Shown here piece after piece: positions 1 through 64,000 of a stretch of DNA of 64,000 bases (its first letter is position 1; each line of letters opens with the position of its first letter). The translations under genes were made by a program, and so were the position numbers. The stretch is from the NCBI RefSeq assembly GCF_015645445.1, contig NZ_JADOGI010000001.1, positions 117,917-181,916 of the forward strand. The letters run 5' to 3'. Source of the DNA: Nonomuraea cypriaca. Its GTDB lineage: Bacteria; Actinomycetota; Actinomycetes; Streptosporangiales; Streptosporangiaceae. Below the pieces are notes generated by a model, which saw only the letters and a list, made by a program, of their open reading frames with translations, made no database searches and was not told where the DNA came from.

Positions 1-193
1 TCGTCGGCGAACAGGTTGAGGACCTTGACCCACCCGGTGATCGCCGCGTGCGCGGGGAGCACGACTGCAACAGATGGAACGTCCAGGCGGGCCGGAGCCT
101 CTTTGTGGCCTTGGCGAGTACCTCGCCGATGACGACGCCGAACGCCGAAACTGGCCTGACCTTGATAAACGCGAGCATCAACTCACTCGACAT
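1..193 (-). CDS. possible 5' part of an unknown gene cut by the window edge
   Basis: An open frame starts at an ATG at 193 and runs leftward off the window with no stop. The first 40 or so residues look moderately hydrophobic and protein-like; the last 20 become Ser/Arg/Pro-rich, as in shadow frames of GC-rich DNA. There is no convincing ribosome binding site and I recognise no family. Nothing else between 1 and 347 looks coding on either strand. Confidence 0.18.
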   Translation of the reverse strand, partial: MSSELMLAFIKVRPVSAFGVVIGEVLAKATKRLRPAWTFHLLQSCSPRTRRSPGGSRSSTCSPT

Positions 194-347
194 CACGAAT
201 TAAAGATCAGTAGCGCAGCCGACGGCCACGCCACCCGTTCCCACCAGCGCCGTCAGGCAGAGGCGGATAGTGCCGAGTTCGGTCTAGGTCCGACATATCA
301 GTTGTTCTACCCGGCGCTGCAGGCTAACTAGACATAGCATCTCTGTC

Positions 348-980
348 ATGGACGCCCGTAAGTGGCTCAACGGTGTAAGCCGCGAAGACGCTCTCGTCGT
401 TGCAGCAACTAATCTCATCGCGATGCTCCTCGGTGCAGCAACCAGTCTTGGCTGGCTCGATTCGGGATCGGTGGCCCTTTTTGTCGGATTCGCTGCGCTG
501 GTCGCCGCGGTGCTCGTGCTCATCCGCAAGCCGATGCCGGCCCCGCCTTCGCTGACCTTGATCGTCGTGCTCCTCACGGTTGCCACCCCGGCTGCGGTTG
601 GGATGGCGGCCCACGGGCTTGTCCAGGCGATCGCCGTGGAGAACAGCCGTGCCTTGGGTGTGAGTTGGAGTCCGGACCGCCTCTCCCCGGGAGGCGTGGC
701 CCAGGCGGTCGTTGCCGTTGAAGGTGAATATGGACGCCTGCGTGTTCCCGTGTCGTACAGAGATCCCGATCAGGAACAAGGATCGTGTCCAAATAACCGT
801 GTCTCCGTGACGATGGACGACCAACCACCGAGTCAAGGTGTCAAGAGTTTCAACAACGGGGATTTCGCTGAATTCGAGCTGCCAGAGGGCAAGAAAAGCG
901 TCACCCTGTACATGAAGCTGGAGGCGACGCAGAATTGCTCGATCATCATCCAGACGCGAGATGTCGCGTTTTACCAGTAG
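348..980 (+). CDS. membrane-anchored protein of unknown function, three predicted helices plus an exposed C-terminal domain
   Basis: The 210-residue product has three hydrophobic helices at about residues 17-38, 41-59 and 69-95, followed by a soluble domain of about 115 residues. That domain carries two cysteines (in GSCPNN and QNCSII) that could form a disulfide if it lies outside the cell. The ATG at 348 is the first start in a clean frame. Only 12 bases separate its stop from the solute-binding lipoprotein at 993, so the two are probably cotranscribed and may act together at the membrane. I do not recognise the family. Codon usage matches the neighbours, so the frame is probably real. Confidence 0.7.
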   Translation: MDARKWLNGVSREDALVVAATNLIAMLLGAATSLGWLDSGSVALFVGFAALVAAVLVLIRKPMPAPPSLTLIVVLLTVATPAAVGMAAHGLVQAIAVENSRALGVSWSPDRLSPGGVAQAVVAVEGEYGRLRVPVSYRDPDQEQGSCPNNRVSVTMDDQPPSQGVKSFNNGDFAEFELPEGKKSVTLYMKLEATQNCSIIIQTRDVAFYQ

Positions 981-992
981 ACAGAGGTTGGA

Positions 993-1928
993 ATGAAAGT
1001 TGGTGTTCTGGCGACAGCACTTCTAGTCGAGGCGGCGCTTCTATCGGCGCTGGCTGCCTGTGGGGGTAGCCCTCCGAAGCCTCAGCTTCCCTCACCCCTG
1101 AACGAAGGTATCGTTGCGGTCGGCGTCAAGCCATACCCGAGCTTTTTCGAGGACGTCAACGGCACCCATATCGGTTTCGAGGTGTCCGCCCGGAAAAAGA
1201 TACTGAGTCATGCAGGCGCCCAGAAATCAATACCCACCCAGATATGGACGAACAACTGGGCGAGCCTGCTGGAAAAAGAACAAGTCCATCTTGTGATGGG
1301 GATGATTTCCGACAGCGACGACAGGGCAACACACTTCCGACTTGCCCGATCCTATCTCAGAACCGATATCGGGCTGCTCACCCTCGCTAACGCCGAGGAA
1401 CTCAACGACGTCAGCGAGCTTGCCGGAAAGACCGTATGCACAGTAGAGGAAACCTCGGCGCACGCGACGATAGACAACCTGCAACAAAAAGGTTATTCAA
1501 TCCACTCCGTCACCGCTCCCAGTCCGACCGCGTGCATCCAGAAGGTCAAGAACGGGGAAGCGTATGCATACAGCACTGACCGACTCATCCTGATGGGATT
1601 CTCCACCCACAATGACAGCATTGACGAGGGGACTCAAAAATCCTACTATCGAGTGCTCAACCTTAGCTTGGGGAGAGAGCAGCACATATCAATAGTGCTG
1701 AACAAGAAGGACAGCCAGGCGTGCCAGCGCCTGGTCGACGCAATCGGCAAATACGTCGAGAGCAACGACTGGCTCGCTGATCTGCGCCACGAAGTCATCG
1801 ATGAGTATCTGGAGAGGGCACCCGGCGATCCCGATATGACCGATCAGCAGGTGCGGGATAGATTCGGGCCGACCGTGCGCGACGCCGAACGCTGCACTGA
1901 TCCACCACCTCCGAATGCCGTGAATTGA
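993..1928 (+). CDS. family-3 type extracellular solute-binding lipoprotein
   Basis: This 311-residue protein has a lipoprotein signal peptide with lipobox LAAC (Cys23) and a fold typical of family-3 (glutamate/polar amino-acid type) binding proteins. Signs are an early VGVKPYPSFFED strand-loop, GFEVSARKKI, the segment VMGMISDSDDRATHF, and a hinge region with LAGKTVCTVEETSAH. It would be exported and anchored on the outer face of the membrane. No permease or ATPase for it lies in the window; the only neighbour is the small membrane protein at 348-980. It may therefore be an orphan receptor, a sensor subunit, or serve a transporter encoded elsewhere. Start: ATG at 993 after a GAGG-like site. 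Confidence 0.8.
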   Translation: MKVGVLATALLVEAALLSALAACGGSPPKPQLPSPLNEGIVAVGVKPYPSFFEDVNGTHIGFEVSARKKILSHAGAQKSIPTQIWTNNWASLLEKEQVHLVMGMISDSDDRATHFRLARSYLRTDIGLLTLANAEELNDVSELAGKTVCTVEETSAHATIDNLQQKGYSIHSVTAPSPTACIQKVKNGEAYAYSTDRLILMGFSTHNDSIDEGTQKSYYRVLNLSLGREQHISIVLNKKDSQACQRLVDAIGKYVESNDWLADLRHEVIDEYLERAPGDPDMTDQQVRDRFGPTVRDAERCTDPPPPNAVN

Positions 1929-2842
1929 CACGGATGTAGAGGGGTCGGCGCTGTCGACTCCGATGTGCCTGCACTCGCAGTCGGGGCCCTATGTGTGCGT
2001 CCAAGGGCCCCGTCCGAGCGCTGGAAGCCAAGCTGACGCCCAGGCATGGCGTGCGCTTCGCCGAAACAACGACCTTCGTGAACGGCACCGAGGAGAGGCA
2101 GGCCCAGGAGCGGAAGGGGGCCTTCGAGTTCGACGAGAAGGGCGTCAAAGCCTTCGACGTCACGACGGTCCCACGCGCTTACGGGCGGCAACGGGTCATC
2201 GGGATCGGCAGATTGTGCGGTATTCAGTACTGCCAGATGGCGCTGCGACGGTGTCGTGTGGGGTGGACTTCGAGATCATCGATAGCCTCGACGGCGAGAC
2301 GGCCATCGGTTGTGGCGTTGGCCCTCTGCCGGATGGCTGCGAGCCTGAGACGCAGGCGCTGGCGGGCCTGGCGCTCCTCGATGTCGGCCCACTCTGATAC
2401 CGACCGGTCTCGAGGATCAGCTCTGGCCCAGGAGTAGACATCGACCTTGTGGCGGAGGGACATCGGGCGTGGCCGGTGACCGGCTCGCTGTGCCTGTCGC
2501 AGGCACCTGGCACTGTAATGGAGACCAACTATCGTCACCGATCGCCATGGGGTTCCCCTCAGGCAACCCCCGTCGAGAATCGGACGATCGATGTGATGAG
2601 CAGTGCGGGACATGAGGCTCCCTGAGTAGCACCGCCAGTATTTCCTGGCGCACTACTGGAAGCCGGTCGGTCCCGTTGATCGCTGTTGAGTCATGGCCGG
2701 ACCATAGCATTGCGGGCGGCGAGGTAGGCGCTCCAGTCCCGTTTGGCATGTCGGCCCAGCGAACGGCGGTGTTGATGTGCAGGCCGAGGATGTTCAGCCA
2801 GGACCGGCGCGGGGATGTCCTCGACCAGGGCGATGAGGGCAG
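1929..2842. other. stretch without a recognisable intact gene
   Basis: Several open frames of 100-150 codons exist on both strands, but none shows a known motif, a good start site, or consistent codon bias over its length. The most protein-like pieces are a plus-strand frame at about 1991-2200, with an acidic/basic composition, and a minus-strand frame ending at 2224. Together with the Rhs scrap just downstream, this reads as decayed coding DNA. A short inverted repeat GCCAG-N6-CTGGC lies near 2645. Confidence 0.4.
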
Positions 2843-2938
2843 CGTCGCGGCGGCGATGATCTGCCGTTCACCGACCGCGGCTTCCTTGGTAAGACCGAGG
2901 ACACCTCAACCGGCCTCGACTACCTGTCGGCCCGCTGA
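2843..2938 (+). pseudogene. fragment of an Rhs-repeat-associated core domain
   Basis: The plus frame ending at the TGA at 2936-2938 reads GGDDLPFTDRGFLGKTED followed by TSTGLDYLSAR. This matches the conserved junction of Rhs/YD-repeat polymorphic toxins, where GFLGKTEDTSTGL-YLGAR-YYDP marks the end of the core before the variable toxin tip. Here the frame stops exactly where YYDP should follow, and the upstream YD repeats are not readable. It is a relic of an Rhs or secreted-toxin gene, not a functional gene. The recognition rests on motif memory. Confidence 0.6.
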
Positions 2939-2957
2939 TCGAACCGTCCCGGACAGT

Positions 2958-2982
2958 CAGCCGGGACGCGGTGTCCCGGCTG
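2958..2982 (-). terminator. hairpin terminator of the mucin-like gene
   Basis: A perfect 10-bp inverted repeat (CAGCCGGGAC / GTCCCGGCTG) with a 5-base loop lies 19 bp beyond the stop codon at 3001 of the leftward gene. No U-tract follows, which is usual for actinomycete hairpins. Confidence 0.7.
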
Positions 2983-3000
2983 GTCGCCTCGGCCGCAGGC

Positions 3001-4890
3001 CTACGGAGTGGAGTGACCAGTGCTTCCCGGCATGGTGTCGTCGTCATCACTGGCCGGGTGTTCGCCGAGCCGCCTACGTCCGTGGTAGTCCGAGTCGGGG
3101 TCGTTCTCGGTCGGGACGAAACCACCGAACGGGGAGGCATCTGCGGGGTGGAAGCCGGGATCGCGTGGCTTGGAGTCGAAGAGCGACTCCAGGGGTCCAG
3201 GCGGGATGTAGGGCTCGAAGGGCGGAGTCCAGGCGGCGGTCCCATAAGGGTCCGTGCCGGAGCCATGCACGGGTGAACCGGTCCCGGGGTGCGGGTGGCC
3301 CGGCCCGTACGGTGCGCCGGGTGGGGCACTGTCCTGTTCGCCGAGGGCGGCGGCGGACTCGATGGCTTCGAGGAGTTGCCGCCTCCACGGGTTGGCCCCG
3401 TCAGGCTCGGCGGGGCCGTGGCGGGGGGCCGGAGTTGAGGGCATGGGTTCGACGTATCCGGCGGTGGCCAGGCGAGTCCGGCGGGACCTGGCTACGAGCA
3501 CCGCGAGCACGGCCAGCAGGGCCACCACGACCACAACGGCCGAGGTGACCATCGTCGGGGTGGAGAAGCCCGTCTGCTGGGTGGACACTGCGGAGTTGAG
3601 GTGTGTGGGGACGGCGCTCGAAGCCGTGGTGCTGGACGCCGTCGGTGTGGCAGCGATGTCCTCCTCCCCTACGGCCTGCGCCGTGGGGGTCGGCGTGGGC
3701 GAGGACGAAGTGGCCGCCGCCGCTGCAGCGGAGGTGGCGGTCGGTTCGGCTTCGGTGGTGGCCGAAGCAGACGGTGACTCCGATGTCGTGGCGGTGTCCG
3801 TGGGGGAGGACGACTCGGACGCCGTGGCGGTGTCCGTGGGGGAGGACGACTCGGACGCCGTGGCGGTGTCCGTAGGCGATGGCGAGTCGGACGCCGTGGC
3901 GGTTTCTGTAGCCGATGGCGAGTCGGATGCCGTGGGGGTGGCTGAAGGTGACTCGGATGTGGCCGTGGGGGTGGCCGACGGGGACTCGGACGTGGTGGGT
4001 GTGGGGGTGGACGATGCCGGTTCCGACGTCGTGGGGGTCGGGGTGGATGACGGCGTCGCGGTGGTCGGTGTGTCCGAAGTGGGTTGCGGAGTAGCCGTGG
4101 TGGCAGGCCCGCCTGACGTTGAGGTGGGCGTGGCTGTTGGTGTGTCGGAGGTCGGTCGGGGGGTGCTCGTGGGTGTGTCGGAGGGCGGCGCGCTCTCGGA
4201 CGGCGGTGTGTCCAAGGCATGGGTCGGCTCTGGCGCAGGACGGGTCGCCACGGGTGACGGGCCGGCACCCTCATGGTGAGAGCCGTCCTGATGGCTGATG
4301 CCGTCTCGGTCGGGCCCCGACGGGCTGGTCGGCTTCTCTGGAGAGCCCTGGCCCAACTCCTGAGAGTCCTGGCCCTTCCCGTGGGGGCTCTGGTGCTTCT
4401 CGTGAGTGTCCTGGCGGCCGTCTGTGTCGGTGCGCGGCCCACCATGAGGTCCACCCACCGGCGAGTCCGCATGGTCATCGTGCGCCTGCGGAGCGGTCGG
4501 GTCGTCCTGATGGAACGGCCGCTGGTGGTCAGGCCGCTGCTGCTGGCTTGAGTCTGCATCAGACCACCGCTGCTGGCCTGTGTCGGTGTCCCGCCAATGT
4601 TGCCGGCCCGAATCGGAGTCGGACCACCGCTGCTGACCATCGTGGTTGCCGGACTGCTCGTGCGGCGACCAGTCGCCGGGTCGGTCGTCGGTGATCTGCG
4701 CGTCGCTCTGAGCGTCGGTGGGCCGGTGGCCCGGCTGTTCCTGGGCGACGTGGGTGTCGGATTCTGCCGTGGAGGTTCGGCCGGCGGACTGTGCTTGGGG
4801 CCGGTTGGCGCCGGACTCTGCCCCGGTGGTCTGGTACCACGAGGCCAAGACGTAGGCCGCGTCGATGAACTTCTGGATATCTGGCGGCAT
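3001..4890 (-). CDS. mucin-like Thr/Ser/Pro-rich single-pass membrane protein
   Basis: The 629-residue product begins MPPDIQKFIDAAYVLASW. An Asp/Gln/His-rich hydrophilic segment follows (about residues 25-200), then some 240 residues dominated by Thr, Ser, Pro and Ala with a degenerate 12-residue repeat. One transmembrane helix (about 447-466, VVVVVALLAVLAVLVA) ends in a basic stop-transfer RSRR. A tail of about 160 Pro/Gly/Asp-rich residues closes the protein. No signal peptide is visible, so topology is unclear; positive-inside would put the Thr-rich stalk outside. I chose the ATG at 4890 because the preceding 69 codons have shadow-like composition and a GGGAGG lies upstream; an upstream start at 5097 is possible. 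The gene stands alone and ends at a hairpin. Function unknown: possibly a surface stalk or a glycosylated adhesin. Confidence 0.65.
   Translation of the reverse strand: MPPDIQKFIDAAYVLASWYQTTGAESGANRPQAQSAGRTSTAESDTHVAQEQPGHRPTDAQSDAQITDDRPGDWSPHEQSGNHDGQQRWSDSDSGRQHWRDTDTGQQRWSDADSSQQQRPDHQRPFHQDDPTAPQAHDDHADSPVGGPHGGPRTDTDGRQDTHEKHQSPHGKGQDSQELGQGSPEKPTSPSGPDRDGISHQDGSHHEGAGPSPVATRPAPEPTHALDTPPSESAPPSDTPTSTPRPTSDTPTATPTSTSGGPATTATPQPTSDTPTTATPSSTPTPTTSEPASSTPTPTTSESPSATPTATSESPSATPTASDSPSATETATASDSPSPTDTATASESSSPTDTATASESSSPTDTATTSESPSASATTEAEPTATSAAAAAATSSSPTPTPTAQAVGEEDIAATPTASSTTASSAVPTHLNSAVSTQQTGFSTPTMVTSAVVVVVALLAVLAVLVARSRRTRLATAGYVEPMPSTPAPRHGPAEPDGANPWRRQLLEAIESAAALGEQDSAPPGAPYGPGHPHPGTGSPVHGSGTDPYGTAAWTPPFEPYIPPGPLESLFDSKPRDPGFHPADASPFGGFVPTENDPDSDYHGRRRLGEHPASDDDDTMPGSTGHSTP
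3788..3931 (-). repeat. four tandem 36-bp coding repeats
   Basis: The sequence GTGGCGGTGTCCGT and what follows recurs at 3788, 3824, 3860 and 3896, exactly 36 bp apart, with the first two copies almost identical. The period is a multiple of three and encodes a 12-residue unit of the type TASESSSPTDTA in the stalk of the minus-strand gene. More degenerate copies continue to about 4200. It is a likely site of slippage-driven length variation. Confidence 0.8.
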
Positions 4891-5121
4891 GGAAGTGTGA
4901 GACCTCCCGGACGAGACCGGATTTACCCATGCAGACCCTGACAAAAGTGATGATGAAGGACTGATGAGGCTAAACCGGAAGCCTGTGGGTAGGGCGAGCG
5001 TACTCGGATGTTTCCGCAGGTCAAGTGCCCCTAAAGGGGTGACCAACGGCTCTGTCTGGAGTAAAGCCCAGGTCAGAGGCACTGTCGGAAATGTCATTCA
5101 ACGCGAACTATGTAGAAAGAT

Positions 5122-5433
5122 CTACCAAAAGTCCGTAGCTGTGCTCGTCGGCAGGCCGCCGGCCAGGTCGCCCAGGGCGGCGTGCGGCCGCTCGTGGTCG
5201 TAGTAGTTCACGAAGTCAGCGAGTGCGGCGCGGCGTTCGTGCTCGGAGGTGTAGTCGCGCACGTAGGCCCATTCCATGGTGAGTGTGCCGTTATAGCGTT
5301 CAACCTTTCCATTCGTCCGCGGTGTGTAGGGCCGGGTCCGCTTGTGCTTCGTGCCGGTCGCGGCGAGCGCGTCACCCCAGGTCCGGGAGCGATAGCAGGC
5401 ACCGTTGTCTGTCAGGACGCACCTCGCGGCCGC
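5122..5433 (-). pseudogene. IS481-type transposase, C-terminal fragment
   Basis: About 100 residues of an integrase-core transposase remain: CVLTDNGACYRSRTW, PYTPRTNGKVERYNGTL, EWAYVRDYTSEHERRAAL, YYDHERPHAALG. These are the second Asp and catalytic Glu regions of the DDE core; the N-terminal helix-turn-helix and first Asp are gone. Beyond the stop, TGTCGGAAATGTCATTC at 5083 could be an outer inverted repeat of the element. Upstream the frame joins unrelated sequence, so this is a truncated, inactive copy. Confidence 0.8.
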
Positions 5434-5550
5434 CGTCCGCACGCGCAGTTCCCCGGGGGGGGCCTCGGGCTGCTCGGTCTGCGCGAGAGCCGGTGTCGGC
5501 GCTCGATCCGGCGAACCGGCCGCCGATGGGGCCGCACTCGGCAAGCGCGA

Positions 5551-5592
5551 CTCGTCGAGGTCGAACGTGGTGAGCATGACGACCTTCGGCCC
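5551..5592 (-). pseudogene. scrap of a NarL-type response regulator receiver domain
   Basis: In the same minus frame that runs into the IS481 fragment, codons read GPKVVMLTTFDLDE. This is the beta4-alpha4 signature of NarL/FixJ response-regulator receiver domains, usually VVMLTTFDLDEYVYDALRAGA. The match stops after DE and no output domain follows. It appears to be a recombination scrap next to the insertion sequence. Confidence 0.45.
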
Positions 5593-5685
5593 GCTGGGCG
5601 AGGCCGAGATACGCGCGGCGGGCTGGTGGACGGTGCACCAGCTCGGTGAGGCCGCCCCGCCGGTGCCCGTGGTGCTGAGTGCGGA

Positions 5686-5700
5686 GGTTATAGGCTATAG
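5686..5700. promoter_or_regulatory. TATAG-heptamer motif upstream of the kinase-aminotransferase relic
   Basis: GGTTATAGGCTATAG consists of two G(T/C)TATAG heptamers. The same pair in swapped order stands at 23378-23391 before the small lipoprotein, and related GGTTATAAC elements stand at 20524 and 20551 before the aconitase gene. AT-rich words of this kind are rare in this DNA, so a shared regulator site is plausible; the GntR proteins encoded nearby are candidates. Confidence 0.45.
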
Positions 5701-5792
5701 ATTCGCTGGGGAAGGAGGAACTTCGAGCGAGAGGCGGACAGTAGCGCGCTGGACCGCTCTCTGCCCGTCATCGCCGCGAGGAGCACGGAACC

Positions 5793-5818
5793 CGGTCATC
5801 GTTGGTCAACGATGACCG
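5793..5818. promoter_or_regulatory. perfect 26-bp palindrome, likely operator
   Basis: Two perfect 12-bp arms (left arm CGGTCATCGTTG) flank a 2-bp centre, 90 bp before the start of the kinase-aminotransferase relic. The inner GTTGGTCAAC resembles operators of FadR/FCD-type GntR regulators. The 2-bp loop suits a dimeric repressor site better than a terminator. Confidence 0.55.
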
Positions 5819-5907
5819 CGGGGAGCCCCCCGCGCACATTGCGATTCACACGGTGAGCGGCTGCGACAGGCAAGCCTGACAGCCGCCGCGGAAAGGATGC
5901 CGCCATC

Positions 5908-7328
5908 ATGACCACTGGAACGGCCGGTCCGGACGACTCCGGCACCGATGTCTTCGCGGAGCCGGCCCCGATGTTCTCGCTGGGCCATCTACGGGAAGTG
6001 GTACGCGAGCATTGGGAGCTGGAAACCCCGGATCCGCGTCCTCTCGACAGCGAGCGCGACCTCAACGTCCTCATCGACGGCAGGTTCGTCCTGAAGGTCT
6101 CCAACCCCGCCGAGAGCGCGGACGTTGTCGACATGGAGGTCAAGGGGCTCGCGCACGTATATGCCGCGGATCCAGGGTTGCCGATCCCGGCGACGGTCGC
6201 CTCGCCTTCCGGCGGGTCGATCGTGCACCTGCGTGACGACGCCGGCCGTGACTGCTTGGCCAGGCTGATCACGTTCCTCCCCGGCACCCCGGTCGAGAAC
6301 AGGCCGCTCGACATCGGGCTCGCCGAGCAGATCGGTGCTACCGCGGCGCGCATGTCCGTCGCCCTGCAGGGTTTCTTCCACCCGGCGGCGGGCCGGACCC
6401 TGATGTGGGATATCAGGCGGATGCCCAGCGTGTTGGCCGATTCAGGCATCGAAGCCGGGCCGTTGCAGAAGCTCGCTGCCCGGGTGACCCCGGCATTGGA
6501 GGCGGCCGGCACGCTTCCATCCGGTGTCCAGCACGCCGACGTCACCCTCACCAACGTGCTGGCCGAGTCGGACACGGTCAGCGCCGTCATCGACTTCGGC
6601 GACATGCATCACACGGCTGCCGTCTGCGACCTCGCCGCCACCCTGACATCGGTGCTGCGCAAAGTGGGCGGCGACGACTACGGAGAGTACCTGACGAGTT
6701 CGCCGCCGGCCTCGTCGAGGGCGCCCATGCAGCCGACACCCTGTACCTGGCGGACGAGGTGCAGTCGGGATACGGCCGGAGCGGTCCGAAGCTTTGGCGC
6801 TTCGCGCTCGCCGGTATCACGCCGGACATCGTGACCCTGGGCAAACCGATGGGAGCCGGCTACCCGATCGGCGCGGTCATCACCAGACGGGAGATCGCCG
6901 ACGCGCTCGCCAGGCGGTACGAGTACTTCTCCACCTTCGCCGCGACGCCCGCCGCTGCGGCGGCGGGCCACGCCGTTCTCGACGTACTCCAGCTGACCGG
7001 CTTGCCCGAGCAGGCGGTCGAGGTCGGAGCACGGATGCATCGGCGGCTGCGCGACCTCGCCGCCGATGAGCCGCTGCTCGGCGAGGTTCGGGGCACCGGG
7101 CTCCTCACCGGCGTCGACGTGCTGCCCGCCGGCGGGGCCACCTCCAGGGAGGTGGCGCGTTCCCTGCTCGAACAGCTGGTCACGCACGGCGTACTCGCGG
7201 GCTTGACCGGCCCGCGTGGTGACGTGCTGAAGATACGTCCGCCCCTGGTGTGGCAGCCGGGCCACGTCGATCTGTTCATCGACGGGCTCCACCGGTCCCT
7301 GTCCGAGCTACGAACCGGGCGAGCCTGA
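5908..7328 (+). pseudogene. internally deleted APH-type kinase / class-III aminotransferase fusion
   Basis: The first 255 codons (ATG at 5908) encode an aminoglycoside-phosphotransferase-fold kinase: LDSERDLNVLIDGRFVLKVSN, catalytic loop QHADVTLTNVL, and metal site VIDFGDMHHT. Near 6695 the reading frame changes. From there to 7328 a different frame encodes the C-terminal half of a PLP aminotransferase: YLADEVQSGYGRSG, LGKPMGAGYPIGAV with the PLP lysine, EVRGTGLLTGVDV and LKIRPPLVW. Such kinase-aminotransferase fusions normally span 750-1,000 residues; here the middle, including the aminotransferase N-terminal half, is missing and the parts are out of frame. The families recall hydroxylysine kinase plus 5-phosphohydroxylysine or ethanolamine-phosphate phospholyase. 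It converges on the serine hydrolase gene. Confidence 0.8.
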
Positions 7329-7368
7329 CACAAGCCGCCTGGCAGCCCGCGAGATCAGGAGGACACCG

Positions 7369-8871
7369 TCACCGGCTCGTCCGCCGGATCCCGCGGACGG
7401 CCGGAAGTGCGGTCGGGCCGGAATTGACGTTGACCTCGTGCTCCACGGTGACGCCGTCCACGTCGAAGCGGAGCACGAGCCGGTCGATGAACGGCGCTTC
7501 GAGGAAGTGCCACGTCAGGCACAGGACGTCTCCCACGGCGTCGTGGCCGGGCCGGGCGGCCCATTGGGCGGCGGCCAGGATGGGAGCGCAGGCGTCCTGA
7601 TAGGAGTGATGGAGCCGCCACACGCTCACGCCGGTGCGCTGCCGCACCCAGTCGCCGATTCCGTGTTCGATCGGATGGCGGCCGCGCTCGTCCTCGAGGA
7701 CGAGCAGCACGGAATCGGCCTGCACGTCGACCGACAGCGAACGCAGGCCGTGTTCGTTGGGTTCGAAGTCGTAGGCTTCCCGGAAGCCGGAACGGCACGC
7801 CGAGGCACGCAGCGGCTCAGGTTCACGGACGCGCAGCACCCATTGGCTGACCTCGTCATCCTCGTCCGCCTCGGACACCTGGTCCCGTGCTGTGCCGTCG
7901 AAGGCGTCACGGAACGTCTCCCGGATCATCTTCGGAAGGTCGTGATAGGTGTCGTCCCCCATGGCGCCGGTGACGACGACGACGCCGTCCTGCTCGGGGA
8001 AGATCATGCACTCCTGGCCGAAGATGCCGGAGGCGTTGTAGATCCCGTCCTCGGTCGTCCAGAACTGGTAGCCGTATCCGGAGTCCGCGACGGCGTCCGG
8101 AGCGGGGGGCACGAGTTCCTGACCGTTCCACGCACCGCTGAGGGCACTGCGGACATGCGGGGTGGACGCTTTCTGCGGCCACCCGTTCGGAAGGATCCGC
8201 CGCCCCTGCCACACGCCGTCCTGGAGGTAGAGGACGCCGAAGGAGAGCAGATCGCGGGGCCGCATCGACAGGCCGTTGCCGCCGCTGGCCACGCCTTCGG
8301 GATCCCGCTCCCAGTCGAAGTCCGTGATGCCCAGCGGCTCGAACAGGCGCGGGCGCAGATACTCGTCGACGGGCTGACCGGACACGCGCTGCACGATCGC
8401 CGAGAGCACATGGCTCGTCGTGCTGCTGTACATGAAACGGCGGCCCGGCAGCTCGGCCACCGGCTCCTCGAGGAACTCCTCGATCCAGCCGGTCCGGCGT
8501 AGGCGGGTCGTCGCGCCCGACAGCCCGCGACCGTGCCCGGTCCGCATGGTCAACAGGTCCCGGACTCGCATCCGGCTCAGATTCTCGCTCGGTACGGCGG
8601 GCAGCCGCCCGTCGAAGAAGCTCACCACGGGATCGTCGAGCCCGAGCAGCCCTTCGGCCTCGGCGAAGCCGACGGCCGTGCCGGTGAAGCTCTTGGTGGC
8701 CGAGTGAAGCTTGTGCTTGAGATCCGGTTCGTGCGGCCACTGCCACAGGTCGAGCATCGTCCGTCCGCGCCAGTGCACGAGGAGGGAGTGCAGCCTCATA
8801 TCCCTCTTCGCCAGCTCCTGCAGGAAGGCGCGTACCGGGCGCAGGTCAATGGTCGCGCGGTCGCTGGCCAT
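7369..8871 (-). CDS. beta-lactamase-fold serine hydrolase, copy 1
   Basis: The product (500 residues) belongs to the class-C beta-lactamase/D-aminopeptidase/esterase superfamily. The nucleophile motif is S57-A-T-K60, the second motif is Y148-S-S, and GHGRGLSGA and the LSMRPRDLLSFG segment follow. An extra C-terminal domain of about 160 residues follows the catalytic core. There is no signal peptide, so it acts in the cytoplasm and is more likely a peptidase or esterase than a drug-resistance enzyme. I start it at the ATG at 8871 because this gives the same length and upstream context (AAAGAA..GGTGA) as copy 2 at 35971. A strong terminator at 9103-9137 separates it from the operon upstream. 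Near-identical to copy 2, but in inverted orientation. Confidence 0.88.
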   Translation of the reverse strand: MASDRATIDLRPVRAFLQELAKRDMRLHSLLVHWRGRTMLDLWQWPHEPDLKHKLHSATKSFTGTAVGFAEAEGLLGLDDPVVSFFDGRLPAVPSENLSRMRVRDLLTMRTGHGRGLSGATTRLRRTGWIEEFLEEPVAELPGRRFMYSSTTSHVLSAIVQRVSGQPVDEYLRPRLFEPLGITDFDWERDPEGVASGGNGLSMRPRDLLSFGVLYLQDGVWQGRRILPNGWPQKASTPHVRSALSGAWNGQELVPPAPDAVADSGYGYQFWTTEDGIYNASGIFGQECMIFPEQDGVVVVTGAMGDDTYHDLPKMIRETFRDAFDGTARDQVSEADEDDEVSQWVLRVREPEPLRASACRSGFREAYDFEPNEHGLRSLSVDVQADSVLLVLEDERGRHPIEHGIGDWVRQRTGVSVWRLHHSYQDACAPILAAAQWAARPGHDAVGDVLCLTWHFLEAPFIDRLVLRFDVDGVTVEHEVNVNSGPTALPAVRGIRRTSR

Positions 8872-9102
8872 GATCACCGTTCTTTCGTGGGCAGGCCGGA
8901 AGCCGGCCGATCTTGTGTGGTCCGAGCGGGCATGGGGATCGCGCCCAGGCCGTGGCGGGTCCGGCCGTACGGGCAGGTCGCGTTGTGGCGCTGGGAAGCG
9001 GAAGGCCGGGGTCGGCGCCGGTTCACCCGAGGGCGACGGGTGCGGTGGTCCTTCCTCGTGATGACCCCGCGATCCGGGTGCGGCATCGGCGTGCAGGGCC
9101 GG

Positions 9103-9137
9103 GCTCCCGCGTCAGCCGGGGCGGCTGACGCGGGAGC
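9103..9137 (-). terminator. 15-bp stem terminator
   Basis: GCTCCCGCGTCAGCC pairs perfectly with GGCTGACGCGGGAGC around a 5-base loop, 6 bp past the stop of the leftward alpha/beta hydrolase gene. It closes the dehydrogenase operon and isolates the serine hydrolase gene, leaving about 230 bp (8872-9102) for a promoter of its own. Confidence 0.9.
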
Positions 9138-9142
9138 GGGTT

Positions 9143-9973
9143 TTACCGCTGGTTCAGTAATTCCGCCATGAACTCCTGGACCACGGGGATCACCGCACTG
9201 CCCTTGTGCGCGACGCCGGGGACGACATCGAAGCGCACCTCGATTCCGTGCTCGTCGAAGTTGGCGCGCAGACACTCCAGCCGCTCGATCCGGGTGCGGC
9301 CGGTCTTCTCCACGCCGTCCATCCAGTTGGGGCCGCCGACGTTGTTGATCTCCCAGGTCTCGACGTCGTCACCGCCGACGACCATCTGCACCGGCACCTT
9401 CCGCATGGCATCGAGGTCGACCTCGATGCCGAAGCGCTCCTTGAAACCCCCCGTACCGAGCCACCAGGGCAGCGAGTCGTCGACCTGGGTGATCCGGCCC
9501 GGCGCGCCGATCGACACGCCGGCCAGCCGGTCGGGATGGGCGTAGAAGAAGCGGTGCGCGAACTGCCCGCCACCGGAGAAACCGTGCAGGTAGAACGTCG
9601 CGGTCTCCGTGTTGAACTGTTCGCCGGCCTCGTCGACGATGTACAGCAGCTCCTCGTCGAAACGGATCCCTTCGTACTCAAGGAACTTGAAGCTGTGCAG
9701 CTCCCGCGGCTCCACCAGCCCCGCGGGGAACAGCGGGGTGAGAATGACGCAGCGGTGCTTGATCGCGAAGTCCTTCCACCGGTCGCGGTAGAGCTCCGCC
9801 GACCGGCCGGTGCCGTGCTGGATGACGACGAGCGGCAACGGGGCCGCCTCCGCCGTGTGGTCCTTCGGCACGTACAAGGCGTACAGGATGCGCTGGTCGT
9901 GCTGCGAGGCGAAGAACGGGGTCCCGCCGACGAAATGGGCCCCCTGCGCATCGGGTTCAGTGGTGCTGGGCAT
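9143..9973 (-). CDS. alpha/beta hydrolase, esterase-like
   Basis: This 276-residue cytoplasmic hydrolase has the nucleophile elbow LHGFSGGGQFAHR (G-x-S-x-G), an oxyanion region VVIQHGTGRSAELY, and a late histidine in VPGVAHKGS. This arrangement is typical of PHB-depolymerase-like/dienelactone-hydrolase-like esterases. The ATG at 9973 is chosen because GAGGAG lies 10 bases upstream and the preceding codons are Arg/Pro-rich noise. It is the last gene of the leftward operon that begins with the dehydrogenase at 13314, 110 bp after the cupin gene. It probably removes an ester or amide group from an intermediate; the substrate cannot be read from sequence. Confidence 0.82.
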   Translation of the reverse strand: MPSTTEPDAQGAHFVGGTPFFASQHDQRILYALYVPKDHTAEAAPLPLVVIQHGTGRSAELYRDRWKDFAIKHRCVILTPLFPAGLVEPRELHSFKFLEYEGIRFDEELLYIVDEAGEQFNTETATFYLHGFSGGGQFAHRFFYAHPDRLAGVSIGAPGRITQVDDSLPWWLGTGGFKERFGIEVDLDAMRKVPVQMVVGGDDVETWEINNVGGPNWMDGVEKTGRTRIERLECLRANFDEHGIEVRFDVVPGVAHKGSAVIPVVQEFMAELLNQR

Positions 9974-10083
9974 GGGACGTGTACTCCTCGATCGTCGATG
10001 TGCTGGTGTGGACCGCCCGGTCCGGTGGTGAGCTCCTGGCCATGTCGCACCGTTCGCCACCATCGCGGTCAGAGTGGCGGCCG

Positions 10084-10827
10084 TCAGAAGGCGGTCAGTA
10101 CGCGGCGGAAGTGCGCGACCTCCGGCAGGCCCGCGATCGTGTCGCCGATGAGTTCGCGCCATTGCCGGAAGCCGTCGGAGTTACGGAAGCCTGAGAGGTG
10201 GTCGTCGATCGAGTCCCAGCCGACGACGAGGCGATACTCCAGCGGATTCTCGTGGGAACGCTCCAGCTGGAACGTCCGTGCCCCCTTCGCCCGCTGGAAC
10301 AGCGGCGCCGCGGCGGCGACCGCCGCCTCGAACTGCTCCTCCCGGCCCGGAAGCACGATGATCCGCGCGACCTCGTGCACCATGCCCGCAGATCCAGCCG
10401 ATTCGACCGGCCCGCCCGGGTGCTCGGCGTCGACGCGGGAGTGTTCGCCCGAGGCGACGAGTGTCCTGGTCGCGTCGACGGATGCGTACGTCCAGAAGAT
10501 TTTCATGGGTGCCGAGTCGGAGGCGTTCTCGAAGTGGTGGGGGATGTTGGCCGGCACGAAGGTGGTGTCGAAGGTTCGCAGCGGCGTCCGCACTCCGTCG
10601 ATGTCGACGATGGCGTCGCCCTGGATGACGATCACGGATTCGGCGACGTTGTGGGTGTGGTGTGCGATCGCCGCGCCGGGTTCGAAACCGGTGATGCCGT
10701 TGAGGAAGGCCGTCGCGCCGCGCGCGCTGGTCACGAGCGGCACCGTGCGGGCTCCGGCTCCGCGGTCCTTGGCCGGAAGCTCGTCGGGGCGGAAAATCGA
10801 GGGCCGCTGGTGGATGCCGGCGCTCAT
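10084..10827 (-). CDS. cupin domain fused to an antibiotic-biosynthesis-monooxygenase-like domain
   Basis: The 247-residue protein has an N-terminal single cupin (about residues 15-120: GAAIAHHTHNVAESVIVIQGDAIVDIDG and FVPANIPHHFEN, giving the usual His cluster for a metal). A dimeric alpha-beta-barrel (ABM/Dabb-like) follows at about 155-245, with VHEVARIIVLPGREEQFEAA and RTFQLERSHENPLEYRLVVGW. The ATG at 10827 overlaps the stop of the aldehyde dehydrogenase gene by four bases, indicating translational coupling. Either domain can be catalytic (dioxygenase, isomerase, cofactor-free oxygenase) or a ligand binder. The pairing in one chain is unusual but known in actinobacteria. A separate ABM fragment survives in the right arm at 35646. 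Confidence 0.8.
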   Translation of the reverse strand: MSAGIHQRPSIFRPDELPAKDRGAGARTVPLVTSARGATAFLNGITGFEPGAAIAHHTHNVAESVIVIQGDAIVDIDGVRTPLRTFDTTFVPANIPHHFENASDSAPMKIFWTYASVDATRTLVASGEHSRVDAEHPGGPVESAGSAGMVHEVARIIVLPGREEQFEAAVAAAAPLFQRAKGARTFQLERSHENPLEYRLVVGWDSIDDHLSGFRNSDGFRQWRELIGDTIAGLPEVAHFRRVLTAF

Positions 10828-12200
10828 GCCGTCACCTCCGGGCCGATCCAGACGGTTTTCACGTTGACGAACTCCCTGATGCCGTAGCCGCCGAGTTCGC
10901 GGCCGTAACCTGACTTCTTGATGCCGCCGAACGGCAGGCGGGGGTCGGACGCCACCATCGCGTTGACGAAGACGGCGCCTGCGTCGATGAGGGGTACGAG
11001 GCGCCGCGCCTCGTCGGGGTCCGAGGTCCACAGTGCCGCGCCGAGCCCGTACTCGGTCCGGTTGGCCAGCTCGACGGCCTCCGCGGCGTCGTTGACCCGG
11101 GTCACGCTCGCCACCGGGCCGAAGGTCTCCTCCGTGAACGCCGCCATCTCCGGGGTGACGTGGTCGAGGAGGGTGGGCGGGTAGAAGAAGCCGGGGCCGT
11201 CGACGAGACGGCCGCCCAGCAGAAGGGTGGCTCCCGCCGCCACGGTGCGCCGGACCTGGTCGTGCAGGACGTCGCGGAGATCCCCTCGCGCCAGCGGCCC
11301 GATCTGCGTGGCCTCGTCCGAGGGGTCGCCGAGGACGAGCGCGCCGGCCTTGCCGGCGACGAGTTCGACGAACGCGTCCGCGACCCGCTGGTCGACGATG
11401 AGGCGTTTGGCGTTGACGCAGCTCTGGCCGACGGTGTTGAACCGCGAACGCACCGCCGCCTGTGCGGCCTCCTCCAGGTCGGCGTCGGCGAGCACGATGA
11501 ACGGGTCCGAGCCGCCCAGTTCCAGGACGTGCTTCTTCAGGTGGGCGCCGGCCTGCGCGGCCACGAGCGCACCCACCTCGGTGGAGCCGGTGACGGTGAC
11601 GGCCGCGACCCGGTCGTCGGCGATGAGACCGGCCACCGCGGCCGGTTCGACCAGCAACGTCGAACAGAGTCCCTCCGGCGCGCCGGCCCGCCGCACGACC
11701 TCTTCGAGCGCCACCGCGCAGGCCGGCACGTTGCTCGCGTGCTTGAGGATGGCCCCGTTCCCCGCCGCCAACGCGGGTGCGAGGAAGCGGAAGAACTGCC
11801 AGAACGGATAGTTCCACGGCATGATCGCGAGCAGGACGCCCAGCGGTTCGAAGACGACCGTGCTCTCCGTCGCGCTGGACCGGATCGGCTCGGCCGCGAG
11901 GTACCGCTCGCTGTTCTCCGCGTAGTGGTCGAGCGTCCACGCCGACTTCTCGACCTCCGCACGTGCTTCCGCGATCGGTTTGCCCATCTCAAGAGTGATC
12001 AGCTGCGCGAAGCGCTCCACATCGGCTCGCAGTTCGCGGGCGATCGTACTCAGCAGCGGTAGCCGCTGCCCGATGGGTGTCGCGCGCCAGTTCCGCTGCG
12101 CCGCTACGGCGGCCGACAGGGCGGCCTCGATCTGCTGGGGAGAGTGCACGTCATATCGGGCGACTCGTTCCCCGGTCGCAGGGTTCAGAGACAGGGGCAA
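10824..12200 (-). CDS. NAD(P)-dependent aldehyde dehydrogenase, succinate-semialdehyde type
   Basis: The product (458 residues) is a complete aldehyde dehydrogenase: cofactor-binding MPWNYPFWQFFRFLAPALA and TGSTEVG, the general base Glu in LELGGSDPF, and the catalytic Cys in GQSCVNAKR. Length and the start MPLSLNPATGE resemble the GabD-type succinate-semialdehyde dehydrogenases. Substrate assignment within the family is unsafe; another omega-semialdehyde such as aminoadipate semialdehyde is equally possible here. It sits 40 bp behind the dehydrogenase at 12241 and overlaps the cupin gene. A fragment of a second copy (VNDAAGAVEPANRTEYGLG...) lies at 35776-35955. Confidence 0.88.
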   Translation of the reverse strand: MPLSLNPATGERVARYDVHSPQQIEAALSAAVAAQRNWRATPIGQRLPLLSTIARELRADVERFAQLITLEMGKPIAEARAEVEKSAWTLDHYAENSERYLAAEPIRSSATESTVVFEPLGVLLAIMPWNYPFWQFFRFLAPALAAGNGAILKHASNVPACAVALEEVVRRAGAPEGLCSTLLVEPAAVAGLIADDRVAAVTVTGSTEVGALVAAQAGAHLKKHVLELGGSDPFIVLADADLEEAAQAAVRSRFNTVGQSCVNAKRLIVDQRVADAFVELVAGKAGALVLGDPSDEATQIGPLARGDLRDVLHDQVRRTVAAGATLLLGGRLVDGPGFFYPPTLLDHVTPEMAAFTEETFGPVASVTRVNDAAEAVELANRTEYGLGAALWTSDPDEARRLVPLIDAGAVFVNAMVASDPRLPFGGIKKSGYGRELGGYGIREFVNVKTVWIGPEVTA

Positions 12201-12240
12201 TGCCTGATCCTTTCAAGGGTGCTGATCGAAGAAGACGACA

Positions 12241-13314
12241 TCAGTTCCGGCTCTCGCCTCGCAGCCGCGCCACCACGTGACCGGCGAATTCGGCCGTGCC
12301 CAGGTGCCCGCCGAGGTCGCGGGTGCGGGATCCCGGTTCGTCGAGCACGCTCTCCACGGTCGACTCGATACCGGCTGCCGCCGCGACCAGGGCGTCGTTC
12401 CCGTCGCGGCGGCCCCGCCAGTCGAGCAGCATCGCCGCGGAGAGGATGAGTGATGTCGGGTTGGCGAGGCCCTTGCCCGCGATGTCCGGTGCGGACCCGT
12501 GTTGCGCCTGGGCGACCGCGATGTCGTGCCCGGCGTTGAGGGAGCCGCCGAGCCCGAGGCTGCCCGAGAGTTCGGCCGCCTCGTCGGACAGGATGTCGCC
12601 GAACATGTTGGTGGTCACTATCACGTCGAACTCGTCCGGCCGCCGGATCAGGGCGGCCGCGGCGGCGTCGACGATCAGCTCGTCGAGCCGGACGTCGGGA
12701 AACTCCGCTGCGACCTCGCGTACCACACGGAGGAACAGCCCGTCGGAGAGTTTCAGCACGTTGGCCTTGTGAACCGCCGTCACCTTGCCACGGCGCCGGC
12801 GGGCGAGCTCGAACGCCGAGTGGGCCACGCGTTCACAGCCCCGTGCGCTGATCTTCCTGATGCTGAAGGCGTTGTCGGCGTCCGGCATGAACTCACCGGT
12901 TCCCGCGTACATGTTGCGGTCGGAGTAGAAGCCCTCCGTGTTCTCCCGGACGATGACCAGGTTCATCGGCGCCCGCAGTACGCTCAGCTCTGCCCTGGAC
13001 CGGCACGGGCGGATGTTGGCGAACAACTCGTACCGCACGCGAAGCTCGGCGGAGGGGTTGATCCCTCCCTCCTGCCGCGGCGGGTATTCGTAATGCGACA
13101 CCGGGCCGAGGATCACGCCGCCGACCTGGGGTATCCGGTCCAGCACGGCCTGCGGAAGCGTCGTGCCCTCCCGGGCGAGACTGGCGAAGCCGATGTCCGC
13201 GGTCTCGAGTTCGAGGCCGAGGTCGTACGCATCGTCGGCCGCGTGGAGCACCTCCAGGGTCGGGGCGACGATCTCCGGGCCGATGCCGTCGCCGGGTAGT
13301 ACGAGCACTTTCAT
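12241..13314 (-). CDS. isocitrate/isopropylmalate dehydrogenase family enzyme
   Basis: This 357-residue protein is a beta-decarboxylating hydroxyacid dehydrogenase: N-terminal LPGDGIGPEIV, substrate-loop region RENTEGFYSDRNMYAG, catalytic KANVLKLSDGLF, and the family signature NMFGDILSDEAAELSGSLGLGGS. This class oxidises isocitrate, 3-isopropylmalate, homoisocitrate, tartrate or malate; the usual leucine pathway neighbours (leuC/D) are absent, so an isopropylmalate role is unlikely. The ATG at 13314 directly precedes the conserved first strand. It opens the leftward operon with aldehyde dehydrogenase, cupin and hydrolase. An aconitase gene lies at 20673, which would fit an isocitrate-like or homologous substrate. 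Confidence 0.85.
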   Translation of the reverse strand: MKVLVLPGDGIGPEIVAPTLEVLHAADDAYDLGLELETADIGFASLAREGTTLPQAVLDRIPQVGGVILGPVSHYEYPPRQEGGINPSAELRVRYELFANIRPCRSRAELSVLRAPMNLVIVRENTEGFYSDRNMYAGTGEFMPDADNAFSIRKISARGCERVAHSAFELARRRRGKVTAVHKANVLKLSDGLFLRVVREVAAEFPDVRLDELIVDAAAAALIRRPDEFDVIVTTNMFGDILSDEAAELSGSLGLGGSLNAGHDIAVAQAQHGSAPDIAGKGLANPTSLILSAAMLLDWRGRRDGNDALVAAAAGIESTVESVLDEPGSRTRDLGGHLGTAEFAGHVVARLRGESRN

Positions 13315-13527
13315 GTGGTGACCAAGCCTCTTTCCGAATCTTCGTCCCGAGGGACGACGGCGCCCGGCGGTAACGCGCGGAGCAGCCAGTACAGTTCGCT
13401 CTGTGTGAAGTTCTTCGAGCGTCGGCACGCGCTCGTCGCAGTGTGCGATCACCCGCTGCCGCGAGCACATCGATCCCGCCGGTCACTCTCCGCTCGACCG
13501 GACCTGTGCACGGTCAGGACGGGGAGA

Positions 13528-13560
13528 GGTGACGACGCCGGTCGATCGTGCGTCGTCACC
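13528..13560 (-). terminator. terminator of the left-arm transporter operon
   Basis: GGTGACGACG and CGTCGTCACC form a perfect 10-bp stem whose right arm includes the TGA stop codon (13556-13558) of the last ABC gene. The hairpin separates the transporter operon from the dehydrogenase operon. The following 213 bp to 13315 hold no gene and should contain the dehydrogenase promoter. Confidence 0.75.
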
Positions 13561-14389
13561 GCGTGCCCGCGAAGGCGGCCCGCAGTTCGGAGACACGCTC
13601 GGGGTGCCAGTCCGGCCCTGGCGCGGACGACAGCAGCATGTCGGTGTAGGGATGTCGCGGCCGGCGTAGCACCTCGGCCGTGGCACCGTGCTCGACGGCC
13701 TCTCCCTTGTACATCACCAGGATCTCGCCGGTCACCTCACCGACCACGGCGAGGTCGTGCGTGACGAAGACCAGGCTCACGCCGGTCTCGGCGCGGATCC
13801 TGTTGAGCAAGGTCAGGATCTGCGCCTGGACGGAGACGTCCAGAGCGGACACCGCCTCGTCGAGCACGAGCACCGCGGGATCCACCGCAAGCGCTTTTGC
13901 GATGGCGACCCGCTGCCGCTGCCCGCCGCTGAGCTGGTGGGGCCGGGAGCCGAGGTGCTTCTCGGAGAGCCCGACGTAGTCCATCAGCTCAGCGATCCGG
14001 GCCCGCACGGTCCCCTTTGCCGGATCGGGCATGTGCCAGCGCAGCACGTCACGGAGCGCCGTCTCGACACTCAGCCTGCGGTCCAGTGAACCGTAAGGAT
14101 CTTGGAAGACCATCTGGACTTCCTTGGCCCGGCGCAGGCGTGCGGACCTGCCGTGGTCCTTCCGTTCCCGGGTACGGCCGTTGATCACGATCGTCCCCGA
14201 GTCGGGGTGGGCGAGACCCACCAGCATGCGGGCGACGGTGGTCTTGCCGGAACCCGACTCGCCGACCAGCCCGAGGGACTCGCCTTCGGCGAGGCTGAAG
14301 CTCACGTCCTTGGCCGCGACGACGTGGGCCGATCCGCGTCGTGCCGGATACGTCTTGGTCAGCCCGCTGACGCGCACCGCCTCGATCAT
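13556..14389 (-). CDS. OppF/DppF-type ABC transporter ATPase, left arm
   Basis: The 277-residue ATPase has Walker A GESGSGKTT, Q-loop MVFQDPYGSLD, signature LSGGQRQRVAIA, Walker B VLVLDEAVSALD and the His switch VTHDLAVV. It couples ATP hydrolysis to import through the two permeases encoded upstream. Length and Q-loop are typical of the OppF partner in peptide/nickel-type systems, but the usual C-terminal oligopeptide domain is short or absent. It overlaps the OppD-like gene by 4 bp and is last in the operon SBP-B-C-D-F. The DEAV variant of Walker B also occurs in its right-arm counterpart at 33640. Confidence 0.9.
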   Translation of the reverse strand: MIEAVRVSGLTKTYPARRGSAHVVAAKDVSFSLAEGESLGLVGESGSGKTTVARMLVGLAHPDSGTIVINGRTRERKDHGRSARLRRAKEVQMVFQDPYGSLDRRLSVETALRDVLRWHMPDPAKGTVRARIAELMDYVGLSEKHLGSRPHQLSGGQRQRVAIAKALAVDPAVLVLDEAVSALDVSVQAQILTLLNRIRAETGVSLVFVTHDLAVVGEVTGEILVMYKGEAVEHGATAEVLRRPRHPYTDMLLSSAPGPDWHPERVSELRAAFAGTR

Positions 14390-15213
14390 GCGGACGCCTC
14401 CATGTCGTTCCGGGCCGCCTGACGCTCGGGGAGCCGCGGGACGGCCTCTGCCAGTGCCTTGGTGTACGGAGTCGTGGGGTTCACGAAGATCGTGGCGGCC
14501 TTCTGGTGCTCCACCACGGAACCGTCCTTCATCACGTAGACACGGTCGCAGTAGGCGGCCGCGAGCTGCAGGTCGTGGGTGATGAACAGGACACCCATCT
14601 CCCGCTCTCGCTGGAGCCGCCGGAGCAGGGCGAGCACCTCCGCTTGCGTGGTCACGTCCAGTGCGCTCGTCGCCTCGTCCGCGAGCAGCAGGCGCGGGCC
14701 GATGCTCAGCGCCGCGGCGATCACCACACGCTGGAGCATGCCGCCGGAGAGCTGATGCGGATAGGCGCGCAGCAGCCGGTCCGGGTTGTCCAGCCCGACC
14801 TCGCCGAACAACGACGTGATCTGCTCACGTGCCCGGGCCTTGGCGACACGGTGGACGTGCACGAGCCGCTCGGTGGCCGAGTCACCGATACGACGTACCG
14901 GGTTGAGCACGGCTCGAGGCTCTTGGAAGATCATGGCGGCAAGCTCCGAACGGACCTTTCGCACCACCGCCCGGTCGGCCGCGACCATGTCGTGTCCGAG
15001 GACCGAAATGCTCCCCTTCATGGACGCGTGATCTGGCACCAGCCGTAGTGCCGCTCTCGCTGTCGTCGACTTGCCGGAGCCGGACTCCCCGACCAGCCCC
15101 ACCGTCTCGCCCTCGGAGACGTGGAGGGACACGCCATGCAGGATCTGCCGGGAGCCTTCGGGGGCAGGCACCGACAGGTTGAGGTCTTCGATCGTCAGCA
15201 GCACGCGTGTCAC
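14386..15213 (-). CDS. OppD/DppD-type ABC transporter ATPase, left arm
   Basis: The product has Walker A GESGSGKST, Q-loop MIFQEPRAVLNPVRRIG, signature LSGGMLQRVVIAAAL, Walker B LLLADEATSALD and ITHDL. The start is a GTG at 15213 that overlaps the permease stop as GTGA, giving 275 residues. It is shorter than usual OppD proteins (about 330) because the cysteine-containing C-terminal oligopeptide domain is missing; the right-arm homologue keeps it. It forms a heterodimer with the OppF-like ATPase encoded next. Confidence 0.9.
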   Translation of the reverse strand: MTRVLLTIEDLNLSVPAPEGSRQILHGVSLHVSEGETVGLVGESGSGKSTTARAALRLVPDHASMKGSISVLGHDMVAADRAVVRKVRSELAAMIFQEPRAVLNPVRRIGDSATERLVHVHRVAKARAREQITSLFGEVGLDNPDRLLRAYPHQLSGGMLQRVVIAAALSIGPRLLLADEATSALDVTTQAEVLALLRRLQREREMGVLFITHDLQLAAAYCDRVYVMKDGSVVEHQKAATIFVNPTTPYTKALAEAVPRLPERQAARNDMEASA

Positions 15214-16076
15214 GTCCTCACGGCCAGCTTGTCGGAAAGGCGGACGCCGACGACGTTGGTCGCGACAACCACGACCGCGATCGTCAGGCCCGGGATGATG
15301 GCGGGTCCGAAGAAACCCTGGATCACGCCGGCGCGGCCCTCCTGGACCATCAGACCCCATTCGGAGCTGGGCGGCTGCGCCCCGAACCCGAGGAAGTTGA
15401 GCGAGGCCAGACTCATCAGCCCCTCCCCGAACAGCACCACGAGATAACCGACCAGCGTCGGCAGCAGGTTCGGCAGCACGTACCTGCCGATCAGCTGAAA
15501 GCCGCCGATCCCTTGCAGCCGATAGGCGTCGATGTACGGCCGAGCCAGCTCCTCGAGCGCGATCGCTCTGGTGAACTTCGCGATCACCGGTGCGAACGCC
15601 AGTCCCATGCCGATGATCGCCGGCGCGGACCCGCGATCGAACACCGCGATGATGAGCACCACGAACAGCAGCCCCGGGAAGGCGAACATGACGTCGGTGA
15701 CCCGGGCGAGCACCGTGTCCACCCAGCCGCGCCACCAGGCGGCGACCACCCCGATGGCCACGCCCAGCACCGTCGCGAAGGCGAGCAGCGCGATGGCTCC
15801 GAGCAGGCTGGGCCGCGCACCGTGGATCACCCGGGACAGGACGTCCCTGCCGAGCTGGTCGGTGCCGAGCCAGTGCGCGGGGCCGGGAGGCGCCCAGATG
15901 ATGGAGAAGTCCGTGGCGTCGGGAGCGTAGGGCGCGACGAGCGGCGCGAACACCGCCGCGGCGACGGCCACGCCCAGGATGGCGACGCAGACCCGGAAGG
16001 GCCATCGGGCGGCGCGCCGCCGGCCGCCGACCGGCGCAGACGTGGTGTGTGGCCTGCTGAGGCCGTCGATCGTCAC
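15210..16076 (-). CDS. OppC/DppC-type ABC permease, left arm
   Basis: A 288-residue inner-membrane permease with six predicted helices. It has the N-terminal extracytoplasmic loop characteristic of DppC proteins (APPGPAHWLGTDQLGRDVLSRVIHGAR) and the coupling loop EELARPYIDAYRLQGIGG. It pairs with the OppB-like permease at 16073 to form the channel. It overlaps both neighbours by 4 bp, so translation of the operon is tightly coupled. Confidence 0.9.
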   Translation of the reverse strand: MTIDGLSRPHTTSAPVGGRRRAARWPFRVCVAILGVAVAAAVFAPLVAPYAPDATDFSIIWAPPGPAHWLGTDQLGRDVLSRVIHGARPSLLGAIALLAFATVLGVAIGVVAAWWRGWVDTVLARVTDVMFAFPGLLFVVLIIAVFDRGSAPAIIGMGLAFAPVIAKFTRAIALEELARPYIDAYRLQGIGGFQLIGRYVLPNLLPTLVGYLVVLFGEGLMSLASLNFLGFGAQPPSSEWGLMVQEGRAGVIQGFFGPAIIPGLTIAVVVVATNVVGVRLSDKLAVRT

Positions 16077-17026
16077 GATCGGTCACTCCTTATCAGGGTG
16101 CGCGCGTCGAGCAGCGGGTAGACGACATCGACGAGGATCGTGACCACCATGTAGGCGAGCACCATGTAGAGCATGATCGCCTGCACCACGGCGAAGTCGT
16201 GCGTGTTGATGGATTCGACGAGCAGGCTGCCGACCCCGCTGAGCCCGAACACGCTCTCGATCACCGTGGTGCCGGCCAGCATCCCGGCGACGGTCAGCCC
16301 GCACATGGTGACGACCGGGCCGAGTGAGTTCCGCAGGACATGCCGGGACACGATCCTCCGGGTGTCCAGCCCGTAGCTGCGTGCCGCTTCGACGTGGTCG
16401 AGCGTCTGCTGCTCGACCATGGTCTGCCTGGTCACCCGACTGATGAGCGCGAGCGACCCGAGTGCCAGCGCGACGGCGGGCAGGGTCAGGTGGTACAGCC
16501 GCTCGGCGAAGCCGGCACCCTCGCCGGCCACGGGGAACCAGCGCAGCTGCACCGCGAACACCGACACCAGGCCGAGCGCCACCACGAAGTTGGGGACGGA
16601 GTTCACGAACGTGGTGCCCCCCGTGATGAACGAGTCGAGCTTCCCGCCCCTGCCCAGCGCCGAGAGGACGCCGAGCGAGACTCCGATGACGACGAACAGC
16701 ACCGTGGCCATGCCCACCAGCGTCAATGTCACCGGCAGCCGCGTGGACAACAGCTCCGATACCGGCTGCTGGTAGTAGAACGATGTGCCGAGGTCGCCGT
16801 GGAGTACGCCCTGCGCCCACAGGGCATACTGCACGAACAGTGGCTGATCGAGGTGGTACTCGGCGCGCACCGCTGCGATCCGCTCCGGCGTGATGTTCTC
16901 GGGGTTGCCGATCAGGAACGTCACCGGATCACCCGGCGCCGCATAGATGGCCACGAAGATGACGAACGAACTGATGGCCAGGGTGAGAACCATGGCGCCG
17001 AGCCGCCGCAGTAGGAGCGCCGTCAT
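16073..17026 (-). CDS. OppB/DppB-type ABC permease, left arm
   Basis: A 317-residue permease with the DppB hallmark N-terminus (helix, then YAAPGDPVTFLIGNPENITPE), YHLDQPLFVQYALW, and coupling loop DHVEAARSYGLDTRRIVSRHVLRNSL near the C-terminus. The ATG at 17026 is two bases past the stop of the binding-protein gene, and it overlaps the OppC-like gene by four. Such systems import di/oligopeptides, nickel chelates, opines or glycosides; the sequence alone does not decide which. Confidence 0.9.
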   Translation of the reverse strand: MTALLLRRLGAMVLTLAISSFVIFVAIYAAPGDPVTFLIGNPENITPERIAAVRAEYHLDQPLFVQYALWAQGVLHGDLGTSFYYQQPVSELLSTRLPVTLTLVGMATVLFVVIGVSLGVLSALGRGGKLDSFITGGTTFVNSVPNFVVALGLVSVFAVQLRWFPVAGEGAGFAERLYHLTLPAVALALGSLALISRVTRQTMVEQQTLDHVEAARSYGLDTRRIVSRHVLRNSLGPVVTMCGLTVAGMLAGTTVIESVFGLSGVGSLLVESINTHDFAVVQAIMLYMVLAYMVVTILVDVVYPLLDARTLIRSDRS

Positions 17027-17028
17027 GC

Positions 17029-18675
17029 TTACTTGCCCTTCGCCCCGAGGTCGGCCGCCCACGGGTAGTTCCGGAAGGAGCCGGACGCGGGGACCCCGGT
17101 CACGTCGCTCGCGAGCACGACGGTGGTGGGGCTCTGCACGACCGAGAGCCACGGCATGGCCGCCGCCCACCGCTGCGCCAGCTCGATGGCGAGGTCGGCC
17201 CGCTTCGCGTCGTCCAGTTCGGCCTTGGCCCGCTTCACGAGCGCGTCGTACTCGGGGTCCTTGAGTACCCATTGGACGGACGAGTCGGAGGCGCCGTTCT
17301 TGTAGAAGCCGACCGGGTCGTTCTTGGAGATGAAGTAGTCGTCGGTGAACAGGTCGGCCTGCTTCCGGAACTGCGGGTCGCTGTAGTAGTCGCCGTACTG
17401 CTGGGGCGGGATCTGGATGATCCGGGCGTCGAGGCCGATCTTCTTCGCGGCGTCCACGATCGCGTTGGCGATCACGTCGCGCGCCGTGGTGCCGTCGCTG
17501 GCGACCACGATCTGCTGGGCCGTGCCCACTTCGGTGACGAGTTTCTTCGCCGCGTCGAGGTTCTGCTGGCCGGGCTTGGCCGGCGCGCCGGCCGCCAGCT
17601 TCTCGGACGCCGCGCGGAACTTGCCGGCCTCGTATCCCCACGCGCCGGGGCCCACCGGCTCGGCGGCGGGCACCCCGAGACCGGCGAGCGCGGCCCGGGA
17701 CACGCCGTCCCGGTCGAGCGCGAGCGAGAGCGCCTTGCGCAGCCGCACGTCGGCGAGTCCGCCCCGCTCGGTCACCATCGAGTTCCAGACGCGGGTGTCC
17801 GGGCCCTGGCTGACGCTCGTGTTCGGGCCACCGGCCAGCCGGGTCGCCGACGCGATGTTCTCCAGGTAGGCGCCATCGGCCTCGCCGGTGAGCAGCGAAT
17901 TGACGACGGCGTCGTCATCCGCCCACCGGATCGTGAGCTCACCGGTCTTCGAGGGGCGCTGCTCGTTCCAGTAGCCGGCGGCCTTGGTCAGGACGATCTG
18001 CCGTCCGGACTCCCAGGTCTTCAGCTCCAGCGGTCCGGTGCAGGCGTCGTCGCCACCGGGGGTGCCGAAGGCGTCGCCCTGAGCCTCGACGGCCTTGCGC
18101 TCGAAGACGACGCCGCCCGTGCCGGCCAGCGCCTTCAGGAACACGGCGTCGGCCTGCTTCATCGTGATCGTCACCTCGTCGGCTCCGGTCTTGCGGACTT
18201 CGCTCACGTTCTCGTACTCGTCGGACTCGTTGGCGCCGTCGGCGGCGTGCCGGTTCATGCTCCACACCACGTCGTCGGCCGTCATTACGTTCCCACTGTG
18301 GAAACGGACGCTCTGGCGGATGGTGAAGACCAGCGTGTTCGGAGTCGTCCACTCGTACTTCTCGGCCAGCCAAGGCTTGATCGTCAGGTCCGGTTGCGCC
18401 TGGACGAGGCGTTCGCACACGTTGCCCATGACGGTGTCGGTGGTGGCGCCGGCGGCGTCATTGTCGAGGTCGAGGGTGGCCGGCTCCTTGGGCATGAACC
18501 AGGTGGCTTTGTCGAGCGGGCCCGCGGCAGCGGGCGTGCTGTCGACCAACTGCACTTTCTCCTTGGCAGCCTGGGACGGTGAGGCGGCCGAGCCGCCGCA
18601 ACCGGCGACCAGCGCGAGCACGGCGCATGTGGTCGCGCCGGCTGTGAGCGGGCGAGTATGACGCTGTCTTGTCAT
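17029..18675 (-). CDS. family-5 solute-binding lipoprotein, left arm
   Basis: The 548-residue binding protein has a lipoprotein signal with lipobox LVAGC (Cys26) and the family-5 (DppA/OppA) architecture: EPATLDLDNDA, the hallmark FTIRQSVRFHSGNVMTADDV, and WNSMVTERGGLADVRLRKALSLALDRDGV. It captures the substrate outside and delivers it to the OppBC pore. The ATG at 18675 places the signal peptide at the N-terminus. It is roughly half identical by eye to the right-arm protein at 29216, so the two importers are diverged paralogues, perhaps for related ligands. It is first in its operon, transcribed away from the RpiR gene at 19118. Confidence 0.9.
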   Translation of the reverse strand: MTRQRHTRPLTAGATTCAVLALVAGCGGSAASPSQAAKEKVQLVDSTPAAAGPLDKATWFMPKEPATLDLDNDAAGATTDTVMGNVCERLVQAQPDLTIKPWLAEKYEWTTPNTLVFTIRQSVRFHSGNVMTADDVVWSMNRHAADGANESDEYENVSEVRKTGADEVTITMKQADAVFLKALAGTGGVVFERKAVEAQGDAFGTPGGDDACTGPLELKTWESGRQIVLTKAAGYWNEQRPSKTGELTIRWADDDAVVNSLLTGEADGAYLENIASATRLAGGPNTSVSQGPDTRVWNSMVTERGGLADVRLRKALSLALDRDGVSRAALAGLGVPAAEPVGPGAWGYEAGKFRAASEKLAAGAPAKPGQQNLDAAKKLVTEVGTAQQIVVASDGTTARDVIANAIVDAAKKIGLDARIIQIPPQQYGDYYSDPQFRKQADLFTDDYFISKNDPVGFYKNGASDSSVQWVLKDPEYDALVKRAKAELDDAKRADLAIELAQRWAAAMPWLSVVQSPTTVVLASDVTGVPASGSFRNYPWAADLGAKGK

Positions 18676-19117
18676 GACGGTTCCCAGTGGTCTAAGGGGG
18701 GAAGGTACGGTCACCGCCTGGCCCGTCGTACGGGCGCCGTGGCAGGAATTCGTAGTCGTTCTCGCAGGGTTTCGCCTGCGGTCGGCCGCTACTCGCAGGT
18801 GATGGCACCCGTTGTGACGAGGTCGGAGAGGACGATACGGACGTGCCCTGACGTCGGGCCGGTTCATACCGGTTGACCACGAAGGCGTGCCGGTAGTGAT
18901 CGACCGAGCCGTGAATCTCGGTGCGTGCCTTGCCGTACGCGGCGTTGCGCAGCGACCGTCACCGGGAGCCTCGATCAGTGGTTCTGAACTCTGTACCGTG
19001 CAAGGAGTTATCCGCTCACCTCCAGAGAAGGCACCATGGCCGTAGCGTAGACTACGGATTCGTAGTGGAAACTACGGTGCGAGGCTAGTCGTAACAAGCA
19101 GAAAGTCAACCCCTCCC
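18676..19117. promoter_or_regulatory. divergent control region between the left-arm importer and RpiR
   Basis: No convincing gene lies in these 442 bp. Two inverted repeats stand close to the regulator start: CCGTAG-N6-CTACGG at 19040-19057 and CGTAGT-N4-ACTACG at 19061-19076. Their GTAG..CTAC core recurs in front of the second RpiR gene (27991-28031). They are probable RpiR operators governing both directions. Confidence 0.6.
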
Positions 19118-20044
19118 GTGAACTTCACTCAGTTCGATGACCACCCGTTGCGTGACCTGATCGCGAGCAAGCTGGGCGAACTCCCACCAGCGGAAAGACG
19201 GGTCGCCGAATACCTGCGCGACCACGCGCATGAGATCATCTTCGCTACCTCCGGCGAGATCGGCGCGGCGACCAGCACCAGTGACGCGACCGTGATCCGC
19301 ACTGCCAAGGCGCTGGGCTTCTCGGGCCTGCCCGACCTCAAGCGAGAAGCGGGCCGGGAGGCGCTCGGCGAGACCCGGCCGTCGGCACGGCTGAGGAGCC
19401 GGATCGACAAGGGGGGTCAGGAGACCACATCCCTGCTCGATCACGTCTTCACCGAGGCCGCCGAGCGACTGCTCGAAACCCGCAGGTTGATCACGGAAGA
19501 CACCTTCGTCGCGGCCGTTGACCTGCTCGTGGGCGCCCGCGAGATCGTCACCTTCGGCCTCGGAGCCTCGGAGATGAGCGCCCACTACCTCACCCTCCGG
19601 CTGCGCCGGCTGGGCCGCCAGGCCCGGCTGATCAACGCGACCGGGTTCCGGTTGGCCGACGACCTGCTGGGCCTGCACGAATCCGACGTCATGGTTCTCT
19701 ACGTGCCCGGCCGCCTGTTCAACGACGTGTTCGTCCTGCTCGACCACGCACAGGCGGTGGGCACCCCCGTCATGCTGTTCTCCGATTCCCTCCTGCCGAT
19801 TCTGGCCGATCGAGTGACCCACACCCTGACCGCCGTGCACTCGGGATCCGGCTACACCGGTGAAGGACTCAGTTCGATGCTGCTCACGGACTGCCTGGCA
19901 CTCGGCGTCGCCGCCCGGGATCGCGATCGAGCCACCGGCACGTCCGAACTGCTCAACTCGCTGCGCACCGCCTTGACCCAACCCGAAGCGCGCGGGCGAA
20001 CAGCCCGGCGTTCCCGTGGCGCGGAGAAGGGCGCCACACCGTGA
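19118..20044 (+). CDS. RpiR/MurR-family transcriptional regulator, left arm
   Basis: A 308-residue regulator with an N-terminal HTH_6 domain (about residues 5-80, [13 protein letters not shown] ... [24 protein letters not shown]) and a C-terminal SIS phosphosugar-type domain (about 125-265, [25 protein letters not shown]). The GTG at 19118 is the only start that precedes the first HTH helix closely. It faces the binding-protein gene across a control region with GTAG/CTAC inverted repeats, so it likely governs that importer. Its ligand need not be a sugar phosphate; RpiR proteins linked to peptide importers are common in actinobacteria. Paralogue of 27071-27973. Confidence 0.9.
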
Positions 20045-20132
20045 CGAGGAGCACCGCGGCGGGCGGAGGTCCTCGATCCGGGCACAATGTGCTGCTGAGA
20101 GGAGAGCCGGCACAGCCATGGCAGGAAACCGG

Positions 20133-20505
20133 TCACCGCAGGCGAACCACCGCCCCGAGCACCTCCAGCCCGCGGTCCAGTTCGGACTGGCTGATCACTA
20201 GTGGCGGGGCGATCCGCAGCGTGCGACCGTGCGTCTCCTTGCACAGCACCCCGCGAGCCATGAGCGCCTCGGACGACGAAGCCGGGCGTGAAAGGTCCGA
20301 AGTCGGCGCGGGCCGTCTCGTCGGTGGAGAACGACAGGATCGTGGTGGTCCGGCCGTGGAAGTTCGACGCGGCGACCACGATCTCGCCGCTGCCGTCCGG
20401 GACACCCTTGACACGGTAGGCCCACTTGCGCGCGACCTTGATCGCCGACTCGACGGCCTCGGCGCCGGAGTTCATCGGCAGCACCATCTCGGGCTTGTGG
20501 TGTCG
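20133..20505 (-). pseudogene. internally deleted ornithine aminotransferase (RocD-type)
   Basis: The minus strand first encodes a RocD-like stretch, [20 protein letters not shown], then [20 protein letters not shown] and FGPFTPGF. In another frame it then reads [20 protein letters not shown] and [15 protein letters not shown], the C-terminus of the same enzyme. The 200 or so residues between, including the PLP lysine, are missing, as is the N-terminus. It is therefore a dead remnant of an ornithine--oxo-acid transaminase gene. Its decay resembles that of the aminotransferase relic at 5908. Confidence 0.85.
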
Positions 20506-20523
20506 GCGAGCATCATGCCGACA

Positions 20524-20560
20524 GGTTATAACCTTGACTGGTTAGAGTGAGGTTATAACG
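20524..20560. promoter_or_regulatory. paired GGTTATAAC boxes before the aconitase gene
   Basis: GGTTATAACC (20524-20533, itself a perfect palindrome) and GGTTATAACG (20551-20560) stand 27 bp apart, with TTGACT between them. The spacing suits repressor binding over a promoter about 110-150 bp before the aconitase start. Related TTATAG heptamers occur at 5686 and 23378. Confidence 0.5.
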
Positions 20561-20672
20561 ATCAGCGGCCACCCGATCTGGTAGGAGGCCGCGAGCCCGC
20601 GCCGCGTACCGATGCCCAGCACGACACGTCGTGCCGACGCACGTCAGCCATGCATCATCCGAGGAGATATTC

Positions 20673-23339
20673 GTGCCTGAACCGTCCCCACCGAGGTCGC
20701 CCGCCCTGCTCGACAGTTTCGGTGCTCTAGGCGAGTTCCTCGTGGGTTCGACCCGACATCGAATCGCCCGGATCGACGGGCTCGTCACGCCGCGCATGCC
20801 CTACACGATCCGCATCCTGCTGGAGAACCTGCTGCGCAACGAGGACGGCGACCGCGTGACGCGGGAGCAGATCCAGGCGGTGCTGGGGTGGGGGTCGAGA
20901 CGGTCGTTCGCCGCCACTGTCGACGTGCATCCCTCGCGGGTGTTCCTGCACGACACCAACGGCGTGCCGGCCTTCACCGACATCGCGGCCATGCGTGACG
21001 CGATGCATGTCATCGGCGGGGATCCGGCGGCGGTGAACCCGCAGATCCCCTCGGAGCTCGTGGTGGACCACTCGGTGATCGCGGATGTCTTCGGCTCGTC
21101 CGACGCGTTCGGGCGGAACGTCGAACTGGAGTACGAGCGCAACGCCGAGCGCTACCGGTTCCTGCGCTGGGGGCAGTCCTCGTTCTGTAACTTCCACATC
21201 GTCCCGCCGGGCAAGGGCATCATGCACCAGGTCAACCTGGAACGCCTCGCGCGCGTGGTCGTGCACGCCGAGGCGGGCTGGGCGTATCCCGACCTGTGCG
21301 TCGGAACCGACTCCCACACCACGATGGTGAACGGAGTCGGTGTCCTGGGCTGGGGGATCGGCGGCATCGAGGCCGAGGCGGCCATGCTCGGCGAGTCCCT
21401 CAACATGCTGCTGCCGCCGGTGGTCGGCGTCCGGCTCATGGGCACCCTTCCCGACGGGTCCACCGCGACGGACCTGGTGCTCACGATCACCGAGTTGTTG
21501 CGGGGCCATGGGGTGGTCGGCAAGTTCGTGGAGTTCCACGGCGAAGGGGTGCGGGCGTTGTCCGTCCCCGACCGAGCGACGATCGCGAACATGAGCCCGG
21601 AGTTCGGTTCCACCTGCGCGTACTTTCCGGTGGACGAGGAGACCATCCGGTACCTGCGCTTCACCGGGCGCATGGCCGAGCAGGTGGCGCTCGTCGAGGC
21701 GTACGCGAAGGCCCAGTGCCTGTGGCACCGGCCGGAGTCGGTGGCCGACTACACGGAGACGATCGAGCTCGACCTGGGCACCGTGGAGCCGTCGCTCGCC
21801 GGCCCGCACCGCCCTCAGGACAGGGTGCCCCTGGCCGAGACCCGTCGGAGGTTTCGCGCCGTGCTCGCCGAGACGTCGCCCGACGCGGATCCGGATGTCG
21901 CCCTCCCGCCACGGCCGGGCGGAGCCGGGTATGAGCTGCGCCACGGCGCCGTGGGCATCGCGGCGATCACCTCTTGTACGAACACATCCAACCCCTCGGT
22001 CATGGTCGCCGCCGCGCTCGTGGCCCGCAACGCCGCACGGCTCGGGCTGCGGAGCAAGCCATGGGTCAAGACGACCCTGTCGCCGGGATCGCGTGTGGTG
22101 ACCGACTACCTCGACGCCGCCGGGCTCACACCGTTCCTGGAGGAACTGGGCTTCCATCTGACCGGCTACGGGTGCATGACCTGCATCGGCGCGTCCGGGC
22201 CGCTGGTGGCGGAGGTGCAGGACGCGGCGAGGAACGAGGAGCTCACGGTGGCCTCGGTGCTTTCGGGCAACAGGAACTTCGCGGGACGGATCAATCCCGA
22301 CGTCCGGCAGAACTACCTGGCCTCTCCGCCGCTGGTGGTCGCCTACGCGATCGCCGGCACCATGGACACCGACCTGCTGTCCGATCCGCTTGGTCACGCG
22401 CCTGATGGGAGTCCCGTCTTCCTCGGCGATGTGTGGCCGTCTCCGGAGGAGGTCGCGCGGGTCATGGAGACGGCGATCACGCCGCAGATGTTCACCGCGG
22501 CGTATCGGGACGTCTTCGAGGGCGACGCCCGATGGGAGGGCCTGGAGCAGGAGAAGGGCAACCGGTTCGGATGGGACCCGGAGAGCGACTACCTGCGACG
22601 CCCGCCCTTCTTCGACGGGATGTCCTCCGAGCCGGAACCCGTCGAAGACATCAAGGGGGCGCGGGTCCTGGTCATGCTGGGGGATTCGACGACCACGGAC
22701 CACATCTCACCCGCGGGAGCGATTCCCGCGAACTCCCCGGCGGGCCTGTACCTGCGGCAACGGGGGGTCGCACGATCTGCCTGCAACACTTACGCCTCGC
22801 GGCGGGGCAACCACGAGGTGATGGTCAGGGGCGCCTTCGCCAACGTGCGGCTGCGCAACCAGCTCGTGCCGGGGGTGGAGGGCGGGTACACGGCGAGTTT
22901 CGCCGAGGACGGCGGGCTGCGCACGGTGTACGACGCCGCTGTGGCCTACCGCGCGGCGGGGATCCCCCTCGTGGTGCTCGGGGGCGCGCTGTACGGCACC
23001 GGCTCGTCGCGCGACTGGGCCGCGAAGGGGCCGGCGTTGCTGGGCGTACGTGCCGTCCTGGCCGAGTCCTTCGAGCGGATCCATCGCTCGAACCTGATCG
23101 GGATGGGCGTGCTGCCCCTTCAGTACCGGCCGGGCCAGAACGCGCGGAGCCTGGGCCTCACCGGTCAGGAGGTGTTCGACATCCGGGGCCTGGCCGACCT
23201 GGTCGACTCGGCGACCGTGACGGTGAGGGCGGACGGCAGGGAGTTCGACGTGATCGTCAGGCTCGACACGGACCGGGAGCGCGAGATCTACCGCCACGGG
23301 GGAATCATGAGGCTGGTTCTTCGGCGGTTTCAGCGATAG
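20673..23339 (+). CDS. aconitate hydratase (AcnA/IRP-type)
   Basis: The 888-residue protein is a full-length monomeric aconitase. The [4Fe-4S] cluster ligands lie in TSCTNTSNPS (about Cys434) and GYGCMTCIG (about Cys500 and Cys503). Substrate segments include GTDSHTTMVNG, SVLSGNRNFAGRI, LGDSTTTDHISPAGAI and the swivel-domain GSSRDWAAKGP. I choose the GTG at 20673 because GAGGAG lies six bases upstream. It interconverts citrate and isocitrate or handles a homologous tricarboxylate. Actinomycetes usually have one housekeeping aconitase; placement here, behind palindromic boxes and among catabolic genes and GntR regulators, suggests a second, pathway-specific copy. This cannot be settled from one window. 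Confidence 0.92.
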   Translation: MPEPSPPRSPALLDSFGALGEFLVGSTRHRIARIDGLVTPRMPYTIRILLENLLRNEDGDRVTREQIQAVLGWGSRRSFAATVDVHPSRVFLHDTNGVPAFTDIAAMRDAMHVIGGDPAAVNPQIPSELVVDHSVIADVFGSSDAFGRNVELEYERNAERYRFLRWGQSSFCNFHIVPPGKGIMHQVNLERLARVVVHAEAGWAYPDLCVGTDSHTTMVNGVGVLGWGIGGIEAEAAMLGESLNMLLPPVVGVRLMGTLPDGSTATDLVLTITELLRGHGVVGKFVEFHGEGVRALSVPDRATIANMSPEFGSTCAYFPVDEETIRYLRFTGRMAEQVALVEAYAKAQCLWHRPESVADYTETIELDLGTVEPSLAGPHRPQDRVPLAETRRRFRAVLAETSPDADPDVALPPRPGGAGYELRHGAVGIAAITSCTNTSNPSVMVAAALVARNAARLGLRSKPWVKTTLSPGSRVVTDYLDAAGLTPFLEELGFHLTGYGCMTCIGASGPLVAEVQDAARNEELTVASVLSGNRNFAGRINPDVRQNYLASPPLVVAYAIAGTMDTDLLSDPLGHAPDGSPVFLGDVWPSPEEVARVMETAITPQMFTAAYRDVFEGDARWEGLEQEKGNRFGWDPESDYLRRPPFFDGMSSEPEPVEDIKGARVLVMLGDSTTTDHISPAGAIPANSPAGLYLRQRGVARSACNTYASRRGNHEVMVRGAFANVRLRNQLVPGVEGGYTASFAEDGGLRTVYDAAVAYRAAGIPLVVLGGALYGTGSSRDWAAKGPALLGVRAVLAESFERIHRSNLIGMGVLPLQYRPGQNARSLGLTGQEVFDIRGLADLVDSATVTVRADGREFDVIVRLDTDREREIYRHGGIMRLVLRRFQR

Positions 23340-23377
23340 TCACCGGCACTACTCGTACGCATAACGGAATCTTGACA

Positions 23378-23391
23378 GCTATAGGTTATAG
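23378..23391. promoter_or_regulatory. TATAG-heptamer motif before the small lipoprotein
   Basis: GCTATAGGTTATAG follows TTGACA (23373-23378, sharing one base) and continues as TCTGTAG, a third heptamer of the same phase. The element is the mirror arrangement of the one at 5686-5700 and lies about 50 bp before the lipoprotein start, so it probably overlaps the promoter of the lipoprotein-GntR-SGNH transcript. Confidence 0.45.
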
Positions 23392-23441
23392 TCTGTAGTC
23401 GCTCCAATCGAAACCCCCCAGAGTCACAGAAGGCGTGAACA

Positions 23442-23726
23442 GTGACTGAACGAACTCGATGGTTGCGATGGGTGGGGGCAGTAGCGGCGGCCGCGATGCT
23501 GGTCACGTCCGCCGCCTGCGGGAGCGAGGCACCCGCGGCCCGAGCGGCTGCGCACGCTCCGGAGGAACCTGGCGGAGCACGGATCGTGACCCGGTTCGAC
23601 CTGGTCGAGGATGTCGGCCATGAGGGCGTGGACGTGATCGACCAGGTCACCGACTTCTTCCGATCCGTGCTCAAGGAGACGCCGGCGGTCACGGCCGGCG
23701 GCCACGCGGCTGACCCGGCGCTGTGA
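23442..23726 (+). CDS. small putative lipoprotein
   Basis: The frame encodes 94 residues: a basic N-terminus, a hydrophobic helix and lipobox TSAAC (Cys26), then a short Ala/Pro-rich linker and a hydrophilic segment VEDVGHEGVDVIDQVTDFF. GTG start at 23442. It could be a genuine small lipoprotein, or a binding-protein relic reduced to its signal peptide and an unrelated tail, given the deletion relics elsewhere in this window. It precedes the GntR gene by 19 bp and shares its promoter motif. I do not recognise the mature part. Confidence 0.5.
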   Translation: MTERTRWLRWVGAVAAAAMLVTSAACGSEAPAARAAAHAPEEPGGARIVTRFDLVEDVGHEGVDVIDQVTDFFRSVLKETPAVTAGGHAADPAL

Positions 23727-23745
23727 CGTCACACGAGGTGCATGG

Positions 23746-24429
23746 ATGAACGGATCATTTGCCAGTTTCTCCACCAAGGGGGACTTCGCCTACGACGCAT
23801 TGCGCAACCGGATCCTCTCCCATGAATACCGTCCTGGCACGGTGCTCAACCAGGCGATGCTGGCCCGCGACCTCGGGATCAGCACCACCCCGCTGCGGGA
23901 GGCGCTGCGGCGGCTCAAGTCGGAAGGGCTCGTCGAACTCGACGCCCACCGTGACGCCCGGGTGACCGAGCTGTCCGCCGAGGAGGCCCGTGACCTGCTG
24001 GAGATGCGGCGTGCGCTGGACCCCTTGGCCGCCTCGCTCGCGGCGGAGCGGCGCTCCTCGGCTGACATGGACGCCATGCGTACCGCGTTCGCCGGGCTGA
24101 AGCCGCTGTCCAACCAGCCCGAAGTGGTCGACTTGGTGGCGCATCGCAGGTTCCACCGCGCGATCTATGTCGCCTCGCACAACGAGCTGCTGATCAACAC
24201 CCTCGACGGCCTCTGGGACAAGGCCGACCGCTATCGCCTGGTCGGCCTGGAGGAGAAGCGCGACCAGGCGCGGCGCGACGAGACGAGTGCCGAGCATCAG
24301 GCGATGCTGGACGCCGTCGTCGCGGGAGACAGCGCCACGGCCGCGGAGGTGATGCGCGGGCACATCCGGAGCAGCCTCGGTGCCAAGGCTCTCTCCCGCC
24401 TGTCGGCCCGACCGGGCCAGGTACGGTGA
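23746..24429 (+). CDS. GntR-family regulator with FCD ligand domain
   Basis: This 227-residue regulator has the GntR winged helix (about residues 12-78, LNQAMLARDLGISTTPLREALRRLKSEGLVEL) and an all-helical FCD domain (about 85-220) with metal/ligand residues in DLVAHRRFHRAIYVASHN, EHQAML and RGHIRSSL. It resembles the protein encoded at 25118-25783 across nearly its whole length. FCD regulators usually sense carboxylates or amino acids and act on catabolic genes. Its stop overlaps the SGNH hydrolase start (TGATG), so the two are one operon. Likely targets are the TATAG/TTATAAC boxes at 5686, 20524 and 23378 (inference). Confidence 0.9.
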   Translation: MNGSFASFSTKGDFAYDALRNRILSHEYRPGTVLNQAMLARDLGISTTPLREALRRLKSEGLVELDAHRDARVTELSAEEARDLLEMRRALDPLAASLAAERRSSADMDAMRTAFAGLKPLSNQPEVVDLVAHRRFHRAIYVASHNELLINTLDGLWDKADRYRLVGLEEKRDQARRDETSAEHQAMLDAVVAGDSATAAEVMRGHIRSSLGAKALSRLSARPGQVR

Positions 24430-25007
24430 TGGTCGCTCCGGCGGACGCCCTGCGAAACGGGCCGCGCATACGCGACCTGATGCTCTTCGGCGACAGCATG
24501 CTGGCGCGGTTCACCAAGGCGCGAATCCGGCACCTGGAGCGCGAACTGCATGGAACGGCGACCGTGTACAACTGCGCCGCCGGTGGATGGGACAGCTCGG
24601 ACGGCGTACGGTGCGCGCCGATGCTCGCTCGGCCCGGCTGGGACGTGGTGGTGGTGTCATTCGGCGCCAACGACTGTGCACCCTGGAAGCGGGTGCCGAT
24701 CGACCGGTTCGCCGAGAACATCGACGCCATCGCCGAGGCCTTCGACGGTGCCCACCTGGTCGCCTTCCTCCCGCCGGTGATGCAGGAGATCGTCAGACCC
24801 GGCCTCGGCTCGCGGACCAACCGTGAGCTCGATGCCTACCGCGAGGTGTTACGAGCTGCCGTCGGCGCTGACGCGTGTCTCGACACGGACCAGATCCTCA
24901 ATGGCGGCCTCGAAGAGGACGGGCTGCACCTCACCGGCGACGCGTACACCCTCCTGATGCCGACGCTCGCCCGGGTCATCGCCCGAGTGACGGCCCGTAC
25001 CGCGTGA
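24429..25007 (+). CDS. SGNH/GDSL-family hydrolase
   Basis: The 192-residue protein has all four SGNH blocks: nucleophile in LFGDSML, block II Gly in NCAAGGWDSSD, Asn in FGANDCAPW, and the Asp-x-x-His pair in EEDGLHLTGDAY. No signal peptide, so it is cytoplasmic; such enzymes remove acyl or acetyl groups from small esters. The ATG at 24429 (or the GTG three bases earlier) overlaps the GntR stop. With the two serine hydrolases, the alpha/beta hydrolase and the C45 acyltransferase, it makes five deacylation-type enzymes in the island. Confidence 0.85.
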   Translation: MVAPADALRNGPRIRDLMLFGDSMLARFTKARIRHLERELHGTATVYNCAAGGWDSSDGVRCAPMLARPGWDVVVVSFGANDCAPWKRVPIDRFAENIDAIAEAFDGAHLVAFLPPVMQEIVRPGLGSRTNRELDAYREVLRAAVGADACLDTDQILNGGLEEDGLHLTGDAYTLLMPTLARVIARVTARTA

Positions 25008-25117
25008 CGAATCGCTAGGTCATGCCAACCTGATCAGGGTCGGTCTCAACGGCCGTTTCGACGCAGCCGCAGACCCCCGTTCGGACGGCTCGGCCGTGGT
25101 GGCGGAGCGGTGACGGG

Positions 25118-25783
25118 CTACCCTCGGGCCAGGCGGGACGTGGCCCTCGCCCCGAGGCTCCCCCTGATGTGGCGCACCATGACCTCGGCTGCCGCGTCGC
25201 CGTCGCCGGCGATCACGAAGTCGAGCAGTTGCCGGTGCTCGTCCACGGTGTCATCGCGTTCGGGCCGGTCAGGCCGGTCCTGGAGACCCACGAGCCGGTA
25301 GCGATCGGCCTTGTCCCACAGCGCGTCGAGGGTCGAGATGAGGATCTCGTTGTGCGACGCGTGGTAGATGGCGCGGTGGAACCGCCGATGCGCGGCGAGA
25401 TCGGCGACCGACGGGCGATCGGGCAACGCGCCGAGCTCGGCCGCGGCGCGCATTTCGATGATGTCCTCCTTCGACCGCCGCTCCGCCGCCAACGAGGCGG
25501 CGAGCGGGTCGAGGCCCAGACGGATTTCCACCAGGTCACGTGCCTCTTCCGCGGACAACATGGTGACCCTGGCGTCGCGGTGGGCGTCGAGCTCGACCAG
25601 CCCCTCCGACTTGAGCCTGCGCAGGGCCTCCCTCAGAGGGGTCGTGCTGATGCCGAGGTCGCGCGCGATCACCGCCTGGTTGAGCGTCTCACCTGGAGCG
25701 AACTCGTGAGACACGATCTTGTCACGCAGGCATATGTAGGCGAACTCACTCTTCGTCGAGTAGCGCTCCTGCGACCCGGTCAC
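25118..25783 (-). CDS. GntR-family regulator with FCD domain, paralogue
   Basis: The 221-residue product aligns with the regulator at 23746: same ARDLGISTTPLREALRRLKS recognition helix region, the same RLVGL stretch, and FCD residues in DLAAHRRFHRAIYHASHNE and VRHIRGSL. The identical recognition helix predicts the same operator for both. The GTG at 25783 follows a GAGGAGG site. It converges on the SGNH gene, so the paralogues point towards each other around a 689-bp core. One may have arisen by inverted duplication and kept its DNA site while changing effector. Confidence 0.9.
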   Translation of the reverse strand: MTGSQERYSTKSEFAYICLRDKIVSHEFAPGETLNQAVIARDLGISTTPLREALRRLKSEGLVELDAHRDARVTMLSAEEARDLVEIRLGLDPLAASLAAERRSKEDIIEMRAAAELGALPDRPSVADLAAHRRFHRAIYHASHNEILISTLDALWDKADRYRLVGLQDRPDRPERDDTVDEHRQLLDFVIAGDGDAAAEVMVRHIRGSLGARATSRLARG

Positions 25784-25889
25784 GCACGCCTCCTCGCATA
25801 GTCAACTCGCCACGGGCCTCAGAGAATCTGTCGCAGCATGCCCCGGCGAGCTGCTGCGTCGCGCGGATCTTTGCCGTCCTGTCGATCAT

Positions 25890-26684
25890 GTGGCTGCTCA
25901 GTCTACTCACCACGCAGTGCTCCGGTGCGTCCCGCAGGGCGTCGGAGCCGTAGCCGCAGCGGTCACGGAGCGGGTGAAGATCGGGTTCAGCGTCCTGGTG
26001 GCGCCGATCCGCCCGGTCCCGTGGCTGGCGGCCCAGGTCGCGACGCTTCAGCACCTGTCCGGCGACCGGCTCCTGCTCGGCGTGGGCTCGGGAGGCTTCC
26101 CCGGCGCGCCGTTCTGGCAGGCCCTCGGCGTCGAGCCCGGGGGGCGGGGCCGGGCCACGGACGCCGCGCTCGCGCTGCTGCCCAGGCTGCTCGCCGGCGA
26201 GCCGGTTCAAGTGGCCGAGGGGCGGCCGCCGCTTGTCCAGGCCCCGGCCGCCGCCATGCCGCCCGTCCTCGTCGGTGGTTCCGAGACCGCGTTTCGCAGG
26301 GTTCTGGACCACGGCGACGGCTGGTTCCCTTCCCTCATCGGCCCCGCCGACCTGGCGCCCGCTGTCGCACGCCTGCGCGACCTCGCGGCCGAGCGCGGCG
26401 TGCCCCGCCCGAGCGTCACCGTGGGCGGCCATATCGTGATGGGCGAGGGGGAGTCCGCCCGCCTGGCCTACGATGCCCTGGTCCGCAATCTGATCGACGT
26501 CCACGGGATGCTACCCGACGTGGCAGCGCGGGTTCCGATGGTGGCACGTGTACCCGGCGAGCTCGCCGAGATCTTCGCCGCCTACCAGGCCGCGGGCGCC
26601 GACCGGGTCGTCGCCGGGTCCGACAACGCCGGCTGGCGAGAGCAACTGGAGTTCATGGCGGAGGCCTGCCGCCTGCTGGAATGA
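25890..26684 (+). pseudogene. LLM-class (F420-dependent-like) oxidoreductase lacking its N-terminus
   Basis: The frame matches the luciferase-like monooxygenase/F420 oxidoreductase barrel from about strand 3 onward: TERVKIGFSVLVAPIRP, LQHLSGDRLLLGVGSGGFP, PPVLVGGSETAFRRVLDHGDGWFPS and the C-terminal EFMAEACRLLE. The first 50-60 residues of the family are missing, and no suitable start or N-terminal homology precedes GTG 25890. The truncation abuts the GntR control region. Probably non-functional; a short protein could still be made. Confidence 0.7.
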
Positions 26685-26850
26685 TCACGCGATTGCGAAC
26701 TCGCGGTCCGCAGGGTTCTCAAACGCCCCCACGACGACGTTCGTGGTCTCCGAGATCCTCGACGTGCCGTACCAGGCTCGGAACTCCCGCAGCCACGGCG
26801 AGCCGCCACTCAACCTTGGTGGGCTGCGCGTTGCCGGTGCTCTGCTGATG
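26685..26850. other. unrecognised segment between the LLM relic and the transposase relic
   Basis: A short open stretch reads TTTFVVSEILDVPYQARNSR but belongs to no family I recognise and is not preceded by a start. Probably part of the surrounding decayed DNA. Confidence 0.3.
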
Positions 26851-27064
26851 ATCACGAAGCTGACCGAGCAGTGGAAGGCGGAGCAGCGCGCCTTCCCCGG
26901 CCGTGACCTGTCGACGGACGCAAAGAGCTGATCACCCTGGCCGACGGCTACCGCGAGTCCACCGAGTCATGGGCTGATCTGCTGCGCGACTGCGCACGGT
27001 CAACGCTCCGCATCTCGTCGCTCTGGTCCGCGCCGGAGGTCAACGGCGGCTGCGACTGCCTGAC
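26851..27064 (+). pseudogene. IS256/Mutator-type transposase, internally deleted remnant
   Basis: One frame (26851-26921) gives ITKLTEQWKAEQRAFPGRDL; after a shift a second frame (from 26922) gives KELITLADGYRESTESWADL and LLRDCAR. Both match consecutive landmarks of IS256-type transposases. The 35-40 residues that should lie between, containing the first catalytic Asp (the V-WVDGIHL region), are missing, and everything after the second block is lost. No terminal repeats are visible. Confidence 0.75.
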
Positions 27065-27070
27065 CCCGGC

Positions 27071-27973
27071 TCACGCCTTGCGCTGGATCAACTGCTGGCG
27101 TACGTGGGTCAGCTGCTCGCGCGTCTGCATGGCACGTTCCTCGTCCAGCGCACTCAGGCTGTATCCGATCACGTCGGCGACCAGGATCGGTGCCAGCGCC
27201 TCCGCGGAGACCTTGGCCGAGCCTCTGATGGCCAACAGGCCGATGTCGTACGCGCCGGCCAGCTGTTCGTGCAGGATCTCACCACTGACCAGGATGCTGG
27301 TCGCTCCGACTGCCGCGGTGTGCTCGAGGAGTACGTCGATGTCACGCAACCGCCGGCCGGTCTGGAAGATCACTACGGCGTCACCACGCGAGATCGAGAT
27401 GACCGAGTCCGCGAGCATCAGCCCGGTGTCGCCGATGGTCCGGGCGTTGTACCCCATCCGGTTCGCCATCCGCGCCAGATGGCGGGCGCCGAGCTCCGAG
27501 CCGCCGTAACCGTAGACGTGGATCGAACCCGCGTGCGCGATCGCCCCGACCGCCCGTTGCAGCTCGGCGTCGTCGAGCGCGTTCTCGGACAGCTCCAGCG
27601 ACTCGGCGGCGTCCGCGAAGATCTGCCTGCGCATGGACCCGATGTCGGAACCGAGCGCCGCAAGCTTCTTGGATAACTGGTCCTTGGGATCGGCATTCGT
27701 TCCGAGCGTGTTCCCGGCTTCGCGCTTGAGCTGTGGCAGGCCCGTGTAGCCGAGCTTGCGTGCGGTGCGTATGACAGTGGCGTCGCTGCTCTTGGTCAGC
27801 CGGCCGAGTTCCTCGGCGTTGGCGAAGATCAGGTCCTCGGCCGGCATCGCCTTCAGGTACTGCGCTACTCGGGCCTCGGCCGGCGAGAGGCTCGCCAGTG
27901 CCCGGCTCACCCGCTCAGAAAGGGATGGTCGTGAAGGGTCGATTACATCCATTGACAGATCTGAAGCACTCAC
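27071..27973 (-). CDS. RpiR/MurR-family transcriptional regulator, right arm
   Basis: The 300-residue product has an HTH_6 domain (about residues 15-90, [46 protein letters not shown]) and a SIS domain (about 145-270, SIHVYGYGGSELGARHLARMANRMG). The recognition helix [22 protein letters not shown] is close to that of the left-arm regulator, so both may bind similar GTAG/CTAC sites. GTG start at 27973 with GGAGGG seven bases upstream. It is divergent from the C45-SBP-OppBCDF operon at 28049 and probably represses it until an inducer binds the SIS domain. Confidence 0.9.
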   Translation of the reverse strand: MSASDLSMDVIDPSRPSLSERVSRALASLSPAEARVAQYLKAMPAEDLIFANAEELGRLTKSSDATVIRTARKLGYTGLPQLKREAGNTLGTNADPKDQLSKKLAALGSDIGSMRRQIFADAAESLELSENALDDAELQRAVGAIAHAGSIHVYGYGGSELGARHLARMANRMGYNARTIGDTGLMLADSVISISRGDAVVIFQTGRRLRDIDVLLEHTAAVGATSILVSGEILHEQLAGAYDIGLLAIRGSAKVSAEALAPILVADVIGYSLSALDEERAMQTREQLTHVRQQLIQRKA

Positions 27974-27990
27974 TACACTTCCCTCCTGAA

Positions 27991-28031
27991 GTACCTACTA
28001 CCAAACTGCACGATCTGTTGGTAGATACTAC
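27991..28031. promoter_or_regulatory. operator-like inverted repeats between RpiR and the C45 operon
   Basis: CTACTACCAA (27995-28004) faces TTGGTAGATACTAC (28018-28031), and the latter contains the small palindrome GTAG-ATA-CTAC. The region lies in the 75-bp gap between divergent starts. The GTAG/CTAC core is shared with 19040-19076. Confidence 0.6.
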
Positions 28032-28048
28032 AGCAGCTAGGAGTTCGG

Positions 28049-29209
28049 ATGGTCAGCCTCCCGTGCGTCGAGATCAGCGGCGATGACCGCACCCGCGGTC
28101 GGCAGTATGGGGAGTTCGCGGCCGGCCAGATCGCGCTCGCGCGGGACTTCTACGAGGCATCGTTCGGGGATTCTCTCGGTCTGACCTGGAATCAGGCTCG
28201 CGAGCTCGCCGGCGAATGGCTGGCGCCGAGCATCGATTTCGCTCCGGACCTGGTCGAGGAGATGCGCGGCATCGCCGAGGGTTCGGGTCTCGAACTGCTG
28301 GACGTTCTCGCGCTGAACGCCCGCGGCGAGGTCTCCCGGATGCGGCGTAGCGAGCTGCCTCCGTCGCCGGAGGATGAGCACGACCTCGACTCCGACGGCT
28401 GCTCGTCGTTCGCGCTGCTGCCGGAGGCGACCGGCGACGGACATGTGTACTGCGGGCAGAACTGGGACTGGCGGCACGCGGTACGCGACACGGTCATGCT
28501 GCTGCGGATCGTACGTCCCGGCAAGCCGACGATCGTGCAGCACGTGGAGGCCGGTCAGATCGGTCGCCAGGGCGCCAATTCCGCGGGCATCGCGCTGAAC
28601 GCGAACGGTCTCGGCGGGCGCTTCCCGGGCACGCCGCCGGGGGTGCCGCAGCCGCTGATCCGCCGGCGGGTGCTCGAATCCTTCGGGTATCACGAGGCCA
28701 TCCGGACGCTCCTGGACGTCCGACAGGACATCCCCAGCAACGCGCTGATCACGCACCGTGACGGGTTCGCGATGGACCTGGAGACCACTCCCTTCGCACA
28801 CGACTGGATCTACCCGACCGGCGGCGTGCTCGTGCACGGCAACCACTACCAGGCACGCATCCCCGCTCAGCTCGCCCACACCTACCGCCCGTACTCCGCG
28901 AGCTCGCTGTATCGCGTGCCGATCATCGAGAAGGGTCTGGCAGACTGCGCCGCCGCACCCGACAGCGAGGCCGTCCGCAAGGTCGTGCGGGACACGATGT
29001 CCAACCATTTCAGCGCACCCGAGTCGGTGTGCTCCCACCCCGATTCGTCCCATACCGAACACCAGCAGTGGTCGACCCTGCTCTCCAGCTGCGCCGACCT
29101 GACCGATGGCACGTACCACCTGACGGCCGGCATGCCCTGTGAACATCCGTACGAGCTCACCCCCTGGAACATCTACGACGGCCCGGACTCCCCCACCCCG
29201 CAGAGGTAG
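28049..29209 (+). CDS. C45-family Ntn hydrolase / acyltransferase
   Basis: The 386-residue protein belongs to the peptidase C45 family (acyl-CoA:6-aminopenicillanic-acid acyltransferase type). The hallmark is a proenzyme segment of about 117 residues ending SDG, followed by the nucleophile C118-SSFALLP; self-cleavage before this Cys would create the N-terminal nucleophile. GQNWDWR and LMDLET-like segments (FAMDLETTPFAHDW) follow as in the family. No signal peptide. Members hydrolyse or exchange N-acyl groups on amino acids and peptides; bacterial ones are mostly not penicillin enzymes. AGGAG precedes the ATG. It is first in an operon with a peptide-type importer, suggesting that it deacylates the imported compound. 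Confidence 0.88.
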   Translation: MVSLPCVEISGDDRTRGRQYGEFAAGQIALARDFYEASFGDSLGLTWNQARELAGEWLAPSIDFAPDLVEEMRGIAEGSGLELLDVLALNARGEVSRMRRSELPPSPEDEHDLDSDGCSSFALLPEATGDGHVYCGQNWDWRHAVRDTVMLLRIVRPGKPTIVQHVEAGQIGRQGANSAGIALNANGLGGRFPGTPPGVPQPLIRRRVLESFGYHEAIRTLLDVRQDIPSNALITHRDGFAMDLETTPFAHDWIYPTGGVLVHGNHYQARIPAQLAHTYRPYSASSLYRVPIIEKGLADCAAAPDSEAVRKVVRDTMSNHFSAPESVCSHPDSSHTEHQQWSTLLSSCADLTDGTYHLTAGMPCEHPYELTPWNIYDGPDSPTPQR

Positions 29210-29215
29210 CACCCG

Positions 29216-30844
29216 ATGCATCGACACATCCTGATCCCCACCATCGTCATCACGGCCTCTGCGCTCGCCCTGTCCGGATGCGCGGGGGGTTCCCCCAAGA
29301 GCCAAGGCAAACCGCCGTCGGAGCAAGAACTCGTCGCCACCACCGGTCCGGCGTCCGGTCCCGTCGACAAGGTCGCCTGGATGCTGCAGGCCGAACCGGC
29401 CACGCTCGACGCCGACGTGGACGCGGGCGACGTCGAGGACTCCGTGATCAGCAACATGTGCGAGCGGCTGTTCCAACTGCAGCCCGACTTCAGCATCCGG
29501 CCGTTCCTGACCAAGAAGGTCACCCGGCCGGACAAGACGACGATCGTCTACACACTCCGCGACGACGTCACGTTCCACAGCGGTCGTCCGATGACGGCCG
29601 ATGACGTCGTGTGGAGCATGCAGCGGCACGCCGAGCCCGGCGCGGACGAGTCGGACGAGTACGAGGGGGTGAAGGCGATCCGCAAGACCGGCGAGCACGA
29701 GGTGACCGTTACCCTCGCCCGCCCGGACGCGCAGTTCGACATGCGGATGGCCGGCGACGGCGGCATCATCTGGGACCGCTCCGTGATCGACAAGGAGGGC
29801 GACTCGTTCGGCACCCCGAGCAGCCCGGACGCGTGCAGCGGCCCGTACCGGCTGGCGGAGTGGAAGGCGGGTTCCTCGCTGGCCCTGGAGGCGGCGCCGG
29901 ACTACTGGGACGATTCGCGCACTGTGCGCACCAAGCACATCACGTTCACCTGGGGCGCCGCGTCGGCGGTCGTCAACGCAGTGAACTCCGGCGAAGCCGA
30001 CGGGACGTATTTAAGCGACTCCTCGCTGGTCGGCCCGCTGGCCTCGAACGCCGAACTCACGATCTCCTACGGTGCCACCACGACCTCCTGGCAGGTCTTC
30101 CCCGCCCGTAAGGACGGTGGGCTCGGCGACCCGAACATCCGCACCGCGCTCTCGCTGGCGATGAACCGCGAGGACATCGTGACCGCCGCGTTCGACGGCC
30201 GCGCCCAACCGTGGAAACTGCCGGTCGGCTCGGGCACCTGGGGATACGCACCGACGGTGTTCCAGCAGGCGTACGACCGGGTGGACGTCGCGCCGGCGGT
30301 GCCGACCGACGACGATCTGAGCAAGGCGAAGAAGCTCGTCGACCAGGCGGGCGACCCCGGCCCGATCACGATCGCCACCAACGGCAGCGAGATCGCCAAC
30401 GTGATGGCCAACGGAGTCCGCGTCGCCGCCAACCACCTCGGTCTCAAGGTCGAGATCAAGACGCTGTCGGACGCGCAGTACTCCGACCTGTACGCCAGCG
30501 AGAAGGCACGCGCCAAGGTGGACGGCTTCATCGGTGACTGGTACCTCTCGAAGCCCGACCCGCTCGGTATGTACGACAACGCCTTGCCCGGCGGCGTGAA
30601 CAACTACGTCGGCTTCGACGATCCCGCGTACGCCAAGGCCTTCGAGCGGGCGGCAGGTGAATATCAGGAGGCCGAACGCGCCGACCTGACGTTGCAGGTT
30701 CAGGACATCTACCTGCGGAACATGGTGTCGATCCCCCTGGTGATGACGCCGAACACGCTGGTCACCAGCAAGAACCTGACCGGAGCACCGGTGTCGATGG
30801 CCTACCTGAACTATCCGTGGGCCGCGGACCTCGGCGCGGCCTGA
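29216..30844 (+). CDS. family-5 solute-binding lipoprotein, right arm
   Basis: A 542-residue binding protein with lipobox LALSGC (Cys22) and the family-5 motifs EPATLDADVDAGD, YTLRDDVTFHSGRPMTADDVVWSM and NIRTALSLAMNREDI. It shares about half its residues with the left-arm protein, including CER-LQPD and SDEYE segments. It starts 6 bp after the acyltransferase stop, so enzyme and receptor are made from one message. It presumably recognises the acylated or peptide substrate whose cleavage product the acyltransferase makes. Confidence 0.92.
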   Translation: MHRHILIPTIVITASALALSGCAGGSPKSQGKPPSEQELVATTGPASGPVDKVAWMLQAEPATLDADVDAGDVEDSVISNMCERLFQLQPDFSIRPFLTKKVTRPDKTTIVYTLRDDVTFHSGRPMTADDVVWSMQRHAEPGADESDEYEGVKAIRKTGEHEVTVTLARPDAQFDMRMAGDGGIIWDRSVIDKEGDSFGTPSSPDACSGPYRLAEWKAGSSLALEAAPDYWDDSRTVRTKHITFTWGAASAVVNAVNSGEADGTYLSDSSLVGPLASNAELTISYGATTTSWQVFPARKDGGLGDPNIRTALSLAMNREDIVTAAFDGRAQPWKLPVGSGTWGYAPTVFQQAYDRVDVAPAVPTDDDLSKAKKLVDQAGDPGPITIATNGSEIANVMANGVRVAANHLGLKVEIKTLSDAQYSDLYASEKARAKVDGFIGDWYLSKPDPLGMYDNALPGGVNNYVGFDDPAYAKAFERAAGEYQEAERADLTLQVQDIYLRNMVSIPLVMTPNTLVTSKNLTGAPVSMAYLNYPWAADLGAA

Positions 30845-30855
30845 GGGGAGCCCAC

Positions 30856-31803
30856 GTGCTACGGACCATTGCCCGCAACATCGCGGAGGTCGTGGTGACA
30901 CTGATCCTGGCGTCGTTCCTGATCTTCATCGCGATGTACCTCGCGCCGGGGGACAAGGCGGCGCTGCTCGCCGGCGGGCCGGAGAACCTCAGCCCGCAGA
31001 CGCTCGCGGCGATCAACGCGCAGTACCACTTCGACGAACCGGTCTGGGTGCAGTACGGTTACTGGCTCGGGAACGCCCTGGGCGGCGACTTCGGCCGCTC
31101 GTACGTGTACGGGCAGAACGTCTCGAGCCTGCTCGGCTCGCGGATGGACGTCACGCTGGTTCTGGTGCTCTACACGGCGACGATCGTGATCTGCGCCGGA
31201 GTGGTGCTCGGGGTCGTCTCCGCCCTGCGACGCCGCCGGCCGGCCGACTCGGTGATCGTGGCCGTGACGACGTTCCTGGGGGGTGTGCCCCCGTTCGTCG
31301 CCGCCGTGGCACTGATCGGCGTGTTCTCGACGCTACTCGGCTGGTTCCCCACCACGGGCGCGGGTGACGGACTGCTCGGCAGAATCCATCACCTGACGCT
31401 GCCGGCGCTCGCACTCGCGGTCGGCTCGATCGCCGGCATCACCCGGGTCACGCGGCAGTCGATGGTCGGCCAGCAGGACGCGCCGCACGTCGACGTCGCC
31501 CGCACGCGCGGGCTGCCGTACGGTCATATCGTCCGCCAGCACCTGCTGCGGAACTCGCTGGCGCCGATCATCACCATGGCGGGTCTGGTCACGGCCAGTA
31601 CGATCGCGGGCACGGTGATCGTCGAGCAGGCGTTCGGGTTGAGCGGCGTCGGCAAGCTGTTGATTGACGCGATCGACCAGCGCGATCTGCCGGTCACGCA
31701 GGCGGTGCTGCTGTTCCTGGTGCTCGCGTACATCGTCACCACCCGGATCGCCGACGTGCTGCAACGGCTGGCCGATCCGCGGCTTCGGGAGAGTGCGTCG
31801 TGA
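30856..31803 (+). CDS. OppB/DppB-type ABC permease, right arm
   Basis: 315-residue permease with MYLAPGDKAALLAGGPENLSPQ, YHFDEPVWVQYGYWLG and coupling loop PHVDVARTRGLPYGHIVRQHLLRNSL. I take the GTG at 30856 as start because GGGGAG lies five bases upstream and it begins directly before the first helix; the preceding 13 codons belong to the control region. It overlaps the OppC-like gene by 4 bp. Confidence 0.9.
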   Translation: MLRTIARNIAEVVVTLILASFLIFIAMYLAPGDKAALLAGGPENLSPQTLAAINAQYHFDEPVWVQYGYWLGNALGGDFGRSYVYGQNVSSLLGSRMDVTLVLVLYTATIVICAGVVLGVVSALRRRRPADSVIVAVTTFLGGVPPFVAAVALIGVFSTLLGWFPTTGAGDGLLGRIHHLTLPALALAVGSIAGITRVTRQSMVGQQDAPHVDVARTRGLPYGHIVRQHLLRNSLAPIITMAGLVTASTIAGTVIVEQAFGLSGVGKLLIDAIDQRDLPVTQAVLLFLVLAYIVTTRIADVLQRLADPRLRESAS

Positions 31804-32648
31804 CCGCCGCTGCCATCGATGTGGCGCCACCCGTACCGCGCAGTCGTTCCGGTACGGCGTTCTGGCTGTCCGTCGCGTTCCTGGTGGTCGTGATCGGGTG
31901 CGGTCTGCTCGCGCCGTGGATAGCGCCACACGATCCAACCGATGCCGACCTCGGCGCCTCGCTGCAGGGCATCAGCGGCGCACACTGGCTCGGCACCGAC
32001 CAGTCCGGCCAGGACATCGCCTCCCGTCTGATGTACGGCGTGCGGACCGGACTGCTGAGTCCGCTGCTGATCCTGGCGTTCGCGCTCGTGTTCGGGCCGC
32101 CGATCGGAATCCTCGCCGCCTGGAAGGGCGGCTGGGTGGACACCGCGATCTCACGAGCGACCGATGCGGGGATCGCGTTTCCCGGCCTGCTGTTCGCCGT
32201 GCTGATGATCGCCGTGTTCGGCGAGGGCATCGCCTCGGCGGTGATCGCCCTGGGCCTCGCCTACACCCCGGCGGTGTCGAAGTTGGCGCGCAGCGCGGCC
32301 CTGGCAGAGTGCCGCAAGGAGTACGTCGAGGCGTACCGTGTGCTCGGCGTCGGCGGCATGTCGATCTGTCTGCGGCGTCTGACACCCCGCGTGATCCCCT
32401 TGATTCTCGGGTACTGCGTGGTCCTGTTCGGCGAGGCGCTGATGAGCATGGCCGCGCTGAGCTACCTCGGCCTCGGCGCGCAACCGCCTGCGTCGGACTG
32501 GGGCTTGATGGTCTCCGAGGGCCAGCTGCCGCTGATTCAAGGTGCCCTGCTGCCGTCGCTCGCGCCGGGCGCGGCGATCGCGCTGACCGTGGTCGCGTTC
32601 AACGTCGTCGGAGTACGGCTCGCCGACAAATTGGGAGTGGACCGATGA
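31800..32648 (+). CDS. OppC/DppC-type ABC permease, right arm
   Basis: 282-residue permease with the DppC loop SGAHWLGTDQSGQDIASRLMYG and coupling loop ECRKEYVEAYRVLGVGG. GTG start overlapping the preceding stop; the last bases overlap the OppD-like start. Six helices predicted. Its likely partner is the OppB-like protein directly upstream. Confidence 0.9.
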   Translation: MTAAAIDVAPPVPRSRSGTAFWLSVAFLVVVIGCGLLAPWIAPHDPTDADLGASLQGISGAHWLGTDQSGQDIASRLMYGVRTGLLSPLLILAFALVFGPPIGILAAWKGGWVDTAISRATDAGIAFPGLLFAVLMIAVFGEGIASAVIALGLAYTPAVSKLARSAALAECRKEYVEAYRVLGVGGMSICLRRLTPRVIPLILGYCVVLFGEALMSMAALSYLGLGAQPPASDWGLMVSEGQLPLIQGALLPSLAPGAAIALTVVAFNVVGVRLADKLGVDR

Positions 32649-33643
32649 GTCTGCGCTATGCGTCGTTGACGGTCCGCATGGTCGGCACAGCGCGGCCGGT
32701 GCTGGACGGCGTGTCGTTCACGGTCGAACCGGGTGAGATCGTCGGGCTGGTCGGGGAGTCCGGTTCGGGCAAATCGACCACCGCCCGTGCCGCCCTGGGA
32801 CTGCTGCCCGACGGCGCTCGCGTCGACGGCACCGTAAGCATGGCCGGCGACGACGTACTCGCGCTCGACGACAGCGGACTACGCCGGCTGCGCTCCCGGC
32901 GTCTGGCGATGATCTATCAGGACCCGAAGTCGGCGCTGAACCCGGTCCGCACCGTCGGCGCGTACGCGAGCGAGCAGTTGCGCACCGCGCACGGTATGGC
33001 CCGCGACGAGGCACGCGACCGGGTACTCGAGCTGTTCGACGCGGTCGGGCTTCCTGATCCGGCCCGGCACTACGACCAGCACCCGCACGAACTCTCGGGC
33101 GGGATGCTGCAGCGGGTCGTGATCGCTGCGGCACTCGCGGGCGAACCAGACATCCTGCTCGCCGACGAGGCCACCAGCGCACTGGACGTCTCGACCCAAG
33201 CATCCATCGTCGCCTTGCTGCTCCGGCTACGGCGAGAGCACGGCCTCGGGTTGTTGTTCATCACCCATGACCTGGCATTGGCGTCCGCGATCTGCGACAG
33301 GGTGTGCGTGATGTACGCCGGACGGATCATCGAGGTTCAACCGGGCGACCGGCTGTTCACGTCGCCGCTACATCCATACTCCGCCGGCCTGCGCGACAGC
33401 ACACCTCAACTGCTGTCCGGCCGGCCGATCCGCCCGATCCCCGGTGCTCCGCCGTCGCTCGGCGAGTCCACGACCGGTTGCGGGTTCGAGCCGCGCTGCC
33501 CGTACGCCGCGCAGATGTGCCGAGACCGCGTACCGGACCTCGAGCGCAGTAGTGATGACGGCGCTGTCGCCTGTCACCGGCACACCGAACTGGACCTGCG
33601 AGCGCAGGCCGGTGGCCTGGCACGTACGGAAGGGACACCATGA
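32645..33643 (+). CDS. OppD/DppD-type ABC transporter ATPase, right arm
   Basis: 332-residue ATPase: Walker A GESGSGKST, Q-loop MIYQDPKSALNPVRTVG, signature LSGGMLQRVVIAAAL, Walker B ILLADEATSALD and ITHDLALA. Unlike its left-arm counterpart it keeps the C-terminal oligopeptide-transporter domain with the cysteine set CGFEPRCPYAAQMC and a later ACH, which in some family members holds an iron-sulfur cluster. ATG at 32645 overlapping the permease stop. Confidence 0.92.
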   Translation: MSLRYASLTVRMVGTARPVLDGVSFTVEPGEIVGLVGESGSGKSTTARAALGLLPDGARVDGTVSMAGDDVLALDDSGLRRLRSRRLAMIYQDPKSALNPVRTVGAYASEQLRTAHGMARDEARDRVLELFDAVGLPDPARHYDQHPHELSGGMLQRVVIAAALAGEPDILLADEATSALDVSTQASIVALLLRLRREHGLGLLFITHDLALASAICDRVCVMYAGRIIEVQPGDRLFTSPLHPYSAGLRDSTPQLLSGRPIRPIPGAPPSLGESTTGCGFEPRCPYAAQMCRDRVPDLERSSDDGAVACHRHTELDLRAQAGGLARTEGTP

Positions 33644-34485
33644 GCGAGACGGCCCTGCGGGTCGACGGTCTGCGCAAGACGTTTCGGAGCCGGTCGGACA
33701 CGCGCCGGGACGTGGTCGCTGTGGACGACGTCTCGTTCCAACTCGCGCGCGGACAGTGCCTGGCCATCGTGGGCGAGTCCGGCTGCGGCAAGACGACGAT
33801 CGCCCGGATCATCGCCGGGCTCGAACGACCGGACACGGGAACCGTCGCGGTCGGGGGCCACGATGTCGCCACCCGGCCGCATGGCCGCCGAGCCCGCTTG
33901 CGCCGCGCACGCGCCGTGCAGCTGGTGTTCCAGAATCCGTACAGCTCCTTCGACCCGAGCCAAGACATCGAGGCGAGCCTGGACTACGCCTTGGCACTGC
34001 ACGGACACCGCGATCGCGCAGAGCGTCGGCGCCGCACGCATCAGCTGCTGGACCGGGTCGGGCTGGGCACCCGAGAACGGGAGTCAAGACCGCGGTGGCT
34101 CAGCGGTGGGCAGCTGCAACGCGCGGCGATCGCGCGCGGGCTGTGCATCGAACCGGACGTACTGGTGTTGGACGAGGCGGTCGCCGCGCTGGACGTCTCG
34201 ATCCAGGCACAGATCCTGTTGCTGCTCGACGAGCTGCGGCGCGAGCTCGAGGTGTCGTACGTGTTCATCAGCCATGATCTGGCCGTCGTTGAAGCGATCA
34301 GTGAGCAGATCCTGGTGTTGCGGAAAGGGGCGTTGGTGGAGTCGGGAGCCACTCGCGACGTGCTGCGCGATCCGCGGCACGAATACACCGCGATGCTCCT
34401 GGACAGCGTGCCACGACCGGGTTGGGTGCCCGCCGGCCCGCGGCGGGAGTCAGCCGGTGAGAACCATGAGCACGTCGACGGGTGA
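33640..34485 (+). CDS. OppF/DppF-type ABC transporter ATPase, right arm
   Basis: 281-residue ATPase with Walker A GESGCGKTT, Q-loop LVFQNPYSSFDPSQDIE, signature LSGGQLQRAAIARGL, Walker B VLVLDEAVAALD and ISHDLAVV. ATG overlaps the OppD-like stop. It completes the five-gene importer of the right arm. The signature has GGQLQ rather than GGQRQ, and the DEAV Walker B is shared with the left-arm OppF. Confidence 0.92.
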   Translation: MSETALRVDGLRKTFRSRSDTRRDVVAVDDVSFQLARGQCLAIVGESGCGKTTIARIIAGLERPDTGTVAVGGHDVATRPHGRRARLRRARAVQLVFQNPYSSFDPSQDIEASLDYALALHGHRDRAERRRRTHQLLDRVGLGTRERESRPRWLSGGQLQRAAIARGLCIEPDVLVLDEAVAALDVSIQAQILLLLDELRRELEVSYVFISHDLAVVEAISEQILVLRKGALVESGATRDVLRDPRHEYTAMLLDSVPRPGWVPAGPRRESAGENHEHVDG

Positions 34486-34567
34486 CCACGAGCGGTCGGC
34501 GCTTGGCTCGACCGGTCTGCGCCACCATGCCCCGATCGGTGAACTGGTCCAGGGAAGCACCGCGTGA
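34466..34567 (+). CDS. 33-codon ORF bridging OppF and the LDH2 gene
   Basis: An ATG at 34466, inside the OppF 3' end, opens a frame of 33 codons that ends TGA overlapping the GTG start of the next gene (GTGA). It reads MSTSTGDHERSALGSTGL and so on. It could serve for translational coupling, or be the leftover N-terminus of a deleted regulator. No family recognised. Confidence 0.35.
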   Translation: MSTSTGDHERSALGSTGLRHHAPIGELVQGSTA

Positions 34568-35649
34568 GCGCCGACGAGCCGGCCACGCGTACGGTTGCCG
34601 CCGACGAACTGTTGAGCTTCGGCGGGAAGGTGCTCGTCCAGACCGACGTGCCGGAGAAGGACGCACATCTGCTTGCCCACAGCCTCGTCCAGGCCGATCT
34701 GTGGGGACATCCCTCCCACGGCACGCTCCGTCTGCCTTGGTATGTCGAGCGGCTCCGGACCGGTGCCATGTCCGCCACCACGGATCCCACCGTCGTGATC
34801 GACACGGGCTCCCTGCTCGTACTCGACGGGCGTGACGGCATCGGCCAAGTGCTCACCGACCGTGCCGTGACCTTGGGCACCGAGCGCGCCAAAGCACACG
34901 GGATCAGCGGCGTCGCGGTCCGCAACAGCAATCACTTCGGGATGGCCGCCTACTTCACCCGCAAGTCCGCCGATGCCGGCTGCATCGGCCTGCTCGTCTC
35001 CAATGCCAGCCCCGCCATGGCGCCTTGGGGCGGTCGCCGCAAGTCGATCGGCACGAACCCCTGGTCGATCGCGGCCCCTGCCGGCAGGTACGGCGTCGCG
35101 GTCATCGACCTCGCCAACACCGCGGTCGCGCGCGGCAAGCTCTACCTCGCCGCCGAACGCGGCCAGGCGATCCCGTACGGGTGGGCCGTAGACGCCGCAG
35201 GAGCGGACACCAACGACCCACAAGCCGGTATCGAGGGGCTGATCCTGCCGATGGCCGGAGCGAAGGGTTATGTGATCGCGTTCATGATGGACGTTCTCGC
35301 CGGAGTCCTCACCGGCAGCGGCTTCGGCGACTCCGTCGTCGGCCCCTACGATCCCGACAGGCCCAGTGGCTGCGGACACCTCCTGATGACCATAGACGTT
35401 GCCGCGCTCACCACCCTGACCGAGTTCGAGGCCCGTATGGAGACGCTGATCGACGCGACCAAGGCAGTCGACAAGGCCGCGGGAACGGAAGAGATCTTCT
35501 TTCCGGGAGAGCTCGAGGCCCGCGCCGCCCAGCGACGCACTGCCGAAGGCATCCCCATCACGGACAGCACCTGGGCGAGGCTGACCGCGCTCGCCGAGCA
35601 GACCGGAACCGCGCTACCGCACGCCGTCGCCGCCGAAGGGACACAATGA
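34564..35649 (+). CDS. LDH2/malate dehydrogenase-type NAD(P)-dependent oxidoreductase
   Basis: The 361-residue enzyme belongs to the LDH2/MDHG2 family, with the catalytic His segment GHPSHGTLRLPWYVERL, NSNHFGMAAYFTRK, NASPAMAPWGG and GTNPWSIAAPA. Family members reduce 2-oxo acids or cyclic imino acids (malate, lactate, ureidoglycolate, 2,3-diketogulonate, delta1-piperideine-2-carboxylate). GTG start overlapping the 33-codon ORF. As the last intact gene of the C45-importer operon it probably works on the hydroxy acid, 2-oxo acid or cyclic imine released from the imported molecule; the imine option would fit lysine/ornithine-like chemistry. Confidence 0.88.
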   Translation: MSADEPATRTVAADELLSFGGKVLVQTDVPEKDAHLLAHSLVQADLWGHPSHGTLRLPWYVERLRTGAMSATTDPTVVIDTGSLLVLDGRDGIGQVLTDRAVTLGTERAKAHGISGVAVRNSNHFGMAAYFTRKSADAGCIGLLVSNASPAMAPWGGRRKSIGTNPWSIAAPAGRYGVAVIDLANTAVARGKLYLAAERGQAIPYGWAVDAAGADTNDPQAGIEGLILPMAGAKGYVIAFMMDVLAGVLTGSGFGDSVVGPYDPDRPSGCGHLLMTIDVAALTTLTEFEARMETLIDATKAVDKAAGTEEIFFPGELEARAAQRRTAEGIPITDSTWARLTALAEQTGTALPHAVAAEGTQ

Positions 35650-35958
35650 TCAGCCTCACCGCCGACCTGCGGGCTCGCCTGTGAGACCTGGAACCGTTCC
35701 TGGCCGCGATCGCCGAGAACGCCGAACGCCCGTTCACCGACGAGCCCGGCTGCGTGTACTTCGACGTGCTCCACCGGGTCAATGACGCCGCGGGGGCCGT
35801 CGAGCCGGCCAACCGGACCGAGTACGGGCTCGGCGCGGCACTGTGGACCTCGGACTTCGGACCTCGGACCTCGGACTTCGACGAGGCGCGGCGCCTCGTA
35901 CCCCTCATCGACGCAGGCGCCGTCTTCGTCAACGCGATGGTGGCGTCCGATCCCACAA
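35646..35958 (+). pseudogene. chimeric scar: monooxygenase fragment fused to an aldehyde-dehydrogenase fragment
   Basis: ATG 35646 overlaps the LDH2 stop and starts an ABM-like protein (MISLTADLRARL) that hits a stop at once. The same frame then resumes with EPFLAAIAENAERPFTDEPG and YFDVLHR. At about 35776 it passes into VNDAAGAVEPANRTEYGLG, then VPLIDAGAVFVNAMVASDP, which matches codons about 355-415 of the aldehyde dehydrogenase at 10824-12200 almost exactly, and ends just before LPFGG. Both parts are truncated and neither can be active. It is followed directly by serine hydrolase copy 2. Confidence 0.85.
35845..35879 (+). repeat. five tandem GGACYTC heptamers in the aldehyde-dehydrogenase scar
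   Basis: GGACCTC-GGACTTC-GGACCTC-GGACCTC-GGACTTC stand head to tail where the intact gene at 10824-12200 has a single GGACCTCGGACCCC. The expansion adds 21 bp net, hence no frame change, and indicates slippage in a region no longer under selection. Confidence 0.85.
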
Positions 35959-35970
35959 AGAAAGGTGACC

Positions 35971-37473
35971 ATGACGAACGACCACGCGACCATCGGCATG
36001 CGCCCGGTTCACGCGCTGTTGCAGGAACTCGAGAAGAAGGGCATGCGGCTGCACTCCCTGCTCGTGCACTGGCGCGGACGGACGGTGCTCGACCTGTGGC
36101 AGTGGCCGCACGAACCGGATCTCAAGCACAAGCTTCACTCGGCCACCAAGAGCTTCACCGGCACGGCCGTCGGGTTCGCCGAGGCCGAAGGGCTGCTCGG
36201 GCTCGACGATCCCGTGGTGAGCTTCTTCGACGGGCGGCTGCCCGCCGTACCGAGCGGGAATCTGAGCCGGATGCGAGTCCGGGACCTGTTGACCATGCGG
36301 ACCGGGCACGGTCGCGGGCTGTCGGGCGCGACGACCCGCCTGCGCCGGACCGGCTGGATCGAGGAGTTCCTCGAGGAGCCGGTGGTCGAGCTGCCGGGCC
36401 GCCGTTTCATGTACAGCAGCACGACGAGCCATGTGCTCTCGGCGATCGTGCAGCGCGTGTCCGGTCAGCCCGTCGACGAGTATCTGCGCCCGCGCCTGTT
36501 CGAGCCGCTGGGCATCACGGACTTCGACTGGGAGCGGGATCCCGAAGGCGTGGCCAGCGGCGGCAACGGCCTGTCGATGCGGCCCCGCGATCTGCTCTCC
36601 TTCGGCGTCCTCTACCTCCAGGACGGCGTGTGGCAGGGGCGGCGGATCCTTCCGAACGGGTGGCCGCAGAAAGCGTCCGCCCCGCATGTCCGCAGTGCCC
36701 TCAGCGGTGCGTGGAACGGTCAGGAACTCGTGCCCCCCGCTCCGGACGCCGTCGCGGACTCCGGATACGGCTACCAGTTCTGGACGACCGAGGACGGGAT
36801 CTACAACGCCGCCGGTATCTTCGGCCAGGAGTGCATGATCTTCCCCGAGCAGGACGGCGTCGTCGTCGTCACCGGCGCCATGGGGGACGACACCTATCGC
36901 GAGCTTCCGAAGATGATCCGGGAGACTTTCCGGGCCGCCTTCGCCGGCGCGGACGGAGACGACCCGTTCCAGGCGGCCGATGCTGAAGCGGTCGACCGGT
37001 GGGTGCTGCGCGCCCGCGAACCTGAGCGGCTGCGCCCCTCGGGGCACCGGCTCGGCTTCCGGGAGATCTACGACTTCGAACCCAACGAGCACGGCCTGCG
37101 TTCGGTCTCGATCGACGTACGGGCCGATTCGGTGCTGCTGGTCCTTGAGGACGAGTGTGGCCGGAATGAGATCGAACATGGCATCGGCCATTGGGTGCGG
37201 CAGCGCACCGGCGTGAGCGTGTGGCGGCTGCACCACTCGTACCAGGACGCCTGCGCTCCCATCCTGGCCGCCGCCCAATGGGCCGCCCGGCCCGGCCACG
37301 ACGCCGTGGGAGACGTCCTGTGCCTGACGTGGCACTTCCTCGAAGCGCCGTTCATCGACAAGCTCACCCTCCGTTTCGACGGGGATGCCGTCACCGTCGA
37401 GCACGAGGTCAACGTCAACTCCGGCCCGACCGCCCTTCCCACGATCCGCGGGATCCGGCGGGTGAGCCGGTGA
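35971..37473 (+). CDS. beta-lactamase-fold serine hydrolase, copy 2
   Basis: The 500-residue product has the same motifs as copy 1: S-A-T-K nucleophile at 57-60 and Y-S-S at 148-150. ATG 35971 has an AAAGG site 5-6 bases upstream. The first 330 or so residues are nearly identical to copy 1. Residues about 335-400 differ strongly (FAGADGDDPFQAADAEAVDR versus FDGTARDQVSEADEDDEVSQ). From about 418 the sequences are again nearly identical, including over 100 consecutive identical bases encoding the LAAAQWAARPGHDAVGDVL region. The gene is cytoplasmic, ends the right arm, and faces the secreted-protein gene across a shared terminator. Confidence 0.9.
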   Translation: MTNDHATIGMRPVHALLQELEKKGMRLHSLLVHWRGRTVLDLWQWPHEPDLKHKLHSATKSFTGTAVGFAEAEGLLGLDDPVVSFFDGRLPAVPSGNLSRMRVRDLLTMRTGHGRGLSGATTRLRRTGWIEEFLEEPVVELPGRRFMYSSTTSHVLSAIVQRVSGQPVDEYLRPRLFEPLGITDFDWERDPEGVASGGNGLSMRPRDLLSFGVLYLQDGVWQGRRILPNGWPQKASAPHVRSALSGAWNGQELVPPAPDAVADSGYGYQFWTTEDGIYNAAGIFGQECMIFPEQDGVVVVTGAMGDDTYRELPKMIRETFRAAFAGADGDDPFQAADAEAVDRWVLRAREPERLRPSGHRLGFREIYDFEPNEHGLRSVSIDVRADSVLLVLEDECGRNEIEHGIGHWVRQRTGVSVWRLHHSYQDACAPILAAAQWAARPGHDAVGDVLCLTWHFLEAPFIDKLTLRFDGDAVTVEHEVNVNSGPTALPTIRGIRRVSR

Positions 37474-37787
37474 CGGGGGCCAGACTGACCCGCCGGGCCA
37501 GGACGATCTTCGGCTGCGAGTTTCTGCGGGGATCTGTCGGCGTCGGACTGCTCGCCGGTGACACTGCGGTCGTATGCGCTACCGCGGCATGCAGATCAGC
37601 CGCTTCGCAAGCTGGTGGAGCGGTGGGGCAGCAGCGACCAGCTCGGCATGCTCGGCCAGCTCGATCTCCGCTGATCGCGCACACCTTCACACCATGACCG
37701 CACCGCCGCCGAGGTGATGCCCTCGATCGACCGGTCCAGCTCGTGAACCCGTAGTTCCGTCCGATGAGTGACGCTGAAGCGAAACAG
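37474..37787. other. no intact gene
   Basis: A short plus frame reads LRKLVERWGSSDQLGMLGQL before a stop and looks like the C-terminus of some protein; nothing else is recognisable. Probably the far boundary of the island. Confidence 0.3.
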
Positions 37788-37822
37788 CGCGGGACGAGGT
37801 GCGCGATCGCACCCGTCCCGCG
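37788..37822. terminator. bidirectional terminator
   Basis: A long hairpin: CGCGGGACG pairs with CGTCCCGCG, and after a one-base bulge GGTGCG pairs with CGCACC around a CGAT loop. It lies between the convergent serine hydrolase (stop 37473) and secreted-protein gene (stop 37835) and suits both. Confidence 0.85.
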
Positions 37823-37834
37823 AGTGTCCAGCAA

Positions 37835-38680
37835 TCAGCGCTCGAGCCTCGTACGTACGCCGGAGAACTCGAAGTCGTAGACCGTGTTGTTGACCCGGAG
37901 CCCGTCGACGGCGCCGACGAACGGATTGTCCCTGCCCTTGGAGATCCCCAGGCTGAGGCTGATCACCGCGTTGGGCAGCCGGGTCTTGAGATCGGTGAAC
38001 GAGCACGGCGTGGCCTGGGTACAACCGATGGTGGTCCCCGTGGCGCCTGTCGCGTACCACCTGCTTCCGGTCGCGGCGGCGTCGTAGCGCTGCCAGGCGT
38101 TGGAGACGCGTGTCGCGGGAGCCGACGGGCTGGTGGAGGTGTCGGGCAGGTAGACCAGGCTCGTGTAGTCGGCGGTGCCGACGTTCGGATCGGCCTCGAT
38201 GGTGATGTTCGGCACGCTGACCCCGGTCAGGGAGTCGACCCCCGCGAAGATCCAGTACCTCAGCGTGCGGATGGCGGAGAGCCGGTCGCCCGCGAAGATC
38301 GTCTCGTTGCCGAATGCGATCTTGTCGGCGCCGCTGCCGACGATGATGCCCAGGCTGCCTTGCCCATAGGGAGGTGCCTGGGTGGCCGCGAACGTAGCGG
38401 TCGTGCGCCCGTAGGGGCCGTCGCGCAAGACCGCGTTCGGCCCGCCCAGCGTGTTGCGGCCGATGATGCCCCACGTCTGGCCGGGGAAGAGGGCCGGCAG
38501 GGCCCGTTCGCCGTCTGTGCGTCCGGCGTCGACCGCGACCGCCTGCGCGTCGCATGCACCAGAGTCGCACGGGGCGCCGGTGTCGTAGCCGTACGCCGAC
38601 TGGGGTGCGGCCATCAGAACTGCCGCGCCCGTGAGAGTGAGGCCGGACAGCCGGCCTACCAGCAATTTCGATTTCTTCAC
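37835..38680 (-). CDS. secreted protein of unknown function
   Basis: With the GTG at 38680 (GGGG about six bases upstream) the 281-residue product has a Sec signal peptide: KKSKLLVGRL, a hydrophobic core, and cleavage near QSAYG. The mature part has two early cysteines (APCDSGACDAQ) and two later ones (IGCTQATPCSF), and alternating Gly/Ser/Thr-rich strands suggesting an all-beta fold. An ATG at 38692 and longer starts to 38839 are possible but add residues before the signal. No catalytic motif is recognised. It stands alone between terminator and decayed DNA. Confidence 0.7.
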   Translation of the reverse strand: MKKSKLLVGRLSGLTLTGAAVLMAAPQSAYGYDTGAPCDSGACDAQAVAVDAGRTDGERALPALFPGQTWGIIGRNTLGGPNAVLRDGPYGRTTATFAATQAPPYGQGSLGIIVGSGADKIAFGNETIFAGDRLSAIRTLRYWIFAGVDSLTGVSVPNITIEADPNVGTADYTSLVYLPDTSTSPSAPATRVSNAWQRYDAAATGSRWYATGATGTTIGCTQATPCSFTDLKTRLPNAVISLSLGISKGRDNPFVGAVDGLRVNNTVYDFEFSGVRTRLER

Positions 38681-38839
38681 GATTCGCCCCATCAAAGGAA
38701 ATGGCGACCAACGATACATATCGGACAAACGAGCTTTCGGTTCGATGCGGGTCGCGCGGCCCTTGTCATATCCGGGGAAAAGTCGGCTAAGCGGGGCGAG
38801 CGCCGATTTTGTGATGGCCTTACCTTGGATGATATTCAC

Positions 38840-39223
38840 CTACCACATATCCCAGGGGCCCCGGCAAAGTCGGGTGAACGGGGAGAGCTACGTCGGTGGG
38901 GCGCCGCGCTCCCGGCCACACGCTCAAGAAGAGGCACGGGGCATTTCGGGCCAATTCCGGAGCCAGGATGGAATGCACGGCCGAATCCCGCCAGCCCGTC
39001 TTGAGATGCAGGTGCCCGCGGATGGTGCCTTCCTCCACCATTCCGGTCTAGGGCATCACCCGCGCTGACGCCTCGTTGAGAGGATCGCGGGCTCCCCACA
39101 CCCGGTACAGGCCGAACTCATCGAACCCGAGCCGCAGCAGCAGCCGCACGACCTCGCCCCGAGGCCCCGCCCCCACCGGTCCGAGCGCAGGGCGAACCCG
39201 ATCTACCCGCTGCTCTGCAACGG
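38840..39223. other. no recognisable gene
   Basis: About 380 bp of Arg/Pro-rich shadow frames on both strands. It should hold the promoter of the secreted-protein gene at its left end and the broken edge of the IS3 remnant at its right. Confidence 0.3.
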
Positions 39224-39655
39224 GTGGCCGACGTCGATCGCCAGCCCAGCCGAGCGAACGCCTACATTCCCGACCCCGGCCAAGTCGAACGCCCCGACCC
39301 GGATGGTTGCGCTGCCGGGGTGACGGTCAGTTTCCGGGGCGGCGCCGACGAAGTCCGCGAGTACACCGCGAGCCTGTTTCGGCAGGCGTGCGCCCGGATG
39401 GGCGTGCGGCAGTCGATGGGCCGAATGGGGTCGGCGCTGGGCAACGCCGCGGCCGAGTCGCTGTTTTCGTCCATGGAATTCGAGCTGCTGCGCGCCGCAG
39501 GGCCGTTCGCCGCCCACGCGCAGACCCGCCGGGCGGCCGCCGCCTGGGTCGACGACTTCAATCGCGAGCGCTTGCGTACCGCGCTGGGGATGCGGACGCC
39601 GATCGACTACGAGCAGGCAGCAGCACAGGGACGGACACCAAAGGAGGCGGCATGA
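39224..39655 (+). pseudogene. IS3-type transposase (OrfB) C-terminal remnant
   Basis: From about codon 45 the frame matches the end of an IS3-family integrase core: YTASLFRQACARMGVRQSMG, GSALGNAAAESLFSSMEFEL, TRRAAAAWVDDFNRERLRTA, LGMRTPIDYE. This contains the last catalytic Glu region only. The first 45 codons are unrelated. Without the N-terminal HTH and two Asp residues it is inactive. Confidence 0.75.
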
Positions 39656-39719
39656 GCCGCCACGAGCGGCACAGGGGTCCGGCGCGAAGGTATTCGAGCG
39701 TGTGAAGAGGTGATTGATC

Positions 39720-39773
39720 AGAGGCCGTCTTCAATCCTCTCCAGTGATCATATGAGGATCACAGCCGGCCTCT
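39720..39773. repeat. nested inverted repeats downstream of the IS3 remnant
   Basis: AGAGGCCG (39720-39727) pairs with CGGCCTCT (39766-39773). Inside lies a second pair, GTGATC (39744-39749) and GATCAC (39757-39762). Together they can form a two-level hairpin of 54 bases. It may be a terminator, an element end, or a target for a transposase. Confidence 0.5.
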
Positions 39774-39821
39774 AAGGACCGCGGAGCCGTGTACTTCGTG
39801 TTTGTTTTCCGAGCCGGAGCC

Positions 39822-39977
39822 TCAGCTGTTGGCCAGGGTGCGGTCGAGGAGGGGGAGCAGGCGGTCCCAGTGGCGCTGCAGTGCTGAGGGGTTGAAGGCG
39901 TCGGTGTCGGACATGGTGAAGCCGTGGACGGTGCCGGGGTAGATCTCGGAGGTGTAGTCGACACCTGCGGCGTCCAG
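39822..39977 (-). pseudogene. dienelactone-hydrolase C-terminal scrap
   Basis: The minus frame reads LDAAGVDYTSEIYPGTVHGF, then TMSDTDAFNPSALQRHWDRL and LLPLLDRTLANS before a stop. This is the typical C-terminus of dienelactone hydrolases, including the catalytic His in the PGTVHGF segment. No N-terminal part with the nucleophile is present. Confidence 0.75.
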
Positions 39978-40089
39978 GGCCGGCCGGGCCGGCGAGTCGC
40001 GTGGCGGCGTACTCGGTGATCGCTGCAGTTTCAGTACCCGGTTCCCGGAATTTCACCCGGTGTTGTCCGCATCGCACCAAGCTCAGCGC

Positions 40090-41682
40090 ATGACCGCGCT
40101 CAACCGCCGCACGCTGCTCCGGGGCACGTCCGCCATCGGAGTCGGGCTCGCCCTCGCCCCTGCTTTCGGCTCCTCTGCCCTCGCCCGCTCGGCCCGCCGC
40201 GGCCCCGGGCAGGTACTAGCCAACCGACCCGTCCTCACACACGGGATCCAGGCCGGCGACGCCGTCGACGGCTCAGTCTCCCTCTGGACCCGCGTCGACC
40301 GTCCTGCCCGGCTGCGGGTGGAGATCGCCAGAGACCCCTCCTTCCGCCGGATCCTGCGAAGCGTCGCTGGCCCGACCGCCACCCCCGCCTCGGACCTGAC
40401 CGGCCAGATCAACGTGCGCGGCCTGCCCACCGCCACCGACCTCTACTACCGGATCACCGCCGCCGACCAGCACGACCACCGCCGCAGCAGCGAGCCGCTC
40501 GTCGGCCGCTTCCGCGCGGGCCTGGGCCGGCACGACGGCCACCGCCCGATCCGCTTCATCTGGTCCGGTGACATCGCCGGCCAGGGCTGGGGCGTCAACC
40601 CCGACCTGGGCGGGTTCCGGATCGCCGACGCGATGCGCGCGGCGAACGCCGACTTCTTCCTCTCCTCCGGCGACAACGTGTACGCCGATGGGCCGGTTAC
40701 CGAGACCGTGACCCTGCCCGACGGCCGGATCTGGCGCAACCTGGTGATCGAGGAGAAGACTGCGGTCGCGCAGACGCTCGACCAGTACCGCGGCCAGTAC
40801 AAGTACAACCTGCTCGCCGACAACTGGCGCGCTTTCCTCGCCGAGACCGCGATCGTCGCCCAGTGGGACGACCATGAGGTGATCAACAACTGGTACCCCG
40901 GCCAGGTCCTGGTCGGCCGCGCCGGATTCCCCGACGGCACGCGCGTGGACCAGCTGGCGGCTCGCGCCCGCCAGGCGTTCCACGAGTACATCCCGGTCTC
41001 GCCGGTCTCGCCGGACAAGGTGGGCCGCGTCTACCGCAAGCTGTCCTACGGGCCGCTGATGGATCTGTTCATCCTTGACATGCGCACCTCTAAGGACCCG
41101 AACACCACCGGCCTCGAGACCGTCGCCGACGGCGGCCTGCTCGGCAAGGAGCAGACCGCGTGGCTGCTGCGTGAGCTCAAGGCGTCGAAGGCGACCTGGA
41201 AGGTGATCGCCAACGACCTGCCGATCGGCCTCGTCGTTCCCGACGGCAGCAATCAGGAGTCGTCGTCCAACGGCGACCCGGGTGCGCCGCTGGGCCGCGA
41301 GCTCGACATCGCCTACCTCCTCACACAGATCAAGCGTCTCGGCATCCGCAACCACGTCTGGCTCACCGCCGACGTGCACTACACCGCCGCGCATCACTAC
41401 CAACCCGACCGGGCGGCGTACCAGGACTTCGACCCGTTCTGGGAGTTCGTCTCCGGCCCGCTCAACGCGGGCGCCTTCGGCCCGAACACGCTCGACGCGA
41501 CCTTCGGCCCGGAGGCCGTCTTCCAGGCCGTGCCGCCGCGGGCGTCCGCCTCGCCGCTGGAGGGCTACCAGTTCTTCGGCCAGGTCGACATCGACCCGCG
41601 CACGAAGCAACTGACCGTCACCCTCAAGGACGTCGAGGGCAGGGCACTCTTCACGCAGAGGCTCGACCCGGAGCCCCGTTGA
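40090..41682 (+). CDS. PhoD-like alkaline phosphatase/phosphodiesterase, Tat-exported
   Basis: The 530-residue protein has a twin-arginine signal (LNRRTLLRGTSA, then a hydrophobic run and ALARSARR). A PhoD N-terminal fibronectin-like domain follows (THGIQAGDAVDGSVSLWTRVDRPA), then the metallophosphatase core: FIWSGDIAGQGWG, SSGDNVYADGP, AQWDDHEVINNWYPG, WLTADVHYTAAHHY. It is secreted folded with its Ca/Fe centre and releases phosphate from diesters such as teichoic acid or phospholipid. ATG 40090 places RR near the N-terminus; no strong ribosome site is visible, and a start at 40060 is possible. Monocistronic. I see no clear PHO box. Confidence 0.9.
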   Translation: MTALNRRTLLRGTSAIGVGLALAPAFGSSALARSARRGPGQVLANRPVLTHGIQAGDAVDGSVSLWTRVDRPARLRVEIARDPSFRRILRSVAGPTATPASDLTGQINVRGLPTATDLYYRITAADQHDHRRSSEPLVGRFRAGLGRHDGHRPIRFIWSGDIAGQGWGVNPDLGGFRIADAMRAANADFFLSSGDNVYADGPVTETVTLPDGRIWRNLVIEEKTAVAQTLDQYRGQYKYNLLADNWRAFLAETAIVAQWDDHEVINNWYPGQVLVGRAGFPDGTRVDQLAARARQAFHEYIPVSPVSPDKVGRVYRKLSYGPLMDLFILDMRTSKDPNTTGLETVADGGLLGKEQTAWLLRELKASKATWKVIANDLPIGLVVPDGSNQESSSNGDPGAPLGRELDIAYLLTQIKRLGIRNHVWLTADVHYTAAHHYQPDRAAYQDFDPFWEFVSGPLNAGAFGPNTLDATFGPEAVFQAVPPRASASPLEGYQFFGQVDIDPRTKQLTVTLKDVEGRALFTQRLDPEPR

Positions 41683-41734
41683 CGCTGGGTCGCTGAGATC
41701 CTGCTGGACCGTGTTCTATGGGCACGGAGTGACG

Positions 41735-41878
41735 TCAGTCCTTAACCTCGACCCAGAAATCATCGAATTCGTGCAGAATCCGGTCACTGAAGTAGTACCA
41801 GCGCAGCAGCGCTCCGGCTGACATGTTTTGTCCCGCTGGAACGGCGCGCACCGAGAAGTGCCACTCAAAGGCCGGCAT
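41735..41878 (-). CDS. 47-residue protein or C-terminal relic
   Basis: An ATG at 41878 opens a clean frame ending in LLRWYYFSDRILHEFDDFWV and a short charged tail. The aromatic-rich composition is unlike shadow frames and looks like the C-terminal helix of a larger enzyme. It lies 36 bp downstream of the RidA stop on the same strand. Function unknown; it may be a relic. Confidence 0.4.
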   Translation of the reverse strand: MPAFEWHFSVRAVPAGQNMSAGALLRWYYFSDRILHEFDDFWVEVKD

Positions 41879-41914
41879 GCGCCTCGACACCTGGGACGAC
41901 AACGCGGCCGTCAG

Positions 41915-42295
41915 CTACGACCGGCAGCTCACGCAGTCGATCTCCACCAGCATGTCCTCCAGCAGCTCGGACCCCACGGTCGTGCGCACGGGGTAGGGCC
42001 TGCTGAAGTACGACTCGTACACCTCGTTGTACGCGGCGAAGTCGCGCTTGAGGTGCTGCAGGTGGACCGTGGACTTGACCACGTCGTCGAAGCCGAGGCC
42101 GTGCGCGGCCAGGATGGCGCCGAGGTTGCGCATGACCCGGTGCGTCTGGGCGGCCGCGTCGTCGCCGACGACCTCGCCTGAGTGCGGGTCGAGTGGGCAC
42201 ACACCGGAGGTGTAGACGAAGTCACCGACGACGAGACCCTGTGAGTATGCGCCGAGCGGGGGAGCGCCTTCGGTGGTCTTCAGCTCGTTTTTCAC
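41915..42295 (-). CDS. RidA-family (YjgF/YER057c/UK114) protein
   Basis: The 126-residue protein has the family pattern: PPLGAYSQGLVVGDFVYTSG near the N-terminus, THRVMRNLGAILAAHGLGFDDVVKSTVHL, and the signature YPVRTTVGSELLEDMLVEID with the Arg that binds the substrate carboxylate. RidA proteins trimerise and hydrolyse reactive 2-aminoacrylate or related imines made by PLP enzymes; other subgroups act on specific catabolites. ATG 42295. A few terminal residues (CVSCRS) contain two cysteines not usual in the family. Monocistronic or with the 47-codon ORF. Confidence 0.92.
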   Translation of the reverse strand: MKNELKTTEGAPPLGAYSQGLVVGDFVYTSGVCPLDPHSGEVVGDDAAAQTHRVMRNLGAILAAHGLGFDDVVKSTVHLQHLKRDFAAYNEVYESYFSRPYPVRTTVGSELLEDMLVEIDCVSCRS

Positions 42296-42899
42296 TGTGT
42301 CTCCCCTAGAAATTGTTGTTTATCGTGCCAAACGACACGGTAGCCCGGGTTCACCAGGGGCAGCACACGCCACTTGTCGAACGCGGGTGCACGATCACGT
42401 CGAACCACTGGCTGCCCCCCGCTCAGGCGGCTCCATTACCTGGCAGGGGCACTGGCCACCGGCGGGGCTTCGTCACGCACCAACGGAGCTATTCTCCGCA
42501 TACGGTGACACCTGCCGGTGTGGCCAGGCGGCACCAGAAAGTCTGGTCTCGTGCTGGCCGTCGGTCATGTCCGCGTCACCTCCCCGGCCGAGAAGTGTCG
42601 CCTGGGGCGGGCAGGCGCATCAGGCCACCGTCGAAGGCCAGATGGAAGATGGCGCCCAGGCGCACGGCTGCGAAGCCCGGGGTCGGTTGCGGCGAGCGTG
42701 GTGGGCACGTCGGGACGCATCGCCGCCTCCAGCAGGCAGACGGCGGGGCAGCCGCACCGAGACGGTGATCCGGGCCAACGCGGTGGCATGACCATGGCTC
42801 CCGCATCGCCGGCGAGACGGACCCGCCGCGAGGACGGGCAGCGTACCGGTCTCCCTGATCATGGGAGGTGGGGGTACGACATGCCCCGACCCTAGTACG
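42296..42899. other. intergenic region without a recognisable gene
   Basis: About 600 bp between the divergent RidA and PPOX genes. All frames here are Arg/Pro/Ala-rich with inconsistent codon bias, and none matches a family I know. It should hold the RidA promoter (an AT-rich segment at 42308-42330) and ends at the iron box. Confidence 0.4.
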
Positions 42900-42918
42900 T
42901 TTGGTTAGCCTCACCTAA
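42900..42918. promoter_or_regulatory. IdeR/DmdR-type iron box
   Basis: TTTGGTTAGCCTCACCTAA matches the 19-bp actinobacterial iron-box consensus (TTAGGTTAGSCTAACCTAA) at 17 of 19 positions. It ends 10 bp before the start of the PPOX gene, so iron-loaded repressor would block its transcription. Confidence 0.8.
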
Positions 42919-42928
42919 TATCAGCGTG

Positions 42929-43561
42929 ATGGACACCTCTGAGATCCGTACGGTGGCGACCGAGGCCGAGCTCCGGGCGATCGTGCAGGAGCCGCCGCAG
43001 GCGAACTGGGACAAGGACATCGGCCGCATCGACGAGCACGCGCGCACGATCATCGCGCACCCGCCGTTCGTGCTGCTGGCCACCGCCAACTCCGACGGCA
43101 CCTGCGACGTCTCGCCCCGGGGGGACCCGGCCGGGTCGGTGCTGGTCCTCGACGACCACCGGCTGGTGATCGCCGACCGCCCCGGCAACCACCGCGTCGA
43201 CAGCCTCCGCAACGTGCTCCAGAACCCCCACGTCGGGCTGCTGTTCATCGTGCCGGGGATGAACGAGACCCTGCGCGTGAACGGGTGCGCGACGCTCGTC
43301 TCGGACGCGCCCTTCTTCGACGACCTGACGGTCCGGGGCAAGCGGCCGCGGCTGGCGGTGCTGGTGGACGTCGAGGAGCTGTTCATGCACTGCGCGAAGG
43401 CGTTCCTGCGGTCGTCGCTGTGGAAGCCTGAGACGTGGCCGGACCGCAAGAGCCTGCCCTCGCTCGGGCGCATCGCCAAGGACCAGATGGGCATCAAGGG
43501 CGTCCCCGCGAAGGCGATCGACGCGAGCCTCGCCCTGGAGGCCCGGGTGAACCAGTACTGA
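42929..43561 (+). CDS. PPOX-fold flavin-dependent protein (MSMEG_1061-like)
   Basis: This 210-residue protein is a split-barrel FMN-binding enzyme of the pyridoxamine-phosphate-oxidase superfamily. Motifs: FVLLATANSDGTCDVSPRGD, DDHRLVIADRPGNHRVDSLRN, HVGLLFIVPGMNETLRVNG, and a C-terminal segment with VEELFMHCAKAFLRS and LWKPETWP, which is characteristic of the MSMEG_1061 subfamily. ATG at 42929 (a GTG three bases earlier is possible). The overlapping iron box predicts expression under iron starvation, suggesting a reductase role in siderophore-iron release or metal stress. This is an inference; the flavin could be FMN or F420. Confidence 0.88.
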   Translation: MDTSEIRTVATEAELRAIVQEPPQANWDKDIGRIDEHARTIIAHPPFVLLATANSDGTCDVSPRGDPAGSVLVLDDHRLVIADRPGNHRVDSLRNVLQNPHVGLLFIVPGMNETLRVNGCATLVSDAPFFDDLTVRGKRPRLAVLVDVEELFMHCAKAFLRSSLWKPETWPDRKSLPSLGRIAKDQMGIKGVPAKAIDASLALEARVNQY

Positions 43562-43570
43562 AGCCCGTTC

Positions 43571-44013
43571 TCAGTGATCATTGAGCGCGTAGCCGTACCA
43601 GTGGTCCTTGAGATGGTTGTAGCGGACGCCGTCCTCGTCGGTGGTCAGCTCGCCCGTGGGTATCCAGATGAACCCCATGCCCCCGTCGAGGAACCAGTCC
43701 CGGACCTCGAACGTCGCGCCGCCGGGGTATTCGTCGTCGAAAGGATGAGCCGTCGCACGCGTAATAGAGTTCTGCCCATCGGCAGGGCTCCTTACGGCCG
43801 GGGCTGTCGTTCACGGCTGCGACGTAGGCCGCGAGGCCGGGTTCGGAGATCGTGAAGCGGATCCAGAGCGGCGCGTCGGTGATGAGGGACGCCGCCCGAG
43901 ATGAAGAACGGCAGGATCCAGCGGTACGCCGGCACCGCGCCGTAGTCCTTCGTGTGCAGGCGGATGAACTCGTCCGCCTCGTCGGGCACCCGTGGTAGGG
44001 AAACGACGTTCAC
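43571..44013 (-). pseudogene. small protein gene with two compensating frameshifts
   Basis: A GTG at 44013 overlaps the rhamnose-isomerase stop (GTGA) and starts VNVVSLPRVPDEADEFIRLH and so on to PFFIS. Near 43880 one base seems missing; the next frame gives SLITDAPLWIRFTISEPGLA to CRWAELYYACDGSSF. Near 43740 one base seems extra, restoring the first frame through EYPGGATFEVRDWFLDGG to WYGYALNDH and a stop at 43571. The restored product is about 147 residues of unknown family. Two nearby opposite shifts could be sequencing errors or a real double mutation. It is the last gene of the sugar operon. Confidence 0.6.
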
Positions 44014-45164
44014 GCGCCCCATCCGGCCTGCGTGCCGCCGATCCGCTCGGCGACGATCCGCTCCGCGTGGCCGGACGCGGCGTAGGCGGCCATCGGGTCG
44101 GGGGCCAGCCCCTGTTCGGCACGCAGGTCGGCGAGCAGGGGCCGGACGTCGGTGTTGTAGGCGTCCATCACGACCGCGTTCGCGCCGAGGACGTCTCCCG
44201 CGAGCTGGGCCGCGGTCAGCGTCTCGACGTCGACGAGCAGTGCCTTGGCCGTCGCCTCCTGTACGTTCATGACCGAGCGGATCTGGCCTGGGATCTTCGG
44301 CTCGATGTTGTGGCACTGGTCGAGCATGAACGCGATGCCGGCGTCGGGCTCGAACCCGCCGCCGAGCCGCACCTCGAGCAGGATGCGGAACAACTGGAAT
44401 GGGTCGGCGGCGCCCACCATCAGGTCGTCGTCGGCGTAGAAGCGCGAGTTGAAGTCGAACGCGCCCAGCTTCCGCTCGCGAAGCAGGAACGAGACGATGA
44501 ACTCGATGTTGGTGCCGGGCGCGTGGTGGCCGGTGTCCACACACACCTTGGCCCGCTCGCCGAGGCGCAGACAGTGCGCGTAGGCCGTGCCCCAGTCCGG
44601 CACGTCCGTCGCGTAGAACGCCGGCTCGAACAGCTTGTACTCCAGGATCAGCCGCTGGTGTCCGCCCAGCCGCTCGTACACCGCGTGCAGCGCCTCGGCC
44701 AGCCGGTCCTGCCGGGCCCGGATCGAGTCCTGGCCGGGGTAGTTCGTGCCGTCGGCGAACCACAGCTTGAGGTCGCGCGAGCCAGTGGCATCCATCACGT
44801 CGACGCACTCGAGCAAGTGGTCCAGCGCCTTGCGCCGCACCCGGGGATCGGGGTTACAGACGCTGCCCAGCCGGTAGTCGTCGTCCTGGAAGACGTTGGC
44901 GTTGATCGTGCCCAGCTCGATGCCGTCGTCCTTCGCCGCGGCGGCGAGATCGGTGTAGTCGGCCACCTTGTCCCACGGGATGTGCAGCGCGACGCTCGGT
45001 GCGACGCCGGTGCACCTGTGCACCTGCGCGGCGTCGGCAATCTTCTCGTACGGATCGCGCGGCACGCCCGCCTGGGCGAACACCTTGAACCGCGTCCCGG
45101 AGTTGCCGAAGGCCCAGGACGGAAGCTCGATGCGCTGCGTGCGCAGGACTTCGGACACGGTCAT
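44010..45164 (-). CDS. L-rhamnose isomerase-type sugar isomerase
   Basis: The 384-residue enzyme is a xylose-isomerase-like TIM barrel resembling the RhaI-type L-rhamnose isomerases: LPSWAFGNSGTRFKVF, LILEYKLFEPAFYATDVPDW, CVDTGHHAPGTNIEFIVSFL, then FDFNSRFYADDDLMVGAADP. Metal ligands should be the Glu of LEYK, the Asp of VDTGHH and acidic residues of the YADDDL segment. In the Bacillus/Pseudomonas-type enzymes I recall FHFN where this has FDFN. It would convert L-rhamnose (or L-lyxose/L-mannose) to the ketose in the cytoplasm. ATG overlaps the GH99-like stop. No rhamnulokinase or aldolase gene is in the window. Confidence 0.82.
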   Translation of the reverse strand: MTVSEVLRTQRIELPSWAFGNSGTRFKVFAQAGVPRDPYEKIADAAQVHRCTGVAPSVALHIPWDKVADYTDLAAAAKDDGIELGTINANVFQDDDYRLGSVCNPDPRVRRKALDHLLECVDVMDATGSRDLKLWFADGTNYPGQDSIRARQDRLAEALHAVYERLGGHQRLILEYKLFEPAFYATDVPDWGTAYAHCLRLGERAKVCVDTGHHAPGTNIEFIVSFLLRERKLGAFDFNSRFYADDDLMVGAADPFQLFRILLEVRLGGGFEPDAGIAFMLDQCHNIEPKIPGQIRSVMNVQEATAKALLVDVETLTAAQLAGDVLGANAVVMDAYNTDVRPLLADLRAEQGLAPDPMAAYAASGHAERIVAERIGGTQAGWGA

Positions 45165-46363
45165 GACGCGGCCCCCTCGATCGCCGATCGAATGGCTTCC
45201 AGATAGGCAAGCCCGTGCTGGTCGTCCGGTTCGAGATAGCTGCCCTCGGTCCACTCGTTCCACGCGTTGACGAGGACCGCCGGGTGCTGCGCGTGGGTGC
45301 GGGCGTGCCGGACCGCGTCCCGGACGGCGGTGCCGAAGGCCTCCGGGGTGTTGCCGGTCAGGATGCTGGTGAACGGGTAACCGCACTCCTTGTCCATGGG
45401 CCAGTCGACGGTGCGCGGGCTGGGGTCCCAGCCCATCGTCACGTTCGGCAGGTAGCGGCCGTTCAGCGACGTGCTGAACTCGTCCCACACGGCACGGGCC
45501 CGGTCGAGCACGCGCCGGTAGTCGGCGGTCGGGAAGGTGTCGAACCCGGCATCGGGGTGGTGCCACCAGGTGTAGTGGGTGACCGTGTCGAAGCCTAGCC
45601 GGGCTGCCATGGCCGGCGTGTCGTCGATGTTGAACGTCGTCACACCGTTCAGGTGCAGGCGGGGGATGCCTGCCGCACCGGCCATCGCGCGGAACTCGGC
45701 GAGCATGTCGGCCGCGGCGTCGACCCCGCCCATCCCGCGCACGAACGAGGGCACGTCGTAGAGAGAGAAGTACGGTGCGCCGTCGAGGCGCCAGTAGGAC
45801 GGGTGGTGCAGGTACCGGTCGATGACGTGGCGGAACGCGTTGCGTGCGTGGTAGCGGGTGTTCGGTGCGGGTAGCAGCGCCGGCGAGGTGGGGTCGCGTG
45901 CGGGGTAGATGTCGAGCCACTCATGGTTGGCCCACATCAGCGCGAACCGCAGTTCGTCGACGCGTTCCGCGTGCAACAGCCCGTCGTCGAGGGCCCGGTT
46001 GAGGAACGGGTGGTTGTCGTACCAGTACCAGTCGACGACGAAGCCGGTCAGGCCGTGGGTCAGCGCGGTGTCGACGATTCGGGTGGCGGCACCCGGGTCC
46101 GCCTCGTCGGCGTAGCCCCACGCGGGAACCTTCGGCTGGTAGTGCCCCGGGTACCGGGGCGTGGCCTTACGCAGGAGGCCCCACTCCGTCCACCCGGGTT
46201 CGAACATCAGGTCGTTGGTGGGATCGGTGTGCCACTGCGGGTAGTAGTAGGCCAGCACCTGCACGGTTCGATCCCCGGGCAGCGCGGGCCGTGGCGCGGA
46301 CGCCGGGATCACCGCGCCCGCAAAGGAATGGGGGTCAGCGGCATCCTGGTTGGGCACGGTCAT
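45161..46363 (-). CDS. GH99-like/WbsX-type glycoside hydrolase domain protein
   Basis: A 400-residue protein with the GH99-like (WbsX) pattern: VLAYYYPQWHTDPTNDLMFE, FVVDWYWYDNHPFLNRAL, LRFALMWANHEW, TTFNIDDTPAMAARLGFD, and the C-terminal VLVNAWNEWTEGSYLEPD. No signal peptide, so it is cytoplasmic and likely works on an imported oligosaccharide or glycoside. It overlaps the ATPase gene upstream and the isomerase gene downstream by four bases each, tying glycan cleavage to uptake and rhamnose isomerisation. Specificity unknown; endo-mannanase activity of true GH99 should not be assumed. Confidence 0.82.
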   Translation of the reverse strand: MTVPNQDAADPHSFAGAVIPASAPRPALPGDRTVQVLAYYYPQWHTDPTNDLMFEPGWTEWGLLRKATPRYPGHYQPKVPAWGYADEADPGAATRIVDTALTHGLTGFVVDWYWYDNHPFLNRALDDGLLHAERVDELRFALMWANHEWLDIYPARDPTSPALLPAPNTRYHARNAFRHVIDRYLHHPSYWRLDGAPYFSLYDVPSFVRGMGGVDAAADMLAEFRAMAGAAGIPRLHLNGVTTFNIDDTPAMAARLGFDTVTHYTWWHHPDAGFDTFPTADYRRVLDRARAVWDEFSTSLNGRYLPNVTMGWDPSPRTVDWPMDKECGYPFTSILTGNTPEAFGTAVRDAVRHARTHAQHPAVLVNAWNEWTEGSYLEPDDQHGLAYLEAIRSAIEGAAS

Positions 46364-47142
46364 GCGTAGGCTCCTGAGTCGGGAAGGCCGCTCGTGGTGG
46401 CGTCGTCCTCGTTGCCGTAGACGATGAGCTTGACGATCTCGTCCACGGTGCTGTGTTGGCGTTCCCGGATCCCGGCGACCGTCCCGAGGTGCATGACGAG
46501 GATACGGTCGGCGGTACGCCAGACCTGCTGCAAGTTGTGGCTGATCAGGATGATCGCCTTGCCCGCGTCCCGCAGGTCCCGGACGAGTCGCAGGACCCGT
46601 TCGGACTCCTGCACACCCAGTGCCGCGGTGGGCTCGTCCATGATCACAATGTCGGGGCCGCCGACCAGGACCCGGCCGATGGCGACCGCCTGCCGCTGGC
46701 CACCAGAGAGCAGATAGACCGGGACACGCACCGACGGCAGCTTGATGGTCAGCGTGGCGAGCAGCTTCTCCGCCTCGCGGTAGATGCGGCGACGGTCGAC
46801 GAAAGGTCCTTTGTGGAACTCGCGGCCGAGGAACAGGTTGGCGGCCACGTCCCGGGTGTCGACCAGGGCGAGGTCCTGGTACACGGTCGCGATGCCCGCG
46901 GCGGTGGCGTCGGCCGGTTTGCCGAAGGCGACCGGTCGCCCCCGCACCAGCACCTGCCCCTCGGTCGGGTCGTAGGCGCCCGAGAGGATCTTGATCAGTG
47001 TGCTCTTCCCGGCGCCGTTGTCACCCACCACCGCGAGGATCTCGCCGGGGCGGAGGTCGAAGCTGACGTCACGCAGGGCACGCACGTGGCCGAACAACTT
47101 GCCGATGCCAGCGGCGGCAAGGATCGGTTCGTCGTCGGTCAT
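46360..47142 (-). CDS. CUT2-type sugar ABC transporter ATPase, single domain
   Basis: A 260-residue ATPase with Walker A GDNGAGKST, Q-loop TVYQDLALVDTRDVAANLFLG, signature LLSGGQRQAVAIGR, Walker B IVIMDEPTAALG and ISHNLQQVW. Sequence features are those of RbsA/XylG/FrcA proteins, but it has one ATPase domain instead of the tandem 500-residue form, as in FrcA-like systems, so it must homodimerise. ATG 47142 with GGAGG five bases upstream. Third in the operon lipoprotein-permease-ATPase-GH99-isomerase. Confidence 0.92.
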   Translation of the reverse strand: MTDDEPILAAAGIGKLFGHVRALRDVSFDLRPGEILAVVGDNGAGKSTLIKILSGAYDPTEGQVLVRGRPVAFGKPADATAAGIATVYQDLALVDTRDVAANLFLGREFHKGPFVDRRRIYREAEKLLATLTIKLPSVRVPVYLLSGGQRQAVAIGRVLVGGPDIVIMDEPTAALGVQESERVLRLVRDLRDAGKAIILISHNLQQVWRTADRILVMHLGTVAGIRERQHSTVDEIVKLIVYGNEDDATTSGLPDSGAYA

Positions 47143-48227
47143 CGTGTCCTCCGTCGCTCCGAGATCGCACCCATGACGACGGCCAACACGAACACCGCGC
47201 CACGAGCCAGTTGCTGGTAGTAGGACTCGACCGACAGCAGGGTGAGTCCGTTGTTGAGCACGCCGATGACGAGGACACCCGCCAGCGTGCGTTCCAGACG
47301 TCCCGCGCCACCGCCGAGCCCGATCCCGCCGAGCAGGACGGCGGTGAGCACGTCGAACTCGGCCCCGACGGCGTAGTTCGGGCCGCCGCTGCTGGAGGTG
47401 CCGGCGGTCATGACGCCACCGAGCGCCGCCAGCGCCCCCGTCACGAGGAAGACCGTGGTGTAGAGCCGTTTGGTGCGGATGCCGGCCCGCAGGGCCGCGC
47501 TCGGGTTGCCGCCCACGCCGTAGACGTGCCACCCGGCACGGGTGAACGTCATGACGATCGTGCCGATCACGAAGACCGCCAGCAGCAGCCACACCGTGGT
47601 GGGGATGCCGAGCGGGCGGTCGTTGACGAAGTCGGTCAACGCCAGGTGTGTCAACGGTTTGTTCTGCCCGTCGGTGAAGATCAGGGCGAGACCGCGGATC
47701 ACGATGCCCATCGCGAGCGTCGCGATGATCGAGTTGATGCCGACGCTGACGACCAGCGTGCTGTTGGCCAGACCGATCAGGAGACCGACGACGATGCCGG
47801 CCGCGACGGCGAGCCAGGTGGACCAGCCGTCCTCGATGAGGATGGCGACGACGACGCTCGTCAGCGCCACGTTGGCGCCCACGGTGAGATCGAGCTGGCC
47901 CGCGATGAGCGCGATGGTCATGCCGGCCGCGAGCACCCCGGTGACCGCGACCGCCGAGCCGATGTTGAGCAGGTTCCGCTCGGAGAGGAAGTACGGCGAC
48001 GCCTGCGAGAAGTAGATGATCAGGCCGATCAGCGCGACGTAGATGCCGAGGTCGAGCACCCGGTCGACCACCGTGCGCCGGCCGGCCCGCTCGTCCGGGC
48101 CATGGGCCGACACGATGGCACTGCGGCGCAGCCAACCACGTGGGTCGAGCACACCGAGGCTGTGCGACGGAGCTTTCTGGGCCTGCTTCGTGTCCTGCAC
48201 GGGGGCCCGCTCGGTGTCGGAGCTCAC
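47139..48227 (-). CDS. CUT2-type sugar ABC permease (RbsC-like)
   Basis: The 362-residue permease has about ten hydrophobic helices and RbsC-family landmarks: SAVAVTGVLAAGMTIALIAG, QLDLTVGANVALTSVV, TLAMGIVIRGLALIFTDGQ, GVGGNPSAALRAGIRTKRLY, LLGGIGLGGGAGRLERTLAG. A GTG at 48227 overlaps the lipoprotein stop. About 55 hydrophilic residues precede the first helix, longer than usual. It homodimerises and works with the ATPase encoded next. Confidence 0.9.
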   Translation of the reverse strand: MSSDTERAPVQDTKQAQKAPSHSLGVLDPRGWLRRSAIVSAHGPDERAGRRTVVDRVLDLGIYVALIGLIIYFSQASPYFLSERNLLNIGSAVAVTGVLAAGMTIALIAGQLDLTVGANVALTSVVVAILIEDGWSTWLAVAAGIVVGLLIGLANSTLVVSVGINSIIATLAMGIVIRGLALIFTDGQNKPLTHLALTDFVNDRPLGIPTTVWLLLAVFVIGTIVMTFTRAGWHVYGVGGNPSAALRAGIRTKRLYTTVFLVTGALAALGGVMTAGTSSSGGPNYAVGAEFDVLTAVLLGGIGLGGGAGRLERTLAGVLVIGVLNNGLTLLSVESYYQQLARGAVFVLAVVMGAISERRRTR

Positions 48228-49324
48228 TTGCCGGTCTTGTCGTTCGGGTAGAACTGATCGACGTTGGCGGCGGTGAGGACCCGGTCGACCCGGTAGGTGT
48301 CGAACGGTTGGCCCATCGCCGTGGCGATCGCCGCCTCGATCCAGTTCCATCCTTCCGCGTACGGCTGGTAGTCGATGGACGCGACCAGGACCCCGGCGTT
48401 ACTGGGGTCACGGAGCGCGATGCGCGCCGCCGAGTCACCGCCGTTGGACACCGCGAGGATGTCGTCCTTGCGCCCGGCGGCCTTGGCGGCGTTGATCGCG
48501 CCGATGACCGGCTCGTCGCCGTAGGACACGACCAGGACCACGTCCCTGGGGTGGGCGGTGAGGAAGTCGGTGAACGTGCTCGCCGCCGACGACGTCGGGT
48601 CTTGCCCCGGCGGGGTGAGCATCGTGGTGTTCTTCGCGGGGATGCCGAGCTTCGCCTGCGCCTCGGCGAAGGACGCCTTGACCCGGGTGTCGCAGGGCGT
48701 GCAGTTCGCCGAGGTGATTCCGGCGACCACGACGTTGCGGCCCTGCCACGCGCCGGCCATCTTCGCCTTCGCCTGGTCGGCCATCGTGTCGATGGCCAGC
48801 TTGCCGACCTGGTTGTCGTCGACCCCGAAATGGGGCACATCCTTGAAGGTGCCGTCGATCAAGACGATCTTGGTGCCGTCGCGCTGGGCCGCATGGTACG
48901 TCGCGTCGTTCATCTGGCCCGAGCCGATCACCTTGGGCTGCTTGACGGCGACCTGCTGGTAGGCGGTTAACTCCGTGTCGTACTTGAAGTTCATGTCCGC
49001 TTCGTCGAGATCCACGCCGTAGAACTTGGCCGCGTCCTTCATCCCCTGCGACCACGTCGCGAAGTACGGGTAGCTCAGGCTGGGGTTGATGAAGGCGAAC
49101 CGGTAGCGCTCCGGAAGGGTCTTCGGCACGGCGAACAGCGGTCGTACCTTGTACACACCGGTCGCGGCGGCGACCTCGGCGGCGGAGTAGGTCCCGCCGC
49201 CCGAGCCGCCCCCGGCCGGGGAACCGCCGTCACTGTTCTCGCTGCTCGACGAGCATGCCGAGCTGGACGCGATGAGTGCCACGCCACACAGCACCACGAT
49301 GGACTTGCGCCAGAGCGATCTCAC
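48224..49324 (-). CDS. CUT2-type sugar-binding lipoprotein
   Basis: The 366-residue product has lipobox SSSAC (Cys24), a Gly/Ser linker, and a ribose-binding-protein-like fold: RYRFAFINPSLSYPYFATWS, SGQMNDATYHAAQRDGTKIV, SYGDEPVIGAINAAKAAGRK, LAVSNGGDSAARIAL. An unusual CTPCD motif (SANCTPCDTRVK) offers a CxxC disulfide in the mature domain. GTG at 49324 with AAGGGGG upstream. It is the first gene of the leftward operon; the LacI-type box at 49374 overlaps its promoter. Ligand likely rhamnose, apiose or a related pectic sugar (inference from context). Confidence 0.9.
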   Translation of the reverse strand: MRSLWRKSIVVLCGVALIASSSACSSSSENSDGGSPAGGGSGGGTYSAAEVAAATGVYKVRPLFAVPKTLPERYRFAFINPSLSYPYFATWSQGMKDAAKFYGVDLDEADMNFKYDTELTAYQQVAVKQPKVIGSGQMNDATYHAAQRDGTKIVLIDGTFKDVPHFGVDDNQVGKLAIDTMADQAKAKMAGAWQGRNVVVAGITSANCTPCDTRVKASFAEAQAKLGIPAKNTTMLTPPGQDPTSSAASTFTDFLTAHPRDVVLVVSYGDEPVIGAINAAKAAGRKDDILAVSNGGDSAARIALRDPSNAGVLVASIDYQPYAEGWNWIEAAIATAMGQPFDTYRVDRVLTAANVDQFYPNDKTGK

Positions 49325-49373
49325 GTTTCTGCCCCCTTCCAGGGCGATCCCGCTGGGCTCAAGGCGGGCGATA

Positions 49374-49387
49374 TTGAAATGTTTCAG
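49374..49387. promoter_or_regulatory. LacI-type operator, box 1
   Basis: TTGAAATGTTTCAG contains the near-palindrome TGAAA-TG-TTTCA. It lies 50 bp before the lipoprotein gene and 53 bp before the LacI gene, so it can control both. Three related boxes occur at 50708, 50849 and 50927. Confidence 0.75.
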
Positions 49388-49439
49388 TACGGCGGTACGG
49401 TAGCCTTGGGTGACAAAGTGCGTCAAGGCTGGAGGTTCG

Positions 49440-50525
49440 GTGGCGGTGCGGAAAGGGAATAGCCCGGCCGATGGTGTGGTGCCAGGCCGTTCCGCCACGA
49501 TCAAGGAAGTCGCGGAGGCGGCGGAAGTCAGCGTTGGCACGGTGAGCAATGTGTTGAACCGTCCCAATGTTGTCTCCGACGAGACGCGCCTGCGGGTGCT
49601 GGATGCGATCGACCGGCTGGGGTTCGTCCGGAACGCGGGCGCTTCCCTGCTGCGCGGTGGACGGGCGCGCACGATCGGGCTCATCACGCTGGACATCCGC
49701 AACCCGTTCTTCACCGAGCTCGCACGGGGGGTGGAGGACGCTGTGCGCGAGCTCGGCTACCTGCTCATCCTCTGCAATGCCGACGAGGACCGCGCGCAGG
49801 AGAAGCGGTATCTGGAGGTCCTGGAGGAGCAGCGCGTGAACGGCGTGTTGATCAGCCCGGTCAACGAACGGGACAACTCCCTGCAGTGGCTCCGAGATCG
49901 CGGTACGGCCGTGGTGCTGCTGGGGCGCGAGCGCCGCAACTTCTGCTCCGTTCGCGTCGACGACGTGAGCGGCGGCGAGCTGGCGGCCGACCACCTTCTC
50001 GACCTGGGTCATCGCCGGCTCGCGTTCGTCACGGCTCCGCTGGCGATCCCGCAGTACCACGAGCGCCTCACCGGCGTGCGCCGCGCACTCGCCAGGCGCG
50101 GGCTGTCCGACGACGCGTGTGACGTCGTCGAGGTCGGGTCGCTGGGTACCGCGGTCGAAGGACGCGCGGCGTCCGACATCCTGGTCGACAACCATCCTGA
50201 GGTGACCGGCGTCGTCTGCGGCAACGACCTGCTCGCGCTCGGCCTCATCGCCGGCCTGGTGCGGCGCGGCACCCGCGTGCCCGACGACATTTCCGTCGTC
50301 GGGTACGACGACATCGAGCTCGCCCAGCAGAGCCCGCTGCCGCTCACGACGATCCGGCAACCCAAGCAGGAGCTCGGCCGCATCGCCACCAACCTGCTCA
50401 TCGACGAAGGGCAACGCGGCGCCGCCCACGCGCACCAACAGATCGTCTTCCAGCCGGACCTCGTCGTCCGCGACACGACGAGCCGGTTGCGCCCCGTCGC
50501 CCGGCGGCGCGCCGGGCGACGCTAG
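49440..50525 (+). CDS. LacI-family transcriptional regulator
   Basis: The 361-residue repressor has the LacI HTH (ATIKEVAEAAEVSVGTVSNVLNRP, with hinge helix GRARTIGLITLDIRNPFF) and a periplasmic-binding-like effector domain (GYLLILCNADEDRAQEKRYL, GVLISPVNERDN, GVVCGNDLLALGLIAGLVRRG, VVGYDDIELAQQSPLPLTTI). A GTG at 49440 follows GGAGG by four bases; a second GTG at 49446 is possible. Divergent from the sugar importer operon. The VGTVSNVLN recognition helix fits the TTGAAAYGTTTCAA-like boxes found here. Inducer likely a pectic sugar or its metabolite. Confidence 0.92.
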   Translation: MAVRKGNSPADGVVPGRSATIKEVAEAAEVSVGTVSNVLNRPNVVSDETRLRVLDAIDRLGFVRNAGASLLRGGRARTIGLITLDIRNPFFTELARGVEDAVRELGYLLILCNADEDRAQEKRYLEVLEEQRVNGVLISPVNERDNSLQWLRDRGTAVVLLGRERRNFCSVRVDDVSGGELAADHLLDLGHRRLAFVTAPLAIPQYHERLTGVRRALARRGLSDDACDVVEVGSLGTAVEGRAASDILVDNHPEVTGVVCGNDLLALGLIAGLVRRGTRVPDDISVVGYDDIELAQQSPLPLTTIRQPKQELGRIATNLLIDEGQRGAAHAHQQIVFQPDLVVRDTTSRLRPVARRRAGRR

Positions 50526-50532
50526 CGGCGGA

Positions 50533-50688
50533 TCAGCCCTTGCGGATCAGCAGTGTCCAGTCGGAAGCGGGATCGGGTTGGGCGGGCGTGGCTGTCGGCT
50601 CAGCGTGCGCTGAGGCAACCGTGCTTGACGTGACGAACACCGCCAGTGTGACGACGATGCCCAGCACCCGGGGAGTGGTTCTGCTCAT
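50533..50688 (-). pseudogene. miniature relic: signal peptide joined to a DUF4038-protein C-terminus
   Basis: The 51-codon frame (ATG 50688) encodes a Sec signal peptide (SRTTPRVLGIVVTLAVFVTS, cleavage near ASAHA), a 15-residue linker TPAQPDPAS, and then DWTLLIRKG and a stop. That end matches the extreme C-terminus of the protein at 50952-52685 (DDWTLLVTRH). It looks like a paralogue of that gene which lost everything between the signal peptide and the last ten residues. It keeps its own LacI-type box at 50708. A functional small secreted peptide cannot be excluded. Confidence 0.65.
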
Positions 50689-50707
50689 GGGCGCTCCGCG
50701 GATCGAG

Positions 50708-50721
50708 TTGGAATGTTTCAA
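50708..50721. promoter_or_regulatory. LacI-type operator, box 2
   Basis: TTGGAATGTTTCAA lies 20 bp before the start of the miniature relic. It differs from box 1 at only two positions. Confidence 0.7.
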
Positions 50722-50848
50722 CGCCGCCAGCGGACCGTAACCCTGGGCCAACACTCACGTCAAGGGTGCCGGCCACGAACCCCCATGCAAGTCACCCCAG
50801 GTCTGCCTCTTGACGGCTCCGTTAACAGCCACATAACCTACGGCTCGT

Positions 50849-50940
50849 TTGAAACGTTCTAAGCATCATCGGCCTTCCCCTCCCCACGCGATCAACCACG
50901 TGGCCACGTGCCGCTGGAGGTCGCGGTAGAAACGGTTCAA
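50849..50940. promoter_or_regulatory. control region of the DUF4038 gene: LacI boxes 3 and 4 and a CACGTG palindrome
   Basis: TTGAAACGTTCTAA at 50849-50862 and TAGAAACGGTTCAA at 50927-50940 are variants of the LacI-type box; they lie 65 bp apart, which would allow looping. Between them CACGTGGCCACGTG (50897-50910) is a perfect 14-bp palindrome, perhaps the site of a second regulator. Box 4 is 11 bp before the GTG start. Confidence 0.6.
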
Positions 50941-50951
50941 GAGGTGAAGTT

Positions 50952-52685
50952 GTGTCGTTACGTCGGCGCCGCCTGGTAATCCCCGCGGCAATCACCCTCC
51001 TGGCCCTGCTGGCGGCAGGCCCCAACGCCCAAGCGAGCGGCGCGGATTCGGTGCACTCGGCCGGTCAAGGCCCGACGCTGCACGCCCAGACCTGGCGGGC
51101 CGTCGAGTTCACGCTGCACAGCACGGTCGACTACGCGGATCCGTACCGGGACGTCGATCTCGTCGCCACCTTCACCGGGCCGAACGGCCAGCGGCTGACC
51201 ATGCCCGGCTTCTGGGACGGCGGCACCACCTGGCGCGTCCGGTTCGCCGCCCCCACGCCGGGCCGTTGGCAGTACACGACATCGAGCACCGACGCCGCGA
51301 ACACCGGCCTCAATGGACACCACGGCACGATCCTGGCCGCCCGGTACACGGGAAACCTGGCCATCTACCGGCATGGCTTCCTGAAGACCAGTGCGAACAA
51401 CCGTTACTTCACCTACGCGGACGGCACACCGTTCTTCTGGCTCGGGGACAACCAGCAGAGCAACCTGACCGGCCAGACCCGGCTCTACGAATCGAACGAC
51501 CCGCGGTTCCCGTCCATGTTCAAAGGCATCGTCGACACCCGGGTCAAGCAGGGCTTCAACGTGATCTGGAACGAGACGTTCGCCAACAACGGGGGCAACG
51601 CGAACGAGGGCGGTCCGGACTGGATCGGCGGCACGTTCCATACCCTCAACCCAGAGTTCTGGGACAACATCGACGAGCGGATCGGCTACATCGCCGGCAA
51701 GGGTGTGGTCGACGCGATCGCGATGGGCGTGGGCAGCAGCCTGACCGACGCGAGCAAGGACCTTTTGCCGGAGTACCAACGCCTTGCGCGTTACATGGTG
51801 GCGCGCTACGCCGCCTACCCGATGGTCTGGTTGACCGCGCAGGAGTTCGACGCACCGGGCAACTGCGCCCAGTGCTGGGAGCAGGTCGCGCAGGTGTTCG
51901 CCGACACCGATCCCTACCGCCAGCCCACGACGCTGCACAACTACCCCATCTACGCGGGCGGTGGGGTGCAGCCCCGCGATGAGTCCTGGTACGGACTTGT
52001 GGCGCTGCAAGAAGGCCACAACCGGGTCGACGGCGTGTCGGACTACTGGCTGAAGCAGTACCAGCAAACGCCGGTCCGCCCGGTCGTGGAGGCCGAGGCC
52101 AACTACGAAGGCATCGACGTGTTCTGGGACAACCACGCGATCGTGCAGACGTGGCAGACACGGGAGAGCGCGTGGAAGGCCCGGGTCGGCGGCGTCGCCG
52201 GCAACGACTACGGCGCGGCCGGCGTCTGGTGGGCGTGCTACACCCCGGACGACCCGGACTGGAACTGCCAGAACTTCGGCAGCACGCCCTGGAACGAGGG
52301 GCTGTTCCTGCCGGGCGCGGCGCAGATGGGTTACCTGAAGGCGTTCTTCACCGCGCTGCCGTGGTCGAGGCTCGCCCCGGCGCCGACCGCCATCGCCTGG
52401 GCGGCCACCGCTCCCACCGACACGCAACTCGCGTTCGCGTCCGCCACTCCGGACCGTTCCCACACGGTCGTGTACTACCCGCACCGACTCGACGGGGGCG
52501 CGCCCTACCGCGGTTCCCTCACCGGACTGCCGCGTGGCCACTACGTCATGAAGTGGTTCAACCCCCGCAGCGGTCAGTACACCTCGGCCGGCTCGTTCAC
52601 GGTCACGACCGCGCACGGCTCGGCGCAACTCCCGCCCGAACTCACCGCCGCGGACGACTGGACGTTGCTCGTCACCAGGCACTAG
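50952..52685 (+). CDS. secreted DUF5060/DUF4038 (apiosidase-like) glycoside hydrolase
   Basis: The 577-residue protein has a Sec signal (RRRRLVIPAAITLLALLAAG, cleavage near AQASG). An N-terminal beta-sandwich DUF5060 domain follows (about 45-130, WRAVEFTLHSTVDYADPYRD). A DUF4038 TIM barrel follows (about 145-480: YFTYADGTPFFWLGDNQQSN, GFNVIWNETFANNGG, MVWLTAQEFDAPG, VVEAEANYEG). A C-terminal beta domain ends DDWTLLVTRH. DUF4038 proteins include GH140 apiosidases that attack rhamnogalacturonan II. Candidate acidic catalytic residues are in TAQEFD and EAEANYEG. GTG start after AGAGGTG. Under LacI boxes and beside a rhamnose-type operon, it likely cleaves pectic side chains outside the cell. Confidence 0.85.
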   Translation: MSLRRRRLVIPAAITLLALLAAGPNAQASGADSVHSAGQGPTLHAQTWRAVEFTLHSTVDYADPYRDVDLVATFTGPNGQRLTMPGFWDGGTTWRVRFAAPTPGRWQYTTSSTDAANTGLNGHHGTILAARYTGNLAIYRHGFLKTSANNRYFTYADGTPFFWLGDNQQSNLTGQTRLYESNDPRFPSMFKGIVDTRVKQGFNVIWNETFANNGGNANEGGPDWIGGTFHTLNPEFWDNIDERIGYIAGKGVVDAIAMGVGSSLTDASKDLLPEYQRLARYMVARYAAYPMVWLTAQEFDAPGNCAQCWEQVAQVFADTDPYRQPTTLHNYPIYAGGGVQPRDESWYGLVALQEGHNRVDGVSDYWLKQYQQTPVRPVVEAEANYEGIDVFWDNHAIVQTWQTRESAWKARVGGVAGNDYGAAGVWWACYTPDDPDWNCQNFGSTPWNEGLFLPGAAQMGYLKAFFTALPWSRLAPAPTAIAWAATAPTDTQLAFASATPDRSHTVVYYPHRLDGGAPYRGSLTGLPRGHYVMKWFNPRSGQYTSAGSFTVTTAHGSAQLPPELTAADDWTLLVTRH

Positions 52686-52711
52686 CACCCGCCACTCGCG
52701 AAGGAGTCGAA

Positions 52712-55700
52712 ATGTCATTCGATGTCACCCGGCGCGATGTGCTGAAGGGAATGGGGGCGGCGGGGGTGGTGCTCGCCGTACCCGCTGGCGCCACGGCGTA
52801 CGCGTCCGCCGAGACGTCAGCCACGCGGCAGACGCTGGACCTGGCGGGTATGTGGGAGTTCGGCACCGACGGCGCGACCTATCCGCATTCGGTCGCCGTG
52901 CCGAACTTCCTCGTGCCGGTCGGCTGGTGGATCTACACGCCGGACGACTTCCCCGAGGAGGTCAACCGGATCGCGAGCTACGGCTACGACGCCTCGACGC
53001 TGACCGAGGGCTGGTACCGCCGCGTGGTCACCATCCCGGCGGCGTGGGCGGGCCGGCGGGTCGAGCTGCGGTTCGACGGCATCGCGATGTACTCCGAGAT
53101 CAGGGTCAACGGCACGCTGATGGAGTCGTCGTGGGGCATGTGGCGCACCCACCGGCTCCACGTCACCGGGCACGTGCAGGCGGGCCAGCCGCTCACGATC
53201 GACGTCTACGTGAAGATGGATCAGCGGGCCGACACCTACTCACACGGCGAGTTCGGCGGCCTGAGCCGCGCGGCGACGTCGAAGGCGATGGGCATCTGGG
53301 AGTCGGTCCGGCTCGTCGCGAGCGACCCGATCCTGGTCGACGACGTGTTCTTCAAGCCGCGCACCGACGGCGCGGACATCGACGTGACGGTCGCCAACCA
53401 CTCGTCGACCGGCGCGACGCTGACCGTCCGGAACGTGGCGACCGCGGTCGACGGCGGCGCGACGCTGTTCGAGCGTGTCGACCAGGTCACGGTTGGCGCG
53501 GGTGCCACCGGGATGATCACCGCGTCGGCGTCCGGCGTGCAACCGCGGCTGTGGTCGCCGGACGACCCCAGGCTGTACCTGCTCACCACCACGGTGGAGC
53601 GCGACGGCACGGTCCTCGACGAGGTGACGACCCGGGTCGGGTTCCGGACGTTCGAAGTGCGGGGCAACACCTTCTACCTCAACGGAAACCCGTACTGGAT
53701 GCGCGGTGCCGGCCACCTGCCGACGGTCATGGTCGGCCGGGAGAAGATCCCGCAGATGCGCCAGTGGCTCGAGTTGTTGCGCGATGACAACGTGCGGGTG
53801 ACCCGCATGCACATGGGTCCAGCTCCCTCACCCTGGTTCGACCTGACCGACGAAATCGGGTTCGGCGTGGACATGGAGGGCATCCGCCAGTGGGCCTTCA
53901 GCGGCGAACCGGCACCGGCCCAGGTCTACGTCGACGCCTGGTACGAGGAGATGATCGACGTCATCCGGCGGGTGCGAAACCACCCGAGCGTCCTGCTGTG
54001 GACCACCGGCAACGAGATGGGGTGCTACGACCTGGCGAGCTGGACCGTCCTGTCGAACCTCAACAAGGCGATCCGCGCGGCCGACCCCACCCGGCCGCTG
54101 GTGGCCGACTCGTACTACATGCGCAACCCGACGACGTACGAGTCGACGCTGAAACCGGCCGGGATCGACGACGGCGACGTCGACGACGCCCACCTGTACT
54201 TCGGCTGGTACCAGCCGTCGGCGTTCGTCCTGACCTCCGGGCAGACCAACGGCGGCTCGCAGGCGGATCAGAACCGCCCGTTCATCAGCGCCGAGCTCGG
54301 CACCGGCTACCCCGACTTCCACACCGGCCGGCCGGAGGACACCTACCTGAACCTGGTGCACGCGGCCCAGCCCTGGGTCGGCGCACACGCCGCGGACGCC
54401 GACCCGGCGATCTTCCTCGACACCCACGCCATGCTCAACAAGGAACTCGCCGAGATGCTGCGCCGCACCCGGTTCGAAGGCCGCGGCACCGCGGGGTTCC
54501 TGCTGTTCTCCACCGCTACCTGGTTCAAGGACTTCTACAGCAATCCGACCATCGGGAAGTTCCCGGTGAACGACGCTGTCCTGCTGGCCTACCAGCCGGT
54601 GCTCGTGTCACTCGACTCCGCCGCTCGGCACTTCTACGCGGGCGAGCAGTTCCAGACCGCTGTGGTGCTGGTCAACGACCACACCCCCCACGGTGCCACG
54701 ACACTGTCCTGGGAGATCGTCGACGCCGGTGGCCAGCACCTGGCCGGGGCCGGGTCCATCCCGTTGCCTGCCGTGGCGTACCACGCGAACGTGCGCGCCA
54801 ACGTCACCATTGCGATCCCGGCGACGCTGGCCGCCGACCGGGTCGCGGCCGTCTTGCACTTGACCGTGACCGACGGCGCGACGACCATCTCGCGGAACCA
54901 GTACGACATCGTGCTCGCCACCCACGCCTACGCCGCCGCCGGGACCGCGGGCGGGGCGGACAGCGTGTGGCTGTACGACCCCACCGGCGCCACGCGGCAG
55001 TCCCTGGACACGGTGGGCCTGCAGTACACGGCCGTCGGCAGCCTCATCGGTCTCGCCCCGGGCAACCCGGACCTGCTGGTCATCGGCAAGGGAGCCGTCG
55101 ACGACACGGTTCTCGCTGCGAACCTGCGCGACTACGCCGACGCGGGCGGGCGGGTGGTGATCCTCGAAGGCGGTGACCGAACCCGCGAGCTCTTCCCGGG
55201 AGAGATCGCGACCGTCAAGAGCGTCGACGGCGAGGTCGTGACCCCCGTGCACGACGACTCCGCGGTGTTCGCGGGCATGGACCCGATGGACATGCGCTGG
55301 TGGCGGCACAACGACGGCAGTAAGCCGTACGTCACGCACCGGGCGGCGCAGTTCGACCGGTTGAACGCGGTGAACATCGCCCGGCTCGGCATCTACACCG
55401 CACCAGGCCCGCCGCAGGCCACGCCGACGTTCGACGAGCGGTCCGGGTACCCGATCTTCCTCAAGAAGACGCGGCCAGACTCCACCGGCTACCTCGTCGT
55501 GTCGGAGCTGACCACCTCGACCTCGGCCACCGTCGACCCGCTCGCGGGGAAGTTGCTCGCCAACCTGCTCGCCGTGCCCGCCTCGGTGCCGCTCGACCCG
55601 CCACCGCCGAGCTGGGACGGCTTCACCGAGGGTTTCGAGAACGGCCTCGGCGCGTGGACCGTGCTCAAAGGCACCCTGGCGGTCTCGACCGCGAAAGCCC

Positions 55701-56146
55701 ACACCGGTACGCAGAGCCTGGGCAAGTCCGGTGGGCCCGGCGTCGTCTACCGCCAAGGCACGGCCACGCACGGCACCGTCACGCTCTGGTTCTACGACGA
55801 CGCCGCCTCGACCGACACCATGTTCGTGGCCCGCGTCGACGACGACCCCGACACCGGGCACTTCCGCGGCATCGGCGTCCGCACGGACATCAACGCGACC
55901 CACTACGTGCTGCGCGTCGACGGCACCTTCAGCGTCACCTCGGTCGTGCGGACGACTGGCTGGCACCAGTTCCGTTGGGACTACACGTCCGGTACCGGCG
56001 TCACCATGTCCATCGACGGCCAGCAGATCGGCACCGCGACCGGGCTCGCCATGTTCAGCACCATCGCCCTCGGTGACTGGTGGGGCATCCAGTCCGAGTC
56101 AGGCATCAACTTCGTCGACGACATCGCCGTCGTAATAGCGTCTTGA
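52712..56146 (+). CDS. Tat-exported multidomain GH2-family glycoside hydrolase
   Basis: The 1,144-residue protein starts at ATG 52712 (AAGGAG five bases upstream) with a twin-arginine signal (DVTRRDVLKGMGAAG). Domains: GH2 sugar-binding jelly roll (about 45-200, LDLAGMWEFG), immunoglobulin-like (about 205-310), TIM barrel (about 310-600) with acid/base in LLWTTGNEMGCYDLA and nucleophile in PFISAELGTGYPD, a GATase-like domain (about 750-830), and a LamG/concanavalin-like domain at the C-terminus (about 970-1144). It is longer than common beta-galactosidases. Specificity open: beta-galactosidase, glucuronidase or a pectin side-chain enzyme. Follows the DUF4038 gene by 26 bp and ends at a strong terminator, so both form one secreted-enzyme operon. 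Confidence 0.88.
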   Translation: MSFDVTRRDVLKGMGAAGVVLAVPAGATAYASAETSATRQTLDLAGMWEFGTDGATYPHSVAVPNFLVPVGWWIYTPDDFPEEVNRIASYGYDASTLTEGWYRRVVTIPAAWAGRRVELRFDGIAMYSEIRVNGTLMESSWGMWRTHRLHVTGHVQAGQPLTIDVYVKMDQRADTYSHGEFGGLSRAATSKAMGIWESVRLVASDPILVDDVFFKPRTDGADIDVTVANHSSTGATLTVRNVATAVDGGATLFERVDQVTVGAGATGMITASASGVQPRLWSPDDPRLYLLTTTVERDGTVLDEVTTRVGFRTFEVRGNTFYLNGNPYWMRGAGHLPTVMVGREKIPQMRQWLELLRDDNVRVTRMHMGPAPSPWFDLTDEIGFGVDMEGIRQWAFSGEPAPAQVYVDAWYEEMIDVIRRVRNHPSVLLWTTGNEMGCYDLASWTVLSNLNKAIRAADPTRPLVADSYYMRNPTTYESTLKPAGIDDGDVDDAHLYFGWYQPSAFVLTSGQTNGGSQADQNRPFISAELGTGYPDFHTGRPEDTYLNLVHAAQPWVGAHAADADPAIFLDTHAMLNKELAEMLRRTRFEGRGTAGFLLFSTATWFKDFYSNPTIGKFPVNDAVLLAYQPVLVSLDSAARHFYAGEQFQTAVVLVNDHTPHGATTLSWEIVDAGGQHLAGAGSIPLPAVAYHANVRANVTIAIPATLAADRVAAVLHLTVTDGATTISRNQYDIVLATHAYAAAGTAGGADSVWLYDPTGATRQSLDTVGLQYTAVGSLIGLAPGNPDLLVIGKGAVDDTVLAANLRDYADAGGRVVILEGGDRTRELFPGEIATVKSVDGEVVTPVHDDSAVFAGMDPMDMRWWRHNDGSKPYVTHRAAQFDRLNAVNIARLGIYTAPGPPQATPTFDERSGYPIFLKKTRPDSTGYLVVSELTTSTSATVDPLAGKLLANLLAVPASVPLDPPPPSWDGFTEGFENGLGAWTVLKGTLAVSTAKAHTGTQSLGKSGGPGVVYRQGTATHGTVTLWFYDDAASTDTMFVARVDDDPDTGHFRGIGVRTDINATHYVLRVDGTFSVTSVVRTTGWHQFRWDYTSGTGVTMSIDGQQIGTATGLAMFSTIALGDWWGIQSESGINFVDDIAVVIAS

Positions 56147-56152
56147 CCACGG

Positions 56153-56194
56153 CGGACGGGACCCGCCGAGCTTCGGCTGGGTGGGTCCCGTCCG
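56153..56194 (+). terminator. 12-bp stem terminator of the secreted-enzyme operon
   Basis: CGGACGGGACCC pairs perfectly with GGGTCCCGTCCG around an 18-base loop that itself can pair (GCCGAGCTTCGGC). It begins 7 bp after the GH2 stop. Confidence 0.9.
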
Positions 56195-56210
56195 TGTGTT
56201 CAGACGCGCT

Positions 56211-56440
56211 CACCTACCTACCTCGCAAGTCCTCGGTCGCATCACCGGCGCGGTGGTCGCCAACCTGATGTTCGCTCTCGACCCAGTCCACACCGCCACT
56301 ACCCACCGCGCGACAGCGGCGCACGGTGGGTAGTGGCCGTGGCCACTGCCGGGCTCCTGTTGGTGATCTTCTCCCTCGTCCGGTCCGGCCGTGTCGAGCC
56401 TGCCCCGCACGCGGTGGGTGCCTACATCGGCGCCGCCCAC
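56211..56440 (+). pseudogene. aquaporin (MIP family) remnant
   Basis: One frame reads SQVLGRITGAVVANLMFALD and THRATAAHGG then stops; a second frame continues VAVATAGLLLVIFSLVRSGR and HAVGAYIGAA. These are consecutive mid-protein segments of actinobacterial aquaporins (QVLG..AGAVLANLMF, VATAGLLLVIF, GAYIGAAYWF). Both ends and both NPA pore motifs are missing. Confidence 0.65.
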
Positions 56441-56444
56441 TGCC

Positions 56445-57224
56445 CTAGTGCCACGGGCGGGGGAAGGTGTCGCCATCGAGTCGGGCGCCGGGGACGAGGC
56501 CGAGTGGGTCGGTGACGACGTGCTCGGTGCCGCTGTAGGTCGTTGCCTCGTCCATGTAGACGATGACGTGTGCGAACCTGGCCAGGTCGGTGCGGTTGGG
56601 CAGGGCCATGTGGCCGGTGTAGCCGCTGTGGAAGGTGCAGTCGCCGGCCCGTAGTGGCACGGTGACGCGAGGGATCCACCGTAGCGACGGGTCCAGCGCG
56701 AAGAGGTCTTCCTCGTTTCGGAGGTCCTGCGGTCGCAGGCCGGTGCGGTGCTGGGTGCCGGGTAGAAAGGTCATGCAACCTCGCTCGGGCGGAACGTCGA
56801 CCAACGCGATCCATGCCGACAACGGGAGTCGGCCACTGGCGTGTGGCCAGTACGGCCGGTCCTGGTGGAACTCCGTGGCGACGTTGTTGTGTGGCTCCTT
56901 GACCAGCATGTGGTCGTGCCAGAGTCGCAGCGGGAACCCGGCGAGTTGTTCGGCGACGCGGCCGAGTCGCGGGTCGAAGGTGAGCGCGCGGAGATTGTCG
57001 TCGTGTTGCCAGACGTTGACCAGTTGGCTGAAGGCGCCCTGCTTCTCCAGGCTCTCCGCGCGATGGACGGTCAGGAACGCCTCGGCGCTGGTCCGGAAGA
57101 GCTCGACCTGGTCCGGGTCGAGCACGCCACGCACTCGGACGAAACCGTGTTCACGGTACGCCGCAACGAGTTCGTCCCGCACTCGACCGTCGGCGCCGAC
57201 ATCGCTTGTTATGGTCGTGGTCAT
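56445..57224 (-). CDS. phytanoyl-CoA dioxygenase family (PhyH) Fe(II)/2-oxoglutarate enzyme
   Basis: The 259-residue protein has the PhyH fold: YREHGFVRVRGVLDPDQVEL, the iron facial triad His-x-Asp in TEFHQDRPYWPHASG with the distal His in FHSGYTGHMALPN, and the following RFAHVIVYMDE. These enzymes hydroxylate small molecules or lipids in the cytoplasm. ATG 57224 with GGAGG six bases upstream. Divergent from the AraC gene at 57317 with a 92-bp gap, so the pair is probably a regulator-target unit. In actinobacteria such PhyH/AraC pairs often lie beside sugar or glycoside hydrolase loci; substrate unknown. Confidence 0.88.
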   Translation of the reverse strand: MTTTITSDVGADGRVRDELVAAYREHGFVRVRGVLDPDQVELFRTSAEAFLTVHRAESLEKQGAFSQLVNVWQHDDNLRALTFDPRLGRVAEQLAGFPLRLWHDHMLVKEPHNNVATEFHQDRPYWPHASGRLPLSAWIALVDVPPERGCMTFLPGTQHRTGLRPQDLRNEEDLFALDPSLRWIPRVTVPLRAGDCTFHSGYTGHMALPNRTDLARFAHVIVYMDEATTYSGTEHVVTDPLGLVPGARLDGDTFPRPWH

Positions 57225-57316
57225 TCTCGCCTCCAGCACTTGGGTTGTACCCAGTGTCAGGGTGGTACGCCGTCGTGGGCTAGTCGGATCCCTGCCAGTA
57301 GTCGTACGATCCCGAC

Positions 57317-58279
57317 ATGACGCCGACACTGCACGAGCACGCGGTGTTCGCCAGAGGACCGATCTTGGGCGCTGTCCATGAACTGAGCACGGACGTCGAG
57401 TCGCACGCGCACGATTTCCTCGAGATCGCCGTGACCGGGGCCGGCCGTGGCAGGCACGTGACCAGCGGGGGCGAGCGTGAGTTGCGCTGCGGTGAGGTCG
57501 TCATCCTGCGGCCAGGGGCCTGGCACGGGTTTCGGGACTGTGTGGGCCTGACAGTCGCCAACTGCTGCCTGTCGGCCAAGGCGTTACGAGCGGAGTTGGC
57601 CGCGCTGCACGACATTCCAGCGCTGCGCCGGATTCTGTGGACCGATCCCATGGCGTCCGGCACACACGGAGTCGCAGTGACGACTGTCGGCCAGACCGCC
57701 GCGGAAGAGGCCACCGCGGAGATCGGCAGGCTCGAACGGGACCTCGCGGCCCCAGAGGCCCGGCCCGGCCGCGTGTTGGGCCGACTGGTCACCGTGCTGG
57801 GCATTCTCGCCGACGGCCGTGACCTCGAACCCGCGACCGCCGAGTCCGCGATCCACCCCGCCGTCGCGGCGACCGTCGCCCGGCTCGAGGAGGCACCCGC
57901 CCAGCAGTGGCGACTGGACGATCTCGCCCGGGCGGTCAATCTGGATCCCGCCTATCTCGGCCGGCTGTTCGCACAGGACATCGGGTTGACCACCATGAAC
58001 TTTCTGGCCCGAGTGCGGGCCGAACGCGCCGCCACGTTGCTGGCGAACTCCACCCTGTCGGCCGCCCAGGTCGGCGCCACCGTCGGCTGGGGCGATCCCA
58101 CCTACTTCGCCCGCCGCTTCCGGACTCTGGTCGGGCTCACACCCAGCGAATACCGACGACGCAGCCAAGCCATCCCGACGCACTACCGTCCCGGCGGTGG
58201 CGCCGATGACGAGGACGACCTTCGGCCCAAGCGGGCCAACAGGTACGGTCCTGTGCCCCTCTCTGTAAGACTCTTGTGA
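57317..58279 (+). CDS. AraC-family transcriptional regulator with cupin sensor domain
   Basis: The 320-residue protein has an N-terminal AraC-type cupin (about 20-100: VESHAHDFLEIAVTGAGRGRH, VVILRPGAWHGFRDC) and two HTH motifs at the C-terminus (about 190-285: WRLDDLARAVNLDPAYLGRL, TVGWGDPTYFARRFRTLVGL, TPSEYRRR). It probably activates the divergent PhyH gene in response to a sugar-like ligand. ATG at 57317. A 30-residue basic/acidic tail follows the second HTH and is not typical; the true stop is clear in sequence. Confidence 0.9.
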   Translation: MTPTLHEHAVFARGPILGAVHELSTDVESHAHDFLEIAVTGAGRGRHVTSGGERELRCGEVVILRPGAWHGFRDCVGLTVANCCLSAKALRAELAALHDIPALRRILWTDPMASGTHGVAVTTVGQTAAEEATAEIGRLERDLAAPEARPGRVLGRLVTVLGILADGRDLEPATAESAIHPAVAATVARLEEAPAQQWRLDDLARAVNLDPAYLGRLFAQDIGLTTMNFLARVRAERAATLLANSTLSAAQVGATVGWGDPTYFARRFRTLVGLTPSEYRRRSQAIPTHYRPGGGADDEDDLRPKRANRYGPVPLSVRLL

Positions 58280-58442
58280 GACATGGGACGAATGAGTCCT
58301 TTTAATGCGAAGCAGGGCGAGACAGGACGATCGATACAGTGACGATGACCCTCGCTGACCAGGCCGCCCTGAGCGGGCAGGGCTGCCGGGTTGGCCGACC
58401 AAGCTGGTACTGGCGCATGTGCCCGGGTTCGAGGCCTGACGT
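58280..58442. other. short intergenic region
   Basis: No gene recognised; it separates the convergent AraC gene and the hypothetical gene at 58443. No clear hairpin. Confidence 0.3.
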
Positions 58443-58952
58443 CTACGAGAGCGGGTCCATGTACGGGTGGTCTTTCACCCGGTCATAGATGCGACGCAAC
58501 CACGGCTGCCGAACCGCCGCCAGCCGCTCTAGCGTGCTGAGGAACACCTGCCTATCGGGGCCGAAAGGACCGTTTGGCAGCAGCGGGGGTGGATCATCAC
58601 GGCGAACGTCGGCCGGCATCGCGTACGCCGCCGGTTTGAGCCGCCGATCATCGTTGAAGGCCAGGTACGTCCACACGTCCGCGGCCAGTGGCACCGCCGC
58701 TCCTGCGTCGCACGGCCATACCTCACCGGTCTGTGGATGCCGTGGTACCAGGGCGATGTCCGTGATCGCGGAGGATAGGCCGGGTCCGGCCAGGACGAGG
58801 TGTCGTTTCGGTGGCCCCGGAGGGAGCAGACTGTCGATCGCTCGGCGAAATGCTTCGGCGACGGGCCCGTCAGGGACGGACACCCGCTTACCATCCGAGA
58901 CCGCCAGCAGGTGCGCCAGTGTCACCGCGACTGCGGCCTCCCGGATGAGCAT
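58443..58952 (-). CDS. hypothetical protein, possibly 5'-truncated
   Basis: The 169-residue frame (ATG 58952) is coherent: IREAAVAVTLAHLLAVSDGK, VLAGPGLSSAITDIALVPRH, AADVWTYLAFNDDRRLKPAA, and a C-terminal LERLAAVRQPWLRRIYDRVK. No signal peptide, membrane helix or known motif. Its start touches the start of the transposase-like remnant on the other strand, so the original 5' end may have been replaced by that insertion. Confidence 0.55.
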   Translation of the reverse strand: MLIREAAVAVTLAHLLAVSDGKRVSVPDGPVAEAFRRAIDSLLPPGPPKRHLVLAGPGLSSAITDIALVPRHPQTGEVWPCDAGAAVPLAADVWTYLAFNDDRRLKPAAYAMPADVRRDDPPPLLPNGPFGPDRQVFLSTLERLAAVRQPWLRRIYDRVKDHPYMDPLS

Positions 58953-59645
58953 GCTGCCGATCGTGCCGCATGCCGAGCGCGGCGCCTGGAACTACACGAT
59001 CAGCCTGGCCGACGGCCACCCGCACCTGCCCGTATGCGGCGACCGGGCGCGCACCCGGTCCGAAAGCCTGCACGCCTTGGCCGATCCCCGGCTGACCGGG
59101 ATGAGCCGGAAGGAGCTGAACGAGCTGGCCGGGTCCCTGGCCTCGGGTCAGGCGGCCCTGGCCGAGCTGCGCAACTTCGAAATCCGCGGTGGCCCACGCC
59201 GACAGGCCAAGGCCGACCACGGACGACCTCTGCTCACCGCCGCCGACAAGGTCCTGATCGCCATCGTTTATCTCAGCCAGATCTGCTCTCAGCGCGTCCT
59301 GTCGGAGATGCTCGAGATCAGCCAGCCCCCGACCGGTCAGGCGGTCACCGAGATCGGCAAGCTATTGGCCGCCCGCAAACTCAAGATCGAACCCACCGTG
59401 CTGCGCTTCACCAGCTCCGGTGCGCTTCGTGACTTCCTGGACAGCAACACCGTCCCGACGCGACCGAACCGGCTGGCGCTTCTCGGAGAGCCGGCGCTGA
59501 CCGGGATGAGCCGCCCGGAACTGGCGGAACTGATCGAGCGGCTGTCGCTGCGGCAGGCCGCCGAGGCCGAGCAGCGCAAGCATCGCCAGCGCGGCGGTGA
59601 CCGGCAGGCCGGAGCCCGCGGAGGCATCTTCCAGGGAAAGATCAC
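58945..59645 (+). pseudogene. truncated transposase-associated protein (ISAzo13-like, tandem HTH modules)
   Basis: The frame contains two copies of a module starting LTGMS-R-x-E-L (at about codons 50 and 188), the first followed by ADKVLIAIVYLSQICSQRVL, SEMLEISQPPTGQAVTEIGK. I recall such modules from actinobacterial proteins annotated as ISAzo13-like transposase-related. The second module breaks off after QRGGDRQAGARGG, where antisense coding of the NB-ARC regulator begins. It is thus an incomplete mobile-element piece inserted in the 3' part of that regulator. Family name is from memory and moderately secure. Confidence 0.55.
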
Positions 59646-61221
59646 CGCCGCGAGCGCCGGGGGAAAGGGGCGCGGGGTGGTTCAGCACCTCGGCGATCCA
59701 GTCCAGCCCTTCGGTGAGGTATCCCCGGATCATCCACCACGGCCAGAGAGCGCGGACCATCTCACTTAGCCGGTCCAGTTCACTGCTGTCCAGCAGTCGG
59801 TGCCATGCCGTGTGCAGGTTGTCGTGCTCGGCCTCCAGCTGCTCGAATACCTCGGTCTGGGCTTTCGCCGGCGCCCAGACTCGGGTGCCGGCGGCTGCCG
59901 CCAGCCGTTGGTAGAAATCCGCGTGCTGGTCACGCATGAGGTCCTGTTCGCCGCTGCCGGTCAGCTGGTCCATGGCATATGCGCGAACGGTTTCCAGCAT
60001 GCCGAAACGGGGATCGGCGCCGCCCCGCCGCGGTACGACAAGGCTGCTTTCGACCAGGTGACCGTGCCGTTCGAGGACGGTCCGCACCTCTTGTTCGCGG
60101 ACCTCCGCTACAGCCTCCAGAGTCCAGCCACCGGAGAAGACCGCGAGCCCGCGCAACATCGCCTGTTCATCGAGGCCAAGCAAGCCGTAGCTCCATCCGA
60201 TGGTCTGCTGGATCGTACGCTGTCGCTCGGGCAGATCCCTCGGACCGCTGCCAAGGATCCGCAGTCCTGGATCCAGCCGTGCCAGCAGGGCCCAGGGCGG
60301 AAGCACACGCGTACGGGCCGCCGCTAACTCGATCGCCAGCGGCATATGTTCGAGCCGAAGGCAGATCTGGCCGATGGCGGCGGTGTCGTCCTCGGCCGGT
60401 TCGACCGCGGCCTGGCGCATCCGTTCGATGAAGAGCTCGCTCGCCGCATCCGAGGTCAACGGGCCGACCGGAAACACCTGCTCGTCGCGGACCCGCAACG
60501 GCCCACGACTGGTGGCCAGCACCCTCAACCGCGGCGCGGACGAGAGCTGCTCGGCGATCAACACCGCCGCGTCGGGAAGATGTTCAAGATTATCGACCAC
60601 CAGCAACATGTGGCGTCCGCGAAGGAAATCTCGCAAGATCCCAGCCAGCGGCTGAGCACCGAGCTCACGCAGACCGAGGTTTTCGGCGATGGTGGGCATC
60701 ACCAAATTCGGGTCCTGCACCGACGCGAGCGGCACGAACACCAGGCCGTCGCGGAAACCAGTCAGCAGTTCGTGTGCGACCGCCAGCGCGAGCCGCGTCT
60801 TGCCGACTCCTCCCGGCCCCGTCAAGGTCAACAACCGGGCCGACGGTGACCGGAGCCGGCTGACAACATCGATGATCTCGGCCTCTCGGCCAACCATGCT
60901 GGACGGCATAGCCGGCAACCGCGGCGTCGCTCCGCGCGGACGCAGAGTGGCTTCCAACTCGGCCCGTTCGTCCCCGCCCAGTCCGAGTGCCGCAACAAGC
61001 GCCCCCACTGTGTGCGGATACGGGTGCTGGCGCGCACCACGCTCCAGCGAGCTCACCGCGTTGGCGCTGAGCCCGGCCCGCTCGGCAAGCTGTTCCTGCG
61101 TCAAGCCGCCGCGTACGCGCAGCTGGCGGAGCTTCGCACCGAACGACCCGTCGCCGCCTCGCACACTTGCCAGTGTGTGATCACTGTCCAGTCTGCCACC
61201 CGTCTCCTGCTCGATGCTCAT
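59362..61221 (-). CDS. XRE-HTH/NB-ARC transcriptional regulator truncated by an insertion
   Basis: The product starts with an XRE-type HTH (about 25-80: FGAKLRQLRVRGGLTQEQLA, NAVSSLERGARQHPYP). An NB-ARC/STAND ATPase follows: Walker A GPGGVGKTRLALAVAHEL, Walker B MLLVVDNLEHL, TSRGPLRVRDEQVFPV and the LRLEHMPLAIELAAAR winged-helix region. TPR-like repeats begin with FEQLEAEHDNLHTAWHRLLD. After LDWIAEVLNHPAPLSP the frame enters antisense of the transposase remnant and stops at 59362, so most of the TPR sensor is lost. Intact relatives are 750-950 residues. ATG 61221 follows AAGGATGGG; another start lies at 61254. A truncated, possibly deregulated protein could still bind DNA. Confidence 0.75.
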   Translation of the reverse strand: MSIEQETGGRLDSDHTLASVRGGDGSFGAKLRQLRVRGGLTQEQLAERAGLSANAVSSLERGARQHPYPHTVGALVAALGLGGDERAELEATLRPRGATPRLPAMPSSMVGREAEIIDVVSRLRSPSARLLTLTGPGGVGKTRLALAVAHELLTGFRDGLVFVPLASVQDPNLVMPTIAENLGLRELGAQPLAGILRDFLRGRHMLLVVDNLEHLPDAAVLIAEQLSSAPRLRVLATSRGPLRVRDEQVFPVGPLTSDAASELFIERMRQAAVEPAEDDTAAIGQICLRLEHMPLAIELAAARTRVLPPWALLARLDPGLRILGSGPRDLPERQRTIQQTIGWSYGLLGLDEQAMLRGLAVFSGGWTLEAVAEVREQEVRTVLERHGHLVESSLVVPRRGGADPRFGMLETVRAYAMDQLTGSGEQDLMRDQHADFYQRLAAAAGTRVWAPAKAQTEVFEQLEAEHDNLHTAWHRLLDSSELDRLSEMVRALWPWWMIRGYLTEGLDWIAEVLNHPAPLSPGARGGDLSLEDASAGSGLPVTAALAMLALLGLGGLPQRQPLDQFRQFRAAHPGQRRLSEKRQPVRSRRDGVAVQEVTKRTGAGEAQHGGFDLEFAGGQ

Positions 61222-61290
61222 CCCATCCTTAGCCACCACTACGACTGACGACAACCGGGCCGACCCGACGACCAGAAGGACGCCACCGCG

Positions 61291-61702
61291 ATGAGCAATT
61301 CCGATATCGAAACAGTCCGGCGCATCTACGACGCCTTCGCGAGGCGCGACCTGGACGCCATCCGTGCCGCCATTGCCGCGGACGCGGTGATCGAGCAGTC
61401 ATCCGTGCTGCCCTGGGGCGGCCGGCATATCGGCCCAGATGGGTTGGCGGCATTCCTGGGCACGCTGCTCAGCCATGTCGACCCAACGCTGGAGGTCGAC
61501 CAGATCTTCGACGCAGGCGACGCCATCATCCAGGCTCGGCCACACACATGGTCGAGTTCTCGCGCACGGCAACCAATACCGGGCCACAGAGCTACACACC
61601 TGGCAGCTCAAGGACGGGGAAGTGACGTCCTTCCGAGTCTGGATCGACGTGCCGGCGATGCAGGCCGCCCTCGCCGGCACGACTGCCGGAAACGGAAACT
61701 GA
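61291..61702 (+). pseudogene. SnoaL-like (NTF2-fold) protein with one frameshift
   Basis: The N-terminal 80 codons read IETVRRIYDAFARRDLDAIR, VLPWGGRHIGPDGLAAFLGT, typical of SnoaL-like ketosteroid-isomerase-related proteins. At about 61535 the frame breaks; shifting by one base gives GHTHGRVLAHGNQYRATELH, TWQLKDGEVTSFRVWIDVPA and a stop at 61700-61702, completing a normal protein of about 136 residues. One extra G in CAGGCTCGG would explain it. Either a fresh mutation or a sequencing error. Divergent from the NB-ARC regulator, which may once have controlled it. Confidence 0.7.
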
Positions 61703-61812
61703 TCGCGTCACGCACGATCCAGTCCCGCATCGACAACAATTCCATCAGAACGGCCTTGTAATGAAAGCAGTGACGTTTTACCTTGCTTGTGGGCCGTCGA
61801 CGGGAGGACGAG

Positions 61813-62499
61813 ATGGGATCCATTGCGGCGCAGGCGGACACGCGGATGATGGGCATCGTGCACGGGGCGCTGCGCCGGGATCTGGACCGCACCCGTGCGG
61901 TACTGGCCGGGACGCCGTATCCGCAGGGCCGGCAGCGTCGCGCGCTGGGCGGGCACGTGGTGTGGATGATGGAGTTCCTGCACGCCCACCACAGCGGTGA
62001 GGATGAGGGTCTGTGGCCGCTGGTGCGCGCACGCAACCCGGCCGCCGGGCCGCTGCTCGATTCGCTGGACGCCGATCACCGCCGGATCGCCCCGGCGAGC
62101 GAGACGTTGACGGCCGCCGCCCGGCACTACGCGGCCACCACCACCGACCAGACACGCCTCGACCTCCTCGCCGCCCTGGAGGCGCTGGCGGACGTGCTCG
62201 TGCCGCACCTCGAACGCGAGGTCGAAGAGGCCATGCCGGTCGTGTCGGTGAGCATCACCGACGCCGAGTGGCGCGCCTGGGACCAGGCCTACAACGTCAA
62301 GCCGAAGTCGCTTTCCCGGCTCGGCATGGAGGGGCACTGGCTGCTGGACGGCATCGACCCCGAGAGTTACCAGCTCGTGGTGCATCAAGTCCCGCCGCTG
62401 CCCCGGTTCATTCTGCTGCGCGGCTTCGCCCGGACCTACCGGCGCCGGGCCGCCGCCCGCTGGCAACCGGAGATCCCGGCCACCGGCGCTCGGGTATGA
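61813..62499 (+). CDS. hemerythrin-like (HHE) domain protein
   Basis: The 228-residue protein has the four-helix HHE bundle with His/Glu ligands for a di-iron centre: MMGIVHGALRRDLDR, HAHHSGEDEGLWPLV, LDADHRRIAPASE, and LVPHLEREVEEAMP. A C-terminal extension of about 75 residues (LSRLGMEGHWLLDG, PRFILLRGFARTYRRR) is common in actinobacterial members. Likely senses or scavenges O2, NO or iron. ATG 61813 with GGGAGG six bases upstream. It overlaps the TetR gene by four bases. Confidence 0.88.
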   Translation: MGSIAAQADTRMMGIVHGALRRDLDRTRAVLAGTPYPQGRQRRALGGHVVWMMEFLHAHHSGEDEGLWPLVRARNPAAGPLLDSLDADHRRIAPASETLTAAARHYAATTTDQTRLDLLAALEALADVLVPHLEREVEEAMPVVSVSITDAEWRAWDQAYNVKPKSLSRLGMEGHWLLDGIDPESYQLVVHQVPPLPRFILLRGFARTYRRRAAARWQPEIPATGARV

Positions 62500-63125
62500 C
62501 GACGGACCAGCCGCGGGCGCGACGTGCGTACCGGTCGCCACGACGTGAGCAGCAGGCCGCGGAAACACGGGCGGCGGTGCTCGCCGCCGCCGACCGGCTG
62601 TTCGCGGAACGCGGCTGGGCGGGCACCGGGATGCGGGAGGTCGCCCGCGCGGCGGGGGTGTCGGTGGAGACGGTGTATGCCAGCTTTCACTCCAAAACCG
62701 GGCTGCTCATGGCGGCGATCGACGTCGCCGTGGTCGGCGACGACGAACCCGTGCCGCTCAACCAACGGCCCGAGTTCGCCGCGCTCACCTCCGGGACCCG
62801 GCCCGAGCGCATCGCGGCCGCCGCCCGGCTGGGCACCATCATTCATCAGCGCACCGCAGGGGTGTATCTCGCGCTCCGGGAGGCAGCGGCCTCCGACGCG
62901 GACCTGGCCCGGCACTTGCAGGTCACGCAGGATCGGCGGCGCATCACCATCGCGGAGATCATGTCCAGCATCGCCGGCCGGGCGGTGACCCCCCAGGAAC
63001 GCGACGGGCTGACGGCGATCGCCTCCGTCGAGGTCTTCCACCTGCTCACCGAACTGTCCGGCTGGACGCCGCAGCAGTACGAAACATGGCTGGCAGAGGT
63101 CATCGACCGGCTCCTCGACCCCTGA
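62496..63125 (+). CDS. TetR-family transcriptional regulator
   Basis: A 209-residue TetR protein: HTH at about 18-65 (TRAAVLAAADRLFAERGWAG, MREVARAAGVSVETVYASFH, KTGLLMAAIDVAV) and a helical ligand domain. ATG overlaps the hemerythrin stop, so the two are co-translated and the regulator probably controls its own operon, possibly together with the SRPBCC gene downstream. Ligand unknown. Confidence 0.92.
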   Translation: MTTDQPRARRAYRSPRREQQAAETRAAVLAAADRLFAERGWAGTGMREVARAAGVSVETVYASFHSKTGLLMAAIDVAVVGDDEPVPLNQRPEFAALTSGTRPERIAAAARLGTIIHQRTAGVYLALREAAASDADLARHLQVTQDRRRITIAEIMSSIAGRAVTPQERDGLTAIASVEVFHLLTELSGWTPQQYETWLAEVIDRLLDP

Positions 63126-63168
63126 CGGGACCGGCACCGGTGTGCCCCACCCAGGAAGGAAACCTCCC

Positions 63169-63219
63169 ATGCACCCTCCACCCAAGGCCGAGCCCATCCC
63201 CGGCCGCAGGACGTGGTAG
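63169..63219 (+). CDS. 16-codon leader ORF before the SRPBCC gene
   Basis: An ATG at 63169, preceded by GGAAGGAAACCTCCC, opens MHPPPKAEPIPGRRTW and stops at 63219, seven bases inside the next frame. The proline-rich peptide with a strong ribosome site could pause or couple translation. It may also be a chance ORF. Confidence 0.35.
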   Translation: MHPPPKAEPIPGRRTW

Positions 63220-63719
63220 CCGTGGCCCGCCCCTACCACGACTGCGTCCAGATCCACATCCGCGCCGAACCGCGCACCGTCTGGAATCTGATCGCCGACG
63301 TCACCCGCATGGGCGAATGGAGCCCGGTGTGCCGACGCTGCGCATGGATAGCCCCGGCCACCGGCCCGGCGGTCGGGGCCCGGTTCGTCGGTCACAACCG
63401 CATGGCCGGCCTGCGCTGGTCACGCGAATGCGAGGTTGTGGTCTGCGAGCCCGGGACCGAGTTCGCCTTCCTCACCCATGTGCGCGGCCGCCCGTCGACG
63501 CTGTGGCGTTACCTGCTCGCTTCCGGCGACGCCGGAGGCACCCAGGTGATCGAGCAGTACACCGTATCGCCGACCTCCGCCTCCCCCCGATGGGCCGAGG
63601 CCCTCCAGAGCATCCCCGCAGCGCGCAGGCGCACACGGGCCGCCACCCGCGCCGGCATGATCCAAACCCTCCAGCGGATCAAGACCACCGCCGAAGCGGC
63701 CTCACTCGTCCGGCCATGA
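63213..63719 (+). CDS. SRPBCC (START/Bet v1-like) family protein
   Basis: The 168-residue protein has the helix-grip pattern of polyketide-cyclase/SRPBCC proteins: IHIRAEPRTVWNLIADVTRM, GEWSPVCRRCAWI, VGARFVGHNRMAGLRWSREC, EFAFLTHVRGRPSTLWRYLL. Such proteins bind small hydrophobic ligands; in actinomycetes many are stand-alone detoxification or polyketide-related proteins. GTG at 63213 overlaps the leader ORF; GTG at 63222 is an alternative. It lies 87 bp after the TetR gene on the same strand. Confidence 0.85.
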   Translation: MVAVARPYHDCVQIHIRAEPRTVWNLIADVTRMGEWSPVCRRCAWIAPATGPAVGARFVGHNRMAGLRWSRECEVVVCEPGTEFAFLTHVRGRPSTLWRYLLASGDAGGTQVIEQYTVSPTSASPRWAEALQSIPAARRRTRAATRAGMIQTLQRIKTTAEAASLVRP

Positions 63720-63930
63720 CACCACCGTCGTCATCACTCGAAACCAAGAAAGACAGCCCAGAAATCCCATCTCCGCGCAGGTGCGGGCCATGCGGGGACC
63801 TACGTCGTCACCTTCGGGCGCTGCCAGCAATAACAAGGGGAAATCAGAGCGCTTGGCTCACTGCGGCAGAGCGACTTCCTACGAAGAGCGCACGGCATTT
63901 CCGCAACGGGAAAAGGATGGTGTCGTAACA
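63720..63930. other. intergenic region before the edge lipoprotein
   Basis: No gene recognised in 211 bp. It is less GC-rich than the surroundings (AT-rich words near 63745 and 63825) and should carry the promoter of the lipoprotein gene at 63931. Confidence 0.35.
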
Positions 63931-64000
63931 ATGCGTCTTTCCATGAGCAGAGTTCTGGTGGTCGCCATCGCCGGGTTATGCCTGGTCGGGTGTGGATCAC
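63931..64000 (+). CDS. lipoprotein gene, cut by the window edge
   Basis: ATG 63931 opens MRLSMSRVLVVAIAGLCLVG followed by Cys-Gly-Ser: a signal peptide with lipobox LVGC. Only the first 23 codons are inside the window. A second ATG at 63943 is an alternative start. The function cannot be told. Confidence 0.7.
   Translation, partial: MRLSMSRVLVVAIAGLCLVGCGS

Follow-up and report, generated by a model that had tools for sequence, protein, structure and literature searches.

Two outward-reading RpiR–Opp importer arms in Nonomuraea cypriaca: a probable composite of an eroded catabolic island and a separately descended module

The stretch of 64,000 nucleotides of DNA from the soil actinomycete Nonomuraea cypriaca that we analyzed (the window) contains two OppBCDF importers with family-5 lipoproteins, both reading outward, in a gene order that is far beyond chance and nonetheless composite. 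We consider one three-part explanation, taken as a whole, rather probable: the left arm together with the middle genes (5908–25783) represents an eroded version of a catabolic island present in other actinomycetes, the right arm (27071–37473) is an importer module that follows the same plan and descends separately, and the near-identical outer genes were homogenized by gene conversion. The mirror-like look of the arms would then stem in part from likely recent DNA copying between the outer genes and in part from the common module plan. The sequence itself provides the RpiR // (C45)-SBP-OppBCDF plan in both arms, relics, separate trees, a 99%-identical tract and an enriched palindrome (Table 1). 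The locus is an example of two separately descended arms that can be mistaken for one designed mirror system because of a common module plan and likely gene conversion.

Table 1. Genes, relics and sites of the two arms and the region between them (window positions).
Feature	Position	Strand	Basis or remark
APH-type kinase/class III aminotransferase fusion relic	5908..7325	+	S. soli protein as tblastn query; 78.5% and 80.3% identical
bla_L, beta-lactamase-fold serine hydrolase	7369..8877	-	PF00144; intact; dN/dS 0.25 vs G035
Tract shared with bla_R	7944..8756	-	within bla_L; likely gene conversion
Alpha/beta hydrolase (PHB-depolymerase-like)	9143..9973	-	NF050058 43 bits, below cut-off 150; no Pfam match; 86–87% in G012, G031, G035
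Cupin-ABM fusion	10084..10827	-	PF07883 and PF03992
Aldehyde dehydrogenase (ALDH; succinate-semialdehyde-dehydrogenase-like)	10824..12200	-	PF00171; NF006915 553 bits, below cut-off 730
Isocitrate/isopropylmalate-type dehydrogenase (IsoDH)	12241..13314	-	PF00180; alignments
OppF_L	13556..14389	-	domain scan
OppD_L	14386..15213	-	domain scan
OppC_L	15210..16076	-	51% match with OppC_R (PF00528, OppC_N)
OppB_L	16073..17026	-	domain scan
SBP_L, family-5 binding lipoprotein	17029..18660	-	PF00496
C45 3'-end relic (PCENDYEFLPRRPYDGPGGDRT)	18671..18862	-	E 9e-13 to 1e-9 vs C45 of intact S. soli cassette, same place
Two exact GTAR-N6-YTAC copies, predicted operator	19042-19055, 19062-19075		left promoter
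RpiR_L regulator	19118..20044	+	PF01418
Ornithine-aminotransferase-type (class III) relic	20136..20490	-	residues 104-185 and 361-407; 68-89% identity
AcnA-type aconitase	20631..23339	+	TIGR01341 1188 bits, cut-off 945; NF006757 1271 bits, cut-off 686
Second alpha/beta hydrolase relic, frameshifted	23506..23684	+	69-76% to intact G031 gene
GntR1 (FCD)	23746..24429	+	PF07729, PF00392
SGNH/GDSL hydrolase	24426..25007	+	PF13472
Gamma-glutamyltransferase (GGT) C-terminal relic	24991..25110	+	71-75%
GntR2 (FCD)	25118..25783	-	domain scan; S. soli copy at same place, 75%
LLM-class oxidoreductase without N-terminus	25917..26684		
RpiR_R regulator (HTH and SIS)	27071..27973	-	domain scan
C45 autoproteolytic amidase/acyltransferase (predicted), Gly117-Cys118	28049..29209	+	NF040521 208 bits, cut-off 85
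SBP_R, family-5 binding lipoprotein	29216..30844	+	PF00496
OppB_R	30817..31803	+	domain scan
OppC_R	31800..32648	+	PF00528, OppC_N
OppD_R	32645..33643	+	domain scan
OppF_R	33640..34485	+	domain scan
LDH2-type dehydrogenase	34564..35649	+	PF02615
Broken ABM/ALDH chimera (scar)	35646..35954	+	stop after 12 codons
bla_R, second serine hydrolase	35965..37473	+	PF00144
Tract shared with bla_L	36086..36898	+	within bla_R; likely gene conversion

Relics of five genes were found in the window, each intact in at least one relative with the same island. The fusion relic retains residues 1–256 and 563–775 of the 775-aa protein of Saccharopolyspora soli, with the middle 306 residues gone and the frame changed; the intact fusion carries APH and class III PLP domains in the domain scan. 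The ornithine-type aminotransferase is intact in the Nonomuraea genomes G012, G031 and G035 and in S. soli, the GGT gene is almost complete in G031, G035, S. soli and the Streptomyces genomes G562 and G813, and the only intact copy found of the second alpha/beta hydrolase is that of G031. G012 and G035 retain fainter C45 remnants (E 1e-5 and E 0.002–0.04, respectively). The retained left genes, by comparison with G035, are under purifying selection (dN/dS 0.12–0.27; 14 genes). The five relics and the N-terminally incomplete LLM-class gene had been absent from the initial annotation. In intact islands, the aminotransferase, GGT and kinase-fusion genes indicate an amine part as much as a carboxylate.

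The left-type island, which ends with GntR2, is present in S. soli and in the three Nonomuraea genomes, where the left cassette is 79–92% identical and lies on a single contig (G035) or is split over two contigs within the ALDH gene (G012, G031). Since the cassettes of all three also lack C45, this gene is dispensable there. In S. soli, the RpiR // C45-SBP-Opp part of the left cassette is intact; because the S. soli aconitase is only 57% identical to that of the window, the aconitase may differ in kind between islands. G562 and G813 keep IsoDH-ALDH-cupin-ABM, the alpha/beta and serine hydrolases, the fusion, the aconitase and GGT, and have an SBP_3-type (polar amino acid type) importer, not a family-5 Opp system, so that the importer seems exchangeable between islands; the catabolic core seems to keep its enzymes while swapping its importer. 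Gene calls in the relatives were made with our own G+C-position script, and their starts are approximate.

We defined the module as seven genes, a divergent RpiR gene beside C45-SBP-OppB-C-D-F. It is complete in the right arm and, except for the C45 relic, in the left one. The C45-Opp linkage is real and widespread, with RpiR // C45 plus SBP-Opp found in 68 of 73 untruncated loci, and a literature search for C45, RpiR and an ABC importer, judged by titles and abstract openings, yielded no description of such a module, which is widespread and apparently undescribed. The module C45 occurs in 19 other genomes of the genus among 197 searched (E ≤ 1e-100). Among solved structures, C45 matches only 2x1c/2x1d/2x1e (E 1e-15). 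A Gly-Cys processing dyad is a mark of the C45 family; the Cys is conserved in 98/98 aligned homologues and the Gly in 97/98. The score far above the NF040521 cut-off and the dyad, both shared with known C45/isopenicillin N acyltransferase-like Ntn hydrolases, place the protein in this family and predict autoproteolysis and amidase activity; unlike those enzymes, it is encoded within an importer operon. A search of 394 genomes of the class yielded no close donor for the right arm (best non-self match 60%), and the closest named relatives of LDH2 are from Nocardioides (71–72%).

The palindrome GTAR-N6-YTAC, a predicted operator, is present in 52 of 80 RpiR intergenic regions, compared with at most one in each of 20 shuffles, and 54 sites lie in 20.3 kb of intergenic DNA versus 2 in 1.42 Mb elsewhere. 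The set of 80 consists of 75 C45 loci, three loci of the left type and the two arms of the window; the palindrome was first noticed in left-type promoters and then counted in this set, which includes them. Among the 18 loci L063–L080, 17 have the RpiR-C45 pair and all 17 have the predicted site, although these loci are not independent, several being from genomes already counted and L066 belonging to the first set. The right promoter has no exact copy; three one-mismatch sites are at 27933, 27963 and 27988, of which only the last lies between the two genes, and exact copies are absent from 27 of 74 RpiR-C45 promoters. Another exact palindrome, GAGATCTC, was found in 45/80 regions and in neither window arm, and further ones are conserved in subsets of loci. 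RpiR_L would repress the left importer via GTAR-N6-YTAC, and RpiR_R the right importer via a diverged site. For Pseudomonas RccR, TGTAGT/ACTACA-type half-sites are given, with a spacer of 5 in the two printed 15-bp sites and a 28-bp form as well (PMC5489143); going by these printed forms, the half-sites are alike, whereas the GTAR-YTAC spacer is 6 here and the targets differ. The compact module with its sharp predicted operator offers a ready target for assigning a function to bacterial C45 proteins.

A beta-lactamase-fold serine hydrolase indeed lies at the outer end of each arm. The claimed near-identity of these genes applies to a part of them: an 813-bp tract with 7 mismatches (99%) is embedded in flanks of about 85% (104 mismatches in 684 bp). 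Permutation never reproduced this tract (0/5000), be it with all sites or with family-variable sites only. Identity far above that of the flanks, also at family-variable sites, makes gene conversion between paralogues likely; a recent partial re-duplication could leave the same signature. ALDH and ABM sequence had been assigned to both arms; on the right it is confined to a short broken chimera, and as genes ALDH and ABM are not common to the arms. The ABM part of the chimera is 41% identical to the ABM of locus L169 (E 2e-4); tblastn with the remnant peptide gave no match, whereas the intact L169 ABM did align. Aligned to the window ALDH over 181 bp, the ALDH piece of the chimera has gaps and 4 mismatches (86% counting gaps); it is 70–75% identical to six other island ALDHs. 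The scar is patched from the left arm.

Could the arms derive from a single ancestral arm by inverted duplication and later divergence? The mirror order and the 92.6% overall DNA identity of the outer genes would fit, but that identity is a tract without a gradient, the Opp subunits are only 50–55% and the regulators 36% identical, and the binding proteins, described as roughly half identical, are diverged even further (41.5%). In trees of SBP plus OppB (40 chosen rows of 78), arms as sisters were rejected (p-AU 1.75e-62, with the test group picked after inspection of a first tree), so that under the model used the arms are not each other's closest relatives; as winR is on a long branch, its exact kin are unsure. 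Inverted duplication was rejected as the least probable of the explanations. Also rejected, and nearly as implausible, is an assembly or contamination artefact joining unrelated pieces: the assembly has 587 contigs and a contamination estimate of 8.1%, yet both arms lie on one 182-kb contig with even G+C, the relics occupy the positions of intact genes in relatives, and other large genomes of the genus also have estimates of 6–9%.

The initial annotation had envisaged one functional two-branch system, in which N-acylated or peptide-like substrates enter a single pathway through both importers, which are induced together. Its different first-step enzymes (C45 and LDH2 in the right arm; IsoDH, cupin-ABM and alpha/beta hydrolase in the left arm), the left ALDH and the intervening aconitase, SGNH hydrolase and two GntR genes, 69% identical to each other, are all present; the outward transcription holds for the importers and not for the RpiR genes, which read inward, divergently from them. 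The shared module plan is compatible with such a system, as are seven other genomes of the genus in which homologues of LDH2, IsoDH (NPS) and the aconitase share one operon with an adjoining GntR1-like gene (ABM detectable in 5/7, partial in two). However, exact operator copies are confined to the left promoter, the arms have separate ancestries, and they occur apart in relatives, the first half of the outcome that had been named in advance as refuting the proposal. G012, G031 and G035 have the left type with its hydrolase, and at E ≤ 1e-30 G012 and G035 lack C45 and G031 has one of 30% identity. C45 modules occur elsewhere, and the left IsoDH is absent at 1e-60 from 19 of 20 C45-module genomes that we chose from the 80 loci. 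The serine hydrolase was found at 1e-60 only in G000, G012, G031 and G035 of 118 genomes, a set that, going by handle numbers, would include the 19 other genomes of the genus with the module C45. We thus regard the two-branch system as quite improbable and retain the composite of eroded island and separate module.

From the gene content, the likely route is import of an amide-linked conjugate, cleavage by C45 and oxidation of the released hydroxy-carboxylate by the aconitase, the atypical isocitrate-type dehydrogenase and ALDH. The Opp systems would bring in an amide-linked, peptide-like conjugate; the earlier proposal of peptide-like, possibly N-acylated substrates and an amidase-type C45 stands as a prediction. 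The operon order, SBP_bac_5 lipoprotein plus OppB, C, D and F, is that of Opp/Dpp family-5 importers, to which the window adds the divergent RpiR gene and C45; the solved structures matched by SBP_R are peptide, nickel and agrocinopine binders, none of them close (best E 2e-22). The C45 Ntn-hydrolase, present on the right and lost on the left, would split the amide bond, presumably in the cytoplasm because no signal peptide was seen by eye. On the left, the dedicated aconitase would isomerize the hydroxy-carboxylate, the NPS-type dehydrogenase would then carry out an oxidative decarboxylation, and ALDH would oxidize an aldehyde; on the right, LDH2 would oxidize a 2-hydroxy acid. The serine, alpha/beta and SGNH hydrolases may remove ester or amide groups.

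It is possible, though on balance doubtful, that the intact island serves mainly a conjugate of an amine or diamine resembling ornithine or hydroxylysine, with the kinase/phospho-lyase-type fusion (its phospho-lyase activity presumed by analogy), the class III aminotransferase and ALDH handling the amine, and GGT and C45 cutting amides. The domains of the fusion, the aminotransferase and GGT genes of the relatives and the polar amino acid type importer of G562 and G813 point in this direction; in the window, however, these genes are broken, while the aconitase, IsoDH and ALDH genes are kept under selection. Extending the carboxylate route to a shared actinomycete salvage route, not yet described, appears improbable: an RpiR-controlled Opp importer would take up an amide-linked tricarboxylate conjugate (a citrate-type metallophore or a fungal alkyl-citrate amide would be examples), C45 would cut the amide, and the dedicated aconitase and a new NPS-type dehydrogenase clade would oxidize the freed acid, with importers swapped between genera and the catabolic core kept.

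Acid-sugar pathways of the DUF1537 type use a DUF1537 kinase and a class II aldolase. Seven other genomes of the genus have such genes beside IsoDH/LDH2/aconitase homologues (the aldolase in one of them being a 23-residue match only), whereas tblastn against window positions 1–45000 gave only weak matches for kinase and aldolase (E 0.001 and 0.009), that of the kinase inside the aconitase gene. The window has neither enzyme; a tetronate pathway was considered and rejected. The aconitase exceeds both family cut-offs for AcnA and is the second in the genome, the other (on C28) being 59–61% identical. Relatives of the cupin-ABM fusion number 422 at E ≤ 1e-20 among 3159 candidates.

Isocitrate dehydrogenases recognize their substrate via an SxNxxLR motif. 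IsoDH belongs to the same Iso_dh family as isocitrate and homoisocitrate dehydrogenases and keeps the Lys and Asp stretches, which we take to be catalytic, but has NPSAELR (NPSxxxR) where 6lky aligns SVNVTLR, and a plain isocitrate dehydrogenase was rejected for this reason. As it lacks the isocitrate and homoisocitrate dehydrogenase motifs that the alignments show, isocitrate is not assured as its substrate. NPS is present in 14 of 16 aligned relatives and NPH in G145 and G073, both outside these operons; these are the two of nine 47–49% homologues that a first alignment had omitted. This core dehydrogenase clade, devoid of the isocitrate dehydrogenase motif, is a ready target for assigning function.

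Pfam and NCBIfam scans bore out the gene content listed in the initial annotation. In outward order, the left arm consists of genes for a binding lipoprotein (SBP), OppB, C, D and F, a dehydrogenase of the Iso_dh family (IsoDH), an aldehyde dehydrogenase (ALDH), a cupin-ABM fusion (cupABM), an alpha/beta hydrolase (abh) and a beta-lactamase-fold serine hydrolase (bla_L), and the right arm of C45, SBP, OppB, C, D and F, LDH2 and a second serine hydrolase (bla_R). RpiR_L, aconitase (the second in the genome), GntR1, SGNH, GntR2, an LLM-class oxidoreductase and RpiR_R lie between the arms. Transcription, described as always outward, is so for the importer arms but not for the two RpiR genes, which both point inward. 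Between left and right, protein identity is 36% for RpiR, 50–55% for Opp, 89% for the serine hydrolase and 41.5% for SBP, so the binding proteins are diverged, as noted before, but measure below the estimated half. The mirror-image island is a real and informative locus, but not a single system; by tree, relics and a near-identical tract, it is a mosaic that combines a decayed island with a module of separate descent and shows recent patching.

Coordinates of individual features in the window
Feature	Position	Remarks
Exact GTAR-N6-YTAC sites	19042 and 19062	
Third exact GTAR-N6-YTAC site	5112-5125	GTAGAAAGATCTAC; no RpiR gene nearby
bla_L	7369-8877	
bla_R	35965-37473	
Near-identical tract shared by bla_L and bla_R	7944-8756 and 36086-36898	inverted; 99% identical; ~28 kb apart
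LLM-class (F420-type) oxidoreductase	25917-26684	begins at about profile position 51-58; N-terminus absent
Short tandem expansion within the right-arm ALDH scrap	~35850-35885	GGACTTCGGACCTCGGACCTCGGACTTC
Separate sugar cluster	44010-56146	xylose-isomerase-like, WbsX, ribose-type ABC importer, LacI regulator, apiosidase-like and GH2 proteins

In the SBP+OppB trees, the left arm clusters with three other Nonomuraea genomes (G012, G031 and G035) and Saccharopolyspora soli, the right arm clusters with Saccharopolyspora elongata on long branches, and neither falls with the module that ten other Nonomuraea carry. Forcing the two arms into one group lowers the log-likelihood by 127 units (p-AU 1.75e-62). 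Occurrence of the arms apart in relatives, which the initial annotation had named as counting against its reading, was indeed found: the left cassette is present in G012, G031 and G035, and C45 in 19 other genomes of the genus (E<=1e-100). The left hydrolase was detected in 4 of 118 genomes, the window's own included, and the other three carry IsoDH at 82–86% identity; altogether, 13 of 197 genomes have an IsoDH match at E<=1e-90, namely these four and nine at 47–49%. The left cassette (79–92% identical) lies on a single contig in G035 and is split over two contigs each in G012 and G031, with the break inside ALDH or between ALDH and IsoDH. At E<=1e-30, C45 has no match in G012 or G035 and one, at 30%, in G031, and any such match occurs in 43 of 197 genomes. 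C45 is also found in many named actinomycetes; an even draw of 394 genomes across the class yielded just 6, the window's own counted, with a match at 1e-90. Because the closest named relatives of the right-arm C45 (82% in a MAG) belong to the Nocardioidaceae and those of LDH2 (71–72%) to Nocardioides, the comparison hints at an acquisition from Nocardioidaceae; no donor locus was seen.

For the C45 module, 80 named loci were kept out of 130 confirmed. RpiR is divergent from an adjoining C45 in 75 of these and SBP-Opp follows downstream in 74; both features are present in 68 of the 73 loci without a contig-end cut. The serine hydrolase occurs among the 80 loci only in S. soli, and LDH2 above 100 bits is absent from all of the loci L061–L160. 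No paper on a C45-Opp-RpiR module was found in the search listings of the literature. The palindrome GTAR-N6-YTAC is present in 52 of 80 RpiR-importer intergenic regions, a set made up of 75 C45 loci, both window arms and three left-type loci (20 shuffles: mean 0.2, maximum 1), and other spacers (3–5 and 7–10) in at most 3 loci. Intergenic DNA totalling 20.3 kb contains 54 sites, versus 2 in 1.42 Mb in the rest of the same loci; 27 of 74 named loci have no copy. The palindrome is present in each of the four left-type promoters of the genus and in that of S. soli; the table lists the only exact sites in the window, and the right promoter has one-mismatch sites only, among them one at 27988. Its half-site matches the one described for Pseudomonas RccR (PMC5489143). 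Each arm is probably under the control of its own RpiR. A second palindrome, GAGATCTC, is common in RpiR-C45 intergenic regions (45 of 80 loci) and occurs in neither window arm.

The S. soli cassette reads RpiR // C45-SBP-OppBCDF-IsoDH-ALDH-cupABM-abh-bla (// marking divergence), followed by a kinase/class III aminotransferase fusion, aconitase, a PALP enzyme, a class III aminotransferase, an SBP_8-type importer, GntR1, SGNH, a gamma-glutamyltransferase (GGT) and GntR2. In the window, relics are located where the order in relatives predicts them: the 3' end of C45 ahead of SBP_L (PCENDYEFLPRRPYDGPGGDRT versus PCENDYEVLPWRLYDGPGGDRT in S. soli), the fusion adjoining bla_L with its middle 306 residues lost, the class III aminotransferase in the interval from RpiR_L to aconitase, a second alpha/beta hydrolase 3' of aconitase (intact in G031 only), and the GGT C-terminus after SGNH. 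The LLM-class oxidoreductase is probably another broken gene. In G012 (E 1e-5) and, more faintly, in G035 (E 0.002–0.04), C45 remnants also seem to persist upstream of SBP; the G031 match is below a claimable level. Judged by dN/dS values of 0.12–0.27 against G035, the 14 retained left-island genes are under purifying selection. Since the S. soli aconitase is only 57% identical to that of the window, not closer than other aconitases compared, this gene may have been replaced. G562 and G813, two genomes in the same genus as Streptomyces griseus and the closest pair among 4 matches in 392 genomes, retain IsoDH-ALDH-cupABM, abh, bla, the fusion, GGT, an RpiR and an aconitase of the S. soli type; where Opp-C45 would be expected, they have a cyclase-family gene and an importer of the SBP_3 type (Pfam in G562, tblastn in G813). 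From these comparisons, the conserved part of the island is the catabolic core, and the importer seems exchangeable. A further importer-core pairing is a diverged Opp-type importer (23–44% identity) beside ALDH and cupin-ABM pieces in L197 (genome G711).

The outermost genes, annotated as near-identical, share 92.6% of their DNA sequence, but this identity is concentrated in the inverted tract, with 7 mismatches in 813 bp versus 104 in the remaining 684. The runs of identity were equaled in none of 5000 permutations, which also holds for family-variable sites alone. Outside the tract, the copies are ~85% identical, little closer to each other than either is to G012 (80–82%), though each remains the other's closest copy (80/84 support). 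Next to bla_R, the right-arm ALDH scrap has, over 181 bp, 4 mismatches and some gaps relative to the window ALDH (86% counting gaps) versus 70–75% identity to six other island ALDHs; it is joined to an ABM remnant that is 41% identical to the ABM after LDH2 in a relative's operon (L169). The likeness of the outer ends thus looks largely due to exchange between the arms. The inverted tracts could lead to inversion of the entire interior between bla_L and bla_R. The left copy, which was the one scanned, scores 192 bits against the 3-succinylated cholic acid synthase model (cut-off 800), and is only a distant relative.

The Gly-Cys dyad of C45 is conserved (Cys, residue 118 in the window's C45, in 98 of 98 sequences, Gly in 97 of 98). 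NPSxxxR is present in 14 of 16 aligned dehydrogenases, the exceptions (in G145 and G073) lying outside these islands and operons; the isocitrate dehydrogenase 6lky has SVNVTLR at the aligned site. Seven other genomes of the genus (loci L168–L174) combine in one operon an SBP_8-type importer, IsoDH with the NPS motif, an Asp/Glu racemase, a DUF1537-type kinase, a class II aldolase (a 23-residue match in one genome), LDH2 and aconitase, with a divergent GntR1-like gene adjoining; ABM is detectable in five, partially in two of these (from Pfam scans of L168 and, for ABM only, of L169, and from tblastn on all seven). Because they share this operon, IsoDH, LDH2 and aconitase likely belong to one type of carboxylate pathway, and the operon possibly encodes an undescribed one. 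In the proposed scheme, an amide-linked conjugate would be imported and cut by C45 inside the cell, and the freed hydroxy-carboxylate would be isomerised and then oxidatively decarboxylated.
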